From the NCBI RefSeq assembly GCF_009905375.1, contig NW_027417548.1, positions 1 to 64,000 on the forward strand: DNA of 64,000 nucleotides. Reading direction: 5' to 3'. Below are positions 1 through 64,000 of the stretch, piece after piece. The first letter of the stretch is position 1. Each line of letters opens with the position of its first letter. The translations under genes and the position numbers were made by a program. Origin of the DNA: Apium graveolens. Its lineage: Eukaryota; Streptophyta; Magnoliopsida; Apiales; Apiaceae. Below the pieces are notes generated by a model. That model was not told the DNA's origin. It saw nothing but the letters and a program-made list of their open reading frames with translations, and did not search any database.

Positions 1-1290
1 GGAAAAGATGAACAGTATTCGTCGGAAAAGATGAACATGCTTGGTGGTGGTGATTATTGGGGGCTGAGATTGCTTAGGGTTAGTGGTGGCTCCTTTGCGC
101 TCTCGCTTCTGACCCTTTACAATTTGCCTACATACCCCTATTTAGGGGATCAAGTCCACGTAGTTCTTGGGGAAAAAGAAACCTAATGGGCTTAGATTTC
201 TTATCCCAAGGCCCAGTAGAAAACCCACTGGAAACCGTCTTCTACTAGCTTTAGGAATGTCGCCGATGAGGCCCAACCACAAAGGCCCAAGGCTCATCCG
301 TGGCTTCGAGACTTCACGGATTAGGCATCTCCCTGGCCAATGATAACCCTCCGCTACCAGCTGTTTCTCTAGTCCACCGACGTAGGTATAGCCGTGATTC
401 ACCCCAAATGTTGGACGCATTCTTGTCCCCCGATAAGGAGCCCCTACCAGATTGCAGAACAAGTGATCCCAAGCTTTTGGGTGCAAAGTGCAGGATACTC
501 CAAAGTCTCCCAACAAAGACACCCGTTGACTACAAAAACAGAGCTCCCAAAGCACACACCAGATTTCACCCCACATCCCCAATGAGGACACCCATTGACT
601 ACAGGAGGAGGCCTTCAGTCCAGGCATACCCCTGGAGGTCTCTGACCACGGACACCGCCTTTCCCGTAGATATGCTACAGGAAGGAGTTCTTCAATAGAG
701 TACCAGCATCAAATAGGTTAGTAATAATAATCTCCATCTTCCTTGAATCTTCCAAAAAGTTCGTCCAAGTAGCATGTCAAAGTTGTATTATGTGCCAAGT
801 GGAAGTTAAGGCGCCCAAACATTCCTGCATGTTGGCGCCGCCCTGTGTCATCAGCCCTTGATCTCTTCCTTTGTCATTCTACATCATAGGGTGCGCCTTA
901 AATTACTCACCATTAGGGCTTGCCCCAACTCTGTCCAGTAAAGCCAAGGCATGAGTCTGTGAAAGTAATCATGTCCGAGTAATCCGTCCAAGGAGCCTTC
1001 CTCACTCAGGGCGCGCCCTAAGTCTCACCATGGAACAGAATCCAATCAAGGAATTCCTCACCCCCTCTTCAATAATTGGACGCGCCTCCCCATTATGTTT
1101 GAGGGCGCGCCTTTAAGGCATGTTAACCACAACTGTCAATCAGCTATTCAATCAATGGGGCGCGTTCTTAGGGCGCCTTCTTTTATGGAAAGTCAATCTT
1201 ATCTTTTCCTAGATTTTAGGCGTTTCTCCTTCGATTTTGCCTATTTTATCAATCTCAATCTGAATATTGTTTATACCAATTTTTGGGACA
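1..1290 (-). repeat. 3' LTR of element A (cut by window start)
   Basis: This aligns along its length with 12779-14062. In plus orientation it should begin TGTTGACGG, but that part lies before the window. Its end is read from the alignment with the right LTR (...GCATAACA) and from the adjoining polypurine tract; the copy here ends GGGACA after loss of about four bases. The LTR TATA box seen as TATTTATA at 12897-12904 is reduced to TATTTAGG at 139-146. Confidence 0.9.
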
Positions 1291-1307
1291 ACTACCCCCC
1301 AAATTCC
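1291..1307 (-). other. Polypurine tract of element A
   Basis: On the minus strand this reads GGAATTTGGGGGGTAGT directly before the 3' LTR, where plus-strand DNA synthesis is primed. The same sequence sits at the same place in element B (37097-37113). Confidence 0.8.
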
Positions 1308-1590
1308 CTATGTCATTGAAAATGGGATTGGAATTTTTTCTTCATCCTTATCAAAATCTGTATAAATAAACTCTCCAATATTATTACTAGGCGCCTTCAA
1401 TAGAGCGTGCTTTCTTAAAGTTCCAAATTTGCATCCAGGACTTCTAGTTACTGAGATAATTTATACGAGGCGCGCCTTCAAGAGGGCGCGTCCAAAAATT
1501 TGAATTATTTTTAAACGGTTCCCCTATTTATTCGAAAATCGTGCCTGACATGATTGACGTGATTTATTTTAACAGCTGTCATTTTTCAAC
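1308..1590. other. Non-coding stretch before antisense-gene promoter
   Basis: I see no gene here. It holds one exact GGCGCGCC (1469-1476), a nearby GGCGCGTCC (from about 1484) and AT-rich DNA leading into the TATA box of the antisense gene. The first 40 bases resemble 37114-37145 of element B. Confidence 0.6.
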
Positions 1591-1597
1591 TATAAAT
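1591..1597 (+). promoter_or_regulatory. TATA box of the antisense gene in element A
   Basis: TATAAAT is preceded by C and followed by a CT-rich leader with the usual look of a plant 5' UTR. A donor-like GTAATG follows at 1765. The placement upstream of the antisense gene fits an independent plus-strand promoter inside the element. No transcript evidence is available here. Confidence 0.55.
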
Positions 1598-1619
1598 ACC
1601 ATCATATCCTTTTTTTACT

Positions 1620-2500
1620 TTTCACTCTTACCCCTCTCTCTTACTTTACCCCCTTTCCTTTTCAGAGCACCACCACCGGCGGCACTACCCTTCTGCTCAG
1701 AATTCTCCTCCTCGGCCACCATTTCCCCCAACTTTTCCGATCATTCGCTTCTTCATTTGAAAAGGTAATGTAAAACTTCTTTCTTTTCTGAATTTCATCA
1801 CATAAATCACATTGCATGCTACTTTATCTCTTCAACTCCCTTAACTGTTCTTGAAAATATACATAAATGGTGTATGTGTCTGTGTATATATATGTGTAAT
1901 TTCGAATTTTTACTGATTTAGATCCAAAATCTTTGGGTTTAACTTTAAATGGTTGTTTTTGAGAATTTCAATCGTTAGTGCCCTTATGCCTTAAAAAACC
2001 ATTACCTACGATCTACACATGACCATCGTGCCTTTAAAATCTGCCAGCAACTTAGGACGCGCCTTATCTTTAGCCTCTTATAATCTGTACATGGACCATA
2101 ATAGGGCGCACCTTTTGTAATAAAACATATCCTTATGAATAGACTAGGATTTTCTTTGGTGCGCCTTCTCATGAGAAGGCTTGTCTTAGAAGGGAGTTGG
2201 ACATAGATCATAGGAAATATTCTTCTCTTACACCTCTCCCTATCTTTCCTGTTTCCTTTATACTTTCGTATCTCGTTCTTTCGTATCGGGCGTGTCCCTC
2301 AAAATTCTTTGGTTTTCTTGACAGCTGGAAGACGAGGGCGCGTCCTCTCCTTTTCACCCTTTCAAGCATTTCCTCACAAATTTGGGGATCTATTCGTCTC
2401 CAAACATTTACTTCGATCCTCAGCCCCCAATGCTCACCATACTCATGAATTTCTGAACCGGGTGGCGCGCCTTCTTCAAGATTCCAAAAAGGGTATCTTG
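1620..2500 (+). other. Putative 5' UTR exon and first intron of antisense gene
   Basis: A CT-rich segment (about 1620-1764) ends AAAAG before GTAATG at 1765, a plausible splice donor. From there to the ATG at 2501 there is no convincing reading frame. The acceptor was not fixed. Motif copies include GGCGCACC near 2104, GGTGCGCC near 2158 and an exact GGCGCGCC at 2464-2471. Confidence 0.4.
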
Positions 2501-5036
2501 ATGGCAGACTCCTCAGACAGTTCTTCTACGGACAACATTCCTTTATCTCGTAGACACGGGAAGCAGAAGCTGGTCCAAAAGGACAGATCCCCAGCCCCAG
2601 ATAGGACAGAACTGGATGACGATGACTAGTTCGAGAGTTGAATGCCGATAGGTATAGGGGTGTTGAGAGGGGTGTCAACGTAGGTGCAGGACCTTCTAAA
2701 GTATCCTACAGGGCTGTTTCCCCAAGCCCATCTCCTCAACAAACACAGGGCGCGCCTACTTCTTTTGTTTCTGAGGGTGCGCCTGAAGTAAGTTGTGTCA
2801 CCTCTCCGTGATAAAGAAAATTTCTTTGATGAGGACTCCTTCCAGTTTTCCACCTCCCCTGAACTTCTCCAATCCCCCTTCCAACACTGGGAAGGTTCTG
2901 ACAGTGAATTAGGACTTTGATTGGGATGAATTTGAACCATGCAATGAAGCTGTGAAGAAACATTTCGGGAAGGAAACTTGGGAGCTTTTCTGTGTGGGCC
3001 TGTCCTCAGCTTGTTCAGATGAGAAACTAGGATGGCTCATGGAGTTTTATGATATGGAAGGCATATGGGCGACCCTTTGAGCATGATGCGGCCCCATATC
3101 TTCAACATGGAAGGAACTTTAAAATTCCTAGGAATGGTAACAGCCCAAAACTGTATCTTTGGGTATAGGCGCGCCCTCACACGCCTATCTTAGGAGAAGT
3201 GATAGAACTTTACGACGTGGCTCCACTCCAACTTTCTCCCAACCACTACAAGTTTATTCTGGCCCTGTTATTCTCTATACAGACCTGGGCTTCCCTCAAC
3301 CTTCCATGGTTGAAGTTGCCTATTTCTTTAACTTGAGAAAGTCTGACCATGGGTACTACTACTTGGTTGTATACAAGAAACATAACAAGAAGGGTTTCTC
3401 CTTTGGCAAGCTTAGCCATGAAAAAGGCTGGAAGGAAAACTTCTTTTATTTGTATGACGTTCCCAGAATAAGGATAAGATTTAACAAGTCACCAAGTAAG
3501 GGCGCGCCCCTTTCTTTCTTTCCTTGCATTATTTCTATGTTATTTGCTCCTTTTCACACCTTTATACTTTTTTTTAGACAGACCAGTGGCCAAACCACTT
3601 AAGGCGAGCCCAAAAAATGAGCTGAAGCCCTTCTCAGAGTGGCTGCTGACAGGTGGAACCTAAAGACCTTAGTCACCTGGACTAACCTGATGCGAGTCGG
3701 AATCCTTTCTGACCAAGTAGGGACAAAGTGTAAATATGTAAAGTTTAGGAAAAGGCGCCCCTGTTTCCCGTATAATCGACCTAGATAGTGAGGAAGAGAC
3801 TGAAGAAGAAGAAGAAGAAGCATATGACAGCTCTTTTCAAGGCCAAGATCCTTCAGGTTTAACAATTGTAGAGTCTAAAGGCGCGCCCTCCTACAATTGG
3901 CGCGTCCTAACTTCTTTTTTGTTAGCTTTTGTATTAGCATACTGGATATAAATTCTTGTTCATGTGGTTAATCTTTCCGCCTCTCAGGGTGCGCCCTTTC
4001 ACTCTAGGCGTAGCATTTTATATATGTTTATCAATGTTATCTTTATCAATTGCTTTTATTTATTTCTCTGTTCAACACACTTAACTGTCACATTCAATTA
4101 ACATGTTCTATATTTTATGCAGAAATGGCTCCTCCAAGAATTCCCAAGTCTTTTGGGGGCGCCCTGGTGACAAATCCAAGCCTAAGCCGAAGAAAGATGC
4201 TCCTGCAGCACAGGCATCTCAAATCACTCCTATCTTGAAAAGGCCCGTGATCGATCTTATAGATAAACAAGGCGCGCCTAAGAGGCATAGAGCAGAGGGT
4301 GCGCCTTCAGGCTCTTCTGCTGCCTTGAACGCTCTTGGCCCCATGGGTTCCTTCACGTTTCAGATGAAGAAGTGGAATAGTGGCAAGCCATGGATTTGGG
4401 AGATGCTGCTCGTACTTCTATAAAGGCATCTTGCCAATTGTTCATCCACTCCACCCGAGTGGTGGACAAGCTACTTGAAGAGGGGGCGTGCCTAGAGAGA
4501 CTGCAGGGTGACAACAACATTCTAAGAAACACCCTCAAGGACAAGGACTTTTTGCATGCTAAGGATATCAAGGCCAAGGACTCTGAAATCTCCTTTCTCA
4601 AGGATGATGTGGCCAATCTCACTTCTCAGCTAGAGATTGCCAACAAAAAGGCTACCTCTCTCCACACTGAGCTTGGTGTAGCCAACTTGAGGATTGAGTA
4701 TCTGAAGGAGCAGCAGAAACTAGGCTGGCCTGATGAGAAGAGGGAAATGACTGATGAAGCATTTTCCAAATGTTTCCACTTCTACAGGGTTGTTTTGTGG
4801 CCAATGACCCTGATTATACTTTTGAGAAATTTGGGGAAGAAACCGTTGCTGAGATGGTGGAATTTAAGAAGGAGCATGTTGTTGAAATCAAGGCAAGGAG
4901 GATAGAACTTGGGTTGGAGGAGGAAGAAGGTGAGGGCGCGCCTCAAGAGGAAATCCCCAAGGATGCGCCTGAAGCTGATCCCACTGTTCCTCTTCAAACC
5001 ATTCCTCTAACAGACCAGTCTCAAGGCGCGCCTTGA
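2501..5036 (+). pseudogene. Antisense gene (aORF) of the Tat-type element, broken
   Basis: The gene lies opposite to gag-pol, between pol and the 3' LTR, where Tat-lineage elements are known to carry an antisense ORF of unknown function. The ATG at 2501 opens a serine-rich N-terminus (MADSSDSSSTDN). Parts follow in shifting frames: an acidic segment with DFDWDEFEP (about 2910-2940); a globular part with YFFNLRKSDHGYYYLVV and KGWKENFFYLYDVPRIRIRF (about 3310-3480), resembling the family listed as putative gypsy-type transposon (PF04195); a coiled coil (4390-4740); and an acidic tail with EKFGEETVAEMVEFKKE ending in QGAP (4770-5036). Likely introns are 3496-3581 (GTAAG...ACAG) and one ending at 4122 (TTTTATGCAG). 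At least four frameshifts or stops break it (2627, about 2812, about 3300, about 4770). The exons carry Gly-Ala-Pro or Asp-Ala-Pro repeats from the GGCGCGCC motif. Function is unknown. Confidence 0.7.
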
Positions 5037-5960
5037 TTTATGTCTTTCCTTTATTTGTACTTAAGTTTTAAATACTTCTGAGGAGCCAGCCCTCTTTTGA
5101 TGCTGTGCAAAGTTGTACGACTTATTTTTCTGCTACTCTTTTACTTTGCATCATGACATTTCGTATGACTTAATATGATTTTATCATTCTCAGTATGCAT
5201 AAAAATTTGTTAAGGCACTCTGACCTTCTCTTGGTTACTTATTAAAACATGACTCATATTTTCACGATGGCGCGCCCTCATATCACCATAAATCTTGTCA
5301 GTTCATTATGACTTATGTTTCCACAAGGCGCGCCCTTTGATATCAGAACTTATTTATTTAGCAAATTTGTGGGTGTTTTCTTTTTACGTGATCTCGAAGT
5401 TGTTATCGTATCATTAAGATCTAACGTCCCTTTTATCATAGCATTTAGATATGAGGGCGCACCATATTTCTCGAAGTTGCAAATAACACGTACTTTTTCT
5501 TATCAGTAATGCCTTTGCGATATTTTACTTACTTATCAGTCCAAGGGCGCGCCTTAATTTGGGGAGCTTTTGCCTTAGCTTATTTTGTTGGCCATGTACA
5601 TTTATTCCTTTCATCCTTGTATACTATGTTTATCTTGATTATGAAGCAGAAGTTATTAGATAGGGTGCGCCTCAACATAGGGCACGCCTCTGATGTTTTT
5701 CAAATGAAAAGTTTCATGTCAAGCAAATAAAGCAATTTGAAGTAACTTTTCCCTTTTATTGATAATGCGCTCTAGTGTATAAATTACACCAGTCCCATGG
5801 CTACTATGCTCTATGGAGAAATTATTTGAAAAAATTTCTTCCTTCTGCTAGTTCCAAGGTTCGCAGTCACATGTCTACCTCCTAGGCTAGGAGGAATTTA
5901 TTTGCTACTAGCCTATTACATAAGAATCAAATAAGAAAATAAGGGGGACACAGCCACACC
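5037..5960. other. Non-coding 3' region between pol and antisense gene end
   Basis: There is no convincing gene. The segment is AT-rich with three exact GGCGCGCC copies (5269, 5327, 5546) and decayed ones near 5455, 5664 and 5682. It would be the 3' flank of both convergent transcription units, pol on the minus strand and the antisense gene on the plus strand. Confidence 0.6.
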
Positions 5961-6932
5961 CTATTGATAATACTTCCGTAAATGTTCCGCATTCCATGCT
6001 TGAGGAATAAGTTTACCATCCAGATCTTCTAAGTGATAGGTTCTCTTCCAGAGTATAGCTTTAACCTTGTACGGTCCTTCCCAATTAGCTCCAAGCACCC
6101 CGTGTTGAGCTATCTTAGTGTTAGGCATAACCTTTCGCAACACAAGATCTCCAACCTTGAACGGTACGGATTTGACCTTTTTATTGAAATACCTTGTGAT
6201 TCTCTGCTGATACGCAGCAAGCTTTAATTGAGAGTTCGTTCGGGCTTCGTCTAACAGATCTAAGTGAAGCCTCTGGTTAACTTCTGCATCTTCCTCAACA
6301 AACACGTCTTTCCGGAGGGATCCAGCTCCTACCTCTACGGGAACCATGGCCTCATACCCATAAGTTAGCAGAAAGGGGGTTTCTCCTGTGGTCGATCTAG
6401 AGGTCGTATTGTAAGACCAAAGGACCATGGGCATCTCCTCTGGCCAATCTCCTTTTTTCTCTTCTAACTTTGCCTTCAAGGTATGTTTTATGATTTTGTT
6501 TATGGCTTCCGTCTGACCATTACTCTGCGGATCATAAACCGCGGCGAAGTCCTTTTTAATTTTCAAGTCCTCACAAAGCTTCCTTAACTCTTTACTATCA
6601 AACTACTTCCCATTGTCTGAGATGAGTTTGTAGGGGATACTGAACCTGCATACTATGGAATTGAACACGAAATCCCTTATCTTCTTTGCCGTGATCGTGG
6701 CTAGTGGCATAGCCTCTACCCATTTGGTAAAGTAGTCCACAACCACCACGGCGTATTTCACACCCCCCTTTGCTTTGGGCAACTCTCCAATGAGATCAAT
6801 TCCCCAGATGGCAAAAGGCCAGGGACTCGCCAATGAGGTAATGGTGGATGCCGGGGCGTTAGAATAGTTGGCGAATCGCTGGCAATGATCACAAACCCGG
6901 ACAAAATTGAAGGCATCTTCTCTCTAAGTCGG
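5961..6932 (-). pseudogene. Integrase core and C-terminus, element A
   Basis: Integrase would insert the element's DNA copy. Core motifs are CDHC near 6880-6890 (zinc-binding pair), WGIDLIGELP with the first catalytic Asp, SDNGK with the second Asp just before a stop at 6603-6605, and NGQTEAINK with the catalytic Glu near 6510. The C-terminal part ends VKAILWKRTYHLEDLDGK...NAEHLRKYYQ, typical of Tat integrases. The TAG at 6603-6605 stands where related proteins have Gln before FDS, so one C-to-T change explains it. Two more TAG stops sit near 6925-6940. All catalytic residues remain but the frame is dead. Confidence 0.85.
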
Positions 6933-7890
6933 CTAGTAGTATCCTTGTCTGAGTACTTTTAATGCCAACGAACCACCCCCTGAGTGATTGCCACAAATTC
7001 CTTCGTGCACCTCCCTGAGAATATAGTTCCCTTCTTCCATATCCACACAACGTAACAGTGGCTGATTAAATCTTCTCTTGTATAATATCCCGTCATATTC
7101 TACATACTTTGCAGCCTGGTACCGAAGGTGTCGAGCCTGTAATTTGTCTTCTGGTACAGCTCCTGTCTGAATATAGTTATGAATGGGGGTCATCCAGCTT
7201 TCTCGCAGGACTTTTTGCGTTTGAAGCACCTCTACCTCTGGAATACTTGGGATTTCCTGGATTCCCAAAGGGATTTGTCCAAGTTGAACGATGTCCATCT
7301 GTGAACCCATCTTGGCCAAAGCATCCGCATTACTATTTTCTTCTCGCGAAACGCTTTCTAGCCTGGCATTTGAAAATTTTTTCAGTAGGCATTGCGCACA
7401 TCTCATATATAACTTCGTTCGCGGTCCCCGGGCTTGGAAACCTCTGTTGACCTGTTTCACAACTAATTCGGAATTGCTTTGAACTATCAGATTCATGGCC
7501 CCTACCTCCAGAGCTAATTGTAGACCGTTGATCAAGGCTTCATACTCAGCATCATTGTTAGTAGCATAAAACTTGAAATGTATAGAACTCATCAAGCGGT
7601 GCCCCTCCGGAGTGATCAAAACAATCCCGGCACCTGATCTATTATTGGTCACGGCCCCGTCAACATGTAATATCCACCAAGGGTGTGGGAGTTCCTGCCT
7701 CTTCTTATCCTGAGAACTTCCTTGCGAGGTCGGTTCCGCCAACACTATGGCCTTGTCATCAACTTCTGTATCGAACTCAAGTATGAAATCAGCCAGTGCT
7801 TGTCCCTTGATTTCCGTGCGAGGACAATATTCCAAATCGAATTGTCCTAGCTCCACTGCCCATTTTAACATTCTCCCTGAATATGCCGAA
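6933..7890 (-). pseudogene. Second (archaeal-type) RNase H and integrase N-terminus, element A
   Basis: After a linker with SGRMLKWAVELGQFDLEY the frame encodes a second RNase H, a hallmark of the Tat lineage. Acidic sites are visible in HVDGA (Asp), DAEYEAL (Glu) and NADALAKM (Asp). The expected third site reads QSNSELVV, where related enzymes usually have SDSELVV, so a catalytic Asp appears to be Asn. The integrase zinc-binding histidines follow in REVHEGICGNHSGGG. The frame ends at a stop after RQGYY, where Trp is normal. The join to the RT frame near 7870-7890 is a frameshift. Confidence 0.8.
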
Positions 7891-9031
7891 GCGGATAAGC
7901 GGTGCGAACTTCTATTCGGTGAGCCTGAAAGTATGGTCTTAGCTTTCGTGCCGCAAGAATAAGAGCGTACACTAGTTTTTCCATGTTGGTATACCTGGTT
8001 TTTGTATCCAACAACCTTTTGCTCACATAGTATACGGGCCACTGGTGGCTTGCTTCTTCCTTTACCAACACCGTGCTGATGGAGTATTCAGATACCGCTA
8101 AGTAAAGAATCAACATTTCTCCGTCTTCTGGCTTGGCCAACATTGGAGGATTTCCCAACTGCTCTTTGATTTTTAGAAAAGCTCTTTCACACTCGGGGGT
8201 CCACAGAAAATCCTTTCCCATTCCTTTGATTGCCTTGAAGAATTCTTTGCACCTATCTGATGACTTTGAGACAAATCGATTCAGGGCCGCAATCCTTCCT
8301 ATCAGGCTCTGTACTTGTTTGACGCTGGTGGGAAATTTCATGTCTAGCAGAGCTTTGATTTTTGTCGGGTTAGCCTCAATCCCCCGATGGTTGACCATGA
8401 ATCCCAAGAATTTCCCTGACTCCACACCGAACACACACTTCTGCGGGTTTAGCTTCATCTTATATTTTCTCAGGATATGGAAAATTTCGGCTAAGTCGGC
8501 GATGTGGTCTTCCGCCCTTTTAGACTTTACGAGCATATCATCCACATATACTTCCATCGTCTTCCCAATATGCTTCTTGAACATTTTGTTTACCAATCTT
8601 TGATAAATAGCACCGGCGTTGATCAGACCAAATGGTATTCCGATATAGCAATAGAGCCCTCTATCAGTGATAAAAGAGGTGTGCTCCTGGTCAGGCTCAT
8701 ACATAAGGATTTGGTTATACCCGGAGTATGCGTCCATGAAGTTGAGCAAGGCATGTCCTGCTGTGGCGTCGACCAACTGATCAATTCTTGGTAGGGGAAA
8801 ACTATCTTTCGAGCACGCCTTATTCAGATCGGTGAAATCCACGCATGTTCTCCATTTGCCGTTGGGCTTTTTTACCAACACCGGGTTTGCTAGCCACTCT
8901 GGGTAGAAGGATTCTCGAATTAGTCCGACGTCCAGGAGTCTCTCTACTTCTTCTGCTAGGGCTATAGCTCTCTCTCCGCTTACGGCCCTGCGCTTTTGTC
9001 GAACCTCTTTATGCTTGGGGTCGATATTCAA
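7865..9031 (-). pseudogene. Reverse transcriptase and first RNase H, element A
   Basis: RT copies the element RNA into DNA. Conserved parts are LNIDPKHKEVRQKRR at the N-terminal boundary, WRTCVDFTDLNKACSKDSFPLPRID, the catalytic box EVYVDDMLVKS, FLGFMVNHRGIEANP, and the RNase H start LILYLAVSEYSISTVLVKEE. A TGA at 9032-9034 separates this block from the upstream linker; related elements read through with an amino acid here. The block leaves the frame at its end in the RNase H tail (HRIEVRTAYPLR). The Asp pair of the YVDD box is intact. Confidence 0.88.
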
Positions 9032-9034
9032 TCA

Positions 9035-9757
9035 GTGGCACATTACCTCTGGATCAATTCCTACCATATCAGAATGACTCAATGCAAATACATCAAGGTT
9101 CGCCAAGAGAAATATCGAAAGACCTTCCTTCAACCTTGGTGCCAATTGAGATCCTATTCTCAAAACTTTACTCGGATCTTTTTCATCGACAGGGATTTCA
9201 ATTGTATCTTCCACTGGCTCCATCATTTCTGTCGGCATGGGTATCCGGGGATCTAGGTCGGGCGAATCATGGATTTCATTATCTTGTAGAGAAGGCGCAT
9301 CCCCTTCAAGGGGAGCGTCGACTTCTTTAGAAGGCGCGCCCTGCACAGCAGGGGCATCAACTTCCTTGGTATATTTTACAGGTAAGGGCGCTCCTTCAGG
9401 GGGAAGGGCATATACCTCACACTTATCCTGTTCCAGGCTTTGCAAGACATCGAATCTTCCTTCTAACCGTTCCCCATTGAAATCTGTTTGGACTATGGTG
9501 TCCATTGCCTTCTCTTCTTCCAACATCTCAATTCTGATTGCGTCTTCCAAGTACAACATTGTTGGGGGCAGCCCGGAGGGATGCTCATCTTCTTGCTCAA
9601 CAGAGTAGTCAACTCGGATTTCCTCGATTGGTTGTTCAATGCTCTTTTCTTGATCTACGTCCGAAGTATCTTCGGCGTGGGAGTCTTTTCTAAAGCCTCT
9701 CATAGCTTGCCTGTAGCACTCCCGAGAGTCATACTGAGAACCCTTTATACTTCCCAC
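9035..9757 (-). pseudogene. Protease-RT linker with Gly-Ala-Pro repeats, element A
   Basis: This joins protease to RT in the same frame as RT and gag. It starts in SIKGSQYDSRECYRQA, a stretch usual between protease and RT in Tat elements, continues with an acidic low-complexity region, and ends PSKVLRIGSQLAPRLKEGL...HSDMVGIDPEVMCH before a stop. The acidic region holds PEGAP, VQGAP, VDAP twice and GDAP between about 9290 and 9400. The VQGAP codons are the exact GGCGCGCC palindrome at 9333-9340. No enzymatic function is evident for this part. Confidence 0.7.
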
Positions 9758-9830
9758 CCCATTTGGCGTTGGAAATTTTGACGGTTAGGTGGTGGATTGA
9801 GGTGATAACTCTCATCTCCCGCAAAAAAGG

Positions 9831-10292
9831 TCATCCCAATAGCACGTTGTGGGACGATCCCTGATTCAGGACCTTAAATTCAAGCACCTTTGTTACCGAC
9901 AACGGGCTTTCCCCCAAAGTACATGGTAGCCGAATCGATCCCATGACTCTAACTCCTGCGCCTGAAAAACCATAGACCCACAAGTCTTCCCCCGACATAT
10001 CCCGATCGGGTAGTCCCATCTTCTTGAAGGTGCTGTAGTAGAGGATATTTGCCGAGCTTCCATTATCCATGAAGGCTCTATGGACATTTTTGGTTCCGAT
10101 CTGGATGGAAATAACCAGCGCATCATTGTGGGGATGATGTACCCATCGGGCATCTGCTTCTCTAAAGGTGATATCCATGGACTCGCCCTTAAATACTTTG
10201 GGCGGTCGAGTTTCCACCCTATGAATGTCTGTGAGAGGCCTGAACCGGGCTTCCCTAGCGTATCTTGCCAAGGCTCGATTACTGCATTCCAT
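9831..10292 (-). pseudogene. Retroviral-type aspartic protease, element A
   Basis: The protease would cut the Gag-Pol polyprotein. The N-terminal part includes RPPKVFKGESMDITFREADARWVHHPHNDALV, usual before Tat proteases. The catalytic segment reads FMDNGSSANILY, where the family norm is D-G-S-S after Val/Ile, so an Asn is inserted or substituted next to the catalytic Asp. It closes at SSHNVLLG before a stop where the usual LGRP follows. The frame differs from both gag and the RT linker, so frameshifts lie near 10300-10380 and 9760-9830. The gag-frame shadow continues to 10339. Confidence 0.8.
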
Positions 10293-10381
10293 CCCGGGAT
10301 CTCCCCCGTAGATTGTTCGGATACTGCCATCCCTGACAATTTTTTTTCCTCCAGGGTATCATTGTTCGACCTGCGCGGGGC

Positions 10382-12373
10382 TCACCTTTCTTCTTCTTTT
10401 GCTCTATCATCATTGTGCTTCCTTACTTCCTTGACTACCCATTCACCAAGGTATCCTTCCTTGATAAGCGCTTCGATTTCATCTTTTAAATGTCGGCACT
10501 CATGCGTGTTATGTCCAGATGATGCATGGTATTCGCAATACTTTTTCTTGTCTTTGCTTTTCCATGATGATAAAGCTTCAGGTTTTCTAAATAGCCCTCT
10601 GTTTTTGTTTACTTCGAAGATATGCTCGATAGATGCGACCAAGGGCGTGTACCGGCTTGTTCTGTAGTCATAGTTTGAGGGAGGACTCCATCCCCTCCTC
10701 GTGCTTGCGGTATTCACCCGGTCTAGGCTTCGACTACTTCTTCTGTACCTTGGGCTTGGAGACCTATCCCTCTTCCTTCCTTTGCTTCTCTGACTTGACT
10801 GTGAAGTCAGTTGCACCTCTGTCAGAGATTGTTCTATAGCTTTAAAAGATTCTTCCAAAGCGAAGACATCTGCTAGAGTAGCCGGGTCTTTCCCTTGCAA
10901 GTGCTTCCAAAAGTCCGAGCCAACCCTTAATCCCGCAATCAAGAAGCTTTTCAGTGCTTCGTGTGATGCTCCCTTCACGCTGGTAGATTCAGCGTTGAAC
11001 CTTTTGAAGTACGATGTCAAGCTTTCATTTTCCCTTTGCCTAACATTGGCAAGAGTTGTGACAGAGGGCGCGTATCTCACCGCGGCTTGGAACTTGGTTA
11101 AGAACAGAGTTTTTATCTGATCCCATGAGGTAATCACTCCCGGCCTGAACTTTTGAAACCACTGCTGGGCACATCCTCTAAAGGTTGCTACCAAGAGACG
11201 GCATCGAGCCAAGTTCGGGACTTGATACACATCCATCTTTATATTAAAACGACCCAAGAACTCCACCGGATCTGAGTTTCTGTGGAAATGGAGATCGCTA
11301 GTAGTGTTGCGATACCGGGCCAGCAACTGTGCCTCTCTTACCGCCACCGAGAATGGGGAAGGGATTTCAGCTGTGGCCGTCACTCTACCTTCCAGGTGGT
11401 TAAGTAGCCCTTTTAGATCTCCCACATTGAAAGTTCCCACGCCTGGAATGTTCTGCATTTGAGGCTGTGGACCTTGGGGTTGTAATGGAGGTACCTCCAC
11501 TTGATTCCCCCCAGGAGGGGCTTGCTGCTGGTTCATGTTCTGGGTGTCTTCGGGTATCACAATCACTTCGGAATTCCGTCCTTTATTTCTCCCTCGATTT
11601 TCTTCTTGACCCTGGCCGCGGCCTCGAGCCGTATCGCGATCATAGTTTTTTACGTCTATGTGATCATTACGTTCCACATAGTCATAGTTATCTACTCGGT
11701 TATTCCAGCGGGAGTCAAGGCGACCGCGGTAATTGTCGCGACGGTATCCCTCTAAGTATCTACCTCGGCCTCCACCTCTTCCTCTCCATTGAGGCTTTCT
11801 CCAACGATCGTTTCCATACCAATGCCCATATCGATCCAGCGATCTGCGGGGAGGAGCTCTCTCATGATCGCGGTGCCACTCCTGATTTTCCTGGAAATTC
11901 AAGGGCACACGCGTTGGATCGCGGTGCCGCTCCCAATTTTCCTGGAAATTCAGGGGCACACGCGTTGTATCATGGGTCGTAACATCTCCACGATCAGCTT
12001 CTTTCTGCCATTCAAGTAACACCATTCTTAAATCATCATCGCCCAAGCGGATCCCCAAGCGATCTTTCAAAGCTGCGAAACCCCGTTGCTGATTCTCCGG
12101 CATCAACTCCGCCTGTCGCCGTTCCTCGAGACTACGTCCAGATGGGTGCGGAAGGGCGGCTCCCTGGTTATCTGCCTGCAGAATTTCCCGACCATCAGCA
12201 ACTTCTTCCACTAGCTCGATGATTGGGGACGTGTCATTTGAATAGTCCAGGCGCCGCGGGGTTATCGGCACATGCCCCCCTTCGGTGCGGCCATGGCCGG
12301 CTGAGGCATCCCTATCATTCATGGGTGCTTTTCCAGGTGCGTGAGTTACACGGCCACGACGAAGACCCCTCAT
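10382..12373 (-). CDS. Gag protein of element A, intact
   Basis: An uninterrupted 663-residue frame. Gag packages the element RNA into particles in the cytoplasm. The N-terminal 300 residues are charged and rich in Arg-Gly, with a 17-residue tandem repeat (TRVPLNFQEN... twice; 51-bp period at 11869 and 11920). A capsid-type retrotransposon gag domain follows (about residues 350-500: DPVEFLGRFNIKMDVYQV, GCAQQWFQKFRPGVITSWDQ, REN(E)SLTSYFKRF). Near the C-terminus, YCEYHASSGHNTHECRHLKDEIEALIKEGYL is the zinc-knuckle-like motif usual in Tat gags. The ATG at 12373 follows a 284-base leader after the 5' LTR. It ends with a stop, and protease starts in another frame. Confidence 0.88.
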   Translation of the reverse strand: MRGLRRGRVTHAPGKAPMNDRDASAGHGRTEGGHVPITPRRLDYSNDTSPIIELVEEVADGREILQADNQGAALPHPSGRSLEERRQAELMPENQQRGFAALKDRLGIRLGDDDLRMVLLEWQKEADRGDVTTHDTTRVPLNFQENWERHRDPTRVPLNFQENQEWHRDHERAPPRRSLDRYGHWYGNDRWRKPQWRGRGGGRGRYLEGYRRDNYRGRLDSRWNNRVDNYDYVERNDHIDVKNYDRDTARGRGQGQEENRGRNKGRNSEVIVIPEDTQNMNQQQAPPGGNQVEVPPLQPQGPQPQMQNIPGVGTFNVGDLKGLLNHLEGRVTATAEIPSPFSVAVREAQLLARYRNTTSDLHFHRNSDPVEFLGRFNIKMDVYQVPNLARCRLLVATFRGCAQQWFQKFRPGVITSWDQIKTLFLTKFQAAVRYAPSVTTLANVRQRENESLTSYFKRFNAESTSVKGASHEALKSFLIAGLRVGSDFWKHLQGKDPATLADVFALEESFKAIEQSLTEVQLTSQSSQRSKGRKRDRSPSPRYRRSSRSLDRVNTASTRRGWSPPSNYDYRTSRYTPLVASIEHIFEVNKNRGLFRKPEALSSWKSKDKKKYCEYHASSGHNTHECRHLKDEIEALIKEGYLGEWVVKEVRKHNDDRAKEEER

Positions 12374-12657
12374 GGCCTTGCGTCACTCCATGGTGCTCAA
12401 CCTTGAATCAAAACCATTCAAAGCATCGCCCATACGATACAGTTGTTCCAACAAGTCGACGTTGCTGATGAGCACAGGCGGCTGTCCCCCAACGTCCGGC
12501 GTAGGATGGTCAGTCATTGGTGGAACTTAGGGTTCATATTCATAGCCGTGATTAAAATCTTCTTCAGAACTTCCATCATAAAAACTTCCATCATGATATC
12601 GAGACATCCTTCTTCCCAGATGCAGATCTTGATTAGCCCCTCCTTCTAGCACCAATT
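12374..12657 (-). other. Leader and primer-binding region of element A
   Basis: Non-coding leader between 5' LTR and gag. The 17 bases next to the LTR read, on the minus strand, TTGGTGCTAGAAGGAGG, the expected place for a tRNA primer site. In element B the same place reads AGGCGCTAGAAGGAGG. The site is not the common initiator-Met type and I could not assign the tRNA. Confidence 0.6.
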
Positions 12658-14062
12658 TGTTGACGGAGGAATTTGGGAGCAACAAAACTTGAGGTTCGTA
12701 GCCGGAAACAAGATCTATGATGGTGGTTCTTCATCAGAAACGTGAACAGTAACCGGTGGATCCGATGAACAGTATTCGTCGGAAAAGATGAACAGTGTTT
12801 GGTGGTGATGATTATTGGGGGCTGAGATTGCTAAGGGTTAGTGGTGGCTCCTTTGCGCTCTCGCTTCTGACCCCTTACAATTTGCCTACGTACCCCTATT
12901 TATAGGGGATCAAGCCCACGTAGTTCTTGGGGAACAAGAAACCTAATGGGCTTAGATTTCTTATCCCGAGGCCCAATAAGAAACCCACTGGAAACCATCT
13001 TCTACTAGCTTTAGGAATGTCCGCCGATGAGGCCCAACCACAAAGGCCCAAGGCTCGTCCGTGGCTTCCAGACTTCACGAATTAGGCGTCTCCCTAGCCA
13101 AGGATAACCCTCCGCTACCAGCTGTTTCTCTAGTCCACGGACGCAGGTATAGCCGTGATTCACCCCAAATGTTGGACGCATTCTTGTCCCCCGATAAGGA
13201 TCCCCTACCAGATTGCAAAACAAGTGATCCCAAGCTTTTGGGTGTAAAGTGCAGGATACTCCAAAGTCTCCCAACGAGGACACCCGTTGACTACAGATGC
13301 AGAGCTCCCAAAGCACACACCAGATTTCACCCCACATCCCCAATGAGAACACCAATTGACTACAGGAGGAGGCCTTTAGTCCAGGCATACCCCTGGAGGT
13401 CTCTGACCACGGACACCGCCTTTCCCGTAGATATGCTACAGGAAGGAGTTCTTCAATAGAGTACCTACATCAAATAGGTTAGTAATAATAATCTCCATCT
13501 TCCTTGAATCTTCCAAAAAGTTCATCCAAGTAGCATGTCAAAGTTGTATTAGGTGCCAAGTGGAAGTTAAGGGCATGCCCAAACATTCCTGCATGTTGGC
13601 GCCGCCCTGTGTCATCAGCCCTTGATCTCTTCCTTTGTCATTCTACATCACAGGGCGCGCCTTAAATTACTCACCATTAGGGCTTGCCCCAACTCTGTCC
13701 AGTAAAGCCAAGGCATGAGTCTGTCAAAGTAATCATGTCCGAGTAATCCGTCCAAGGAGCCTTCCTCACTCAGGGTGCACCCTAAGTCTCACCATGGAAC
13801 AGAATCCAATCAAGGAATTCCTCACCCCCTCTTCAATAATTGGATGCGCCTCCCCATTCTGTTTGAGGGCGCGCCTTTAAGGCATGATAACCATAACTGT
13901 CAATCTGATATTCAATCAATGGGGCGCGTTCTTAGGGCGCGCCTTATTTTTTATGGAAAGTCAATCTTATATTTTCCTAGATTTTAGGCGTTTCTCCTTC
14001 GATTTTGCCTATTTTATCAATCTCAATCTGAATATTGTTTATACCAATTTTTGGGCATAACA
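12658..14062 (-). repeat. 5' LTR of element A
   Basis: A 1405-bp LTR, in plus orientation TGTTGACGG...GCATAACA, matching 1-1290. The transcription start should follow the TATA box at 12897-12904. Three exact GGCGCGCC copies lie in the U3 side (13654, 13868, 13936). A variable short tandem repeat around GAACAGTATTCGTCGG lies at about 12740-12800. Confidence 0.9.
12897..12904 (-). promoter_or_regulatory. LTR TATA box, element A
   Basis: On the minus strand TATAAATA sits inside the near-palindrome CCCCTATAAATAGGGG. It is conserved in both LTRs of element B (35842-35849, 43099-43106) but shortened by two bases in the 3' LTR of A. Confidence 0.65.
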
Positions 14063-14258
14063 CGGTGCAACAGTCTTATCAGAAGTATACAACAAAGCAA
14101 TTCAATTCTTCTGGTTTGCAACAACTGTAATATGCACCAAGACACCAAATCCAACTTCAGCAACTACCGCATGGAAGTGCAAGTCAATCTAATGAAAAAT
14201 CTGAATTGGAGGAGTTGAGGCTCAAGTGCAAGAGCCAATCGGTTTCTATTAAGACCTT
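14063..14258 (+). pseudogene. Athila gag fragment left of the solo LTR
   Basis: The frame reads a Gln-rich stretch and then SNEKSELEELRLKCKSQSV followed by SIKT, the spacer that precedes LENQIG in Athila gag. That LENQIG follows directly after the solo LTR at 15280. A stop sits in the Gln-rich part. It starts at the right LTR of element A. Confidence 0.7.
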
Positions 14259-15279
14259 TGTTAGTCCCTTAACAATATAGCAAGAATTACAGAAGGGGGG
14301 TTGAATGGAATTCTTGAACCTTTTTCTTAAAATAAAAATGTTCAAACTCGAATACAAATATAAGTGTTTTGATTAGCACAATGCGGAATAAAAACTTAAG
14401 TGAATCAAAACATAAGTAATTGAAAACAAGAGTCTTTAAAAACTTTCTGGTGGATTTAAACAATTCCACCAGAGATATATATTATATCGAGAGAACTCTG
14501 TGTGCAGGAATGCTCACAACTGCTTACAAATTTGAACTACTGATAATACAGAGAAATGCTAATAATTCTGCTTACAAATGTTTCTCACTTTTTGTATCTC
14601 AGATCTTAGTTTCTATTTGCTACTTCTTGGTTTATATAATACCAAGATTACAAAGTCAAAAGATAGAATCATTATAAGAACTATCAGTCTTTATGCTTTG
14701 CTACTTTGTTCTCTATTACCCAGTTAATAGGCTTCCTCATTCCATTCGCATACATCTCGACGCATGTGACCAGTTGTCACTGTCAACTGATGTTTGAATT
14801 CTTTGTCCGTTGGGTGCATGATCATCCGTCGACTTTATGATCATCCGTTGATGGCTTCATTGATCATCCATTGACTGCTATATTAAACATCCGTTGATAG
14901 CCATTTGATCATCCATCGATGGCTTTGTTAATCATCCGTCGGTAGCTATTTTGGCACTTGACTTTATTTCACTTATGCAGAATTACAAGACATCATCTAT
15001 GTACAATTAATCAACCTATTCTGCATATCTAGTCAAAGTCAACATGACTTATATGCTACTACAGAATCTATACAAAGGTGTATGCAGAAATGAGCTACAG
15101 ACTTATTATTACATAAGTTACTCACTCGATGGATAATAAGTCATCATCCGTCGGGACTATAATGAGTTATCCGTTGGGACTATAATTCTTATCCGTTGAG
15201 TGCTACATTATTTCACTAAGTAAAATCTACTTAGGTGTTTTGTTTATGTCATCATCAAGTACACAACATATGCACAACA
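14259..15279 (-). mobile_element. Solo LTR of a SIRE-like copia element inside Athila gag
   Basis: Starts TGTTAGTCCC and ends GCACAACA (1021 bp). The start, including the run of G before TTGAATGG, resembles the LTR of element C (TGTTAGGTCCC...GGGGGTTGAATAC) in the same orientation. Target bases ACCTT (14254-14258) and GCCTT (15280-15284) match at four of five positions. Removing the LTR and one copy restores a continuous Athila gag reading across SIKT and LENQIG. No internal part remains, as expected after LTR-LTR recombination. Confidence 0.75.
14821..14950. repeat. About 22-bp tandem repeat in the solo LTR
   Basis: Units built on ATCATCCGTTGATGGC start at 14821, 14840, 14863, 14886, 14908 and 14931, a spacing of 19-23 bp. 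Three looser copies of ATCCGTTG follow near 15148, 15168 and 15191. Differences are mainly CG to TG or CA. Confidence 0.75.
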
Positions 15280-15920
15280 GCCTTGGAGAATCAAATTGGG
15301 AAGATTGCCAATGTTCTACTAAATCGTCAACCTGGTACACTCCCTAGTGACACAGAAGTTCCAGGCAAGAGGGAAGCCAAAGATCAGGTCAAGGCAATTA
15401 CATTAAGGTCGGGGAAGGTTGTGACCCCGAAAAATCTCAAGTTCCAGAATATGAAGTTGTGGCTGAAGAAGATGTGCAGAAGGAAGCAGAAGTGGAATCA
15501 AGGAAGAAAACTGTGGAACACACTCCTCCTGAGGGTAATACAGGGGAGAAACAGGTCTATCCTCCACCTCCTTTTCCTAAGAGGTTGCAGAAGCAAAAGT
15601 TAGATAGGCAATTTGCTAAGTTTCTGGAGGTGTTCAAGAAACTTCATATCAACATACCTTTCGTTGAAGCTCTTAAAAAAATGCCAAGCTATGTGAAATT
15701 TATGAAAGGTATTCTCTCTCAGAAAAAGAAGCTCGATGACTTAGAGACTGTTGCTATTACGGAGGAATACAGTACTGTTCTGCAACAGAAATTGCCTCTA
15801 AAGCTTAACGATCTTGGAAGCTTCACTATTCCTTGCACCATCAGAAAATTGCTATTCGACAAGTGTTTATGTGATTTGGGAGCTAGCATCAATCTGATGC
15901 CTTTGTCTATCTTCAATTAG
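15280..15920 (+). pseudogene. Athila gag C-terminus and protease
   Basis: Gag resumes at LENQIGKIANVLLNRQPGTLPSDTEV, runs through AKDQVKAITLRSGKV, and after a frameshift near 15450 continues with FPKRLQKQKLDRQFAKFLEVFKKLHINIPF. The aspartic protease follows, with catalytic CDLGASINLMPLSIF near 15870-15915 (Asp-Leu-Gly-Ala-Ser is the Athila form). The frame stops at 15918-15920. The mature protease would cut the Gag-Pol polyprotein. The upstream gag is split by the solo LTR. Confidence 0.8.
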
Positions 15921-16687
15921 TTGGGATTACCTAATCCAAAGCCTATATATATGTCCTTGCAGTTGGTCGATCGTTTATTACATATCCACTAGGCATTGCG
16001 GAGGATGTCTTGGTCAAAGTGGACAAACTCATCTTTCCAGCTGACTTTGTAATTCTTGATTTCGAGGAGGATAAGAAGATTCCCATAATCTTTGGAAGAC
16101 CATTCTTGGCTACTGGCCGAACCTTGATTGATGTGCAGAAGGGTGAGCTTACTATGCGAGTACTGGATCAGGATGTAACCTTTAATGTTTTCAATGCCAT
16201 GAAATTACCTACTGATAAAGAGAAGTGCTTAAAAGTGGAATTGGTCGATTCCATGGTTACTTCGGAACTTGATCAAATATTAAGGTCTAATGCCTTAATG
16301 AAAGCCTTGATGGGGAATTCAAATAGTGAAGATGATGAAGGTGATGAGCAATTGCAGTATTTAAATGCTTCTCCTTGGAAGCGAAGGTTGGATATGCCTT
16401 TTGAATCTCTTAGATTTTCAGAACTCAAAAATGTTGAGGGGTGTCTCAAGACATCTATTAAGGAAGCTCCTACACTCGAGCTTAAACCTTTTCCTGAACA
16501 CTTGAGGTATGCGTTTTTAGGTGATGTATCTACTTTGCCTGCTATTATTGCATCTGACCTTTCAGGTAGTGATGAGGAAAAGCTGTTGAGAATTATGAGA
16601 GAGTTCAAGTCGGCAATTGGATGGACTATAGCAGATATCAAAGGAATCAGCCCTTCTTATTGCATGCATAAAATATTGCTAGATTAA
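15921..16687 (+). pseudogene. Athila protease end and protease-RT connector
   Basis: After a short broken stretch the open frame from 16010 encodes KVDKLIFPADFVILDFEED, IPIIFGRPFLATGRTLIDV (the protease C-terminal part) and then an acidic connector with DDEGDEQLQYL and ELKPFPEHLRYAFLGD, the usual lead-in to Athila RT. It ends with a stop after CMHKILLD at 16687. Upstream, a frameshift between 15920 and 16010 separates it from the catalytic part. Confidence 0.78.
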
Positions 16688-17569
16688 GGAAGTAAGCCGA
16701 CTGTTGAGCAACAGGGAAGGCTAAATCCTATCATGAAGGAGGTTGTAAAGAAAGAAATTCTCAAGAGGCTAGATGCATGGATCATTTATCCTATTTCTGA
16801 CAGTTCTTGGGTGAGTCCAGTTCAATGTGTGCCAAAGAAAGGAGGCATCACCGTGGTTGCTAATGAAAAGAATGAGCTCATCCCTACTTGAACAGTCATG
16901 GGGTGGAGAGTTTGCATGGATTACAGGAAGTTAAACAAAGCCACGAGGATAGATCACTTCCCTCTTCCTTTTATTGATCAGATGCTTGACAAGTTGGTTG
17001 GGCATGAATACTACTCTCTTCTGGATGGCTATTCGGGCTATAATCAGATTTGGATTACTCTAGAAGATCAGGAAAAGACTACCTTCACTTGTTCATTTGG
17101 TACTTTTGCCTTCAGAAGAGATTCTTTTGGGTTATGTGGTGCACCTTCCAAATTTCAGAGATGCATGATGGCCATTTTCTCTGACATGACTGGTCAGAAT
17201 GTGAAGGTGTTCATGGACGATTTTTCTGTGTTCGGGGATTCTTTCAACGAGTGCTTGAAAAATCATGGTGTAGTTCTTAAAAGGTGTATTGAGACCAATC
17301 TGGTTCTTAACAGGGAGAAATATCATTTTATGGTGCAACATGGCATCATTCTGGGGCACAAGGTCTCTAGTAAAGGTCTTGAGGTGGACAAAGCCAAGGT
17401 GGGGGTCATTGAAAACCTTCCTCCACCAATTTCTGTTAAGGGGATCCGCATTTTTCTTGGTCATGCGAATTTCTATCGGCGATTCATCAAGGATTTCTCT
17501 AAAATATTTAAACCATTATGCAATCTATTAGAGAAACATGTTTCTTTCAAGTTTGATGATGAGTGTTGA
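16688..17569 (+). pseudogene. Athila reverse transcriptase
   Basis: The first part (16688-16890) reads PTVEQQGRLNPIMKEVVKKEI and SWVSPVQCVPKKGG but carries stops at 16685 and near 16890. The open frame from 16898 holds WRVCMDYRKLNKATRIDHFPLPFID, LDGYSGYNQI and the catalytic box VKVFMDDFSVFG, then NREKYHFMVQHGIILGHKVSSKGLEVD and FLGHANFYRRFIKDFS. It stops at 17567-17569 after FDDEC. The catalytic Asp pair is present. Confidence 0.85.
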
Positions 17570-18034
17570 GCTGCTTTTGAAAGCTTAAAGAAGAGCTTGA
17601 TCACGGCACCTGTCATAACTACACCTAATTGGAATGAGCCTTTTGAAATGATGTGTGATGCGAATGACTATGCAGTTGAAGTGGTTCTTGGGAAAAGGAA
17701 GAACAATATATTTCACATGGTCTACTACACTAGTAAGACCCTCAATGGTGATCAACTGAACTGTACCACAACTGAGAAAGAGTTATTGGCCAATGTCTAC
17801 TGTTTTGAGAAGTTTCGAACTTATTTGCTTGGGATGAAAGTGACAGTCTTTACTGATCACGCTGCAATTCGCTATCTCGTCTCGAAAAAGGACTCGAATC
17901 CTTAATTAATTCGATGGGTTCTTTTACTACAGGAGTTTGAACTGGAGATCAAGGGTAGAAAAGGTACTGAGAATCAAGTTGGAGATCATCTCTCTCGGTT
18001 AGAAGATCCAAGTATAGCTTCACATGATAAGACA
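17570..18034 (+). pseudogene. Athila RNase H
   Basis: Follows RT after a stop. FEMMCDANDYAVEVVLG holds the first acidic site, TEKELLANVYCFEKFRTYL the second, and VFTDHAAIRYLVSKKD the third. The tail [29 protein letters not shown] follows beyond a stop at 17903-17905. This activity would remove the RNA strand after copying. The acidic residues are all present, but the frame is interrupted. Confidence 0.8.
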
Positions 18035-18903
18035 TTGATAAATGAGTCTTTTCCCGATGAGCAGTTGTTTGGGGTGCAAGAAAAAGAACCGTGGTTCGGA
18101 GACATTGTGAGCTATCTTGTGAGAAACATTATACCTCTAGACTTGACTTCTGCTCAAAGGAAGAAGTTTCTTCACGAGGTGAAATGGTACATGTGGGATG
18201 AGCCGTTTTGTTTCGGCAAGGAGCTGACCAAATCATCAGGAGATGTATTCCGTACAGCGAGACGGGGGTTATCTTACGAGACTGTCATTCAACTGTCTAT
18301 AGAGGCCATTATGGTGGAGAAAAGACAGCAGCTCGTATTCTTCAAGCAGTATTCTTCTGGCCTACATTGTTTAAGGATGCGCATCCTTTTGTTTTGAAGT
18401 GTGATCGCTATCAGCGTGTTGGTAATATGTCAAAGAAGGATGAGATGCCTCTTAATGTGCTTCTCGAGGTTAAGGACATTGATGTTTGGGGAATTGATTT
18501 CATGGGGTCATTTATCTCATCTTGCAATAATCAGTATATCTTGTTGGCGGTTGATTATGTATCAAAATGGGTGGAAGTTAAAGCTTTGCCGATGAATGAT
18601 GCTAAGGTAGTGCTTAATTTTCTTCACAAGAAGATATTTACAAGATTTGGAACTCCAAGAGTCATAATCAGTGACGAGGGATCGAATTTCTGCAATCGCC
18701 ATTTCACTGCTATGAGGCAAAGATATAATTTGAATCATCACATTGCTACATCCTACCATCCTCAGACTAATAGTCAAGCTGAGGCATCTAATAGAGAGAT
18801 CAAGCGTATTCTAGAGAAAGTAGTATATCCATCAAGAAAGGATTGGTCTTTAAAGCTGGATGAAGCTGTTTGGCTTATCGAACGGCATTCAAGACTCCTC
18901 TAG
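18035..18903 (+). pseudogene. Athila integrase
   Basis: The N-terminal zinc region shows [14 protein letters not shown] and CDRYQRVGN, in which the second Cys of the usual CxxC is Arg. The catalytic core keeps Asp in VWGIDFMGSF, Asp in IISDEGSNF and Glu in NSQAEASNREIK. A frameshift near 18210-18230 separates the start (from 18035, [14 protein letters not shown]) from the core frame, which closes with a stop at 18901-18903. The zinc-site change suggests loss of function beyond the frame lesions. Confidence 0.82.
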
Positions 18904-19374
18904 GCATGTCACCGTTTCAGCTGTTTATGGTAAAGGATGTCATTTGCATGTTAGCTAGAGCACAAGGCATATTGGGCTTTGAAGAAACTGAACCTTGATT
19001 TGACTGTAGCTGGTAAAAAAAAGATGCTTCAATTGAATGAACTCGACGAGTTCCAAATTCAAGCGTATGAGAACAACAAAATATATAAGGAGAAAGTCAA
19101 GAGGTGGCACGATAGGGGTTTAGTGCTCAAATCCTTTGTGCCGGGGCAACAAGTTCTTTTGTTCAACTCTCGTCTCCATCTTTTTCCTGGAAAATTAAAG
19201 TTGAGATGGTCAGGGCCGTTTGTTGTAAACACTGTGTTTCCACATGGAGCGGTGGAAATTTTTGAGAATGATCCAGGCCAGGCATTCAAGGTGAATGGAC
19301 AGCATTTGAAGCATTATTACTATGGAGATATGGCAAACCGTGAGGTGGTTAGTGCCATTTTATTGTCAATTTGA
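18904..19374 (+). pseudogene. Athila integrase C-terminal domain
   Basis: The frame from 18979 reads LNELDEFQIQAYENNKIYKEKVKRWHD, PGQQVLLFNSRLHLFPGKLKLRWSGPF and VNGQHLKHYYYGD, the usual tail of Athila integrase that contacts target DNA. It ends at 19372-19374. A short broken join precedes it. Confidence 0.78.
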
Positions 19375-19982
19375 TCTCGGAATTCTACGTCAAGCTAGTG
19401 ATGTAAACCAAGCACTTCTTGGGAGGCAACCCATGTTTGTTGTATATTATTAGAAGATAGAAGGAAGAAAAACCAGAAGAAAACACAAAAAATTCGGAAA
19501 AACAGAAAAACATGGACTTTTTCTAGGAGCACGGTGCGCCCGCGCTGAAATGCGGGGCGGCCGCGCTGAAACTCCAGAAACACGGCACGCCCACACTCCC
19601 AAGCGGGGCGGCCGTGCTAAGGCCATGGACCTGTAAAAAAAGAAGAAAATTCAAAAATTCAAAACAAAAATAAAACCCCAGCCGAAATTCACTGCCTCCA
19701 CTACCCTAAATCCTTCTCCTAATCAATTCTAAACTCTACCCATTAGCCCCACTAACCCACAATCATATCCCATAACCCTAATCTCATTTTAACTCTGTCT
19801 ATATATACATACATCTCCATACATCCATCTCCACCATACTTTTATTTTCTCAAACCTTAAATATCTCTACACACCTCTCTTTTCTCACTTTATCAATTAA
19901 AAGGGAACCAAAGAGAGCCCGCACTCAAGTAAGTAGCAGCACTAACCCCGCCACTACTTATTCTTCGAGTGTTGGGGGTATG
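19375..19982. other. Spacer between Athila pol and second ORF with GC-rich motif
   Basis: No gene is visible. At 19531-19617 lie three GC-rich copies: a decayed GGTGCGCCCGCGC, GGGCGGCCGCGC at 19555-19566 and GGGCGGCCGTGC at 19606-19617. An A-rich then CT-rich stretch with TATATATACATACA near 19800 follows and could be a promoter or leader for the next ORF. Confidence 0.6.
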
Positions 19983-21131
19983 AGACCATGATTTGTTACT
20001 CTGGAGGCTGAAGCGGAGTACGCAAGGTTGTTGACTAAGCAGATAGCCAAGGAGAGGGGTTTTCTACCTTCAGGTAAGGACGGTAAGCTTCTCGAGATGA
20101 TCTTGGAGATGGGATGGGTTTTTTTCTGTGAGGCACCATCGGTTGTGCCTATGAGTATCGTTCGTGAGTTTTATACAAATGTAAAAGCTGATAAGAATGG
20201 GTCTATGGTGATGCGTGGGTTGATGGTGGACTACAGCCCGGAAGCTATTCGTAGGGTTATAAACCAGCCCGAGAGACAACCTACTCAGGAGTAGTGGGTT
20301 AATAAGACGGGGGAGAACTTTGATTTGGATTTGATTGTGGCTACTCTGTGTGTCCCTAATACACATTGGAAGTTCATGAGGGGATCGAACGAGTATCACA
20401 ATTTCCCTGCCTCATGCATGAACAGGTTTTATCGTGCTTGGAACGCTTTTATTTGTGCAAATATCATACCTTCTTCTCATGTGCATGATGTGACTGTGGA
20501 TCGGGCGAAGTTGTTATGGGGGATTGTGCAGGGAGTTTATGTGGATCTTGGTTCCATTATTCATCAGTGTATTTTGCGTTTTTTTCGGGGAAACACTACG
20601 GGGTCTATCCCTTATGCCTCGATTGTGACCAAGCTTTGTGTTGCGGCAGTAGTTCATTGGCCCGCACATAAGTAGCTTCAGTTACCGAGCGCCCCCATCG
20701 ACAGTTCTATGATCGCAGTGATGCATGAGTTATTTGGTGGGAAGGCTAACGAGAAAGGACTTGGCTACTCCTATGATCATTTGCCAGGTGGGCAGCCATC
20801 CGATCAGACTTATGCTGGTGGTACGACTCAGGCACGCAGAGCAGCGTGGAGACATCAGATGGGGGATCCTAGTTCTTCGCAGCAGCAGCAGCAGGTAGAG
20901 GATAGTGTTGGTTTGGGCTCGATGCAGTATAGGCGTTTGACGAGGCTGATGGATGCGATATATGACATCCATAGCAGGTTTTCACAGGATCTTACTCAGG
21001 CATTGAGTACAACTTTTAGAGCCATGGGTGTTGACATACAGTGGCCAGTTTTTGGAGAGGATTTTGTGTACCCGCCTCCTGACACTCTACCCACGGAGGG
21101 TGATGATCATTCTGATTCCGAGCAGGTATGA
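19983..21131 (+). pseudogene. Athila second ORF (putative plant transposon protein), broken
   Basis: Sits after pol, where Athila elements carry an additional ORF often called env-like. Parts seen are VTLEAEAEYARLLTKQIAKERGF, VREFYTNVKAD...VMRGLMVDYSPEAIRRVIN, ASCMNRFYRAWNAFICANIIPSSHVHDVTVDRA and a Gln-rich C-terminus ending GDDHSDSEQV. The REFY/SPEAI pattern resembles the plant family annotated as putative plant transposon protein (PF20167). In-frame stops lie at 19989-19991 (TGA, from CGA by one change), 20292-20294 (TAG) and 20673-20675. I see no obvious membrane segment, so an envelope role is not supported. Confidence 0.65.
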
Positions 21132-22327
21132 CTTGATTCCTTGCTATTACCTTCACTGAGGACAGTGAAATTTTTAAGTTTGGGGGTGGTAGGTAAGGAA
21201 TATTTGTGTGTGCGTCCATATAGTTTGCATATTCATGATAGTTTAGTTCATATAGTTTGCATATTTGTCATGTAGTTATTTGTTTTTATTTTTACGTATT
21301 TGTTATCATGTTAGTATGATGCATATAGTTGCATTGGCATTTTATCATGATCCCTTAGGCTGCTTTTTCGATTAATTTGTGATAATGATTTGAGTGTAGC
21401 GATGTCGTATGGAGGAATGTTAAGTCCTAATGAATTGATTTGCATGCTGGAAATAAGAAATTTTCCCTAAGTCTTATAGGTTGCTTGAGTGCTAGATCAT
21501 GATCATGATTTCTTTGTTTGTCGAGGTTTAATCACTTATTTATATGTAGAATTTATGATATTCTCTTAGTGGAAAATAGCATGGATTTTTTAAAAAATGG
21601 AGAAAAACTTGGATATCAATGCTAGTTGTGGCTAGGCGTCAAATGGCTAGTAGCCGGCTCATATTTATATGAGTAGTATAGGGTTGAGCGAGATGGAGCG
21701 AAACACAATCGTTCAGATATTGTGAAAAAAAAGAAAAAAAAAAGAAAAAAAATATGTGTTATGCATAATTGATCACGAGTGGGCTCTTTAATACTCGAGT
21801 TATTAAGTTCTGGGGGACTTTGTGCTTAGTGACCTAAAGCTTTTATAGTATGGGATCCGCTAACCTAACGCTCGCTACATGGGTATTATTGCATAAGTCT
21901 TTTGTGGACCTCACTAATTGCACGATCAAACATATATGTGTTTTATTTTGTGTTAGCAATAAAAGCATAAATCCTTGTATAACTCTGATAAAAAAATGAA
22001 GTGTTGTCAGTCATTTTGAGTTTATCGTTTATTCTATTTATAACCTTGTGATTGTCTTGACGAGTGGTGAGTTAGGATTATTGATCTAGTTTTGAGAGTA
22101 CATCTGTTAAGCAAAATGCACACACGCACGTTTCTGGCTTCTGAGTTGGTTTGTGAGATTTGATTGAACTTTATGCGAATAATTGCATTCATTGAGATGT
22201 TGCTTATTGATTGGTTTAGTTATTATGAGGGGATCCTTGCATTCATTATAGTTGCATTCATGCATTTTTATTTCTTCTTTTTGAGTCTGTTTATGCTTGA
22301 GGACAAGCATCGATTCAAGTTTGGGGG
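21132..22327. other. Athila 3' non-coding region with two polypurine-type boxes
   Basis: No gene is visible. At 21157-21190 the sequence reads TGAGGACAGTGAAA then AAGTTTGGGGGTGG. A near copy, TGAGGACAAGCATC then AAGTTTGGGGGTGG, lies at 22297-22330 directly before the 3' LTR and is the polypurine tract. A poly-A-like stretch lies at 21725-21752. Confidence 0.65.
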
Positions 22328-23763
22328 TGGGTTAAGTGGCATTTATATCTACTTAAAATGCTTCGTAATGGCTCAAATTGGTGTTTTGTACTCAAGTTGT
22401 TTGTGTTTTTAATGTGTTTTTGTAGTATTTTACATTTCAGGTCATAATCGAAAGGAGGACTGGATTTTACATATTTTATGCTTAAAAGAGTGTTAGGATG
22501 GAGCCTCGGTGGAATGTGCAAAAGAAACCAGCAAGTGAAGTTAAGAAAGCAGAAAAAGTAAGTTTTTCCAGAAAACTCAGGGCGACCGCGCCAGTCTTCA
22601 GGGCGGCCACGCCCACTTAGCAGAAACCCAGGGCGGCCGCGCGGGATCTCAGGGCGGCCGCACTAGGTCGATTTTTCAGATTCCTGATTCTATTGGAAGA
22701 CTGATTTGCTGGACTTTTGATTCGATGGGCTGGTATTTAAAGACTCCAAAAAGACGTTTTTGATATACGGGAGCAAGGAGAGAGCAGAGAGAAGACCTAA
22801 TAGCACAAATTCAACGAAGGAGAAGAAGATCTAGTTTTTACTTGTAATTCTTTGCTTAAGTTGTAATCTTAGATGCTTGTTTTCTTTTTGAACCTAATAC
22901 TCTTATTAACGTACTTTTCTATTATTATTCAGTTATAAAGACTTACTTTATTTACCATGCTTTCATCAGAACCCGCGGTGATGATGAGTTCGGTTATGAA
23001 GTAATCGTTATCGTGGGGTTCCAACGGATTTACTTATGGATTTCTTTAGTTAACTGTTTTGATACCTAAGTGTGTGGTGATTGTATGATATACTAGTATT
23101 GGTTGTGCGTATTCTTCTTATGAGCGTCGCGTACTTATAAGATAGCATGGTAATCTCTATTGAAGCGAAAGTGAACATAGGGATTTAGAACTTATCATGC
23201 TAGCATAGGTTCATGTATTTGTTATGCATAATTCGTAGGTAATTTTAACCATCTTACTTTCCATATGTAATCACGATAGATAACTTGCACATTAAACCTT
23301 TATGTTGTCAAATTCTATAGACATATAGGGTCTCAACATAATTGGTTTTTATTCAGCTTCTATCTCTTTTGTGGATGTCTGGTAGTAGGGTAATCGTACA
23401 ACAAAAGTTGGCGTTTACTAGTTTCGTGTTATCTAATTAGTTATCATCACCATTGCATGTTAAGGTTAAGAACAATGACTTTGAATGAAGTATTTAATGA
23501 AGTTAGAATCTCATTTTTGTCTCATATAGTAAATCAATTACTTTTAATCTTTTAGTTAATTTCCATTTTAGTTTAATTTTAGTCATAAACAACCCAATTT
23601 ATTATTATCTTAGCATTGAGCGATAGCCATACCATTGTTGCATAGGTTCATAATCTTAAGTAAACCTAAAATGAGTCTTTATGAGAACGAACTAGAAAGT
23701 ATTCTATATTACTTGCGAACACATATACTTGCGTGTAATTTAGCGCATTTTTTTGTCCTAACA
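22328..23763 (+). repeat. 3' LTR of Athila F
   Basis: The start is inferred from the polypurine tract (TGGGTTAAGTGGC...). The end is placed at ...GTCCTAACA, before coding sequence of element E resumes on the minus strand. Length about 1.44 kb fits Athila. A TATA-like TATTTAAAGA is at 22734-22743. There is no second LTR in the window to confirm the limits. Confidence 0.6.
22579..22662. repeat. Four GC-rich motif copies in the Athila LTR
   Basis: AGGGCGACCGCGCC, AGGGCGGCCACGCC, AGGGCGGCCGCGCG and AGGGCGGCCGCACT lie within about 85 bp, separated by unrelated AT-rich words. They differ from AGGGCGGCCGCGCC mostly by changes at CG steps. The same motif occurs at 19531-19617. Confidence 0.85.
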
Positions 23764-23975
23764 GTTTTCCAGCATATAAGACCTTTGTTTAAGCTTATTT
23801 TCAGTCTCCCTATTATATTGCTAATTGCTCACTAAATCAACTATATGATTGGGAACATAATTATATACTATAGAAAAAGGTGACTTTCCTGTTGCAGAAT
23901 GAACAACGCTATTGTAAGCAAATTCCACCTGAGGCAAAACCAAATCCCATTCCTTTGCTCTTGTTCAAGTCCCCA
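23764..23975 (-). pseudogene. Integrase fragment of element E
   Basis: On the minus strand the sequence reads [15 protein letters not shown], then [12 protein letters not shown] and PNHIVDLV, the part of chromovirus integrase just after the catalytic core. No catalytic residues are included. On its right the sequence joins RT near 23975-24035, so RNase H and the integrase N-terminus and core are deleted. On its left it ends at the Athila LTR. Confidence 0.7.
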
Positions 23976-24034
23976 ACAAAAGTTTCATTTCTTCAAAAAT
24001 TCAGTGAAAGGAGGAGTAATAGTACTGAAATCTC

Positions 24035-24880
24035 TTAAAATCTCATGTAGAAAGTAGCTAAACCATGAAAATTTCGTACCTCGGTACCAGATTTAGGAAC
24101 AAGCCAGTCTCGAACTGCTTTAACCTTATATTCATCAGCTTGAATACCATCTTCTCCCATAGGGAATCCCAGAAACAACAATTTGCTGGTGCAAAATGTA
24201 CACTTTTTGAAGTTAATGTATAGCTTAATCTCTTCAAGAACCTGTAATACTTGTTTAAGGTGCTCTAAGTGATCTTCTCTGTTTTTACTATAGATAAGAA
24301 TATCATCGAAGTATACCACTACAAAAAGACCAATGAATGGATGAAGTACCTGATTCATCAACCTCATAAAAGTAGCTGGGGCATTAGACATCCCAAAAGG
24401 CAACATCAACCACTCAAACAACCCATCCTTTCTTTTAAAAGTTGTCTTCCACTCATCTCCTGGCCGAATACGGATTTGACGATACCCACTACATAGATCA
24501 ATCTTAGTAAAGAATTTTGAACCAGCTAACTCATCAAGCATGTCTTCCAATCGAGGAATAGGGAAATAATACTTAATCGTTGACTTATTAATAGCACTGC
24601 TATCAACACACATACGCCACTTGTTATCTTTTTTAGGAACAAGAAGGACAGGAAAAACACAAGGACTCATGCTCTCCCGAATAAATCCTTTTTTTAGTAA
24701 ATCTTCAATTTGATCTCTAAAAATCTTATTCTCCTTGGGACTCATATGGTAGTATGGCAAATTCAGTAAATACACCCCTGGAATTAAATCAATTTGTTGT
24801 TGAATATCCCGTGTAGGAAACAAAGCATTAGGCAACTCATCTGCATTCAGCTCCTCAAAATCCTATAAAATCTTATGTAC
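24035..24880 (-). pseudogene. Reverse transcriptase of element E
   Basis: A long open frame (24035-24835) with a stop in the lead-in ([15 protein letters not shown] at about 24860-24880). Motifs are [69 protein letters not shown], the catalytic [13 protein letters not shown], and [11 protein letters not shown]. It ends in the region [14 protein letters not shown], after which RNase H should come but does not. Key residues are intact. Confidence 0.85.
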
Positions 24881-25039
24881 TTCTTCCGCAATAGCCTCAT
24901 CTTTGACATCACTCATCAATCCCGTAACCACTATATGGAAGAAATATCATGTTTCTTTAATATCTTCATCTAACTCTTTATCATCATTTCCCATCACCAA
25001 AAAATCTGACTTTTCTGACCTACAATACCATCAAAATCC

Positions 25040-25512
25040 AGAATGGGGGCCATGTCAATTTTATGACTTCCCCACTTAAACAACGCCACTAGTTTATCCC
25101 ACTATACTGTAGTCGTATTCTTCAGCTTAATAGCTACCATTTTCATCTACTTTTTCTCAGGAACGTTCATTACGTCAAAAAAAATTATCCACATCCATCT
25201 TCCAATCCAGAAAATCCTCTACCCCATAGTTCCATAGAATAATGAAATATCAGCCTCCACACTATAATCATTATTATGATGCTACTTTTTGTTTTATGCC
25301 TCTTCTGTATCCGCGACTTCTTCATCCGTACTAGAATTATCAGCCACGACTCGAGGATTCCTAACATGTACTTCTCTTCCACCTCCACGTTGATTTTTGT
25401 TAATATTAATCTGATTTGTCAACATATCCACTAGGTCTGTCAAAGTATTGAGGGCTGCGGTAAAGGACATCATAATCCTAGCAAGATCTTCCTTAATAAC
25501 TGGTTCTCCCAT
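25040..25512 (-). pseudogene. Gag remnant of element E
   Basis: ATG at 25512 opens MGEPVIKEDLARIMMSFTAALNTLTDLVDML with an acidic stretch, as in chromovirus gag N-termini. A break near 25290 is followed in another frame by VAIKLKNTTTVWDKLVALFKWGSHKIDMAPI. Most of the capsid, the zinc knuckle and most of the protease are absent, so this is a deletion remnant. Confidence 0.55.
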
Positions 25513-25547
25513 AATGAATCAATTAACGAAAATGAAGGAAAAAGCAT

Positions 25548-25559
25548 GCTCTGATGCCA
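25548..25559 (-). other. Primer-binding site of element E
   Basis: On the minus strand TGGCATCAGAGC lies two bases inside the LTR end. It matches the initiator-Met tRNA primer site TGGTATCAGAGC with one difference. Confidence 0.75.
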
Positions 25560-25561
25560 AC

Positions 25562-26017
25562 TGACGCAGCACATAATCGTAGGATAAGCAAGCGCTAATC
25601 CTTAAGAACAAATATGAGTTCGCAAGCACGAATTCGAAAATATAACTCTGGAATCCATTAGAAAGATGAGAAAATTCTCAAGGGTTTTTGATTAATAATA
25701 AGATAATAATTCGGTATATAATGTTGATGTTTATATAGGTAAGGATATAAAACTCTAAAATAAAATAAGTAAAACCAAATCTGAATTAAAAATAAAATTA
25801 TAATTATAAGGCAACATGATCATGCAGTATTTAGCATGATCGTGCACAACCACCAAGCATCAATTGTTGGAAATTCATAGTTTGGCATGATCATGCCATC
25901 ACAAAGCGTGATCATGCCATCATCCCACCTCAGTAGCATGATCATGCAGTCCCTTTCCTTGTGCCCTTTTTCTGATCCTTAGCATCATCAATACTCGCAG
26001 CAAGATGTCCTACATCA
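25562..26017 (-). repeat. 5' LTR of element E
   Basis: Starts TGACGCAGC beside the primer site. The outer end is placed at ...TCCTACATCA, giving TG...CA and 456 bp, a usual size for small chromovirus LTRs. No partner LTR is in the window, so the outer limit is tentative. Confidence 0.5.
25814..25947. repeat. Five copies of palindrome GCATGATCATGC in LTR of E
   Basis: Copies start at 25814 (ACATGATCATGC), 25834 (GCATGATCGTGC), 25885 (exact), 25906 (GCGTGATCATGC) and 25936 (exact). Spacing is irregular and the intervening words are unrelated. Confidence 0.9.
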
Positions 26018-27599
26018 TAAACAACAATAATTTGAAACCCAAAATTCATGCCACGACTACTACTACCCGATGATTACGGTCCTAAATTTTCATAAAATTG
26101 ACACTACAATCCGGTGACTACGATCCTAAGTTCTTATTCAATATTTTCACAAACCTTGGCACAAATCAAAGATCCAAAAGTATCGTTTAGGTAGCACACA
26201 TAAACATAATTACATATAATATAAGACATAATTATTTTAAAATATATCATTACTTATCCCATGTTTTGATAATCAAATATACACACATAACACATAATTT
26301 TGAAAACACTAGTAAGATCGATCAAAAACTTACCTCAAATTCTGACCAGATCTAAATTTATTCTTTTTAACCCTCTAAAAGATGTTATCTTGGAAAACAT
26401 GAAATATGAAATTTGTAGAGAATGAAAAGATCTTTCCAAAAATTCTAGAAACAACGAATTCCGACTTACGATAAATTTTCTACGAATATTACAAGACTGC
26501 TGATTTTTAAGTACAAAAGCCCTACAAATTTTGACAATAAAAACGAGGAAGACGAATATAACATATTTATAACATTACAAAACCCTATTTCTTAACCTAC
26601 AAGTTAGCCATATCAAAATCTGATCCAAATTTTTGGCCCATTATTCTAATCCAATTTTAAATCCTAATTTTTATCAAATTTTAATCTTTTTTTTCTATTA
26701 TTCTTTTACTAATATTATTCAAAAAATCATTGGATATTACAATAACCCAAACCAATTTGTAATAATTTGGTTTGGATCGATTTGGTTGGTTTACTAAATA
26801 TATGAAACTAAAATCAATAAGTACGGAATAAAGCAGAAAGTCTCAAATTTTAAAATACTTGAAATTTGTTCAAAAAAATATTTCAAACATCCATATCAAA
26901 TATGTCAAACCGTTAGAGTGCTAGGGACTGGATTAGAATAAGGGTGTGGGTTTAGGATATGATTTGGAGGAGTGTTTGGGTTTGGGATGAGATTTGAGTC
27001 CACGATGGAGGGAAGAGCGGAAGAGAGGTGCAAGAGAGATCTAGGGTTTCCAGTATATTACGAAGTGTATTATTGAGGACTGAGGTTATAAGTTATATTT
27101 AGACCAACATATAAATGGGCCTAAATATATTTACTCGACAATCAGATTAGCATGTATGTATATTGTTTAGTCGGGTTGGGTTGGATCGGTAAAAAAATAT
27201 TGAAACCCATATCCAACCCACTTAAATTAGGTTGATATTTTTTCAATCTAAATATGTCTCGTGTTGAAAAAGGTCAGTTTGAATCAACCCAAATAGTGCC
27301 AGTTCGGATTGGATTGAACGGCTTGATCGGGTTATGTACACCCATGACTTAGAGTGTGGGAAGGAAGCCCATTATAATTTATCCAACTCCTCGAGTCTTC
27401 TAATTACAAGCTTACAACGCTAGTGCATAAATCCCGAAAGGGAATAATAGTCATTGCAATTATGTTTGCACGTGTTGGGTATGAAGGGGTCAGAAGTGGT
27501 TATGGTTCCCTTTGGGGTTATCATAATATTAGAATTTCTGTTATATAATTCTTCAAATATATATTTTATCTATATATTTATGTAAATATATAAAATTTG
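26018..27599. other. Non-coding AT-rich DNA
   Basis: No gene is visible. A diverged direct repeat built on CCGATGATTACGGTCCTAA / CCGGTGACTACGATCCTAA lies at about 26060-26140. GGTTTGG/GGATCGG-type words at 26755-26800 and 27170-27345 look like remnants of hAT-type ends (for example GGGTTATGTACACCCATGA), without clear limits. Confidence 0.4.
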
Positions 27600-27700
27600 T
27601 CATTACAATTTTGGTGTAGTGGCTTGTGTCCCCCTTACGGGAGATCACGAGTTCGGCTCATGATATGTGTGTGTCTGATTAATTACCAAAAAAAAATTTG
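27600..27700 (+). mobile_element. tRNA-derived SINE candidate
   Basis: TGGTGTAGTGG at 27612-27622 fits the RNA polymerase III box A, and GTTCGGCTC at 27651-27659 fits box B except for one base. A-rich tracts follow (27687-27696). Spacing between the boxes is tRNA-like. No target duplication was identified and it may be truncated. Confidence 0.45.
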
Positions 27701-28442
27701 CCCCTCATAAAAAAAATATTTGGACACTCCAAAAAAAATATTTGACCCTATAAAATTTGAAAATTTAATTCATTATAATTCTCTTATTAATTTGGTAGAC
27801 CAAATTCAAAAATAAAAATAAACATAATTATGCGTATAATCAAATATACTATTTTTAAAAATTGATTATGTAATGTGATATATCATAAAGGTAATCGTCA
27901 ATGTGTCTCTTTTTAAAAAATATAAGAGTCTTTTCGTCTTGTTATCCCAAAAACACATACCTCACTTATTCATTTTTGTACAACAGAGCTAGTGATCTCC
28001 CGTATTATCAGTGTTTTCATTAATAATAACCCAATCAGATTGTTAATGCAAATTTTATTATCCAGGTAATATTTTACTTGTTCTTATATAACTTATTATC
28101 TTCTTCATTATTTTCTTAGTGATTGCTGAAATGTTAGTATGTTACTTACTCATATTCAAAATAAAACTTAATTTTATGTGTACTATTACTACTTAAAGAC
28201 TATGACTTGAAATTATCATGATTAGTTTCTCGATTATTGTGTGCTTATTTATACTGAAAAACAAATAGGAAACTTTTTTAGTACGAACTCAATTATAGAT
28301 AGGTCTCATAATATGAAGGAATGTAGAACTTCGATATGAAAAATTTTACTAGTATTTTTATATTTATTTCATAAAATATTTTACTGTATTGATGATTTTT
28401 TTACATCTCTATCTATATTTGCGTCCTTGGTTGGGTACCTGG
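27701..28442. other. Non-coding AT-rich DNA
   Basis: I see no gene or clear repeat apart from runs of A and T. Confidence 0.4.
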
Positions 28443-30180
28443 TAGGGGTGATCACTGTTCGGGTTAAACCGCATAGTATGCATATTGATTAGACCCACAT
28501 TGAACCCGAAATGTGGTTTGCGGTTACGGTTCAACTATTTGAAAAATCCGCGGGTTATGGGTTGGTTTTGATTTGACCTTAAACCAATCCGCTTTCGATC
28601 CGAACCGCATCAATATATATATATATTAAAGTTCTATGAAGTCCACTATTTAATTGAAGTCATGGAGTTCATATTCTATAAATAAATTGTTGCAAAACTT
28701 TTTATCTTTTGAAACATATTTTACAAAAATCACTATTTTAATAAAAATCTTTCAAATCTCGTATATATTTTAAGTAGAATATTTCCAAACATTTTATGTT
28801 TTGCAACGTAAATATGAATGTTCTGTAAACTAGGTATGTTCTATAGAATAGTATATTTTGCAATGTTTTACTTATAAAATATATGTGATTTGCAAGATTA
28901 TTATTAAAAGAATGATATTTGTATAATATGATTCACAATATAATAAGTTTTAAAATTTTATATAATATATTACTTGCAGAACATATATAAACTCCAAGAC
29001 TCCGCTAAAATAGTGGACTCTAGGGTAGAGCACGGTTCAGTTTGATGCGGTTTTTAGATAAAACTAAAACTGCATGTCCTCGATTTTTAAAATTGAAAAC
29101 TGAAATCGCATCCGCAACCATCTGTTTATTTTCGGTTTTAAAAATCTCGGTTCAGTTATAATCGGATTGGCTTCTGTTTTAAAATTGCATCCCACAAAAT
29201 TTACAAAATAAATAATTCGTAATAGTTAACTTTGTATAAGTATAAAAAATGCAATTAATGGATAAGATATTTTTAAAGCTGATTACATAATACCACAGGT
29301 TGTGGTTTTGGTTAAGCATCACAATTCAAACAACTCCTAATTTCATGTTTGATAATCGAGATATACAATGTTATTTATGAATGATACAGTCCAGAGGTTA
29401 AAGTTAAGTAAAAAGCTGCAACAGTCCTAAATCAAAATGAATATATCTTCTGCAGCAAAAAAGAAATTATATAACAGTCAAAAACTAGTTACATGGTATT
29501 AGTAATCACCAGTACTAAGTTAGTAACTAGTAACCCGGTTCACTCATAATAATGTTAATTAGACCCGTACATTTTTATACCTAAGAGATATATTTGCATA
29601 TTTTTATTTTAAAAATATATATAAATTATCTTAGAAACATTTATTTTTTTAATAATCGAATCGGTTCGGTTTTAACCTATAACTAGAACTGGACAATCAG
29701 TTTCGTTTTCAGTTTATAATTTTCGGTTTTGGTTTTAGTTTGGTTTTGAATGGATCGGTTTGTATCGGTTTTAAGCGGTTTCGGTTTCCTTTAAAAATAA
29801 TGTTGAATACTTTTTTATTTCTTTTGGTATATTGAACGTTTATTATTGCAATTAATTGATCAACGTGTATATGTATATATATATATATATATTATGTATA
29901 TATTAATTATTTAAATTGTAACAAGGAAAGTTTAAATAGAAGAAATTTTGCTTAGCAAAAAAAAGAAAAAGAATTGATACTTTATTTCTCGAGTTCACTA
30001 ATAAAAAAGTCGTAAACCGCCAAAATCCGTTGAATCGAACTGAATAAAACCGAATCGAGTGGCTTGGTTTTATTGAATTATGCGGTTCAGATTAGTTTGA
30101 TTTTTTTAAATAGTAATTATTTGATTTCATTCCGATTTAACATAAAATTTGAACCAAACACGACCAAAATCAGTGTACAT
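28443..30180. mobile_element. hAT-like non-autonomous remnant(s)
   Basis: TAGGGGTGATCACTGTTCGG at 28443 looks like a plant hAT end. Subterminal CGGTT/AACCG words recur at 28480-28610, 29030-29170, 29655-29790 and 30010-30140. I did not find a matching right end or a target duplication, so limits and copy number are uncertain. Confidence 0.35.
28627..29030. mobile_element. Inverted-repeat MITE nested in the hAT-like remnant
   Basis: Left arm GTTCTATGAAGTCCACTATTT continues to ATGGAGTTCAT. The right arm, reverse-complemented, reads CTCTACCCTAGAGTCCACTATTTT then TTGGAGTTTAT, an imperfect inverted repeat of about 45 bp enclosing about 310 bp of AT-rich DNA. Superfamily and target duplication are not settled. 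Confidence 0.5.
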
Positions 30181-30347
30181 TAGTCTAAACACGCATTGTC
30201 GACATTAATTTCCTTTTTTTAATAAAAAAAATTTATGTTAACTTCCTTTTTTTAATAAAAGATAATTCAACACGCATTTCTATTAGTCTTATATACGCGA
30301 TGCATGTAGCTATAAAGTATAAACTTTGCTGCTACTAGCCAAGTAAG

Positions 30348-33300
30348 TAGAGGTGGCCAACCATGCGGGTCGGGCGGTCCGGGCCGGGTTGGAAACGGGT
30401 TGTAACCGGAAAAACGGAACACTGAACCGACACTTGAACTGACCGAATTGGGTCGGGCTGTGCGTGAACTTAAAGAAAGTAACTCGGATTCGGCACTGAA
30501 GTCGTGTGCGTGCCAGGCGGTTCATGGGTTGGCGGGTTACTCGGTTCACGGGCTGAAAGCTCACGGGTTCACGGGCTTGACACTTGAATTGATTTTATTT
30601 ATATTTGCTGTCTGCTGACATCTGCTGACAAGTGACAAGTGTTGTCCATGTGACATATAAGCTCATCATCTCCCCCGGGCCGAATAAATGCATCCCCGTC
30701 TATCATGTCACATAATCTGTTTTTTTAATTAAATGTGTGAGAAAACTCGAAATTATTTACATAATTTATTCGAAATTAGTATATCAATATTTATTAAAAT
30801 ATAAGCTCATAATATAATTAATAAAATGTAACACTTAATAATTTTATTATTTTAAGTTTTTGGTTAAAAAGAGGACGGTACCTCTTATAAATTTTATTAA
30901 TTAAAAAAATTACAAATGATGTGAGAGGACTCCTCTATAAAAAAACGGAACAAACCGCATCAAACATTAAAAAAAATACAAATCAAATAATATTAAAACA
31001 TTAAAAAAAATTACATTAAATATTTGTTCTGGAGTTGTTCGCTAGTTGAGGTTCCCGATTCGGATGAAGTATTCATTGTCATCCATGGCTCGTCGTCATC
31101 GTCGGAGTCTTCTTTTCTTCCTTGTTGTCTTTTAACGGCTTGATCCCAATCTTTTTTGCAAACTAAAATCTTTACAACGTCTGGCGCAAGACTGGATCTC
31201 TTCTCATCTAACACTTTTCTGCCTGCACTAAAAGCGGACTCGGACGCAATTGTAGAAGCCGGGACAACTAAAATATCCTTTGCAATTTTTGCTAAAACCG
31301 GAAATTGTTACTCATGATTCTTCCACCATGTTAGTATATCAAAATCATCATTTAACTCATAACTATATGAAAAAAATTCGTGAACCATACTAGTGGCAGA
31401 AGCCGGTATGGTAGATGACTTGGAAATTCTAGATTTTTATTTTTTGGTTAGTATAGATGAAATGGTACTATTAAACCTACTAGAAGTATTACCACTCTTC
31501 GGTGGTATAGTACTTTGAGTTTTTGGAGCATACATATCTATAAGATGAAACAACAAATTTAAATAATTATTTACATATAAAATATGATTATATGAAACTC
31601 CTAACACTGCATAATAATGTTCTAACATATTTTCTAAACCTTCCTTCCTAACACCGGGATCAAGAAGACATGCAATACCATAAATATAAGGAAATTCGGT
31701 AAAGTATTCGATCCATTTAATTTTCATATCCTTAATAATATCACTAAAATTATCATTTTCTTCGTATTCCTTTAAAGTAGTAACAATACTAACACATTCA
31801 ATGATACAATGGTGTACATTTGGTTCATAAACATAAGAAAAAACTTTAGTAGCATGCGCAAAACAATAAAGTATGTCACGTACAGTAGATGCTAATTCCC
31901 AATCTTCCTCGGTAATAATTCCTCCTTCGTATTGGTGAATTGGATCGTCGTTATATAAGATGGTAATAATGGGTTTATATTTAATTGCTTCAACAAGTAA
32001 TTTATATGTCGAACTCCATCTTGTAGGACAATCAATACCCCATTTTTTCGGCCTTAGTCCATTTTCTTTACACAATTTCTTGTACCTAGACCTATATTTA
32101 CCCGCCAAACGTAGATACTTAATTACCTTCCTAATAGGTTCTAATAAATTATTTATTTGTTGAATATCTACTTGAGCCGTTAAGTTAACTATATGAGCAC
32201 AACATCTAATATGTAAAAATACTCCATCTAAAATTAAAGGAATTTCAGTCCTAATATAATTAATACATTTGTTGTTATTAGCAGCATTATCTAAGGAAAT
32301 TGTGAATACCTTGTTAAACAAATTAAATTCCTTAATTGTATCTAAAATTCTAGACATAATATTATAGCCGGTGTATAATTCGTCCATAACATCAAATGCA
32401 ATAATTCATTTCTGTAACATGTAATCGACACCAATCCAATGGACGGTAACACATATATAAGGCTCACCTTGACTCGAACTCCAACAATCACTAGTTAACG
32501 AAACCATACCATCAAATTCTCGAAAAAATTCAATTAATTGTACTCTAGCGCAATGATATTGTGTTATTGTGTGTCATTTTAGTGTGTTTCTAGGAATTTT
32601 TCTAAATGCCGGATTTATCGTAGTTTTCATCATATATTCTAAATTATCACTCTCACCGTGAGAAAATGGTAACTCGTCTAGTGTAACAAAAGTAGCAAAA
32701 CTTTCTATCATTCTATCTCTACTATAGGAAAAAAGGCATACCTCCACCTCCCGTTGATGTCATAAAACCACCGAGTTGCGATTGTTGTGGACCTCTTCGT
32801 GCTTCTCCCCTTTCGTGACTCGCCTTCGTAATAGAGTGAATATTCTCCAAATGTCGGTTTAGTGTTCCCGTGCCGGTCCCTCGAGCGTAACTAAATGGTT
32901 GATGTGGTCTACCATTTTGTACACAAATCAAACAATGTACTTTAAATCTATTCGGATTATCCGGCACAACTTCTTTCGAAAAATATGTCCACACGTGCGA
33001 TGATTGTCTCGAACTCGTAGCACCTACAGAAATTTACAAAACGAATAAAATTAGTTAACGAATTTACAATCATCAATTAATATTTAAAGTCAAATTACAA
33101 ATCGAATAAAATTTGTAAACTGAAATTTACAAAAATGAATTTACGAAATAAACTGAATTTGTAAACTGAAATTTACAAAAATGAATCAACAATAAAAACA
33201 ATCAACAATATATATAAACAATATACTATAATAAACTATACCGAATAAACCTAGAACAATACACAATTTAAACTATCCCCTTCTTCCTTTCTTCCCTACT

Positions 33301-34200
33301 TCCATTTCTCGAAAACAGTGAGTCAATCAATTACAAACCCAGAAACCCTATTATTAATATACCTTCCAAAACCAAAAACACACAAAAATAAACAGGAAAA
33401 TGAAATACCTTCTTCGGTATTAAACGTGGATCCGGGTCGAGGCGGTAGCATCGAAGTCGCCAGAGTTGAACCTTGAGAAGAAATGCTCCCTCTACCTTGT
33501 TCCATTTTTCTGAGTTAGTTGATTTGCGAATTGAATTGCTGTTAACCCGCCCAACTCGCAACTTGCTGTGAATCTGTGATAAAAGCCTGTTTTGCTGATT
33601 GATGTGCTGTGTATTCTAAATTCTGTTGGAGAAGAAATAATGAAATAATGATTCAGGAAAATAAAAGGATTTAAATTGTTGTTGAAGCTCTGAAGTCGGA
33701 GAAGAAATGGAGAAATAAAGATTGAATTGAGACTTGAGACTTGAGAGAGACAGAGATTGAGATGGTGAATTTTGATTGTTGTTGTATGTACATATTTATA
33801 AGCTGAGATTAGGACCGTTGGAGACTGGAGTGGAGAGTGTAACGTTGGCGGAGGAGGTTACCGTTGGCGTTGCAGACTGCAGTGATTGTTGATGTTTATA
33901 GTTGCAGACTGCAACACTGCATACAACAGATGGAAACGGCACAGCGCGTGACGCACACCCGTGCGGGCTGTGCGGGCTGTGCGGTCTGCATAGTTCGTGC
34001 GGCTCATGCGGGCTTCGCCTGTGCGGGCTCGTGCGGGTTAGTGCCGGTTCCGGTTTTTTAAAACTAAATTCGTATTCGGTTCGCTTCTTTTGGCGGGTTG
34101 TGCGGGTTTGAACCGGCCCGAATCGGGCCGAATATTTTACGGTTTTTGTACGAGCCGGTCCCGAATGAGCGGTTCGAACCCGCACGTTTGGCCACCTCTA
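30348..34200 (-). mobile_element. hAT DNA transposon, complete but inactive
   Basis: The ends are inverted: TAGAGGTGGCCAACCATGCGGGT on the left and, reverse-complemented, TAGAGGTGGCCAAACGTGCGGGT on the right. A perfect 8-bp target duplication CAAGTAAG lies at 30340-30347 and 34201-34208. Length is 3853 bp. Both subterminal regions are unusually GC-rich (GCGGGT/CGGGC words) against AT-rich surroundings. The transposase gene inside is on the minus strand and broken. Confidence 0.95.
31011..33505 (-). pseudogene. hAT transposase, broken
   Basis: Would cut and paste the element by binding its ends in the nucleus. Exon 1 is 33409-33505 (MEQGRGSISSQ...). A GT-AG intron spans 33024-33408, and the exon resuming at 33023 continues the frame. 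A BED-type zinc finger is visible in VWTYFSKEVV, CLICVQNG and LNRHLENIH (two Cys, two His). The catalytic domain shows VSLTSDCWSSSQGEPYICVTVHWI, then FTISLDNAANNNKCI and IRCCAHIVNLTAQ. The C-terminal dimerisation region is ASTIASESAFSAGRKVLDEKRSSL...VCKKDW. Lesions are a frameshift in a T run near 32730, TGA stops near 32578 and 32405 (both one step from CGA), and TAA stops near 31437 and 31305. Acidic Asp/Ser tail at the end. Confidence 0.88.
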
Positions 34201-34208
34201 CAAGTAAG

Positions 34209-35556
34209 TCACCCCACGCCATGTTACTTGTGTACTCAAGTTGTCCAAATACAACTGAGAATTTAATGGGCCTATTTGAAATTTTTTTAAAATAATAATA
34301 CATATACATAAAAGATATTAAATTTTTTACTTATATAATATTTAGTCATTTGAATAATTTTATTTATAAATTGGTAATTTAATGATATGCTGATAAATCA
34401 TAACTTATAAACAAATCGAAACTAATTGCATATATTTTAGAGGTTTGTTCAAATTATAAATTTTTTAAACTTTTTTGTAAAAAAAAGTTTTTTAATATTT
34501 TATTTGCAAAATTACGCTTTTTCATTATTTTTAAATTACGTTTTTCCACTCGATACAGTTTCAAATACAACCAAAAACAATTTCAATTCTATTTTGGAAT
34601 ATGAAAGAAGGTAAAAAAACATTACATCTAGTTATTATTTATATTACAAACCATATTTTCCAAATATTTTTAGATGATAGTGAAATCGCAAGAAATAATA
34701 TTTCTAGAACACTTATTTATTTTTTTAAGAACGCAACTAAATGAATTTATTTACGATTAAATTTTAAAAACTTAAGTAAACAGGTCGGTTTTAATATTTA
34801 TAACACTACTCATGTGTACAATCTTACATTTAGTCTGTCATCTATTCGCCCAACAAAATTATATTACTCGGAGTCAGACTAGAATTGTCCGATATGGATA
34901 CGTGTCCCAGTATAAGACTCGACAATATTTTAAAAAATATATATATTTTTGATTTAAAATTAATATTTACAGTATCGAGTATACGACACAATACTTGAAA
35001 GTAAAAATGAAAAATTCTAGTAACATATTAGCAAAATGATATATGGAAAGCCGAAAGTACCGAACCTCCAATTTTTGAGAATATAAACATGTAAGTAGTT
35101 AACAGGTTCGTAAAAGAGGAAACCTGCTTTCGTCATTTTAAGTCGGGTTATATCTTGTTCAATTTCTATATTATAAAATAAAATTTAAAATTTATTATTA
35201 TAATGATATTTTATATCTTGTATTAAAATAACACAATGTTGTGATAAATATAAAATCAAAGATAGGTTAAGTTATAATTTACATCTCATCACATCAAAAA
35301 GTATAAAGTTAGCTAGAAAAATGATTTATATTCAAAATAGTGGGGTATTTTCGGAGTTGATAAAATTTGGAATAAAATATAAAATCAGTCATTAAAACCC
35401 TATAGTATTTTAGTATCGAAAATTATTTTTTGATACTAATTATAATAATAATTATACTTATTTTTATAACACCGTGGAACATGCTCACGTACAGCCAAAC
35501 ATGCACAGCTTTGGATTTTTATTATATTGTGGTATTATATGTATCAGTTTGTTTGT
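34209..35556. other. Non-coding AT-rich DNA
   Basis: I see no gene or delimited repeat between the hAT element and element B. Confidence 0.5.
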
Positions 35557-37096
35557 TGTTGACGGAGAAATTTGGTAACAACAAAATTTGAGGTTTGTAG
35601 CCGGAATCAAGATCTATGACAGCGGTTCTTTGTCGGAAAACGTGAATAGTACTCGTTGATTTTATGAATAGTGTTCGTCGGATTTTATGAACAGTGTTCG
35701 TCGGATTTTATGAACAGTGTTCGTCGGGAAACATGAACAGTGTTTGGTGGTAATGATTATTGGTGGCTGAGATTGCTTAGGGTTGGTGATGGCTCCTTAT
35801 GGCTCTCGCTTCCGCCCCCTTACAATTTGCCTACATACCTCTATTTATAGGGGATCAAGCCCACGTAGTTCTTGGGGAACAAGAAACCTAATGGACTTAG
35901 ATTTCTTATCCCGAGGCCTAGTAGGAAACCCACTGGAAACCGTCTTCTACTAGCTTTAGGAATGTCCGCCGATGAGGCCCAACCACAAAGGCCCAAGGCT
36001 CGTCCGCGGCTTCGAGACTTCACGGATAAGGCATCTCCCTAGCCAAGGATAACCCTCTGCTACCAGCTGTTTCTCTAGTCCGCGGACGCAGGTATAGCCG
36101 TGGTTCACCCCAAATGTTGGACGCATCCTTGTCCCCCGATAAGAAGCCCCTACCAGATTGCAGGACAAGTGATCCCAAGTTTTTGGGTGATAAGTGCAGG
36201 ATACTCCAAAGTCTCCCAACGAGGACACCCGTTGACTACAGAGATAGAGCTCCCAAAGCACACACCAGATTTCACCCCACATCCTCAATGAGGACACCCA
36301 TTGACTACAGGAGGAGGCCTTCAGTCCAGGCATACCCCTGGAGGTCTCTGACCACGGACACCGCCTTTCCCGTAGATGTGCTACAGGAAGGAGTTCTTCA
36401 ATAGAGTACCTGCATCAAATACATTAGTCATAATTAACTTCATCTTCCTTTAGCCTTCCACGGAATCCGTCCAAGCAGCCATGTCTGGAACCTGTCCAAA
36501 ACCATTTCCCACATAGGGCGCACCCTACACTCTTTCCAGAGCACATTGAAGGTCCTTTACATCATGAGGACGCGCCTGCTTCCCTGAGGGGAGGGCACGC
36601 CTTCTCTATTGTCCAAGCGTTCATTGATTGCTCTTCCCCAAGTGTCTAAGCAGTCCATCAAGAAGCATGTTCAAGTCAAGTTCTGTGCTAAACTGATAGT
36701 GAGGGCGCGCCCAAGTGTTTCTCTTGGCGTCGCCCTGGTCATCAATCCTTTGATTTCTCTTATTAAGAGGGTGCGCCCTAAACTTGTCCAAAGGTAAGGG
36801 CTTTGGCTCGCACCAACCTGTCCAAGGGATTTGACTCGCGCCAACCTGTCTGAGAGCTTTACCTCGTGCCAACCCGTCTAAGGGTTTGGCCTCGTGCCAA
36901 CCCAGCCATGAAAACTCATTTTCTTGGCCGAGCTTCCTTGGTTGTCCGTCCTTGGCCGTCCTCCCTTGGCCATCCATCCTTGGATGTCCGCCCTTGGCTG
37001 TCCGCAAAAACCCGTTCTCTTGGTGTTCGCCCAAATTGAATTATGTCGACCCGGATTTGACTCGGATATCTTTTGTACCAAATTTTGGCTATAACA
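35557..37096 (-). repeat. 3' LTR of element B
   Basis: 1540 bp, TGTTGACGG...TATAACA. It aligns with 42815-44367, and its first about 900 bp align with the LTR of A. TATA box (minus strand) at 35842-35849. One exact GGCGCGCC at 36704. A run of related CTTGGCCGTCC words lies at 36920-37010. Confidence 0.9.
35644..35750. repeat. 23-bp tandem repeat in LTR of B
   Basis: Five units of GAACAGTGTTCGTCGGATTTTAT start at 35644, 35666, 35689, 35712 and 35735, the last shortened. The same array lies in the other LTR at about 42903-42995. Element A has fewer, altered copies at 1-40 and 12742-12800. Confidence 0.85.
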
Positions 37097-40000
37097 ACTA
37101 CCCCCCAAATTCCATATGTCATTGGAAATGGGATTGGAATTTTTAACTTTTTTGGCAAAAAAATTGTACGCATCGTTCTCTTAATAAAGCGCGCCTAAAT
37201 TGTTTAGCTTTCAGGGCGCAACCAAAGAATTTTAAATGATTAATACGTTGACCGTGGGATGTATATGTCCCCATTATCTTTAGACCCATGCAAAAATTTA
37301 TGTCATCCTTAATCATGAGGGTGCGTCTTCTGCAAGAGGAGCATCTACCTCGACAAGGGTGTTCATCCTTGGAGGACGCGTCCTTTGTAAGAGGAGCATT
37401 CACCTTGATAAGGGTCTTTTCTGAAAATAATAAAATTTGTGATAAGATAAGTGAAGTCTGAGCTGAGGGAAGTAGACATGCACTGCCTCCTAGATCATCT
37501 GTATTTATTTAAGAAAGAGGTATTTCAAGTAGAAGCATCCCAAACATGAGAATCTCACAATGAGGCATCTCAAGTATAAGCATCTCATGAAGAGATATCT
37601 TCTCGGAGGGATTTTTGAGAGTTTCCCCGAATTTGGTCATTTCCCTGATTTTGAGGAAAATCCATTTATCTTATGTTCGTGGCACCATGTGATGCCACGT
37701 AACCAATAACATGCGTCCTACCCCCCAAGTGCGCGTCCTTTATAAGGATATCATCTACTTCGATGAGGTATTTATACTTGGAGGGCGCGTCCTCTTTAAG
37801 AGGAGCCTCTACCTCGACAAAGGTAGTCATTTTTGGAGGGTGCGTCCTCTACTAGAGAAGCCTCTACCTCGACAAGGGGAATCATCCTTAGAGGGAGCGT
37901 CCTCTATAAGAGGAGCATCTGCCTCCACAAGGGGAATCATCCTTAGAGGGAGTGTCCTCTATAAGAGGAGCATCTGCCTCCACAAGGGGGATCGTCCTTG
38001 GAGGGCGCGTCCTCTGCAAGAGAAGCATCTACCTCGAAGGGTCTTCTACAGAATATTCATATAACAAAACTAAATTAAAGATCAATATATTTTTTTAGAA
38101 GGCTTCTATCTTCAACGAAGCTTAAGGGATGCAGAAATCATCTTATGAAGAAGCACCTCTCAACGAGGCATTTATCTCAGAGGAATTCACATGAAGTTGA
38201 ACGTCTTCCCTTAAAGCTGAACATCTTTCTGGGCTTTGGCATTACACTCAATTTGGATGTTTCCCGTACTTATGAAAAATCCATCTATCTTCAACAAGTA
38301 ATATTATGTGACGCCATAAAAATAATAACATGTGCGCCACCCCCCAAGGGTGCACCAAAATAGAATACCTTAGTCAATCCCTTAGCTCATTGCCGATCGA
38401 ACTTATCTTTGTGATCACTTTCATAATCTTGGCGTTGACTTCCAGCAATATTTAGTAACACAAACGTAACTTCTTACCTCTTGGATCTTTATTTCTCACT
38501 GATTTTCTTGAGAGTTCATGTACAGGTGATTTATGCATAATTGTCGAGCAACACACCTTATTTTCGCAATCTTTCATCACCAACACCAGTTACCAGCCTA
38601 CATAGTTCAAATTTCATTCAAAGGCGCGTTCAGTACCACATCATGGTAACATGCAAGGCTCTGCAATAATATTTATTTATTTTTTTAAAAAAATGTCAGG
38701 GCACGCCTTGTATGCATACATTTAGTACAAATTTGTCCCTTGCAGGGCCCGCGTCATGAATCTATGTCCCATATTCATTCTTTTCTTTTTATTATACCAA
38801 AAAGAAACCCATCTGCTGCCTTTGTTTGATTTTCGTATCTACGCACAACTCCACTATTCTTAGACCAAATGAGAATATACATCTTCACCTGTGTATGCAT
38901 TTATCTAACGTGCCTATGTATAATCCATGACCGTAAATCTCATGCAAATCAACACTCGTGAAGTGCTGAGTTTTTCCTCCTTTGATACTTTATATGACTT
39001 CTTCCAATAATTTGGACTCCTCAACTTCATCATTGCGCGTAATCAATACTAACATTTTACTTGGCGCGCCATTACTAAGCTGTTATATCCCTTTATTTTC
39101 GAACTTCCAAGGAGATCCTACTTTTAGAAGCTCATTTTATATTTTAATTTCACTCAACTCCTCGCATTTTGATGAATAGATTATACACAATCAAAAGCAG
39201 ATTCTCTTCCCTTTTCGTGTAAAAATAGTCAATTAACAATTTACTATGCACGTAAGACCCGCCGCCTTCACTTTCACAGTCACTCAAAGCAGTCATACTT
39301 CAGTAGTTTCAGTGCTCCAACTTATTTTTTATAATTATTCATGTAGATGGTGTATCAATAATTTCTGTAGCCATATAGACCCTACAACTCACTTATTCAA
39401 ATCATGTCACTAAATTTCCTTCATGAACCCCCAACATCATATTTTTTATTAAATTGTGCCTTCGCCAACTCTTTTAGTAGCTATATATTTGAAGTCATGA
39501 AATACATTTCTTCTCCTCAGTCATCAAAGCTAATCTACTTCTTTATATACCACCAATGTTTCTCTGTTTTTCCATCTCTGCTTTTCCATGCTAAGCAGTC
39601 TTCTTAGGCGCGCCCTTACTAGCTTTACTACACTACATATTGCTGCATTGACACATAAATTATACACTCATCCTGCGATTCCAAGGTTTTCAATGTCTTC
39701 TCCAGTTTTATTTCCTTTTATATTGTCAGCCCATATTGATTTCCCAAAATGGACAACTGTTTTATTAGTCGATTCAAATACCGTGGTTTGTGTACTTGAC
39801 TTGTCTTCCTACATTTATTTTGGAGCAGTGCATGCTATATATGTAGCACATGAATTTAGGCCGCATATTTTGACATAGACTTCAAGACTCACATAAACCC
39901 CATTAGCTGGTTCATTTTCTTTTAATGCACCATAACATCATCCTTGTATAATTATCCAATTTTTAATCAAAAGGACGTGCACTGAGGTACCATTTGAATG

Positions 40001-42814
40001 TCTTCAATCAAATATTTAATATCTTCTTCTTTTTCCTTGCAATCTATCCTTGAACTGGGCCCCGCTAACATGCCTCTAGTATTAAACATACAACATCCCT
40101 GTATGTCTGTAACATATGGGCGCGTCCTCAAATATGATTATGCCCCTCTGATAAAAAAAAAATTGTCGGGCCATCCAAATCCATTTTCCTTTCACTCGAG
40201 ATCAACAGACAGATGCTTCGACGATGCGTACATTATAGCTAGCATTAGCAACAATGATGTCTCAACTTTTCTTTTTGATTATTTTTAGAACAAGAGCGCG
40301 CCTTTTTGTATATATTTTACCCGTAAGCTGACCAAGTAGTAATTGTTTTTATTTATGCCCAAAATTTTATATGTTGCAGGCTCCGTCATCTTGCATGTTA
40401 ATATTCCCATTCATATTGTACAACCTCCCAGCTTTATCTTTATATGCATGCACATAAGTCTTAAAAATAAACTACTCCTTCCTTTATTCACCTAGGTAGG
40501 CCCCATGTGCTTTAACTTCCCACAATTAATAATGCACTAACTCCACCTTTCTATCAACTAAATACGAGTATTTGCACACAAAATAAAACTTGAAATCATC
40601 TAGGCCCCGCAGCTTCTTATATCTCTTTTCATTAATGAAAATTCATTGTATTTAATTAACTCATATTGATCCATGCATATAATATTGCATGCATTCGGGA
40701 ATACGTATTTTACTTTTCCCATACTTGCTCTTTACTCTCTGATTTCTGCAAACACCTTTCATTTTATATTCTAGGCGCGCCCTCTATTTAGTGTAGGCGC
40801 ACTCTTCTTAACAAAGTACTGAGATTTTTTAACTTAGTTTTTTCTTTCCCTGAACTTACCTTGGGCTTAAGGCGCATCCTTTTATTTTGTTTTTCACATA
40901 TGTGCGTCGTTTAAGAGTATCTCCAATTAGGATTTTAAATCAAAATTACTGACACCAAAAATATAAAGATATTATTATCTCTTTCTTCAATTGAATATTC
41001 AAAACTCAAATGCTTTATAGAGGGGCTCACATAAACATGGGGCCGCACCCTTGTCAAGAAGGGGGCTCTCAACGTTATTCTTGGAGCCGCACCTCTACTT
41101 TAGATTTACTCGCAAGATTGTTACTCCGCTTGATGCTAACGTTAAGCTTTTCTATTTTATTTAATAAGGCGCGCCCATCCTACTCCCGCAAATTGCTGGG
41201 ACAGTAAAATTAACGAAGACTTTTCCTTCTTTTCGGTAAATATAGGCGTGACCTCGTAACTCTTTACCGAACCGACAACTCGTACGTATACCTCCCAAAT
41301 ACAAGTGTTAATTTCTAGACTTTCAATGAGGATCGGTACTTATTAAGGCGGGTCCTGCTCCTCTTCATTCCTTCTTTCTAAATTGATAATTTGATGTACA
41401 TGCTTATTCCCTCATGTAGGACCCAACTTGCTACTTGCATGTATTAATTATTTAATTTATTACGCGAGCCCTTCCCATAATTAATCCATCACAATGTATT
41501 AGTGAGAAATTTACATGTACTTGACCATGCATATAGGTGCTGCACAAGCTCATCACATCCTTCTTGCATTTACTGCACTACATATATTGAGCAAAAGTCA
41601 TTTACATCGAGCAAAAGTGACTTTCTTTTTATTTACTTTCTTGGTGGCTCACCAAGCAAAACTTCAGAGTAGTACTACTTTGACTGAAAGTGGTGCGGGC
41701 ACAACCAAATTTATATATTCAGGCGCGCCATCTATTTTCAATGCTGAAAGAAAATGCCTGTCAATCCATTTTTTATGTAAAAAATGGAAAGCCACCTTTC
41801 TCCGCCTTATAACAGGGCTAATTCCAATTCTTTTATTCAATCCTTTATAGGGGCGCGCCTTGAGTGTTGATATTTCATCAGTATAAATCACCATCACATT
41901 TCCCGTACGATTATTTATTTATAATTTTCTTAATGATTTGCGGATCCAACTGCATTCCTTCATCTCATATCAAATAAAGAAGGAGTCCTATTCATCTATA
42001 TACTAACCATTATGGTTAAATAATACGAACCATTTTTACCTGCTCCATGTAGCAATATTGTTGCTTTACTTGGTCTTCAGTTTATATAAGGCGCGTCATT
42101 TATTCTCTAAATTATATCTTATATTGTTCTCTCTTCTGTCTTTGACAACTTTGCCGATAAGATTCTCCCTTTTTATTTTGTTATATATATATTTTCATGC
42201 AGCTTCCGCTATAATATGTTAATATAATTTAGGAGGGAAATCCCTTGATACTTCTTGGCAGGACGGAGGATTGACTCTTTTTATCCTTGTTAAGAAATAG
42301 TTTCCCATATCAATAAGGAAGATTTTGTCAAATGCAACTCACTGATAAGGGAGCGCCCATCACTCCTTCAAACAAGAATGTCTTTTTTTATTCGATAATT
42401 GAAGCTTCAATATATAATTTAGTAATTCCTTAATGAGGTGCTTTAGATACCAAATTAATCAACGAAAATAAGAGCAGACTTTAATACTTTTTTTGTAAAA
42501 GTTTGTAAACAGAGCGGCGCACACAGGAACATGAAGATCTCTGACTTTACCCCATCGTGGTAAAGGAGCTCTCTCTAACCTTCCCGGGCCGCATCTCTAA
42601 ATAATGTTTTGCTTTTCGAAGCTCAAATAGCAAATTATTCTCGTATCTACTACATAGTTGCCTACTGAAAATATGGACCCATGTCTCGCATCTCTCTTTA
42701 AATATAGTCAGCCATCTTCATCCTCCAGATCTCGCACCTTCTATATAATACGCCATTGATGCATCTTTCCTCCCAGATGCAAATCTTAATTAGCCCCTCC
42801 TTCTAGCGCCTATT
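37097..42814 (-). other. Non-coding interior of element B
   Basis: No open frame is recognisable as protein. It contains the polypurine tract at 37097-37113, a 55-bp minisatellite (37317-38045), AT-rich sequence from 38100 to 42760 and the primer-site leader at 42770-42814. Exact GGCGCGCC copies start at 39063, 39607, 40774, 41168, 41722 and 41852; decayed ones include 37184, 38623, 40112, 40295, 40797 and 42092. The interior otherwise shows no clear similarity to A. Confidence 0.75.
37317..38045. repeat. 55-bp minisatellite carrying the GGCGCGTCC motif
   Basis: Units start at 37317 and 37372, then, after a 300-bp interruption, at 37726, 37781, 37836, 37891, 37946 and 38001, each exactly 55 bp apart. 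A unit begins GAGGGCGCGTCCTCT, continues AAGAGGAGCATCTACCTC and ends in CAAGGG plus ATCATCCTTG. The motif of elements A and B is at the head of every unit. Confidence 0.92.
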
Positions 42815-44367
42815 TGTTGACGGAGGAATTTGGTAACAACAAAATTTGAGATTTGTAGCCGGAATCAAGATCTATGACAACGGTTCTTTGTCGGAAAATG
42901 TGAATAGTACTCGTTGATTTTATGAATAGTGTTCGTCGGATTTTATGAACAGTGTTCGTCGGATTTTATGAACAGTGTTCGTCGGGAATCATGAACAGTG
43001 TTTGGTGGTGGTGATTATTGATGGCTGAGATTGCTTAGGGTTGGTGGTGGCTCTTTAAGGCTCTCGCTTCCGCCCCCTTACAATTTTCCTACTACCCCTA
43101 TTTATAGGGGATCAAGCCCACATAGTTCTTGGGGAACAAGAAACCTAATGGGCTTAGATTTCTTATCCCGAGGCCCAGTAGGAAACCCACTGGAAACCGT
43201 CTTGTACTAGCTTTAGGAATGTCCGCCGATGAGGCCCAACCACAAAGGCCCAAGGCTCGTCCGCGGCTTCGAGACTTCACGGATAAGGCATCTCCCTGGC
43301 CAAGGTTAACCCTCCGCTACCAGCTGTTTCTCTAGTCTGCGGACGCAGGTATAGCCGTGGTTCACCCTAAATATTGGACGTATCCTTGTCCCCCGATAAG
43401 GAGCCCCTACCAGATTGCAGGACAAGTGAACCCAAGCTTTTGGGTGCAAAGTGCAAGATACTCCAAAGTCTCCCAACGACGACACCCGTTGACTACAGAG
43501 ACAGAGCTCCCAAAGCACACACCAGATTTCACACCACATCCTCAATGAGGACACCCATTGACTACAGGTGGAGGCCTTCAGTCCAGGTATACCCTTGGAG
43601 GTCTCTGACCACGGACACCGCCTTTCCTGTAGATGTGCTACAAGAAGAAGTTCTTCAATAGAGTACCTGCATCAAATACGTTAGTCATAATTAACTCCAT
43701 CTTCCTTGAGCCTTCCACAGAATCCGTCCAAGCAGCCATGTCTGGAACCTGTCCAAAACCATTTCCCACATAGGGCGCGCCCTACACTCTTTCCAGAGCA
43801 CATTGAAGGTCCTTTACATCATAAGGACGTGCCTCCTTCCCTGAGGGGAGGGCACACCTTCTCTATTGTCCAAGCGTTCATTGATTGCTCTTCCTCAAGT
43901 GTCCAAGCAGTCCATCATGCAGCATGTTCAAGTCAAGTTCTGTGCCAAACTGAGAGTGAGGGCGCGCCCAAGTGTTTCTCTTGGCGTCGCCCTGGTCATC
44001 AATCCTTTGATTTCTCTTATTAAGAGGGTGTGCCCTAAACTTGTCCAAAGGTAAGGGCTTTGGCTTGCGTTAACCTGTCCAAGGGCTTTGACTCGTGCCA
44101 ACCTGTCTGAGGGCTTTACCTCATGCCAACCCGTCTAAGGGTTTGGCCTCGTGCCAACCCAGCCACGAAAACTCATTTTCTTGGCCGATCTTCCTTGGTC
44201 GTCCGTCCTTGGCCGTCCGCCCTTGGTCGTCCGCCCTTAGCCATCCATCCTTGGTTGTCCGCCCTTGGCTGTCCGCGAAAACCCGTTCTCTTGGTGTTCG
44301 CCCAAATTGAATTATGTCGACCCGGATTTGACCCGGATATCTTTTTTACCAAATTTTGGCTATAACA
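42815..44367 (-). repeat. 5' LTR of element B
   Basis: 1553 bp, partner of 35557-37096. TATA box (minus strand) at 43099-43106. Exact GGCGCGCC at 43774 and 43961; at 43774 the other LTR has GGCGCACC. The primer-site leader lies at its left side (42770-42814). Confidence 0.9.
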
Positions 44368-44662
44368 TTTACCTAAGGTTATCATTTTAGATTTTTTTCT
44401 AAAAAATAAGTTATATATCAGCAGAGTTCACACGTCATGTATTTGAAGTTCATACTTCATATCAGAGTTCATACATCATTTTTATAAATTACTTTATATT
44501 TACGAACTAGTTTAGGAGAAACCGAACAATATTTCGGGAACCGAATTAAATTATTTATTTTTTTCAAAATTTTATACTGAAATTTATATAAATTTAGACC
44601 GTTGGTAAGGACCGATGTTCACTGCAGTCCCCCTAGTTCGTAGTCCCCCTAGTTCGTGTAAA
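44368..44662. other. Short non-coding spacer between B and D
   Basis: AT-rich, with a short duplicated CCCCCTAGTTCGT near 44633-44656. No gene is visible. Confidence 0.5.
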
Positions 44663-44667
44663 TATAA

Positions 44668-44898
44668 TGTGAAACCTAACCAGATTGTATATATTGAAGA
44701 AGAGAATGAGCATGTTTGTTCATTTCTCACAAGAATGATAAGTTTGTTACAATGTTTGAGTAACTAGAAAAGAGATGTACCCTACTTATATACAAGAGCA
44801 GGGAAAACATATTGTTTTTAAATTAACTAACTAATTACAGTTGACTATCACTAATCAGTTGACTATCACTAATCTGTTTATATTGATCAATCCTAATA
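44668..44898 (-). repeat. 3' LTR of element D
   Basis: 231 bp, matching 56970-57182. It contains a tandem GTTGACTATCACTAATC duplication not present in the other LTR. A run of C at 44899-44906 (G-rich on the minus strand) is its polypurine tract. Confidence 0.88.
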
Positions 44899-44971
44899 CC
44901 CCCCCCCTCTAAGTTGGAGGGTGAGTTACACACTCCCAACTTGCCCAGTAGACCATGATGGTGCAGTCTCG

Positions 44972-45640
44972 TTAAAGGTTCGTACAAATGTCAGCAAGCT
45001 GTTCTTTCGATGGTGTATATGAAAAGGAAATGAGCCCAGATACAAGCTTGGTTCGAACAAAATGACAATCTAATTCAATATGTTTTGTTCTCTCATGATA
45101 AACAGGGTTCTTGGCAATGTATATGGCAGCCCGATTATCGCATTTAAAAGGAACAGGAACAATGTCTGAGACGTCAAGTTCATAAAGAAGACGAGAAAGA
45201 CAAGCAAGTTCAGTAGTTAAACGTCTTAAAGAACGATATTCTGCTTCTGCAGAGGACAATGACCCTGTATGTTGTTTCTTTGATTTCCAGGAAATCAGAT
45301 TTCCCCCAAGCAAAATGACAGCATCGCAGTAAGCTTCCAGTGTTAAAGAAGAATTCTTAGTGTATAAGAGACCTTGGCCTGGATCATTTATGAGATATTT
45401 CAAGACATGAGTAGCCGCATCCCAATGAGGCTGTCGAGGTGAAGACATAAACTGACTTAAATGTTGAACACAGAAAGACAAATCAGGGCGAGTATTTATG
45501 AGAAAATTAAATTTCCCTATCAATCTCCTATATTCTGAAGCATCTGTCAACAAGGCACCCTGATCAGGTAAGAGTTTAATACTAAGATCTAAAGGTGTCA
45601 CAACAGGGGAAGAAGTTGAGCAATCAAATTCGGACAATAG
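44972..45640 (-). pseudogene. RNase H of element D
   Basis: The frame carries YRRLIGKFNFLINTRPDLSFCVQHLSQFM, LEAYCDAVILLGGNLISWKSKKQHTGSLSSAEAEYRSL and VPFKCDNRAAIYIAKNPVYHERTKHIELDCHFVR, the usual copia RNase H with its acidic sites, and ends SKEQLADICTNL. It runs without a stop inside this block. The join to RT upstream (45640-45660) is broken. Confidence 0.85.
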
Positions 45641-46410
45641 TCCATGGTGAACTTTCTCTGGGAGATGATCATGCCATCTGGAACTTCAGTGAATTCCAGA
45701 CCCAAAAAATATCTTAATTTGCCGAGATCTTTGATCTTGAAAACAGAGTCAAGTTATGCTTTAATATCCTCCATTTCGTCATCATAATTCCCAGCAACCA
45801 AAATATCATCAACGTACACTGCTAAATACACCACCAAAGAACCATTCCTTTTATAAAACAGAGAAGAATCATTTTGAGAAACCATATATCCTCGAGACAA
45901 TAATGTAGTCTTCAATTTAGTGTTCCATTGATGTGATGCTTGCCTTAAACCATTAAGTGATTTTTCGAGCTTACAGACTGGAGTTGAATCAGAAAGTAAA
46001 GACCTGGAAGAGGAAGCATGTATACATCCTCATAAAGATCTCCGTGAAGAAATGCATTATTCACGTCCAAATGAAATAGATTCCACCCTTTCTTGACTAT
46101 AATAGCAACCAGAGCTCGAATTGTGGTCATCTTCACAACTGGGGAGAAAGTCTCAGTGAAATCAACTCCTTCGACTTGTGTAAAACCCCTAACCACCAAC
46201 CTGGCTTATATATTTCAATAGTGTCATCTAAATTTTGTTTAACCTTAAAAACCCATTTACATGATATAGGTTTCTTGTCGGGTGGTAGTTTAACTAAAGA
46301 CCAGGTTCTATTTGCTTCAAGAAATGCAAATTCTTCAGAAATCGCCTTTTGCCATTCAGGATACTTAATTGCTTCCTTATATGATGAGGGCTCAGTAGGA
46401 TATGTAAGAA
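45641..46410 (-). pseudogene. Reverse transcriptase of element D
   Basis: Starts after the C insertion with PTEPSSYKEAIKYPEWQ, the usual copia lead-in, then [40 protein letters not shown] and, in a shifted frame, [13 protein letters not shown] and the catalytic LAVYVDDILVAGN. FKIKDLGKLRYFLGLE follows. Frameshifts or stops lie near 46030, 45960 and 45760. The catalytic Asp pair is present. Confidence 0.85.
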
Positions 46411-46415
46411 ATGAT
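46411..46415. repeat. Target duplication ATGAT, left of element C
   Basis: ATGAT here and at 53813-53817 flank element C exactly. Confidence 0.9.
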
Positions 46416-47763
46416 TATTAGGTCCCAATGTGTTTGTAGAAGGGGGGGGGGTTGAATACAAACAGTACCAAATAATCGAATTAAATGCGGAATAAAAAAA
46501 TGTGAAACAAAATTCAAGTTAAATAAAAAATATTATTAAACTTGAAAGGTGTTACAACAACTGTATCGATTACAAGGAATTAATCTCAAATTAATTATCA
46601 CAAATTTAGAATAAATTCGACATGAACTTTTTCTATTTTTGCAATAATTAGAATCAAATGCTAAACGTGATTTGAGATTAAGTTCTAGGGATTTTAATCC
46701 GCTAGATTGTTACAAAAGAACAAGAGAATGATTTCTAGTTGATTGGATTTAACATTACAAACTAGAAATTGTGATCTTGAATTAGCAGATAAGATGAAAT
46801 ATTTGGCTGCTTTTTCTCTCTGTATGTTCTTGACTTCTTTTCTGTTGAATTGTTAATTCTTGAATGGCTGCTTCTGTCTTTTTAATCAATCGACAGAATG
46901 GAATGAACTGGAATGACAATCCCATAGCTGGTAGGACTTTCGGTGAGACTATCCTTTGAACTAGCAAGACAATCTCAACAGCTAGCAAGACTTTCGGTAT
47001 GACAATCAAATGAACTAACAAGACTATCAGAATGAACTAGCAAGACAATCTCCTCCCAGTGTAACTTTCGGTGAGACTATTGAAAATGGCCTGGCATGAC
47101 AATCGGTATGACAATCCTGATTGTCATGCTAGTTCATTTTCAATTGTCTTGCTGATTTAATGCAGATTTTAATCCAATTAAAATTCTGAAAAACCTTAAT
47201 ATTAATTCAGAATTAATTAATCAATTAATTCAATTAATTAATAAATTAATCTTTGCAGATATAATTTATTTTCTTAATTAAATTATATGACTTAATTAAT
47301 TAATAGAGAATTAATACTAATCTTGAGCAGCAACCATTCTTCTGAAAATCTTCTGAAAATCACTATCAATTATGAATCAATTCCACCACTTCAATGTTGA
47401 CACTCGATGTACTGTCTGGTTCATGAGTGACTAACTTCCGTGACATTTCTTCATGTCTTGACTTTGACACTTTGATTTTCTTCAGATTAAATCCTTGTAA
47501 TTATCTGATACCCTGACGAGATCTCTGTCACTTGATTAAATCCACACTCTTGATTTATATCACTGAGGCATGATCAATTTCTTGAACTTCTTCCAGTGAA
47601 TTAATTCCTCAAGTCTGTAGATGAACCTTGTTTCTGAATCCTTTGACAAATATTACTTTGCGAGATCTCTTTGACGGTAGATCCACTATTTACTTATTAC
47701 ATTCTTATTTGAGTTGAGTTGAATCCTCGAATATACAAATAGGCCTATGACATTTGACTTACA
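46416..47763 (-). repeat. 3' LTR of element C
   Basis: 1348 bp, in plus orientation TATTAGGTCCC (first G changed to A) to GACTTACA. The polypurine tract follows at 47764-47776 (AATAGGGGGAGAT on the minus strand). It contains repeated ACTAGCAAGACAATC and ACTTTCGGT words (46920-47130) and a TTAATTAA-rich tract (47200-47310). Confidence 0.92.
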
Positions 47764-49929
47764 ATCTCCCCCTATTTGTTTGTTAGACAATAACACACAA
47801 ATACCTAGAGGATAACTCAACTAACAAATAAGAAAAAGATATAAACTGAAATGCAAAGTAAATAGTAGAAAAGTTTCTGGAAGACATTTAACATTTTCCA
47901 GATTCCAAGTAGATGTTCCTCTAGACTGAACATATCTTCAAGTAGTTCCATCTTCATTTGTACAACCACATTTCCTGTTGAGAAGCCCATATCTCTCTTG
48001 CTTCTCCCCCTATGAGAATCAACTGATTAAAGAAGATCACCTTCGTTTACCACCTCTCCCGTACAATAGGATCCGCAGATAAAAGCCAATGGTACTCCCC
48101 TTTTGAAAACAGCTTCTTCCCTTACTAGAAAATCACCTTGTGTTTACCACCTCTCCCGTACAATAGGATCCGTAGTTACAAACAACAAAGGTGTGGTGTA
48201 GTGTACATGTTGGATCTTTTTCTTACTCCCTGCTATTTCTCCCCCTTAGTTGAGGAATCCTCCAAACTATTACTTAAGCTTTTATCTCCCCCTTAGTGAA
48301 GGAATGTATGCCGTCGTCTGAAGGAGTTCTCATATTCCACTTGGTTGGAAAAGAAATAACAAGTAGTTTCTCTTTCTTTCTCACTGTGAGTGTGTGATTC
48401 TGTTTAGTGTACCTCACATGTGTTTCACTCTTCTCTCCACTCGTGTTTACACTCTTTCTCACAAGTGTATCACTCCTCTCATAGCTCCATATTTCAGCTG
48501 TACCTGCAAGGAAAATCACCTTAGCCATCCTTAAGGAGGTCACAGGTGGTGCAATGGGAGTTCACAAATCCCCATCCTTGTTAAACTCGTCAGATGAATC
48601 TGAGTCATAATTTACAAGTTGCTAGTTTCCCTTTTTGGGTTCCAGATTTGAATTCTGGGAAGGTAAACAATGATCCATCGAATTTAGCATAAAGATCAAA
48701 GTTCCCTTCTAATGTCTGTGAAGACATTTCCTTGTGACTCATCAGGTAATATCTGAATCATTGTCAACAAGTTGCCGATCTGCGCCTATGTCAGATCCAC
48801 TATCCGCGGATGCATCCAGGGGATTTAAGCTTGGGGAGGTAGACACTGACCATTGACATATGGCTTTTGGATCAGTATCCTCTCCTAACACCTGTAAAGG
48901 CAATTGGTCCATTAACGAACCTTGAACAATCGAATCTGACCTTAAAATGGTCGAAACTCTTGTTTCCGTCAACTCATCCTTTGTGTGTGTAAACTTTCCT
49001 TGTGCATCAAGAATTGTTTATATTTGAAGTGGTGACACTACATCGGATGCCTTGGCCAACAGGCAAAATTCAATAGACGCACCCTGTTGAGAGAATGAAT
49101 CTAGTAACTATTTTTGTGCCTTTTCAGCCATTACATCTTTTTGAGAAGATGTATGGGGGCTAGCAGTTGTCTCGATTTAAATACTACTCATCTATGTAGG
49201 AGACAGAGCTATTGGGTTGACTACAGAACCTTCCTTATATGGTGCATTAAGGCACTATCTCCCTCACGCTCATTCATACTACATTTAGTGGTAAGAGAGT
49301 GTTGGTTGGTTCTGTTTCTGTGTTTGTCTTTACAGTCTGGGATAGATGTTGTGGGTTTTCAACCTCATGACTATCAATGAAAAAAAGTCATTGGAGACTG
49401 AACCTGTATCACAGAACATATGGTAATAGAGAGAAAATGATTTACAATAGTGATTTCAAAAGATTTTACATGACATAAGAAATCACTAATTTATAAAGAA
49501 GTTTGAGTTCAATGATAGCATTATCAATATATCACTCCACATATAAAATAATATGTTTGTGCCTAGTGATAAGATAGTTATTAATATGACGACTCTACTT
49601 ATACATATAAAACTGTAACTGCAGTTAGAGTGCCATACCATGTCCTTGACGATTGCTTGAGCAGTATACTAGTTCATACCAACCTGAAGTGAGATTGTGA
49701 AGAAGAGATTGCATAGTCCAATAGATCTGCAGCTGCAAAGTCCATGAACTGTGGTGCACTGACTTCCTCTTTTGACCCACCAACCAGGAGTACACTTGTA
49801 CACATCTTACTAGAGTCCAATTCCAAGTGTAATATGCAGCAGGTGCCTGATATGTCGTAATATTCTCAAGTCTCGTCACTGGTGTTATATGTTAGATACT
49901 GCTTCCTGATAGTAACCTAGCACAATATA
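47764..49929 (-). other. Unassigned interior of element C
   Basis: No pol domain is recognisable. Short minus-strand frames remain, for example 48742-48972 (a Ser/Asp-rich stretch with DASADSGSDIGADRQL) and 48274-48543. A 60-base segment CACCTCTCCCGTACAATAGGATCCG occurs twice (about 48051 and 48145). It could be spacer or a 3' ORF remnant of a SIRE-type element. Confidence 0.5.
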
Positions 49930-50139
49930 CAAAATTTCACTGATAACATATTCAGCTTGCAAACAGCCATATCCCTCAGATAAACCTTTGCTGTTATCTC
50001 CAAAGGTAACCAGGGGGCCAGCTTTCTCAATCCACATTTGATAGCAGGGCTCTATCTCCGGTCATATGTCTTGATGATCCACTTGTCAAGAATCCACACT
50101 ACCGGTTACACCTGTATACTGCCCTACACTTCAAATGGA
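49930..50139 (-). pseudogene. Protease start of element C pol
   Basis: Across several frames the minus strand gives SGSSRHMTGDRALLSNV and EKAGPLVTFGDNSKGLSEGYGCLQ, the usual SIRE protease start. The residue before Ser-Gly, normally the catalytic Asp, reads Thr. Stops and frameshifts occur throughout, and the downstream part is deleted. Confidence 0.65.
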
Positions 50140-51561
50140 TTAGACCTTCTTCGGAACCCAAACTTGGTTGGGCCCGGCATACTTGTAGAACTGTCCTTTG
50201 TCAGGCAAAACAACATTTTTAATTTTAATTGCCTTAACTTTCTCAATGACTGAACATTTGACCTTGTAAACAGCCTTAACAAATTTCTGTTTAAGCTTAG
50301 GCACAAATGTCTCCTTTCTAGCCTTAGAAGGACTAGCAGTCTTAGACCTATCATGCTTCTTGTTATTCACATGCTGACGAGGAGTAGTCTTATCATTAGA
50401 AACATGCTTACCATTAAAATAAGCATACATCATATTAAAAGCACAAGACATACAATTAGAAACAGCACATGCTTTATGAGAGTGATTAATAGTAGGCAAT
50501 TTATGCATGGCAGACATGGCATTTTTGTTATCCAACTCATGTGTATCTGAGTTAGTCTCAGTTGCTTTCACAACTTTGACTGGAACTTTCGACACACTTG
50601 ACTTGGAAACAACCTTCTCATTAGCATGATCTTCAGCACGTATTTCTTCCTGAATAACAGAAGAGGTCACATCAAATGGTTCAGCAATTGATGGTTTATA
50701 GAGGGGTTCATCAACACCCTTAAGCACATGTGGTACTTCCCTCCCTTTAGCACAGACACGAGGAGGGGAGTTTATGCCTAATTCTCCAATAGCAACATTG
50801 TAATCATAACCTATTCCAGATGTTTGATTAACAGATTGCTTACTGTAGAACTCTTTAGCCTTCGAACAAGAATTGAAGTAGGCTCTAACCTTAGTCTCAA
50901 GACCGGTGATCTTGTCTTTGAGAATAGTTTCGAGTTTTCTATAACAGTCAACTCTATTCTCTAGAAAAGATACTTGTTCTTTTAATTTTTCTTGATTAAT
51001 GTGCACAAGTCTTAATTCATTGACCTCTTTCTCAAGGTCTGTGATCTGTAAATTTAACAGTTCATTATCACGACGTGCACAATCTAAGTTACCTCTTAGA
51101 TGATAAACCATTTCAGCATCAGAAAGTTTTACCTCTATTCTTGACGATGAAGCTTTTCCATCAATAGCCATAAGAGCAAGATTTCCTTCATCTTCATCTT
51201 CACTATCAGTATCATCCCAGCTTCTTCCCTTTGCCAGATAAGCCCTTTCAGAGTTCTTTCTTACTTGCTTTGGCTTCCTACATTCTGTGGCAAAGTGTCC
51301 CAACTCATTACAGTTATAGCATCTAATGGTGCTCCGATCAACCATCCCTGTTTTGTATCCACCACTGCTGGTGTTAGAGGATGAAGATCCACCTTTCTAG
51401 AATTTGTTGTAGTTGGACTTGTACTTAAGCTTGAGATTCCTCTTGAATCTGACATGGGAGAATCTCTTGACAATTTGGGCCATTGACTCGTCTTCCAATT
51501 GCTCCAGCTCTTCCAAGGAATAAAAATCATCACTTGATTGATTTGTAGTAGGAGGATCATA
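50140..51561 (-). pseudogene. Gag C-terminal part of element C (zinc knuckle, coiled coil)
   Basis: From 51560 the frame reads FYSLEELEQLEDESMAQIVKRFSHVRF, meets a TAG near 51400 before KGGSSSSNTSSGGYKTG, then gives the zinc knuckle CYNCNELGHFATEC (51330-51280) and an acidic segment. A long coiled coil (LQITDLEKEVNELRLV...LETILKDKITGLETKV) follows, then a Lys-rich tail and the end motif GPNQVWVPKKV, the usual SIRE boundary to pol. About 400 residues are open after the TAG. Confidence 0.85.
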
Positions 51562-52371
51562 TTATGCTACTAACATATTCTCCTCAGCCTTGGAACACTG
51601 TACCATTCTCTCCAATTGTTGAGATTGCTGTTGTTGTTGACCTTCAGCTACAAGTGCAGTAGATGTGCTGACCATTCTATCCTTCCCGTAGACTTCCTTC
51701 TGTTGAATCTGCTCTAACTCATAGGTTTTTAACACTCCGTAGAGCATGTCCAAAGAAATCTCACTCAGATCTCTAGCTTCTCTAATGGCAGTGATTCTAT
51801 GTTCAAGATGAGTTGGCAGTGTTAAAAGGAACTTTTTGTTGACCTCCCTGATTGAATAATATTTCCCATTTATGTTCAGGTTGTTGATCAACGCATTGTA
51901 CCTCTCAAACACTTCAGTAATTCCTTCTCCTGGATTTGATTTAAAATATTCATACTCAGAGGTTAGGATCTCCAACTTGTTCTCCCTAACTTCCTCTGTG
52001 CCTTCATTGATCACCTCAATAGTTTCCCACATGTGTTTGGAATTTTTACAGTTCATCACATGTCTGTTCATCAAGGGATCAAGGGAATCAATTAAAATTA
52101 ACTGAAGGCTGGCATCCAAGGAGGCTTCATCTTTTTCAGCAGGAGAAAAATCCTTAGGATCTTTAGGATAGGTTCTGGCTTTGGTGATCACAACATCATC
52201 TACTATCACCTCCGGTTCAATAACCATCGGAGTTCTTATCCCCTTCTTTAACAAGTTTGAATATTTGGGATTTGCCACTTGTAAAAATAAGAGCATCTTC
52301 TTCTTCCACATAATATAATTCTCTTTATCAAATTGTGGAATTTTAACGGTTCCAACTTTTTGTGAAGTCAT
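51562..52371 (-). pseudogene. Gag N-terminal part of element C
   Basis: The ATG at 52371 (MTSQKVGTVKIPQFDKENYIMWKKKM) is the likely start; upstream codons are leader. Capsid-type parts follow: SLDASLQLILIDSLDPLMNRHVMNC, KHMWETIEVINEGTEEVRENKLEILTSEYEYFKSNPGEGITEVFERYNALINNL and FLLTLPTHLEHRITAIREARDL. A Gln run and an early TAA end this block at 51562; the following frame (YDPPTTNQ) is the same, so only one codon breaks gag here. Confidence 0.88.
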
Positions 52372-52453
52372 TATGAATTTTTGAATGAATAAAAATTCAA
52401 GGAGTTGAAAAATCACAAAAGTCTAGGATCTTGATTTGTTCGTTAATCAGAAG

Positions 52454-52465
52454 GCTCTGATACCA
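52454..52465 (-). other. Primer-binding site of element C
   Basis: TGGTATCAGAGC on the minus strand, two bases from the LTR end, is complementary to the 3' end of initiator-Met tRNA. Confidence 0.9.
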
Positions 52466-52467
52466 AT

Positions 52468-53812
52468 TGTTAGGTCCCAATGTGTTTGTAGAAGGGGGGG
52501 TTGAATACAAACAGTACCGAATAATCGAATTAAATGCGGAATAAAAAAATGTGAAACAAAATTCAAGTTAAATAAAAAATATTATTAAACTTGAAAGGTG
52601 TTACAACAACTGTATCGATTACAAGGAATTAATCTCAAATTAATTATCACAAATTTAGAATAAATTCGACATGAACTTTTTCTATTTTTGCAATAATTAG
52701 AATCAAATGCTAAACGCGATTTGAGATTAAGTTCTAGGGATTTTGATCCGCTAGATTGTTACACAAGAACAAGAGAATGATTTCTAGTTGATTGGATTTA
52801 ACATTACAAACTAGAAATTATGATCTTGAATTAGCAAATAAGATGAAATATTTGGCTGCTTTTTCTCTCTGTATGTTCTTGACTTCTTTTCTGTTGAATT
52901 GTTAATTCTTGAATGGCTGCTTCTGTCTTTTTAATCAATCGACAAAATGGAATGAACTGGAATGACAATCCCATAGCTGGTAGGACTTTCGGTGAGACTA
53001 TCCTTTGAACTAGCAAGACAATCTCAACAGCTAGCAAGACTTTCGGTATGACAATCAAATGAACTAGCAAGACTATCAGAATGAACTAGCAAGACAATCT
53101 CCTCCCAGTGTAACTTTCGGTGAGACTATTGAAAATGGCCTGGCATGACAATCGGTATGACAATCCTGATTGTCATGCTAGTTCATTTTCAATTGTCTTG
53201 CTGATTTAATGCAGATTTTAATCCAATTAAAATTCTGAAAAACCTTAATATTAATTCAGTATTAATTAATCAATTAATTCAATTAATCAATAAATTAATC
53301 TTTGCAGATATAATTTATTTTCTTAATTAAATTATATGACTTAATTAATTAATAGAGAATTAATACTAATCTTGAGCAGCAACCATTCTTCTGAAAATCT
53401 TCTGAAAATCACTATCAATTATGAATCAATTCCACCACTTCAATATTGACACTCGATGTACTGTCTGGTTCATGAGTGACTAACTTCCGTGACGTTTCTT
53501 CATGTCTTGACTTTGACATTTTGATTTTCTTCAGATTAAATCCTTGTAATTATCTGATACCCTGACGAGATCTCTGTCACTTGATTAAATCCACACTCTT
53601 GATTTATATCACTGAGGCATGATCAATTTCTTGAACTTCTTCCAGTGAATTAATTCCTCAAGTCTGTAGATGAACCTTGTTTCTGAATCCTTTGACAGAT
53701 ATTACTTTGCGAGATCTCTTTGACGGTAGATCCACTATTTACTTATTACATTCTTATTTGAGTTGAGTTGAATCCTCGAATATACAAATAGGCCTATGAC
53801 ATTTGACTTACA
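52468..53812 (-). repeat. 5' LTR of element C
   Basis: 1345 bp, TGTTAGGTCCC...GACTTACA, about 99% identical to 46416-47763. The target duplication ATGAT follows at 53813-53817. Confidence 0.92.
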
Positions 53813-53817
53813 ATGAT

Positions 53818-55163
53818 ATTTGCAGAAAAAGAAGAAGATTGCACAGAACTGACAGATGGAGTACACGTCGAGGTTATAGTACAAAAACAAGTAGTATTAT
53901 GATAAGAACTAGCAGTTTTGGCATAAGAATGAACATGATCATTTAAATAATTTGGAACTTTGAAAGATCTAGTTGATTTACGGACCTGGGGTGGATTATC
54001 ATGAGAAGAACCATTGTTTGTATCCAAATAAGAGAAATAATTAGAAGAACTTGGAGTATGTACTATAGGAACTGGTACATCATGATAAGAAGTAGACTTA
54101 TCATGAAAGTCAAGTATAGGTAAAGGAATGCATTTACCAGTTCTGTGACTAGTGTAAGGAAAGATGGACTCGTGAAACACCACATCTCGTGAAATAAGCA
54201 CATAATTATTTTTAAGATTAAGAAACTTGTAAGCTTTCTTTCCATACGGATACCCTAGAAAAATACAAGGTATAACATGTGGTGTGAATTTATCTCTTTG
54301 TAGTTTTGTTGTAGAAACGTAACTTAAACAACCAAATGGTTTAAGTCTCGAGTAGTCGGGCTTAAGAGAAAATAATAGCTCATATGGAGAACAATTGTTC
54401 AACAGCTTAGATGGAAACGATTTATCAGATATGTTGCAGCAAGAACACAATCCCCCCAGAATTGTTTTGGTAATCTGGATTGGAATAAAAGAGCCCTAGA
54501 TGTTTCGAGAAGATGTTTGTGATTACGTTCAACTACACCATTTTGTTGTGGTGTGTGTGAACATGAAGTTTGATGGATTATGCCATTAGATAGAAAAAAA
54601 TCATAAGCTATTTTGCTGAGACCAAGCTCAAGAGCATTGTCTGTTCGAACAATCTTAATTGTTCCTTTAAACTAATTTTGAACCATTAAAATAAAATATA
54701 TGATGAATTCAAACGCATTACTCTTAGAACTCAACAAATTAGTCCAAGTAATACGAGTAAAATCATCAACAATGGTAAGAAAATACTTGTGTTTATTATA
54801 CGTTTGAACTAAATAGGGACCCCAAAGATCTATGTGAAGTAACTCAAACTTTGCAATTGTATGAATACTACTTTATGGGAAAAGAAGTCTATGTTGACAT
54901 GCTTTCGCACAAACATCACAAGCAGAAATTAATTTGGCATCACGAGAATCAATATGACATATAGTCTGTAGTTTAGACAAGGGTAGATGACCTAATCTAT
55001 GATGCCAAATTAAAGCTGAAACAGTATCTTTAATAATATGTTTATTACAACTGAAATGACTGAAAGAAGATACATTTATAGAAGAGCACTCTTTTATATC
55101 AGGAGGAGAATGGAACAGATACAGGCCCCTTTGAGAACTACCAAGTTCCAGTGTATTCCTCAT
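53818..55163 (-). pseudogene. Integrase of element D
   Basis: From the right: zinc region with IWHHRLGHLPLSKL and ACDVCAKA (HHCC), then the core with [30 protein letters not shown] (second Asp), and [25 protein letters not shown] (Glu) across stops near 54900, 54675 and 54450. The C-terminal part LLFSLKPDYSRLKPFGCLSYV, FLGYPYGKKAYKFLNL and VLISRDVVFHESIFPY follows. Element C interrupts the chain after the Ser-rich spacer at 53818, and RT resumes at 46410. Catalytic residues are all visible. Confidence 0.85.
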
Positions 55164-55590
55164 AGAATGGCCCTGTAAAACACAAGAAGTGGGTCAAAAG
55201 AACAGTCTCAGCATGAGATACAGTGATGATTTCCCCATGAGGTAAATAAATGTGTATAGGATGGGGTAAAACACTCAATGCAGTGAACAATTCTTTTTGT
55301 GAACACATGTGGTCGCTCGCACCACTATCTAATATCCAACTAGTACTTTGTGTATCAGAAAAATATATAAAAGATGTTTTCATTTGAGAAGTAATACCTG
55401 CAAAATTTGCAGTGCCAATAGTAGAGTCTGAAGACTGAGTAGTTTTGAGCAGATTCATTAGTTGTGAATACATTTCTGGTAAAATACTAGTCATTGTAGA
55501 TGTCCTAGAAGAACCAGAACTGACAGAATTGGCAACACTAGGAGCCGGAAGATGTGATAGTGTTTCTGAGACTTCAACTTGAGCAACCAT
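55138..55590 (-). pseudogene. Protease of element D
   Basis: TQSTSWILDSGASDHMCSQKELFTAL holds the copia catalytic Asp-Ser-Gly and the HMC motif, preceded by a Ser/Thr-rich segment. It ends LCFTGPFYEEYTGTW, a frame lost relative to the next block, where MRNTLELGSSQRGLYLF continues. An overlap near 55138-55163 marks a frameshift. Confidence 0.82.
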
Positions 55591-56536
55591 TCTCTTTCAA
55601 TTGTTGAATGGCTTGTTGAATTTAAAATCTGGTGGAAAACTATGGAATTTAAAGCACTTATTAATAACATGACCATGTTTTTTTATAGTAATTACAGTGA
55701 AGTTTCTTGGCATCAGTGCCCCTCTTTCCAGCTGGGTAATTCCCATAGTTTGTGTTGTAATTAAATCGATTTGAGTTCACAGCCAATGAGGCAGAATCAA
55801 CAAGAAAATGACTATTATAATGAATTTCTCTTTGTGTTTCTTCCTGTAGCAAGAGACAACAAGCATGGCCTATTGAAGGAAAATGAGATCTCATCAAGAT
55901 AGATCCTCTTATAGCAGTAAAAGAATCATTTAATCCCATTAAAAACTGAATCATCATTTGATCATGCTGAAATTTGGACTATTTCTGAGAAGCACCGTAG
56001 GCGCAACCACATGAAAAAACAGGAATTAAGCATAGAGCATCAATATCATCCCATAACATCTTCAACTTGGTGAAGTAATCAGCAACATTACAGTTTCCCT
56101 GTGAAATTTCAGTGAGTTCCTTGTGCAAACCAAAAAGTTGAGCCACGTTTGAGGTACCATATCTTTATTCTAACTCATTCCACTTTTCATGAGCAGAATT
56201 GGAATAAATGACACTACGGCCAATCGCCTTAGACAAAGCTCCAAGAATCCAAGAAATAACCATATCATTGCACCTTAACCAAGACTTAATAGAGGGAGAA
56301 ATGCTGGCTGGTTTAGGAATTGATCCATCAACAAAACCTAGTTTGTTTCTAGCAGATAAGGCTATAGTCATCGAACGTTTCCAGTTACTGAATCATGTTC
56401 CATCAAATGACTCACTGACTAACTTCATGCCAGGAGAATCAGACGATTGATGATGATAGAGATTATCGTGATTGAATTGTTGAGAGTCGGCAGAATTATC
56501 ATGATTATTTTTTTCATTAGTACGAGAATCAGCCAT
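55591..56536 (-). pseudogene. Gag of element D
   Basis: ATG at 56536 opens a short Asn/Ser-rich N-terminus, then the copia gag core SMTIALSARNKLGFVDGSIPKP, SWLRCNDMVISWILGALSKAIGRSVIYSNSAHEKWNELE and FLMGLNDSFTAIRGSILM. Near 55700 the zinc knuckle reads CNYYKK (second Cys changed to Tyr), then in another frame HGHVINKCFKFH. Stops lie near 56404, 56163 and 55979. Confidence 0.82.
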
Positions 56537-56957
56537 TGAGTACGTTTAGGTGTTTGTCAATATACTAATCAAAATTGTAATCACAAAGAAATGATCTCTA
56601 TAAGATAGATCTAATCAATTTGTTCACAACAATGTGTATACACAGCGAAAATAAGCAGAAACGGTTACAATCACAATAGATCTGGAAATCGTGATTAATC
56701 GAAAGAAATTACTCAAATCAAGAAAGAAGCAGAACGAAATCAAAAAACACGAAAGATTACGAAATGAATCTCAAAAGAAGAAACAAAGATTTTAAGGTGA
56801 ATCCATGATTGATTCAGTGTTATTCATAAAAATTGAAGAAAACTGATTACAAGAAACGATAGTACCTTTGATTACGAGAGAGATCTGTGAGAAAGAAAGA
56901 GAGAGAAATTGAGAGAGATTACGATCCTAAGAACATGATTTCGCTATTGATGATCTT

Positions 56958-56969
56958 GCTCTGATACCA
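56958..56969 (-). other. Primer-binding site of element D
   Basis: TGGTATCAGAGC on the minus strand directly adjoins the LTR, the initiator-Met tRNA type. Confidence 0.9.
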
Positions 56970-57182
56970 TGTGAAACCTAACCAGATTGTATATATTGAA
57001 GAAGAGAATGAGCATGTTTGTTCATTTCTCACAAGAATGATAAGTTTGTTACAAAGTTTGAGTAACTACAAAAGAGGCCTACTCTACTTATATACAACAG
57101 GAGGGAAAACAATTTTTTTTTAAATTAACTAACTAATTACAGTTGACTGTCACTAATCTGTTTATATCGATCAATCCTAACA
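56970..57182 (-). repeat. 5' LTR of element D
   Basis: 213 bp, TGTGAAACC...CCTAACA, matching 44668-44898. A short tandem of A/T and ACTAACTAATTA words lies near its outer end. Confidence 0.88.
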
Positions 57183-57519
57183 CATAACTAATATCAAACC
57201 GCATCAAACGGATAAACCCTTATCTTTTCTGATCAGTGTAAGATATATAAGGTACGTGTACATGTGCAAAGTATGTATCCCAACATGAAACATTCTCTGT
57301 ATTAGAGCCGAACATAGATTATATTGGTCTTTAGTAATATCTACATTTGGGTATTCCAATTTTCACACACCAAAATCGGTAAAGCCTAGAACTAGAGATA
57401 TATTTTGTCGGTAACAAGAAGAATAGAAAACCTGAAAATATAATAAAATACAATTCCAAAGATGCTATTCGACTCCAACTACTCATCCTACTCTAAAAAA
57501 AGGCCGGAGCATCTGTGAT
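57183..57519 (-). other. Downstream region of the MYB gene
   Basis: Between the MYB stop codon and element D; likely holds the 3' UTR. I see no clear polyadenylation signal. Element D begins at its far end. Confidence 0.5.
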
Positions 57520-58959
57520 TTAAAATTCCGGTAACTGGCCACATGAATTTGTTAGCATGCCATACCAGAAATTGTCTATGGTATCGCTATTCATGTTGAC
57601 AAAACTGTTATCACTGAATCCATCGAATTCAGGGAATTGCAGGTGAAAGTCATCAACATGTAATCCACTTGTAGCTGTACCCGCATTATCTGCTAGAAAG
57701 TCACTTGAGTCACTGGAATTCTCACTCGAAAACACTTCAGACCAGAATGTATCATCGGCTTGAAGAAAATCACTCAAGGGATCAGCATCCATCGACGCAC
57801 TCGTGTTATCTTCATTAGTACTGGTTGTGGTTGTCATGGATGATTGTTGTTGAGGTGAATTTTGCTGGTAAATGTCATCCACATCTCCAAGTTTCGATGG
57901 GGCGGTACATTTAAAATCACTTGATTGTTGCGCATTATTGGATGTTGGGGCAGTACTTTTTTGAATGTTCTTGATTTTCTTTTTAAGATGAGTGTGCCAC
58001 ACATTTTTAATCTCATTGTCTGTTCGTCCTGGTAAACATGCTGCAATTGCAGACCATCTGCACACATCAAATAAACCAGAAAAGGATTACTACATGTTTG
58101 AATCACGGTCATTAACACTTAACTCTATAATAAACAAACCAAACATCTTACACAATATATTTTGTTTGTCAAGGAAACTGTCTGACATTTTCAGAATCTT
58201 AAATTTGTATATTAACATATTTTGACATCGAAAATTATAAGATGAAAAAATATGAAATATAGGCAAAACTTTACCCTGTTAATGAAATATTTTTAACTTT
58301 GCGCAGCCGTGACAAGATTCGCCTTTGTTTTATTTACCACTAAAACAGGTTGATTATTTTACTTAAAAGAATTTTTCAACTTCTTCAGATGATGCAAATT
58401 GTGTTGGAGCAATTTTTCAAAAGTTATAATCCCACTTGCCTTTTGAAATTATAAAATAGAGAAATTTAAAAGCAGATTAAAACTTCACACTACTTTAGTG
58501 ACAACTTTGAACATATATAGGTCAATACAAGTCACCGTGTATCTGTATACATAAAACAAGAGTGATATACACACACCTGTTTCCAAGTTCATGATGCAAG
58601 TTGATAATAGTTTGCTCCTCTTCTTCACTGAAATTCCCACGTTTTATGTCCGGCCTCAAATAATTTGTCCACCGAAGTCTGCAACTCTTCCCACATCTTA
58701 ACAAACCTGATGGTCATAAAATCACAACATTATTAACTACACATGTATTACAACTTACCTAGCTCCTCTGTAACTCCGTCACTCATACATATATATGATT
58801 ATATAGTGATTAGTGAGATTAATTACCGGCTTGTTTAGGAAGAGCTCGCCAGTTTTCATGACCATGAAGAGTGACATGATTAATGAGAATCCGATCTTCA
58901 TCGCGAGTCCATGGACCTTTCTTCAATCCCATCTTTTCGCAGCAAGGAGCCCTCACCAT
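57520..58959 (-). CDS. R2R3-MYB transcription factor, MYB13/14/15-like
   Basis: Nuclear DNA-binding regulator. Three exons: 58827-58959 (133 bp), 58577-58706 (130 bp) and 57520-58057 (538 bp). All introns are GT-AG, exon sizes 133 and 130 are canonical for R2R3-MYBs, and joined they encode 266 residues from ATG at 58959. R2 (about residues 13-63) has GPW, NWRALP and LRWTNYL; R3 (about 67-114) has [28 protein letters not shown]. The bHLH-contact pattern in R3 is absent. The C-terminus is Ser/Asp/Gln-rich, with [15 protein letters not shown] and [11 protein letters not shown], resembling subgroup 2 MYBs linked with cold, stress and phenylpropanoid control in other plants; that role is inferred. 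No lesion is visible. The exact orthologue is not settled. Confidence 0.92.
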
Positions 58960-59583
58960 TTTCAAATAAACTTATATATATGATTACTTTGAAGTAGCTT
59001 TATATGTGTGTTTATGCAAATGAGTCTTGGAGAGAAGTGATGAGAGAGCTTGAACTGAGATTAGAAAATAAGAATGTGAGTGAGTTTATATACAGATGAA
59101 GAGGTAGAGGGGCAACTTGTCCATTTTCGTAATAAGCCAAGAAAAAAGAATTCAAAAACACATGCACACACTAGGGGCCCGTAACTTCTAGGCAACTTCA
59201 AGCTGGAAAAGTCTCCAATCTGACGTTGCTAGCGTTTCTTTCTTTATTGGTCAAACCAAACGTGTGTTTTTACTAGCTTTTCGAGAGTATTAGACAATAA
59301 ACTCATTGTTTTTCTTAGATTAACATGATTATTGTTGAACAGTTTATAACACTGTCTAAACAAACTACTTCAAATAGGTGACAGTCTCAGTATATTTAGT
59401 ACCCATGTGTGTACTTTTAAAGTAGCTCCTTCAAGTATGTCACCTCCGAACACTCTTGGATATGGACATGGGACGTTGTCACTTATTAGCTCCCAAACTT
59501 TAAACCCTAAAAAATATATTTCTTTTTTAATAGCAAAATTATGTGATCATATAACATCTGATTCTTTTTACTGCGCACGGTCA
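58960..59583 (-). promoter_or_regulatory. Upstream region of the MYB gene
   Basis: Contains TATATAAA (minus strand) at 59085-59092, 126 bases before the ATG, a likely TATA box. GGTCAA at 59249-59254 reads TTGACC on the minus strand, a W-box core bound by WRKY factors, and TGACG at 59221 resembles an as-1 half site. These suggest stress control but are short and could be chance. Confidence 0.6.
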
Positions 59584-60640
59584 TATATATATAGGATCTC
59601 ACTCAATTGAGAACTCATTTTAAAATGACATATGAGATCTAATCCACATCACACAAATTTAAAGTTACTTTTAATCTACACCACTCATTTTAAATCTCAA
59701 CATCATCTTCTCCAACTATCACCTTCTCGGTCTTCTTTCTAAATCAACCCACCACCTCCAACCACCTGTGACCATCTTTTCCGGCGACCACCAATTTCGG
59801 CGACCTCCAGAAAATCACTACCGTCAAACATAAAATCACCACCGTCAAAATATAAAATCACCACCAGAAACATAAAAATCACCACATCCGGCCACCAGCA
59901 AACAAAAAATCACCACATCCGGCCACCAGCAAACAAAAAATCATCACCGGAACAAATAAATCACCACAACTGGTCACTGCCTCTACCCACCAGATCTGGC
60001 CACCAACTCCATTCATCAATTACAATCACCAATATTATAACTAAAAATCATCAAATCTGTTTACAAAATATAACAACAGAATTATAACCACCACATCACC
60101 ACTACTACCACCAAAAATTTCACAAAATCTGAACACGAAAATAGTGAAGGTTGACTTCGTCAGAGATGGTGGTTGAAAAAGAAAGGAGGAAAAAGAAAAC
60201 TTGTGGGAGGGGAAGTGGTAACAACGTGGGGTGGAGAAAGAAGGCGCAACGGCGTAAGGGGCGGGGCTGCATAAGGTTGTGGGGCGGGATGTGTAGTAGG
60301 TCGTGGTTGTTATCGGTGGTGAAAGTAAGGGTATGATCATGGTGGAGAAGAGAGAGAGCGTGATCTAGTGGGTGAGTGATGAATATCAAGAGAGAGGACA
60401 ATGGATGTGGGTGGTGGTTCGCCGGTTACCGGCGGTGTGGCGGAGTAACGGCGGTGTCGGGCGGAGAGAGATAGGCAGAGTAATGAGATTGAGTTGGGTG
60501 AAGAAGTAGGAGAGAGAAATGTATGGTGTGGATTAAAAGAAAAATATAAAATAAATTAAAATGGAGGGCTGAGATTAGATCTCAGTTCTCACAATAGTAG
60601 GGGTTCTCGTTTGAGTAATTCCCTATATATATATATATAG
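59584..60640. mobile_element. About 1-kb inverted-repeat element upstream of MYB
   Basis: Left end TATATATATAGG then ACTCAATTGAGAAC and, further in, GAGATCTAATCCACA. The right end, reverse-complemented, reads TATATATATAGG, ACTCAAACGAGAAC, GAGATCTAATC and AATCCACA. The interior has repeats of CCACCAGCAAACAAAAAATCA (59890-59945) and a GA-rich half. There is no transposase, so it is a MITE or a deletion derivative of a TIR element; the superfamily is not settled. Confidence 0.6.
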
Positions 60641-62199
60641 TGAAGATTATAATTCTACAATAATTATGTCGGTATAATAATCTCATCAATATTTGTCATT
60701 AATACTAGTATGTATAATTTTATAAGTTAGGGTTTTTTGAAAAATATCAAAGCAAAAAAAAATATTGTCAAAAATACTATCATTCTTAAAAATATTGCAA
60801 AGAAAAGTTTTTTTAATTGTTATTTGCAAAAAAGTGATTATTCATTTCTATTATTACAAAATTTAGTTTTTCAGCAACTCGATTCAACTATATGATTTTT
60901 ACAACAAAATTCAAATATAATGTAATCAAAAAACCAGATACAACTAGTTGCGTATCCGTTTTATTTTGGTTGAATCATATTTTGTAAATATTTTTCAGAT
61001 ATATTAAAATTTAGGGGTTTTCGTGGTGCGGTGGTTTGGTCAAACCGCAAACTAAATCGATGTGCGATTTGATCAAATTCTCAATTCGCAACCGTTTTTG
61101 CAAAAAATTTAAGCACCATAAACTATATAGAGAATATACGTAATGGTGCAGTGTGGTTTGTACGGTTTAAGCGGTTTGAATAATTTAAGAAAATAATAAA
61201 TAAATTTTCACTATAAATTTAATATGTATAACTATTCGCACTTAAAAAAGTTCATAATAAAAATAAATTTTATTAAATTATTGTACTAATTACAATAACA
61301 AACAAGTCAAATAAAATGAATCACTAAAAAAATATAAAAAAAGTTTGAGAATATATAAACTTAATAATGTTGTATTAAAAAATGTGTATAAAATAATTTT
61401 AATGAATTTATTCTTAGTATAATATTTATAATTGTAAATGTGATAGTCCGGTACAACCATCAAATCATATAATTTAGTAATTGAACATAAAAATTCTATA
61501 AACAATACACTATACATAATATAATATTAATAACTTTATATTATATAAATAATATAAATGAATTGTGATACGTTATGGATTGAATCACACTATCAAAAGC
61601 TCAAACAGAAAACCACACCAGAATTAAAAAACTGTGTTTTGGGACGTGGTGTGGTGTGTAAAATCACAAAAAAATTTAGGAAAGTTAATTTTTTAATATA
61701 ATTTTTCTATAAATTATCTTTTATATTTTAAAATATTAAATTTAGTATTGAACTGTAATTTCTTAGAAATTATAGTACTTTTCCTTACCGTAACAAAAGT
61801 GATATCTTACGGTTAAAAAAATTTGTACTCCGATTATATCTTAATTAATTTTCGTACCACAAATTTGGGTCAGAAAATTTAACAAAAATACAGTATACTC
61901 TCCTAGACGTATAAAAACTTGAATTTTATTAGTTTGCTATGCTATTATGAACCCTAGTTGATTATGGGATTTTGCGGATTGAAAAACGTGTCAAAAAATG
62001 AACAAGATAATTCAACTACATAAATGGAGTAATCTGTCTCTGATGGTCAAAGAAAGAAGCCAATACAATTTGCCAATCATATCACGGACTTCAAATTTAT
62101 CAAGTACGTACGCAATTTGAAGATTAAGTTCACGCCTGAATCATTAATGACAAAGTACACTAGGGTAGAGAGGCAATGTCTACGAAAATGGGCTGTAAT
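60641..62199. other. Non-coding AT-rich DNA with hAT-like words
   Basis: No gene is visible. At 61020-61200 GGTTTGGTCAAACCGC and GCGGTTTG words, and at 61600-61670 CACCACACC/GGTGTGGTG words, suggest a decayed hAT-like repeat whose limits I could not set. Confidence 0.4.
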
Positions 62200-63096
62200 T
62201 AGGTCTGTCAATAGAGGGAAAATTCAATCCGACCCGATCCGATTCGAGGCCATTTTAGTGGATATGGATCGACCTATTAAAAATTCGATTCGAGATCCGA
62301 TTCAATAAGAAAAATCCGATTATAAATGGAGAGGATATGGATTTAGGTCGATCCGTTAATAACCCGATCCGGTTTATATATATATAATGTAATAAAAATA
62401 TTTTTTTTATAATTCTTATTTTAAACGTATTATCCTCGAGTGAAGTCTCATTATCTATATTTCGTTCGATTCAGTCTCTATAATCTAGTCCATTTCTATA
62501 ACTCTGGTTCTTTTACTTTTTAAAGCCGCATAACTCAAGTCTCATTTCATATAACACTTTTATTTCTATGTCAAGTCCCGTTATCCTCGAGCCAGGTCCC
62601 ATTATCTATATTTCGTTCGATTCGATTTCTATAGTCCAGTCCATTTCTATAGCCCAGTCCATTTCTATAACCCTAATTCTTTTACCTTTTAGAGCCGCAT
62701 AACCCAAATCTCAATTCATATAACACGTTTATTTTGCAACATCAATTTTTTTCATTGTTAGAATTAAATACTGTACAACCTAATAGTATGTTTGTTTCAA
62801 AAATCAAATTTTAGTTCGTAATTTATCTTTGGACTTCGTTATATTCTACTTGTATTTTTATATTTTTCGAAATTGTCAGTTTTAAAAAGATTTTGTAATA
62901 ATTGAAGTTAAAAAAATAAATATACATAAATGGAGCGGATGTCCGATCCGAAATCCGTGATCCGAACGGATCTGGATATGGATCGGCCTATAAAAAATCC
63001 GGAGCCGATCCGATCCGAATCCGAATCCGAAAAAATAAATGGATATGAATATGGATTTAGGTTGATCCGATCCAAACCCGATCCATTGACAGCCTA
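62200..63096. mobile_element. Non-autonomous hAT MITE, 897 bp
   Basis: Ends TAGGTCTGTCAATAGAG on the left and, reverse-complemented, TAGGCTGTCAATGGATC on the right. Perfect 8-bp target duplication GCTGTAAT at 62192-62199 and 63097-63104. Subterminal CCGATCC/GGATCGG words are abundant at both sides. No transposase. Confidence 0.9.
62433..62730. repeat. Direct duplication inside the hAT MITE
   Basis: About 135 bp starting TTATCCTCGAG and including CATTATCTATATTTCGTTCG and AGAGCCGCATAACCCAA-type words occurs at about 62436-62565 and again at about 62580-62730, the second with an extra CAGTCCATTTCTATAG unit. Confidence 0.8.
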
Positions 63097-63190
63097 GCTG
63101 TAATCACAATTTAAAACTTCAAAAATAAGCTCGAAAATTAGGAAGTAAATGGAGGTGAAATCTAAGCAATGTTCCCCGGGCCTCTTAATA

Positions 63191-63461
63191 CTCTCTCTAT
63201 GTTTGTTTACACTTTATATTTTGGATTTCTCTTTTCAACGGTTTATATTTCAATTTTTTTTTTAAAATAATAAAATTTTAATAATTTTTAAAATAACTAC
63301 ATCTACTCCTTCTTTACACTATACTCACTTTATACATATAATATTAATATTAATTGGTCTCACTAATTTACTCATTTTTTTAACTTTTCTCCATTATTTC
63401 ATAATTTTTTCTAAATTACGTGTCCAACTCAAATGTAAACATTTGGGAGGGACGGAGGGAG
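63191..63461. mobile_element. Stowaway-type MITE (Tc1/mariner), 271 bp
   Basis: The right end, reverse-complemented, is CTCCCTCCGTCCC, the classical Stowaway terminus. The left end CTCTCTCTATGTTTGTTTAC is its decayed mate. TA dinucleotides flank both sides (63189-63190, 63462-63463). The interior is AT-rich and partly self-complementary. Confidence 0.85.
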
Positions 63462-63463
63462 TA

Positions 63464-64000
63464 AATAATTTAAAATTACAAATAAATTTTAAAATGGAGG
63501 CAAAATTATTATATATTCAAATGAAATCAAAAGTTAACTGTTATCTTACAAATGAATAATTTTATAGAAAAATAATTAATAATATTAAGTTAATTGTTAT
63601 AATGCATACAAATTGATATATTAAAAAGAACTAAATTTTTAAAATTGTTCCTTAAAAATAAATAAATTACGGATTCATTTACTCGAGCATGTTAGATATT
63701 TTGAATATTTTAGTTCTCTTGTCCGTTAAATGCCAGTCTCAGATCTGAATCGTAGCATTCTCACAATTGGGGAGCAAAATAAGTTTTTAGAGCCACGCTA
63801 ATTATCCTGAAATTAATTCCAAATGTATTACTAAAATGATACATGATGCAGGGCCTCGTTTCATTAATGGGATCATAGTCGTATTTACTTAGGTCATATT
63901 TCATCTCATTAATTAGTTAGGGGATAAAATTATATTTTTTTTAAAATTTTCCAATTTTAATTTTATGTTTGCTTCTTAAAAAATTAATGAAGGGTTATTC
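63464..64000. other. Non-coding AT-rich DNA
   Basis: I see no gene or delimited repeat up to the window end. Confidence 0.5.

Follow-up and report, generated by a model that had tools for sequence, protein, structure and literature searches.

A conserved, family-specific palindrome dispersed through a Retand-like retrotransposon of Apium graveolens is a candidate target of the element's antisense-encoded TRP28 protein

The window, i.e. the whole 64-kb stretch of Apium graveolens DNA that was analysed, contains two LTR elements, A and B, through which the 8-bp palindrome GGCGCGCC is dispersed. The palindrome is conserved among copies of A, and a related family in the same genome carries a symmetrically altered version. 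We consider it slightly better than an even bet (a probability of roughly 0.55) that the TRP28 protein of A binds a palindromic target with GGCGCGCC at its core, and would thereby coat its own family and counter silencing.

GGCGCGCC occurs 27 times in the window, where about 0.1 copies are expected, and every start position given in the original prediction proved right: 18 copies lie in A (1010, 1104, 1469, 2464, 2749, 3168, 3501, 3880, 4271, 4935, 5025, 5269, 5327, 5546, 9333, 13654, 13868 and 13936) and nine in B (36704, 39063, 39607, 40774, 41168, 41722, 41852, 43774 and 43961). No exact copy was found in the 41,127 bases of the window beyond A and B (21,500 + 19,627). Among the 8-mers present in the window, GGCGCGCC has the highest ratio of observed to expected counts (27 vs 0.11, zero order). 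Markov resampling of A with orders 1, 2 and 3 yielded means of 0.04, 0.26 and 1.87, compared to 18 observed copies; for B, the means were 0.02, 0.05 and 0.68, compared to nine. A control on other GC-rich 8-mers revealed no equal enrichment. Two GC-only words that overlap the motif reached 13 copies each in A and B taken together, and the next best reached just 3. The objection that GC-rich 8-mers are enriched in general thus does not refute the motif, the enrichment of which stands.

In full, the motif is a degenerate palindrome of 12 bp, A-R-GGCGCGCC-Y-T. It extends the 8-bp core symmetrically, as is expected of a dimeric binder: among 54 half-site flanks, R adjoins the core in 49, and A is found one position further out in 39. 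The window also holds 33 one-mismatch sites, 31 of which are located within A or B; they are chiefly due to CpG transitions and to G2>A / C7>T. Exact motifs are absent from all four R-U5 stretches of A and B (3,520 bases), and gag-pol of A has a single one. Due to the LTR pairs, which duplicate their motif sites, and to the A-family copies, which have most A sites in common, the 27 copies are not independent. The original prediction is supported in part: the motif is dispersed, lies in unlike flanks and resembles a functional binding site.

The coordinates of both elements are collected in Table 1. A runs from right to left, and its left (3') LTR is truncated by the window edge. The LTR pair (7-1287 / 12764-14055) is 95.4% identical, and Pfam matches were obtained for gag, RT, RNase H and a second RNase H-like domain. 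By its anatomy, A is Retand-like, an element that carries a long pol-3'LTR region and an antisense TRP28 ORF. It shares these features, as well as tandem arrays, with the Retand elements in the relevant parts of a survey that also tabulates Apium graveolens clusters (PMC11963269). The internal part of A (~11.4 kb) falls inside the published Retand range of 7.4-12.9 kb. Its LTR differs, since at ~1.4 kb it is above the range of 315-1,194 bp, and those parts of the survey describe no dispersed motif. The R-U5 of B is 91% like that of A; its U3 and interior, apart from the interior edges, cannot be aligned to A. Searches of B by tblastn with the A proteins and with the TRP28 profile detected no gag-pol and no TRP28, and B is a non-autonomous partner of A. 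Two motif-like sites in its tandem array (37784 and 38004) are GGCGCGTC hybrids.

Table 1. Features of elements A and B in the window
Feature	Position	Strand	Basis or content
Element A, Ty3/gypsy, Retand-like anatomy	1..14062	-	LTR pair, Pfam domains, ends read from sequence
U3 of A 3' LTR	779..1290	-	Motif: 2 exact (1010, 1104), 2 with one mismatch
pol-3'LTR region of A	1291..5900		Motif: 12 exact, 16 with one mismatch
Fragmented antisense extra gene (TRP28 protein)	2502..5036	+	Profile match, open pieces
Reverse transcriptase / RNase H ORF of A	7865..9031	-	RVT_1 3.1e-32
Sole exact motif within gag-pol	9333..9340		Exact count
gag ORF of A	10382..12373	-	Retrotrans_gag 1.3e-14
5' LTR of A	12658..14062	-	3 exact motifs (13654, 13868, 13936), all in U3
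Element B	35557..44367	-	R-U5 comparison with A
U3 of B 3' LTR	36486..37096	-	Exact motif 36704 and four one-mismatch sites
B interior	37103..42813		Motif: six exact (39063-41852), eight with one mismatch
55-bp tandem array in B	37777..38037		Units with motif-like sites
U3 of B 5' LTR	43743..44367	-	Exact motifs 43774 and 43961

Conservation was assessed in an alignment of 15 copies of the LTR and pol-3'LTR region of A. At all 34 sites where at least one of the 15 copies has the core, the GG/CC motif columns differ in 5.8% of pairs, compared to 16.2% for 973 control column pairs, and none of 20,000 random column sets was as low. When sites were defined by the majority, the values were 5.0% and 13.7%. 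A first footprint comparison, in which the motif flanks were not conserved, had a reference copy that was exact by choice, which favours the motif up to twofold; the majority-defined and any-copy site sets were used instead. The core is the column majority at 31 sites of the alignment. The 485 site-by-copy cells include 278 exact cores, 87 with one CpG transition and 28 with G2>A / C7>T. Full gaps account for 21 cells, 14 of which are copies without one 27-bp tandem duplication of L019, and part gaps for 15, while 10 cells are unlike, all at one site.

The comparison covered two related TRP28 families and took 30 distant loci as an outgroup. The second family, the TRP28 protein of which is ~42% identical to that of A, carries AGGACGCGTCCT instead. 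Its six loci contain GACGCGTC 5-17 times and GGCGCGCC 0-3 times each, whereas 14 A copies contain GGCGCGCC 13-24 times and GACGCGTC 0-1 times each (Fisher p 1e-8, one copy per family). In the sister loci L057 and L058, the sole GGCGCGCC consists of codons of GAPLHP of TRP28. Of the 804 half-sites of A copies, 654 have G and 88 have A as the base adjoining CGCG; of the 274 half-sites of the sister family, 188 have A and 72 have G. The motif-bearing DNA of the two families mostly cannot be aligned: of 22 sites in L022, a single one, located in the TRP28 domain, lies inside DNA that can be aligned to L057 or to L053, and 3 of 22 sites in L011 lie inside DNA that can be aligned to L058. The sister motif is conserved too, with the outer G/C columns of 28 sites differing in 25% vs 45% (0 of 20,000 random sets as low); identity of the sister loci, in one orientation, is 53-77% between subgroups and 90% for L057/L058. 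Genome-wide counts of the two 12-mers are 3,272 and 2,970, compared to seven for the sibling palindrome AGGTCGCGACCT. In the two families read, related families thus carry diverged motifs that track the TRP28 family. This correlation does not single out TRP28, because divergence presumably extends to Gag, integrase and the remaining parts of the element as well.

The symmetric switch also bears on the possibility that the promoters are driven by a host transcription factor, be it CAMTA acting through CGCG boxes or a different GC-box factor, and that the sites were gathered as enhancers, which we regard as unlikely. GCGCGC, at the core of the motif, contains the CGCG box that CAMTA binds, U3 holds sites too, and selection on the sites of a host factor would leave the same footprint. 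However, 264 of the 402 CGCG in A copies are GGCGCGCC, so that the constraint covers 8-12 bp, and it is not limited to CGCG, as G is present at -2 in 720 of 804 half-sites. Moreover, two families of one genome hold different symmetric versions, there are no sites in the remainder of the window or in any of the distant TRP28 loci, and 25 of the 31 majority sites are outside U3. CAMTA, which the original prediction had proposed, is not supported as the binder, since the motif is a longer constrained site with a family-specific switch.

We find it improbable that the motif, maintained by mutation bias, is a mark of CpG methylation or chromatin or else a target for silencing by the host. The sites decay mainly by CpG transitions (77 of 128 single changes inside the motif), which suggests at least occasional methylation, and a methylation signal may be an effect of the motif. 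Yet its CpGs differ less than other CpGs of the A alignment (12.8% vs 19.4%), its non-CpG bases are conserved as well, and the element would gain nothing from keeping a silencing target. There is very little to be expected of a role in RNA, in which the GC palindromes would be kissing-loop dimerisation or packaging sites for Gag, as in the dimer initiation sites of retroviruses. Both families have palindromic sites, and B keeps its sites without having genes, but when 127 sites from six copies were folded as RNA, hairpin loops contained the motif in 1.6% of sense and 0.8% of antisense folds, compared to 4.1% and 2.4% with shuffled flanks; the flanks are not conserved, and sites scattered through U3 and over several kb do not resemble a packaging signal. 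The earlier idea of a self-spreading micro-insertion, or a mutational hot spot that scatters the 8-mer with no function for the element, would fit the unlike flanks and one L019 site gained through the 27-bp tandem duplication, but is highly doubtful, because the sites are common to copies, conserved above their surroundings and mostly altered by substitution, the symmetric R/Y degeneracy and family switch fit recognition rather than copying, and no precise filled/empty pair of 8-12 bp was recognised among the 485 cells, each classed as a whole.

On sequence grounds, TRP28 is probably the binder of the motif. In the parts of the Retand survey that deal with it, TRP28 is antisense in 97% of clusters and is a predicted DNA binder of unknown role (PMC11963269); plant LTR retrotransposons carry antisense extra genes whose role is described as an open question (PMC7264820, PMC11963269, in the parts concerned). 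In the window, a TRP28 profile match with a score of 245 was obtained in A at 2841-3584 on the + strand, in addition to two weaker overlapping matches. This copy of the gene is broken, with matches spread over more than one frame, and its single pieces yield no PF04195 match. In copy L020, 319 codons free of stops match PF04195 with 27.2 bits, above the cut-off of 26.2, whereas copy L013 stays below it with 24.2 bits. A Pfam search of the TRP28 stretch at E up to 1 returned PF04195 and nothing else. The structure model of a TRP28 stretch is poor (mean pLDDT 52.5, pTM 0.33) and thus does not show a DNA-binding fold. Sites in antisense exons are also under protein constraint. The GAP/GAS/DAP protein "shadow" was counted 66 times vs 8 in shuffles (31 proteins), a number that is inflated by one conserved site and was not used as proof. 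A factor of the element itself was among the binders put forward in the original prediction; Gag or integrase, which it named, is less likely than TRP28.

Dispersed targets are not general among TRP28 elements: in the distant loci (3.2 kb each), neither palindrome version was found in 30 of 30, many have no strong dispersed 8-mer and others have tandem arrays only, and the 10-kb stretches L060-L062 contain no dispersed word as strong. AGGGGTAT in TRP28 locus L059 (9 in 10 kb vs 0.31 expected) is only suggestive. Scores of the dispersed-word scan were 9-30 for four A copies, 11 for the window A and 16-36 for the six sister loci. Stretches of the window intended as negative controls scored 12.6 at 23,656, a palindrome cluster, and 13.1 at 60,400, so scores up to ~13 prove nothing. 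A third TRP28 clade, based on 51-56% matches to P0008, was dropped because A's own TRP28 matches P0008 at 56% over 69%; those matches may be A-family copies. One homologue is named Heracleum sosnowskyi. Viral contigs scanned for TRP28 gave two pattern-matching stretches, none of which was confirmed.

If TRP28 reads its own sites, the antisense-encoded protein (PF04195) of A would bind A-R-GGCGCGCC-Y-T, most simply as a dimer. The A-family protein would prefer ARGGCGCGCCYT and the sister protein its own palindrome AGGACGCGTCCT, target and protein evolving together. The many sites dispersed in U3 and the pol-3'LTR region, which comprise regulatory DNA and the antisense gene, would let TRP28 coat the elements of its own family, among them the partner B, which lacks coding genes. 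Coating would counteract silencing by loss of methylation or heterochromatin, similar to the effect of VANC on VANDAL transposons. By this analogy, an overall outcome of anti-silencing, not plain transcriptional activation, has close to an even chance, if somewhat short of it.

VANC of Arabidopsis VANDAL DNA transposons recognises a short motif in non-coding DNA, with family-specific targets, according to the relevant parts of Hosaka et al. 2017 (PMC5735166). On that description, in both systems a short motif particular to the element recurs in its non-coding DNA, in part as tandem arrays (some A sites are also in antisense exons), related families have different motifs, and the element encodes an extra protein, here the putative reader. 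They differ in that an LTR retrotransposon with TRP28 replaces a DNA transposon with VANC, and in that the motif here is a CpG-rich palindrome, mostly dispersed, whereas the VANC21 motif is YAGTATTAY. Tat, Rev and antisense HBZ, as treated in the pertinent parts of PMC11963269, are likewise accessory regulators, partly antisense-encoded, that act in trans on their own family; the likeness drawn is one of role, and a difference is that the sites of the present target are scattered across several kb.

We tentatively suggest that Retand-type TRP28 proteins may be sequence-specific anti-silencing or trans-activating factors, in which target and protein change together (GG-CGCG-CC vs GA-CGCG-TC) and non-autonomous partners are carried along. 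They would be an LTR-retrotransposon counterpart of VANC from a different protein family. The conserved, family-specific palindrome provides a concrete candidate target for antisense extra genes, with two matched pairs, the A protein with GGCGCGCC and the sister protein with GACGCGTC. If the binder is not TRP28, conserved family-specific palindromes still call for an explanation. If the proposed reading is true, anti-silencing by target-reading proteins exists in LTR retrotransposons too, and this could help to explain how such families fill large genomes.

The original prediction of 27 exact copies of the 8-bp palindrome GGCGCGCC, 18 in element A and 9 in element B, was confirmed position by position. 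Only 0.11 copies are expected in the window, and no other 8-mer present there has a higher ratio of observed to expected counts. Markov resampling of orders 1-3 gave means of 0.02 to 1.9 copies per element, against the 18 and 9 observed. When the other GC-only 8-mers were examined for equal enrichment, only two that overlap GGCGCGCC approached its level. The predicted absence outside A and B also held, with 0 copies in those 41,127 bases, other LTR elements included. Exact copies are distributed as 2 + 12 + 3 across U3 and the region between gag-pol and the 3' LTR of A, and as 1 + 6 + 2 across U3 and the interior of B. The gag-pol of A has one, and the four R-U5 stretches of the two elements have none.

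Features of elements A and B and of the surrounding window
Feature	Position	Strand	Remark
Element A	1-14062	(-)	runs right to left
A 5' LTR	12658-14062	(-)	
A gag	12373-10382	(-)	
A reverse transcriptase and RNase H	9031-7865	(-)	
A further RNase H-like domain	8042-6933	(-)	
A ORF at integrase-end position	5961-6602		no significant Pfam match
A stretch without sense genes	between this ORF and 3' LTR		about 4.6 kb
A 3' LTR			truncated by window edge
A extra gene, antisense, broken	2502-5036	(+)	opposite strand of the 4.6-kb stretch
Minisatellite-like ATCCGTTGA repeats	14838-15198		adjoin A
CATGATCATG palindromes	25815-25947		clustered over about 130 bp, in neither A nor B
hAT-like transposase, fragment	31437-32387	(-)	
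Element B	35557-44367	(-)	
28-bp tandem repeats	36795-36902, 44052-44160		in U3 of B
Direct repeats	46414-47765, 52466-53814		98.7% identical, flank copia-type gag and zinc knuckle; probably a young copia element
Repeats rich in CCGATCCG/ATCCG	62234-63010		5 exact words over about 800 bp

The layout of A is that of a Retand element, in which antisense TRP28 ORFs are found; PMC11963269 reports these ORFs in 97% of Retand clusters, with an unknown role and predicted DNA binding. A stop-free stretch of the extra gene in genomic copy L020 matched PF04195 (Transposase_28, TRP28) with 27.2 bits (cut-off 26.2), and copy L013 scored 24.2 bits; the last open stretch gave only weak coiled-coil matches below cut-off. 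The R-U5 of B is 91% identical to that of A, and its U3 and most of its interior could not be aligned to A. Searches for gag-pol and TRP28 matches in B found none, and B is thus a non-autonomous partner that still bears the motif. The LTR region of the window's element recurs with 98-100% identity on contig C2953 and, near 93.95-93.99 Mb, on C2, which may reflect repeated assembly of a single locus. ATCCGTTGA also forms a tightly spaced array in another TRP28 locus (L032, L060).

At the half-site flanks (n = 54, LTR pairs counted twice), R adjoins the core in 49 cases and A lies beyond R in 39. Given these symmetric flanks, the motif unit is a 12-bp palindrome, A-R-GGCGCGCC-Y-T, with some positions fixed and others loose, as expected of a dimeric DNA-binding protein. 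Between the paired LTRs of A and B, motif sites contain 8 CpG transitions, one small gap and no other substitutions; outside the sites there are 22 CpG transitions and 94 other substitutions.

A search of the 3.33 Gb genome yielded 40 scored matches, and 14 further A copies from these were compared over the LTR and the gag-pol to 3' LTR region; match counts from the protein and DNA searches of the genome are lower bounds. Each has 13-24 exact GGCGCGCC. Aligned with the window's A (15 rows, 34 site columns), they give 485 site-by-copy cells: 278 exact, 87 with one CpG transition, 28 with G2>A or C7>T, 25 with another single change, 18 with two changes, 3 with two CpG transitions, 21 gaps (14 at a single duplication site), 15 part gaps and 10 with at least four changes. 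Pairwise difference in the GG and CC columns of the 34 sites (core in any copy) is 5.8%, compared with 16.2% for 973 control GG/CC pairs, and 0 of 20,000 random column sets were as low; for the 31 majority-defined sites the values are 5.0% and 13.7%. CpGs inside the motif differ by 12.8%, the remaining CpGs by 19.4%. Such low divergence argues that the sites are selectively retained while their surroundings drift. The non-CpG conservation extends to U3, the two non-coding stretches and the zone of the antisense gene alike. One new site, in L019, originated by a 27-bp tandem duplication.

Through the TRP28 homologue P0001, a second TRP28 family was found in the same genome (6 of 101 scored matches, 4.2 kb per locus), with a TRP28 about 42% identical to that of A. 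It carries the 12-mer AGGACGCGTCCT: the six loci each contain 5-17 copies of its 8-bp core GACGCGTC and 0-3 of GGCGCGCC, whereas the 14 A copies (7.2-7.4 kb each) contain 0-1 GACGCGTC. The single GGCGCGCC in each of the sister loci L057 and L058 lies in GAPLHP codons of TRP28. The half-site base adjoining CGCG is G in 654 and A in 88 of 804 cases in A copies; in the sister family the preference is inverted, with A in 188 and G in 72 of 274. The remaining half-site positions are similar, so both families share one 12-bp frame, AGG-N-CGCG-N'-CCT, that differs by one symmetric base change. G2>A/C7>T, the commonest non-CpG single change in A sites (28/128), creates a sister-type half-site. In three pairs tried, only 585-734 bp of 7.2-7.3 kb could be aligned between the families, and of 22 motif sites the aligned part held 1, 1 and 3. 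Sister loci align among themselves at 53-90%; at their 28 sites the outer G/C columns differ by 25% (control 45%; 0/20,000 random sets as low), 9 sites being exact in a single locus and the other 19 in between two and five loci.

Genome-wide, the A-family 12-mer AGGGCGCGCCCT occurs 2,970 times and AGGACGCGTCCT 3,272 times, compared with 12 and 5 for their reversed-order reads; the count for the sibling palindrome AGGTCGCGACCT is 7. A PF04195 search, in which 150 of 14,002 candidates were scored, supplied its first thirty distant TRP28 loci, 95.5 kb in all; neither GGCGCGCC nor GACGCGTC occurs in them, and a hybrid of the two occurs once. Their TRP28 profile scores of 3-104 bits lie below those of the sister loci (444-471) and of 13 of the 14 A copies (274-518). 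Several have other recurring words, some as tandem arrays, and many lack a standout word, so a visible dispersed target is not a feature of every TRP28 family. AGGGGTAT recurs in unlike flanks in L059 and the related L025, L026, L028, L029, L037, L040, L048 and L049; L059 has 9 copies in 10 kb where 0.31 would be expected, one of them forming the palindrome AGGGGTATACCCCT, and the word is possibly a target of another TRP28 family. The homologous proteins P0001-P0031, one of them from Heracleum sosnowskyi, contain 66 GAP/GAS/DAP versus 8 in shuffles, a count inflated by one conserved site. Translation of the motif and its variants in one frame would give these tripeptides, a hint that relatives elsewhere carry such motifs.

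The analysis establishes that the motif exists, that it is conserved and family-specific, and that it correlates with TRP28 across the two related TRP28 families compared. Selected, family-specific, kept in a gene-less partner and symmetrically switched between families with diverged TRP28, the motif matches what would be expected of a site recognised by a DNA-binding protein that the element itself encodes. TRP28 is the natural candidate reader because its antisense gene lies within the motif-rich region, DNA binding has been predicted for it and the correlation holds at the family level. Reading by CAMTA or another host factor is unlikely; such a factor would have to account for different motif versions in two families within one genome. 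RNA kissing loops, spread as a micro-insertion and a pure methylation reading all fit worse.

Among the open-access titles and abstracts listed on LTR retrotransposons, TRP28 and antisense extra ORFs, none described such a motif or a TRP28 target. A parallel between VANC and the extra ORFs carried by LTR retrotransposons has already been raised as an idea in a sunflower paper (PMC12844716). VANC of VANDAL transposons is the closest working analogue: this protein, encoded by the element, recognises a 9-base motif that recurs in non-coding DNA and strips methylation from it, and the motif differs between related VANDAL families (PMC5735166, PMC10398659). For TRP28, binding to the motif and anti-silencing are inferred. 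The TRP28 protein of each family would bind that family's own palindrome and, like VANC, may thereby counteract silencing of its own elements.
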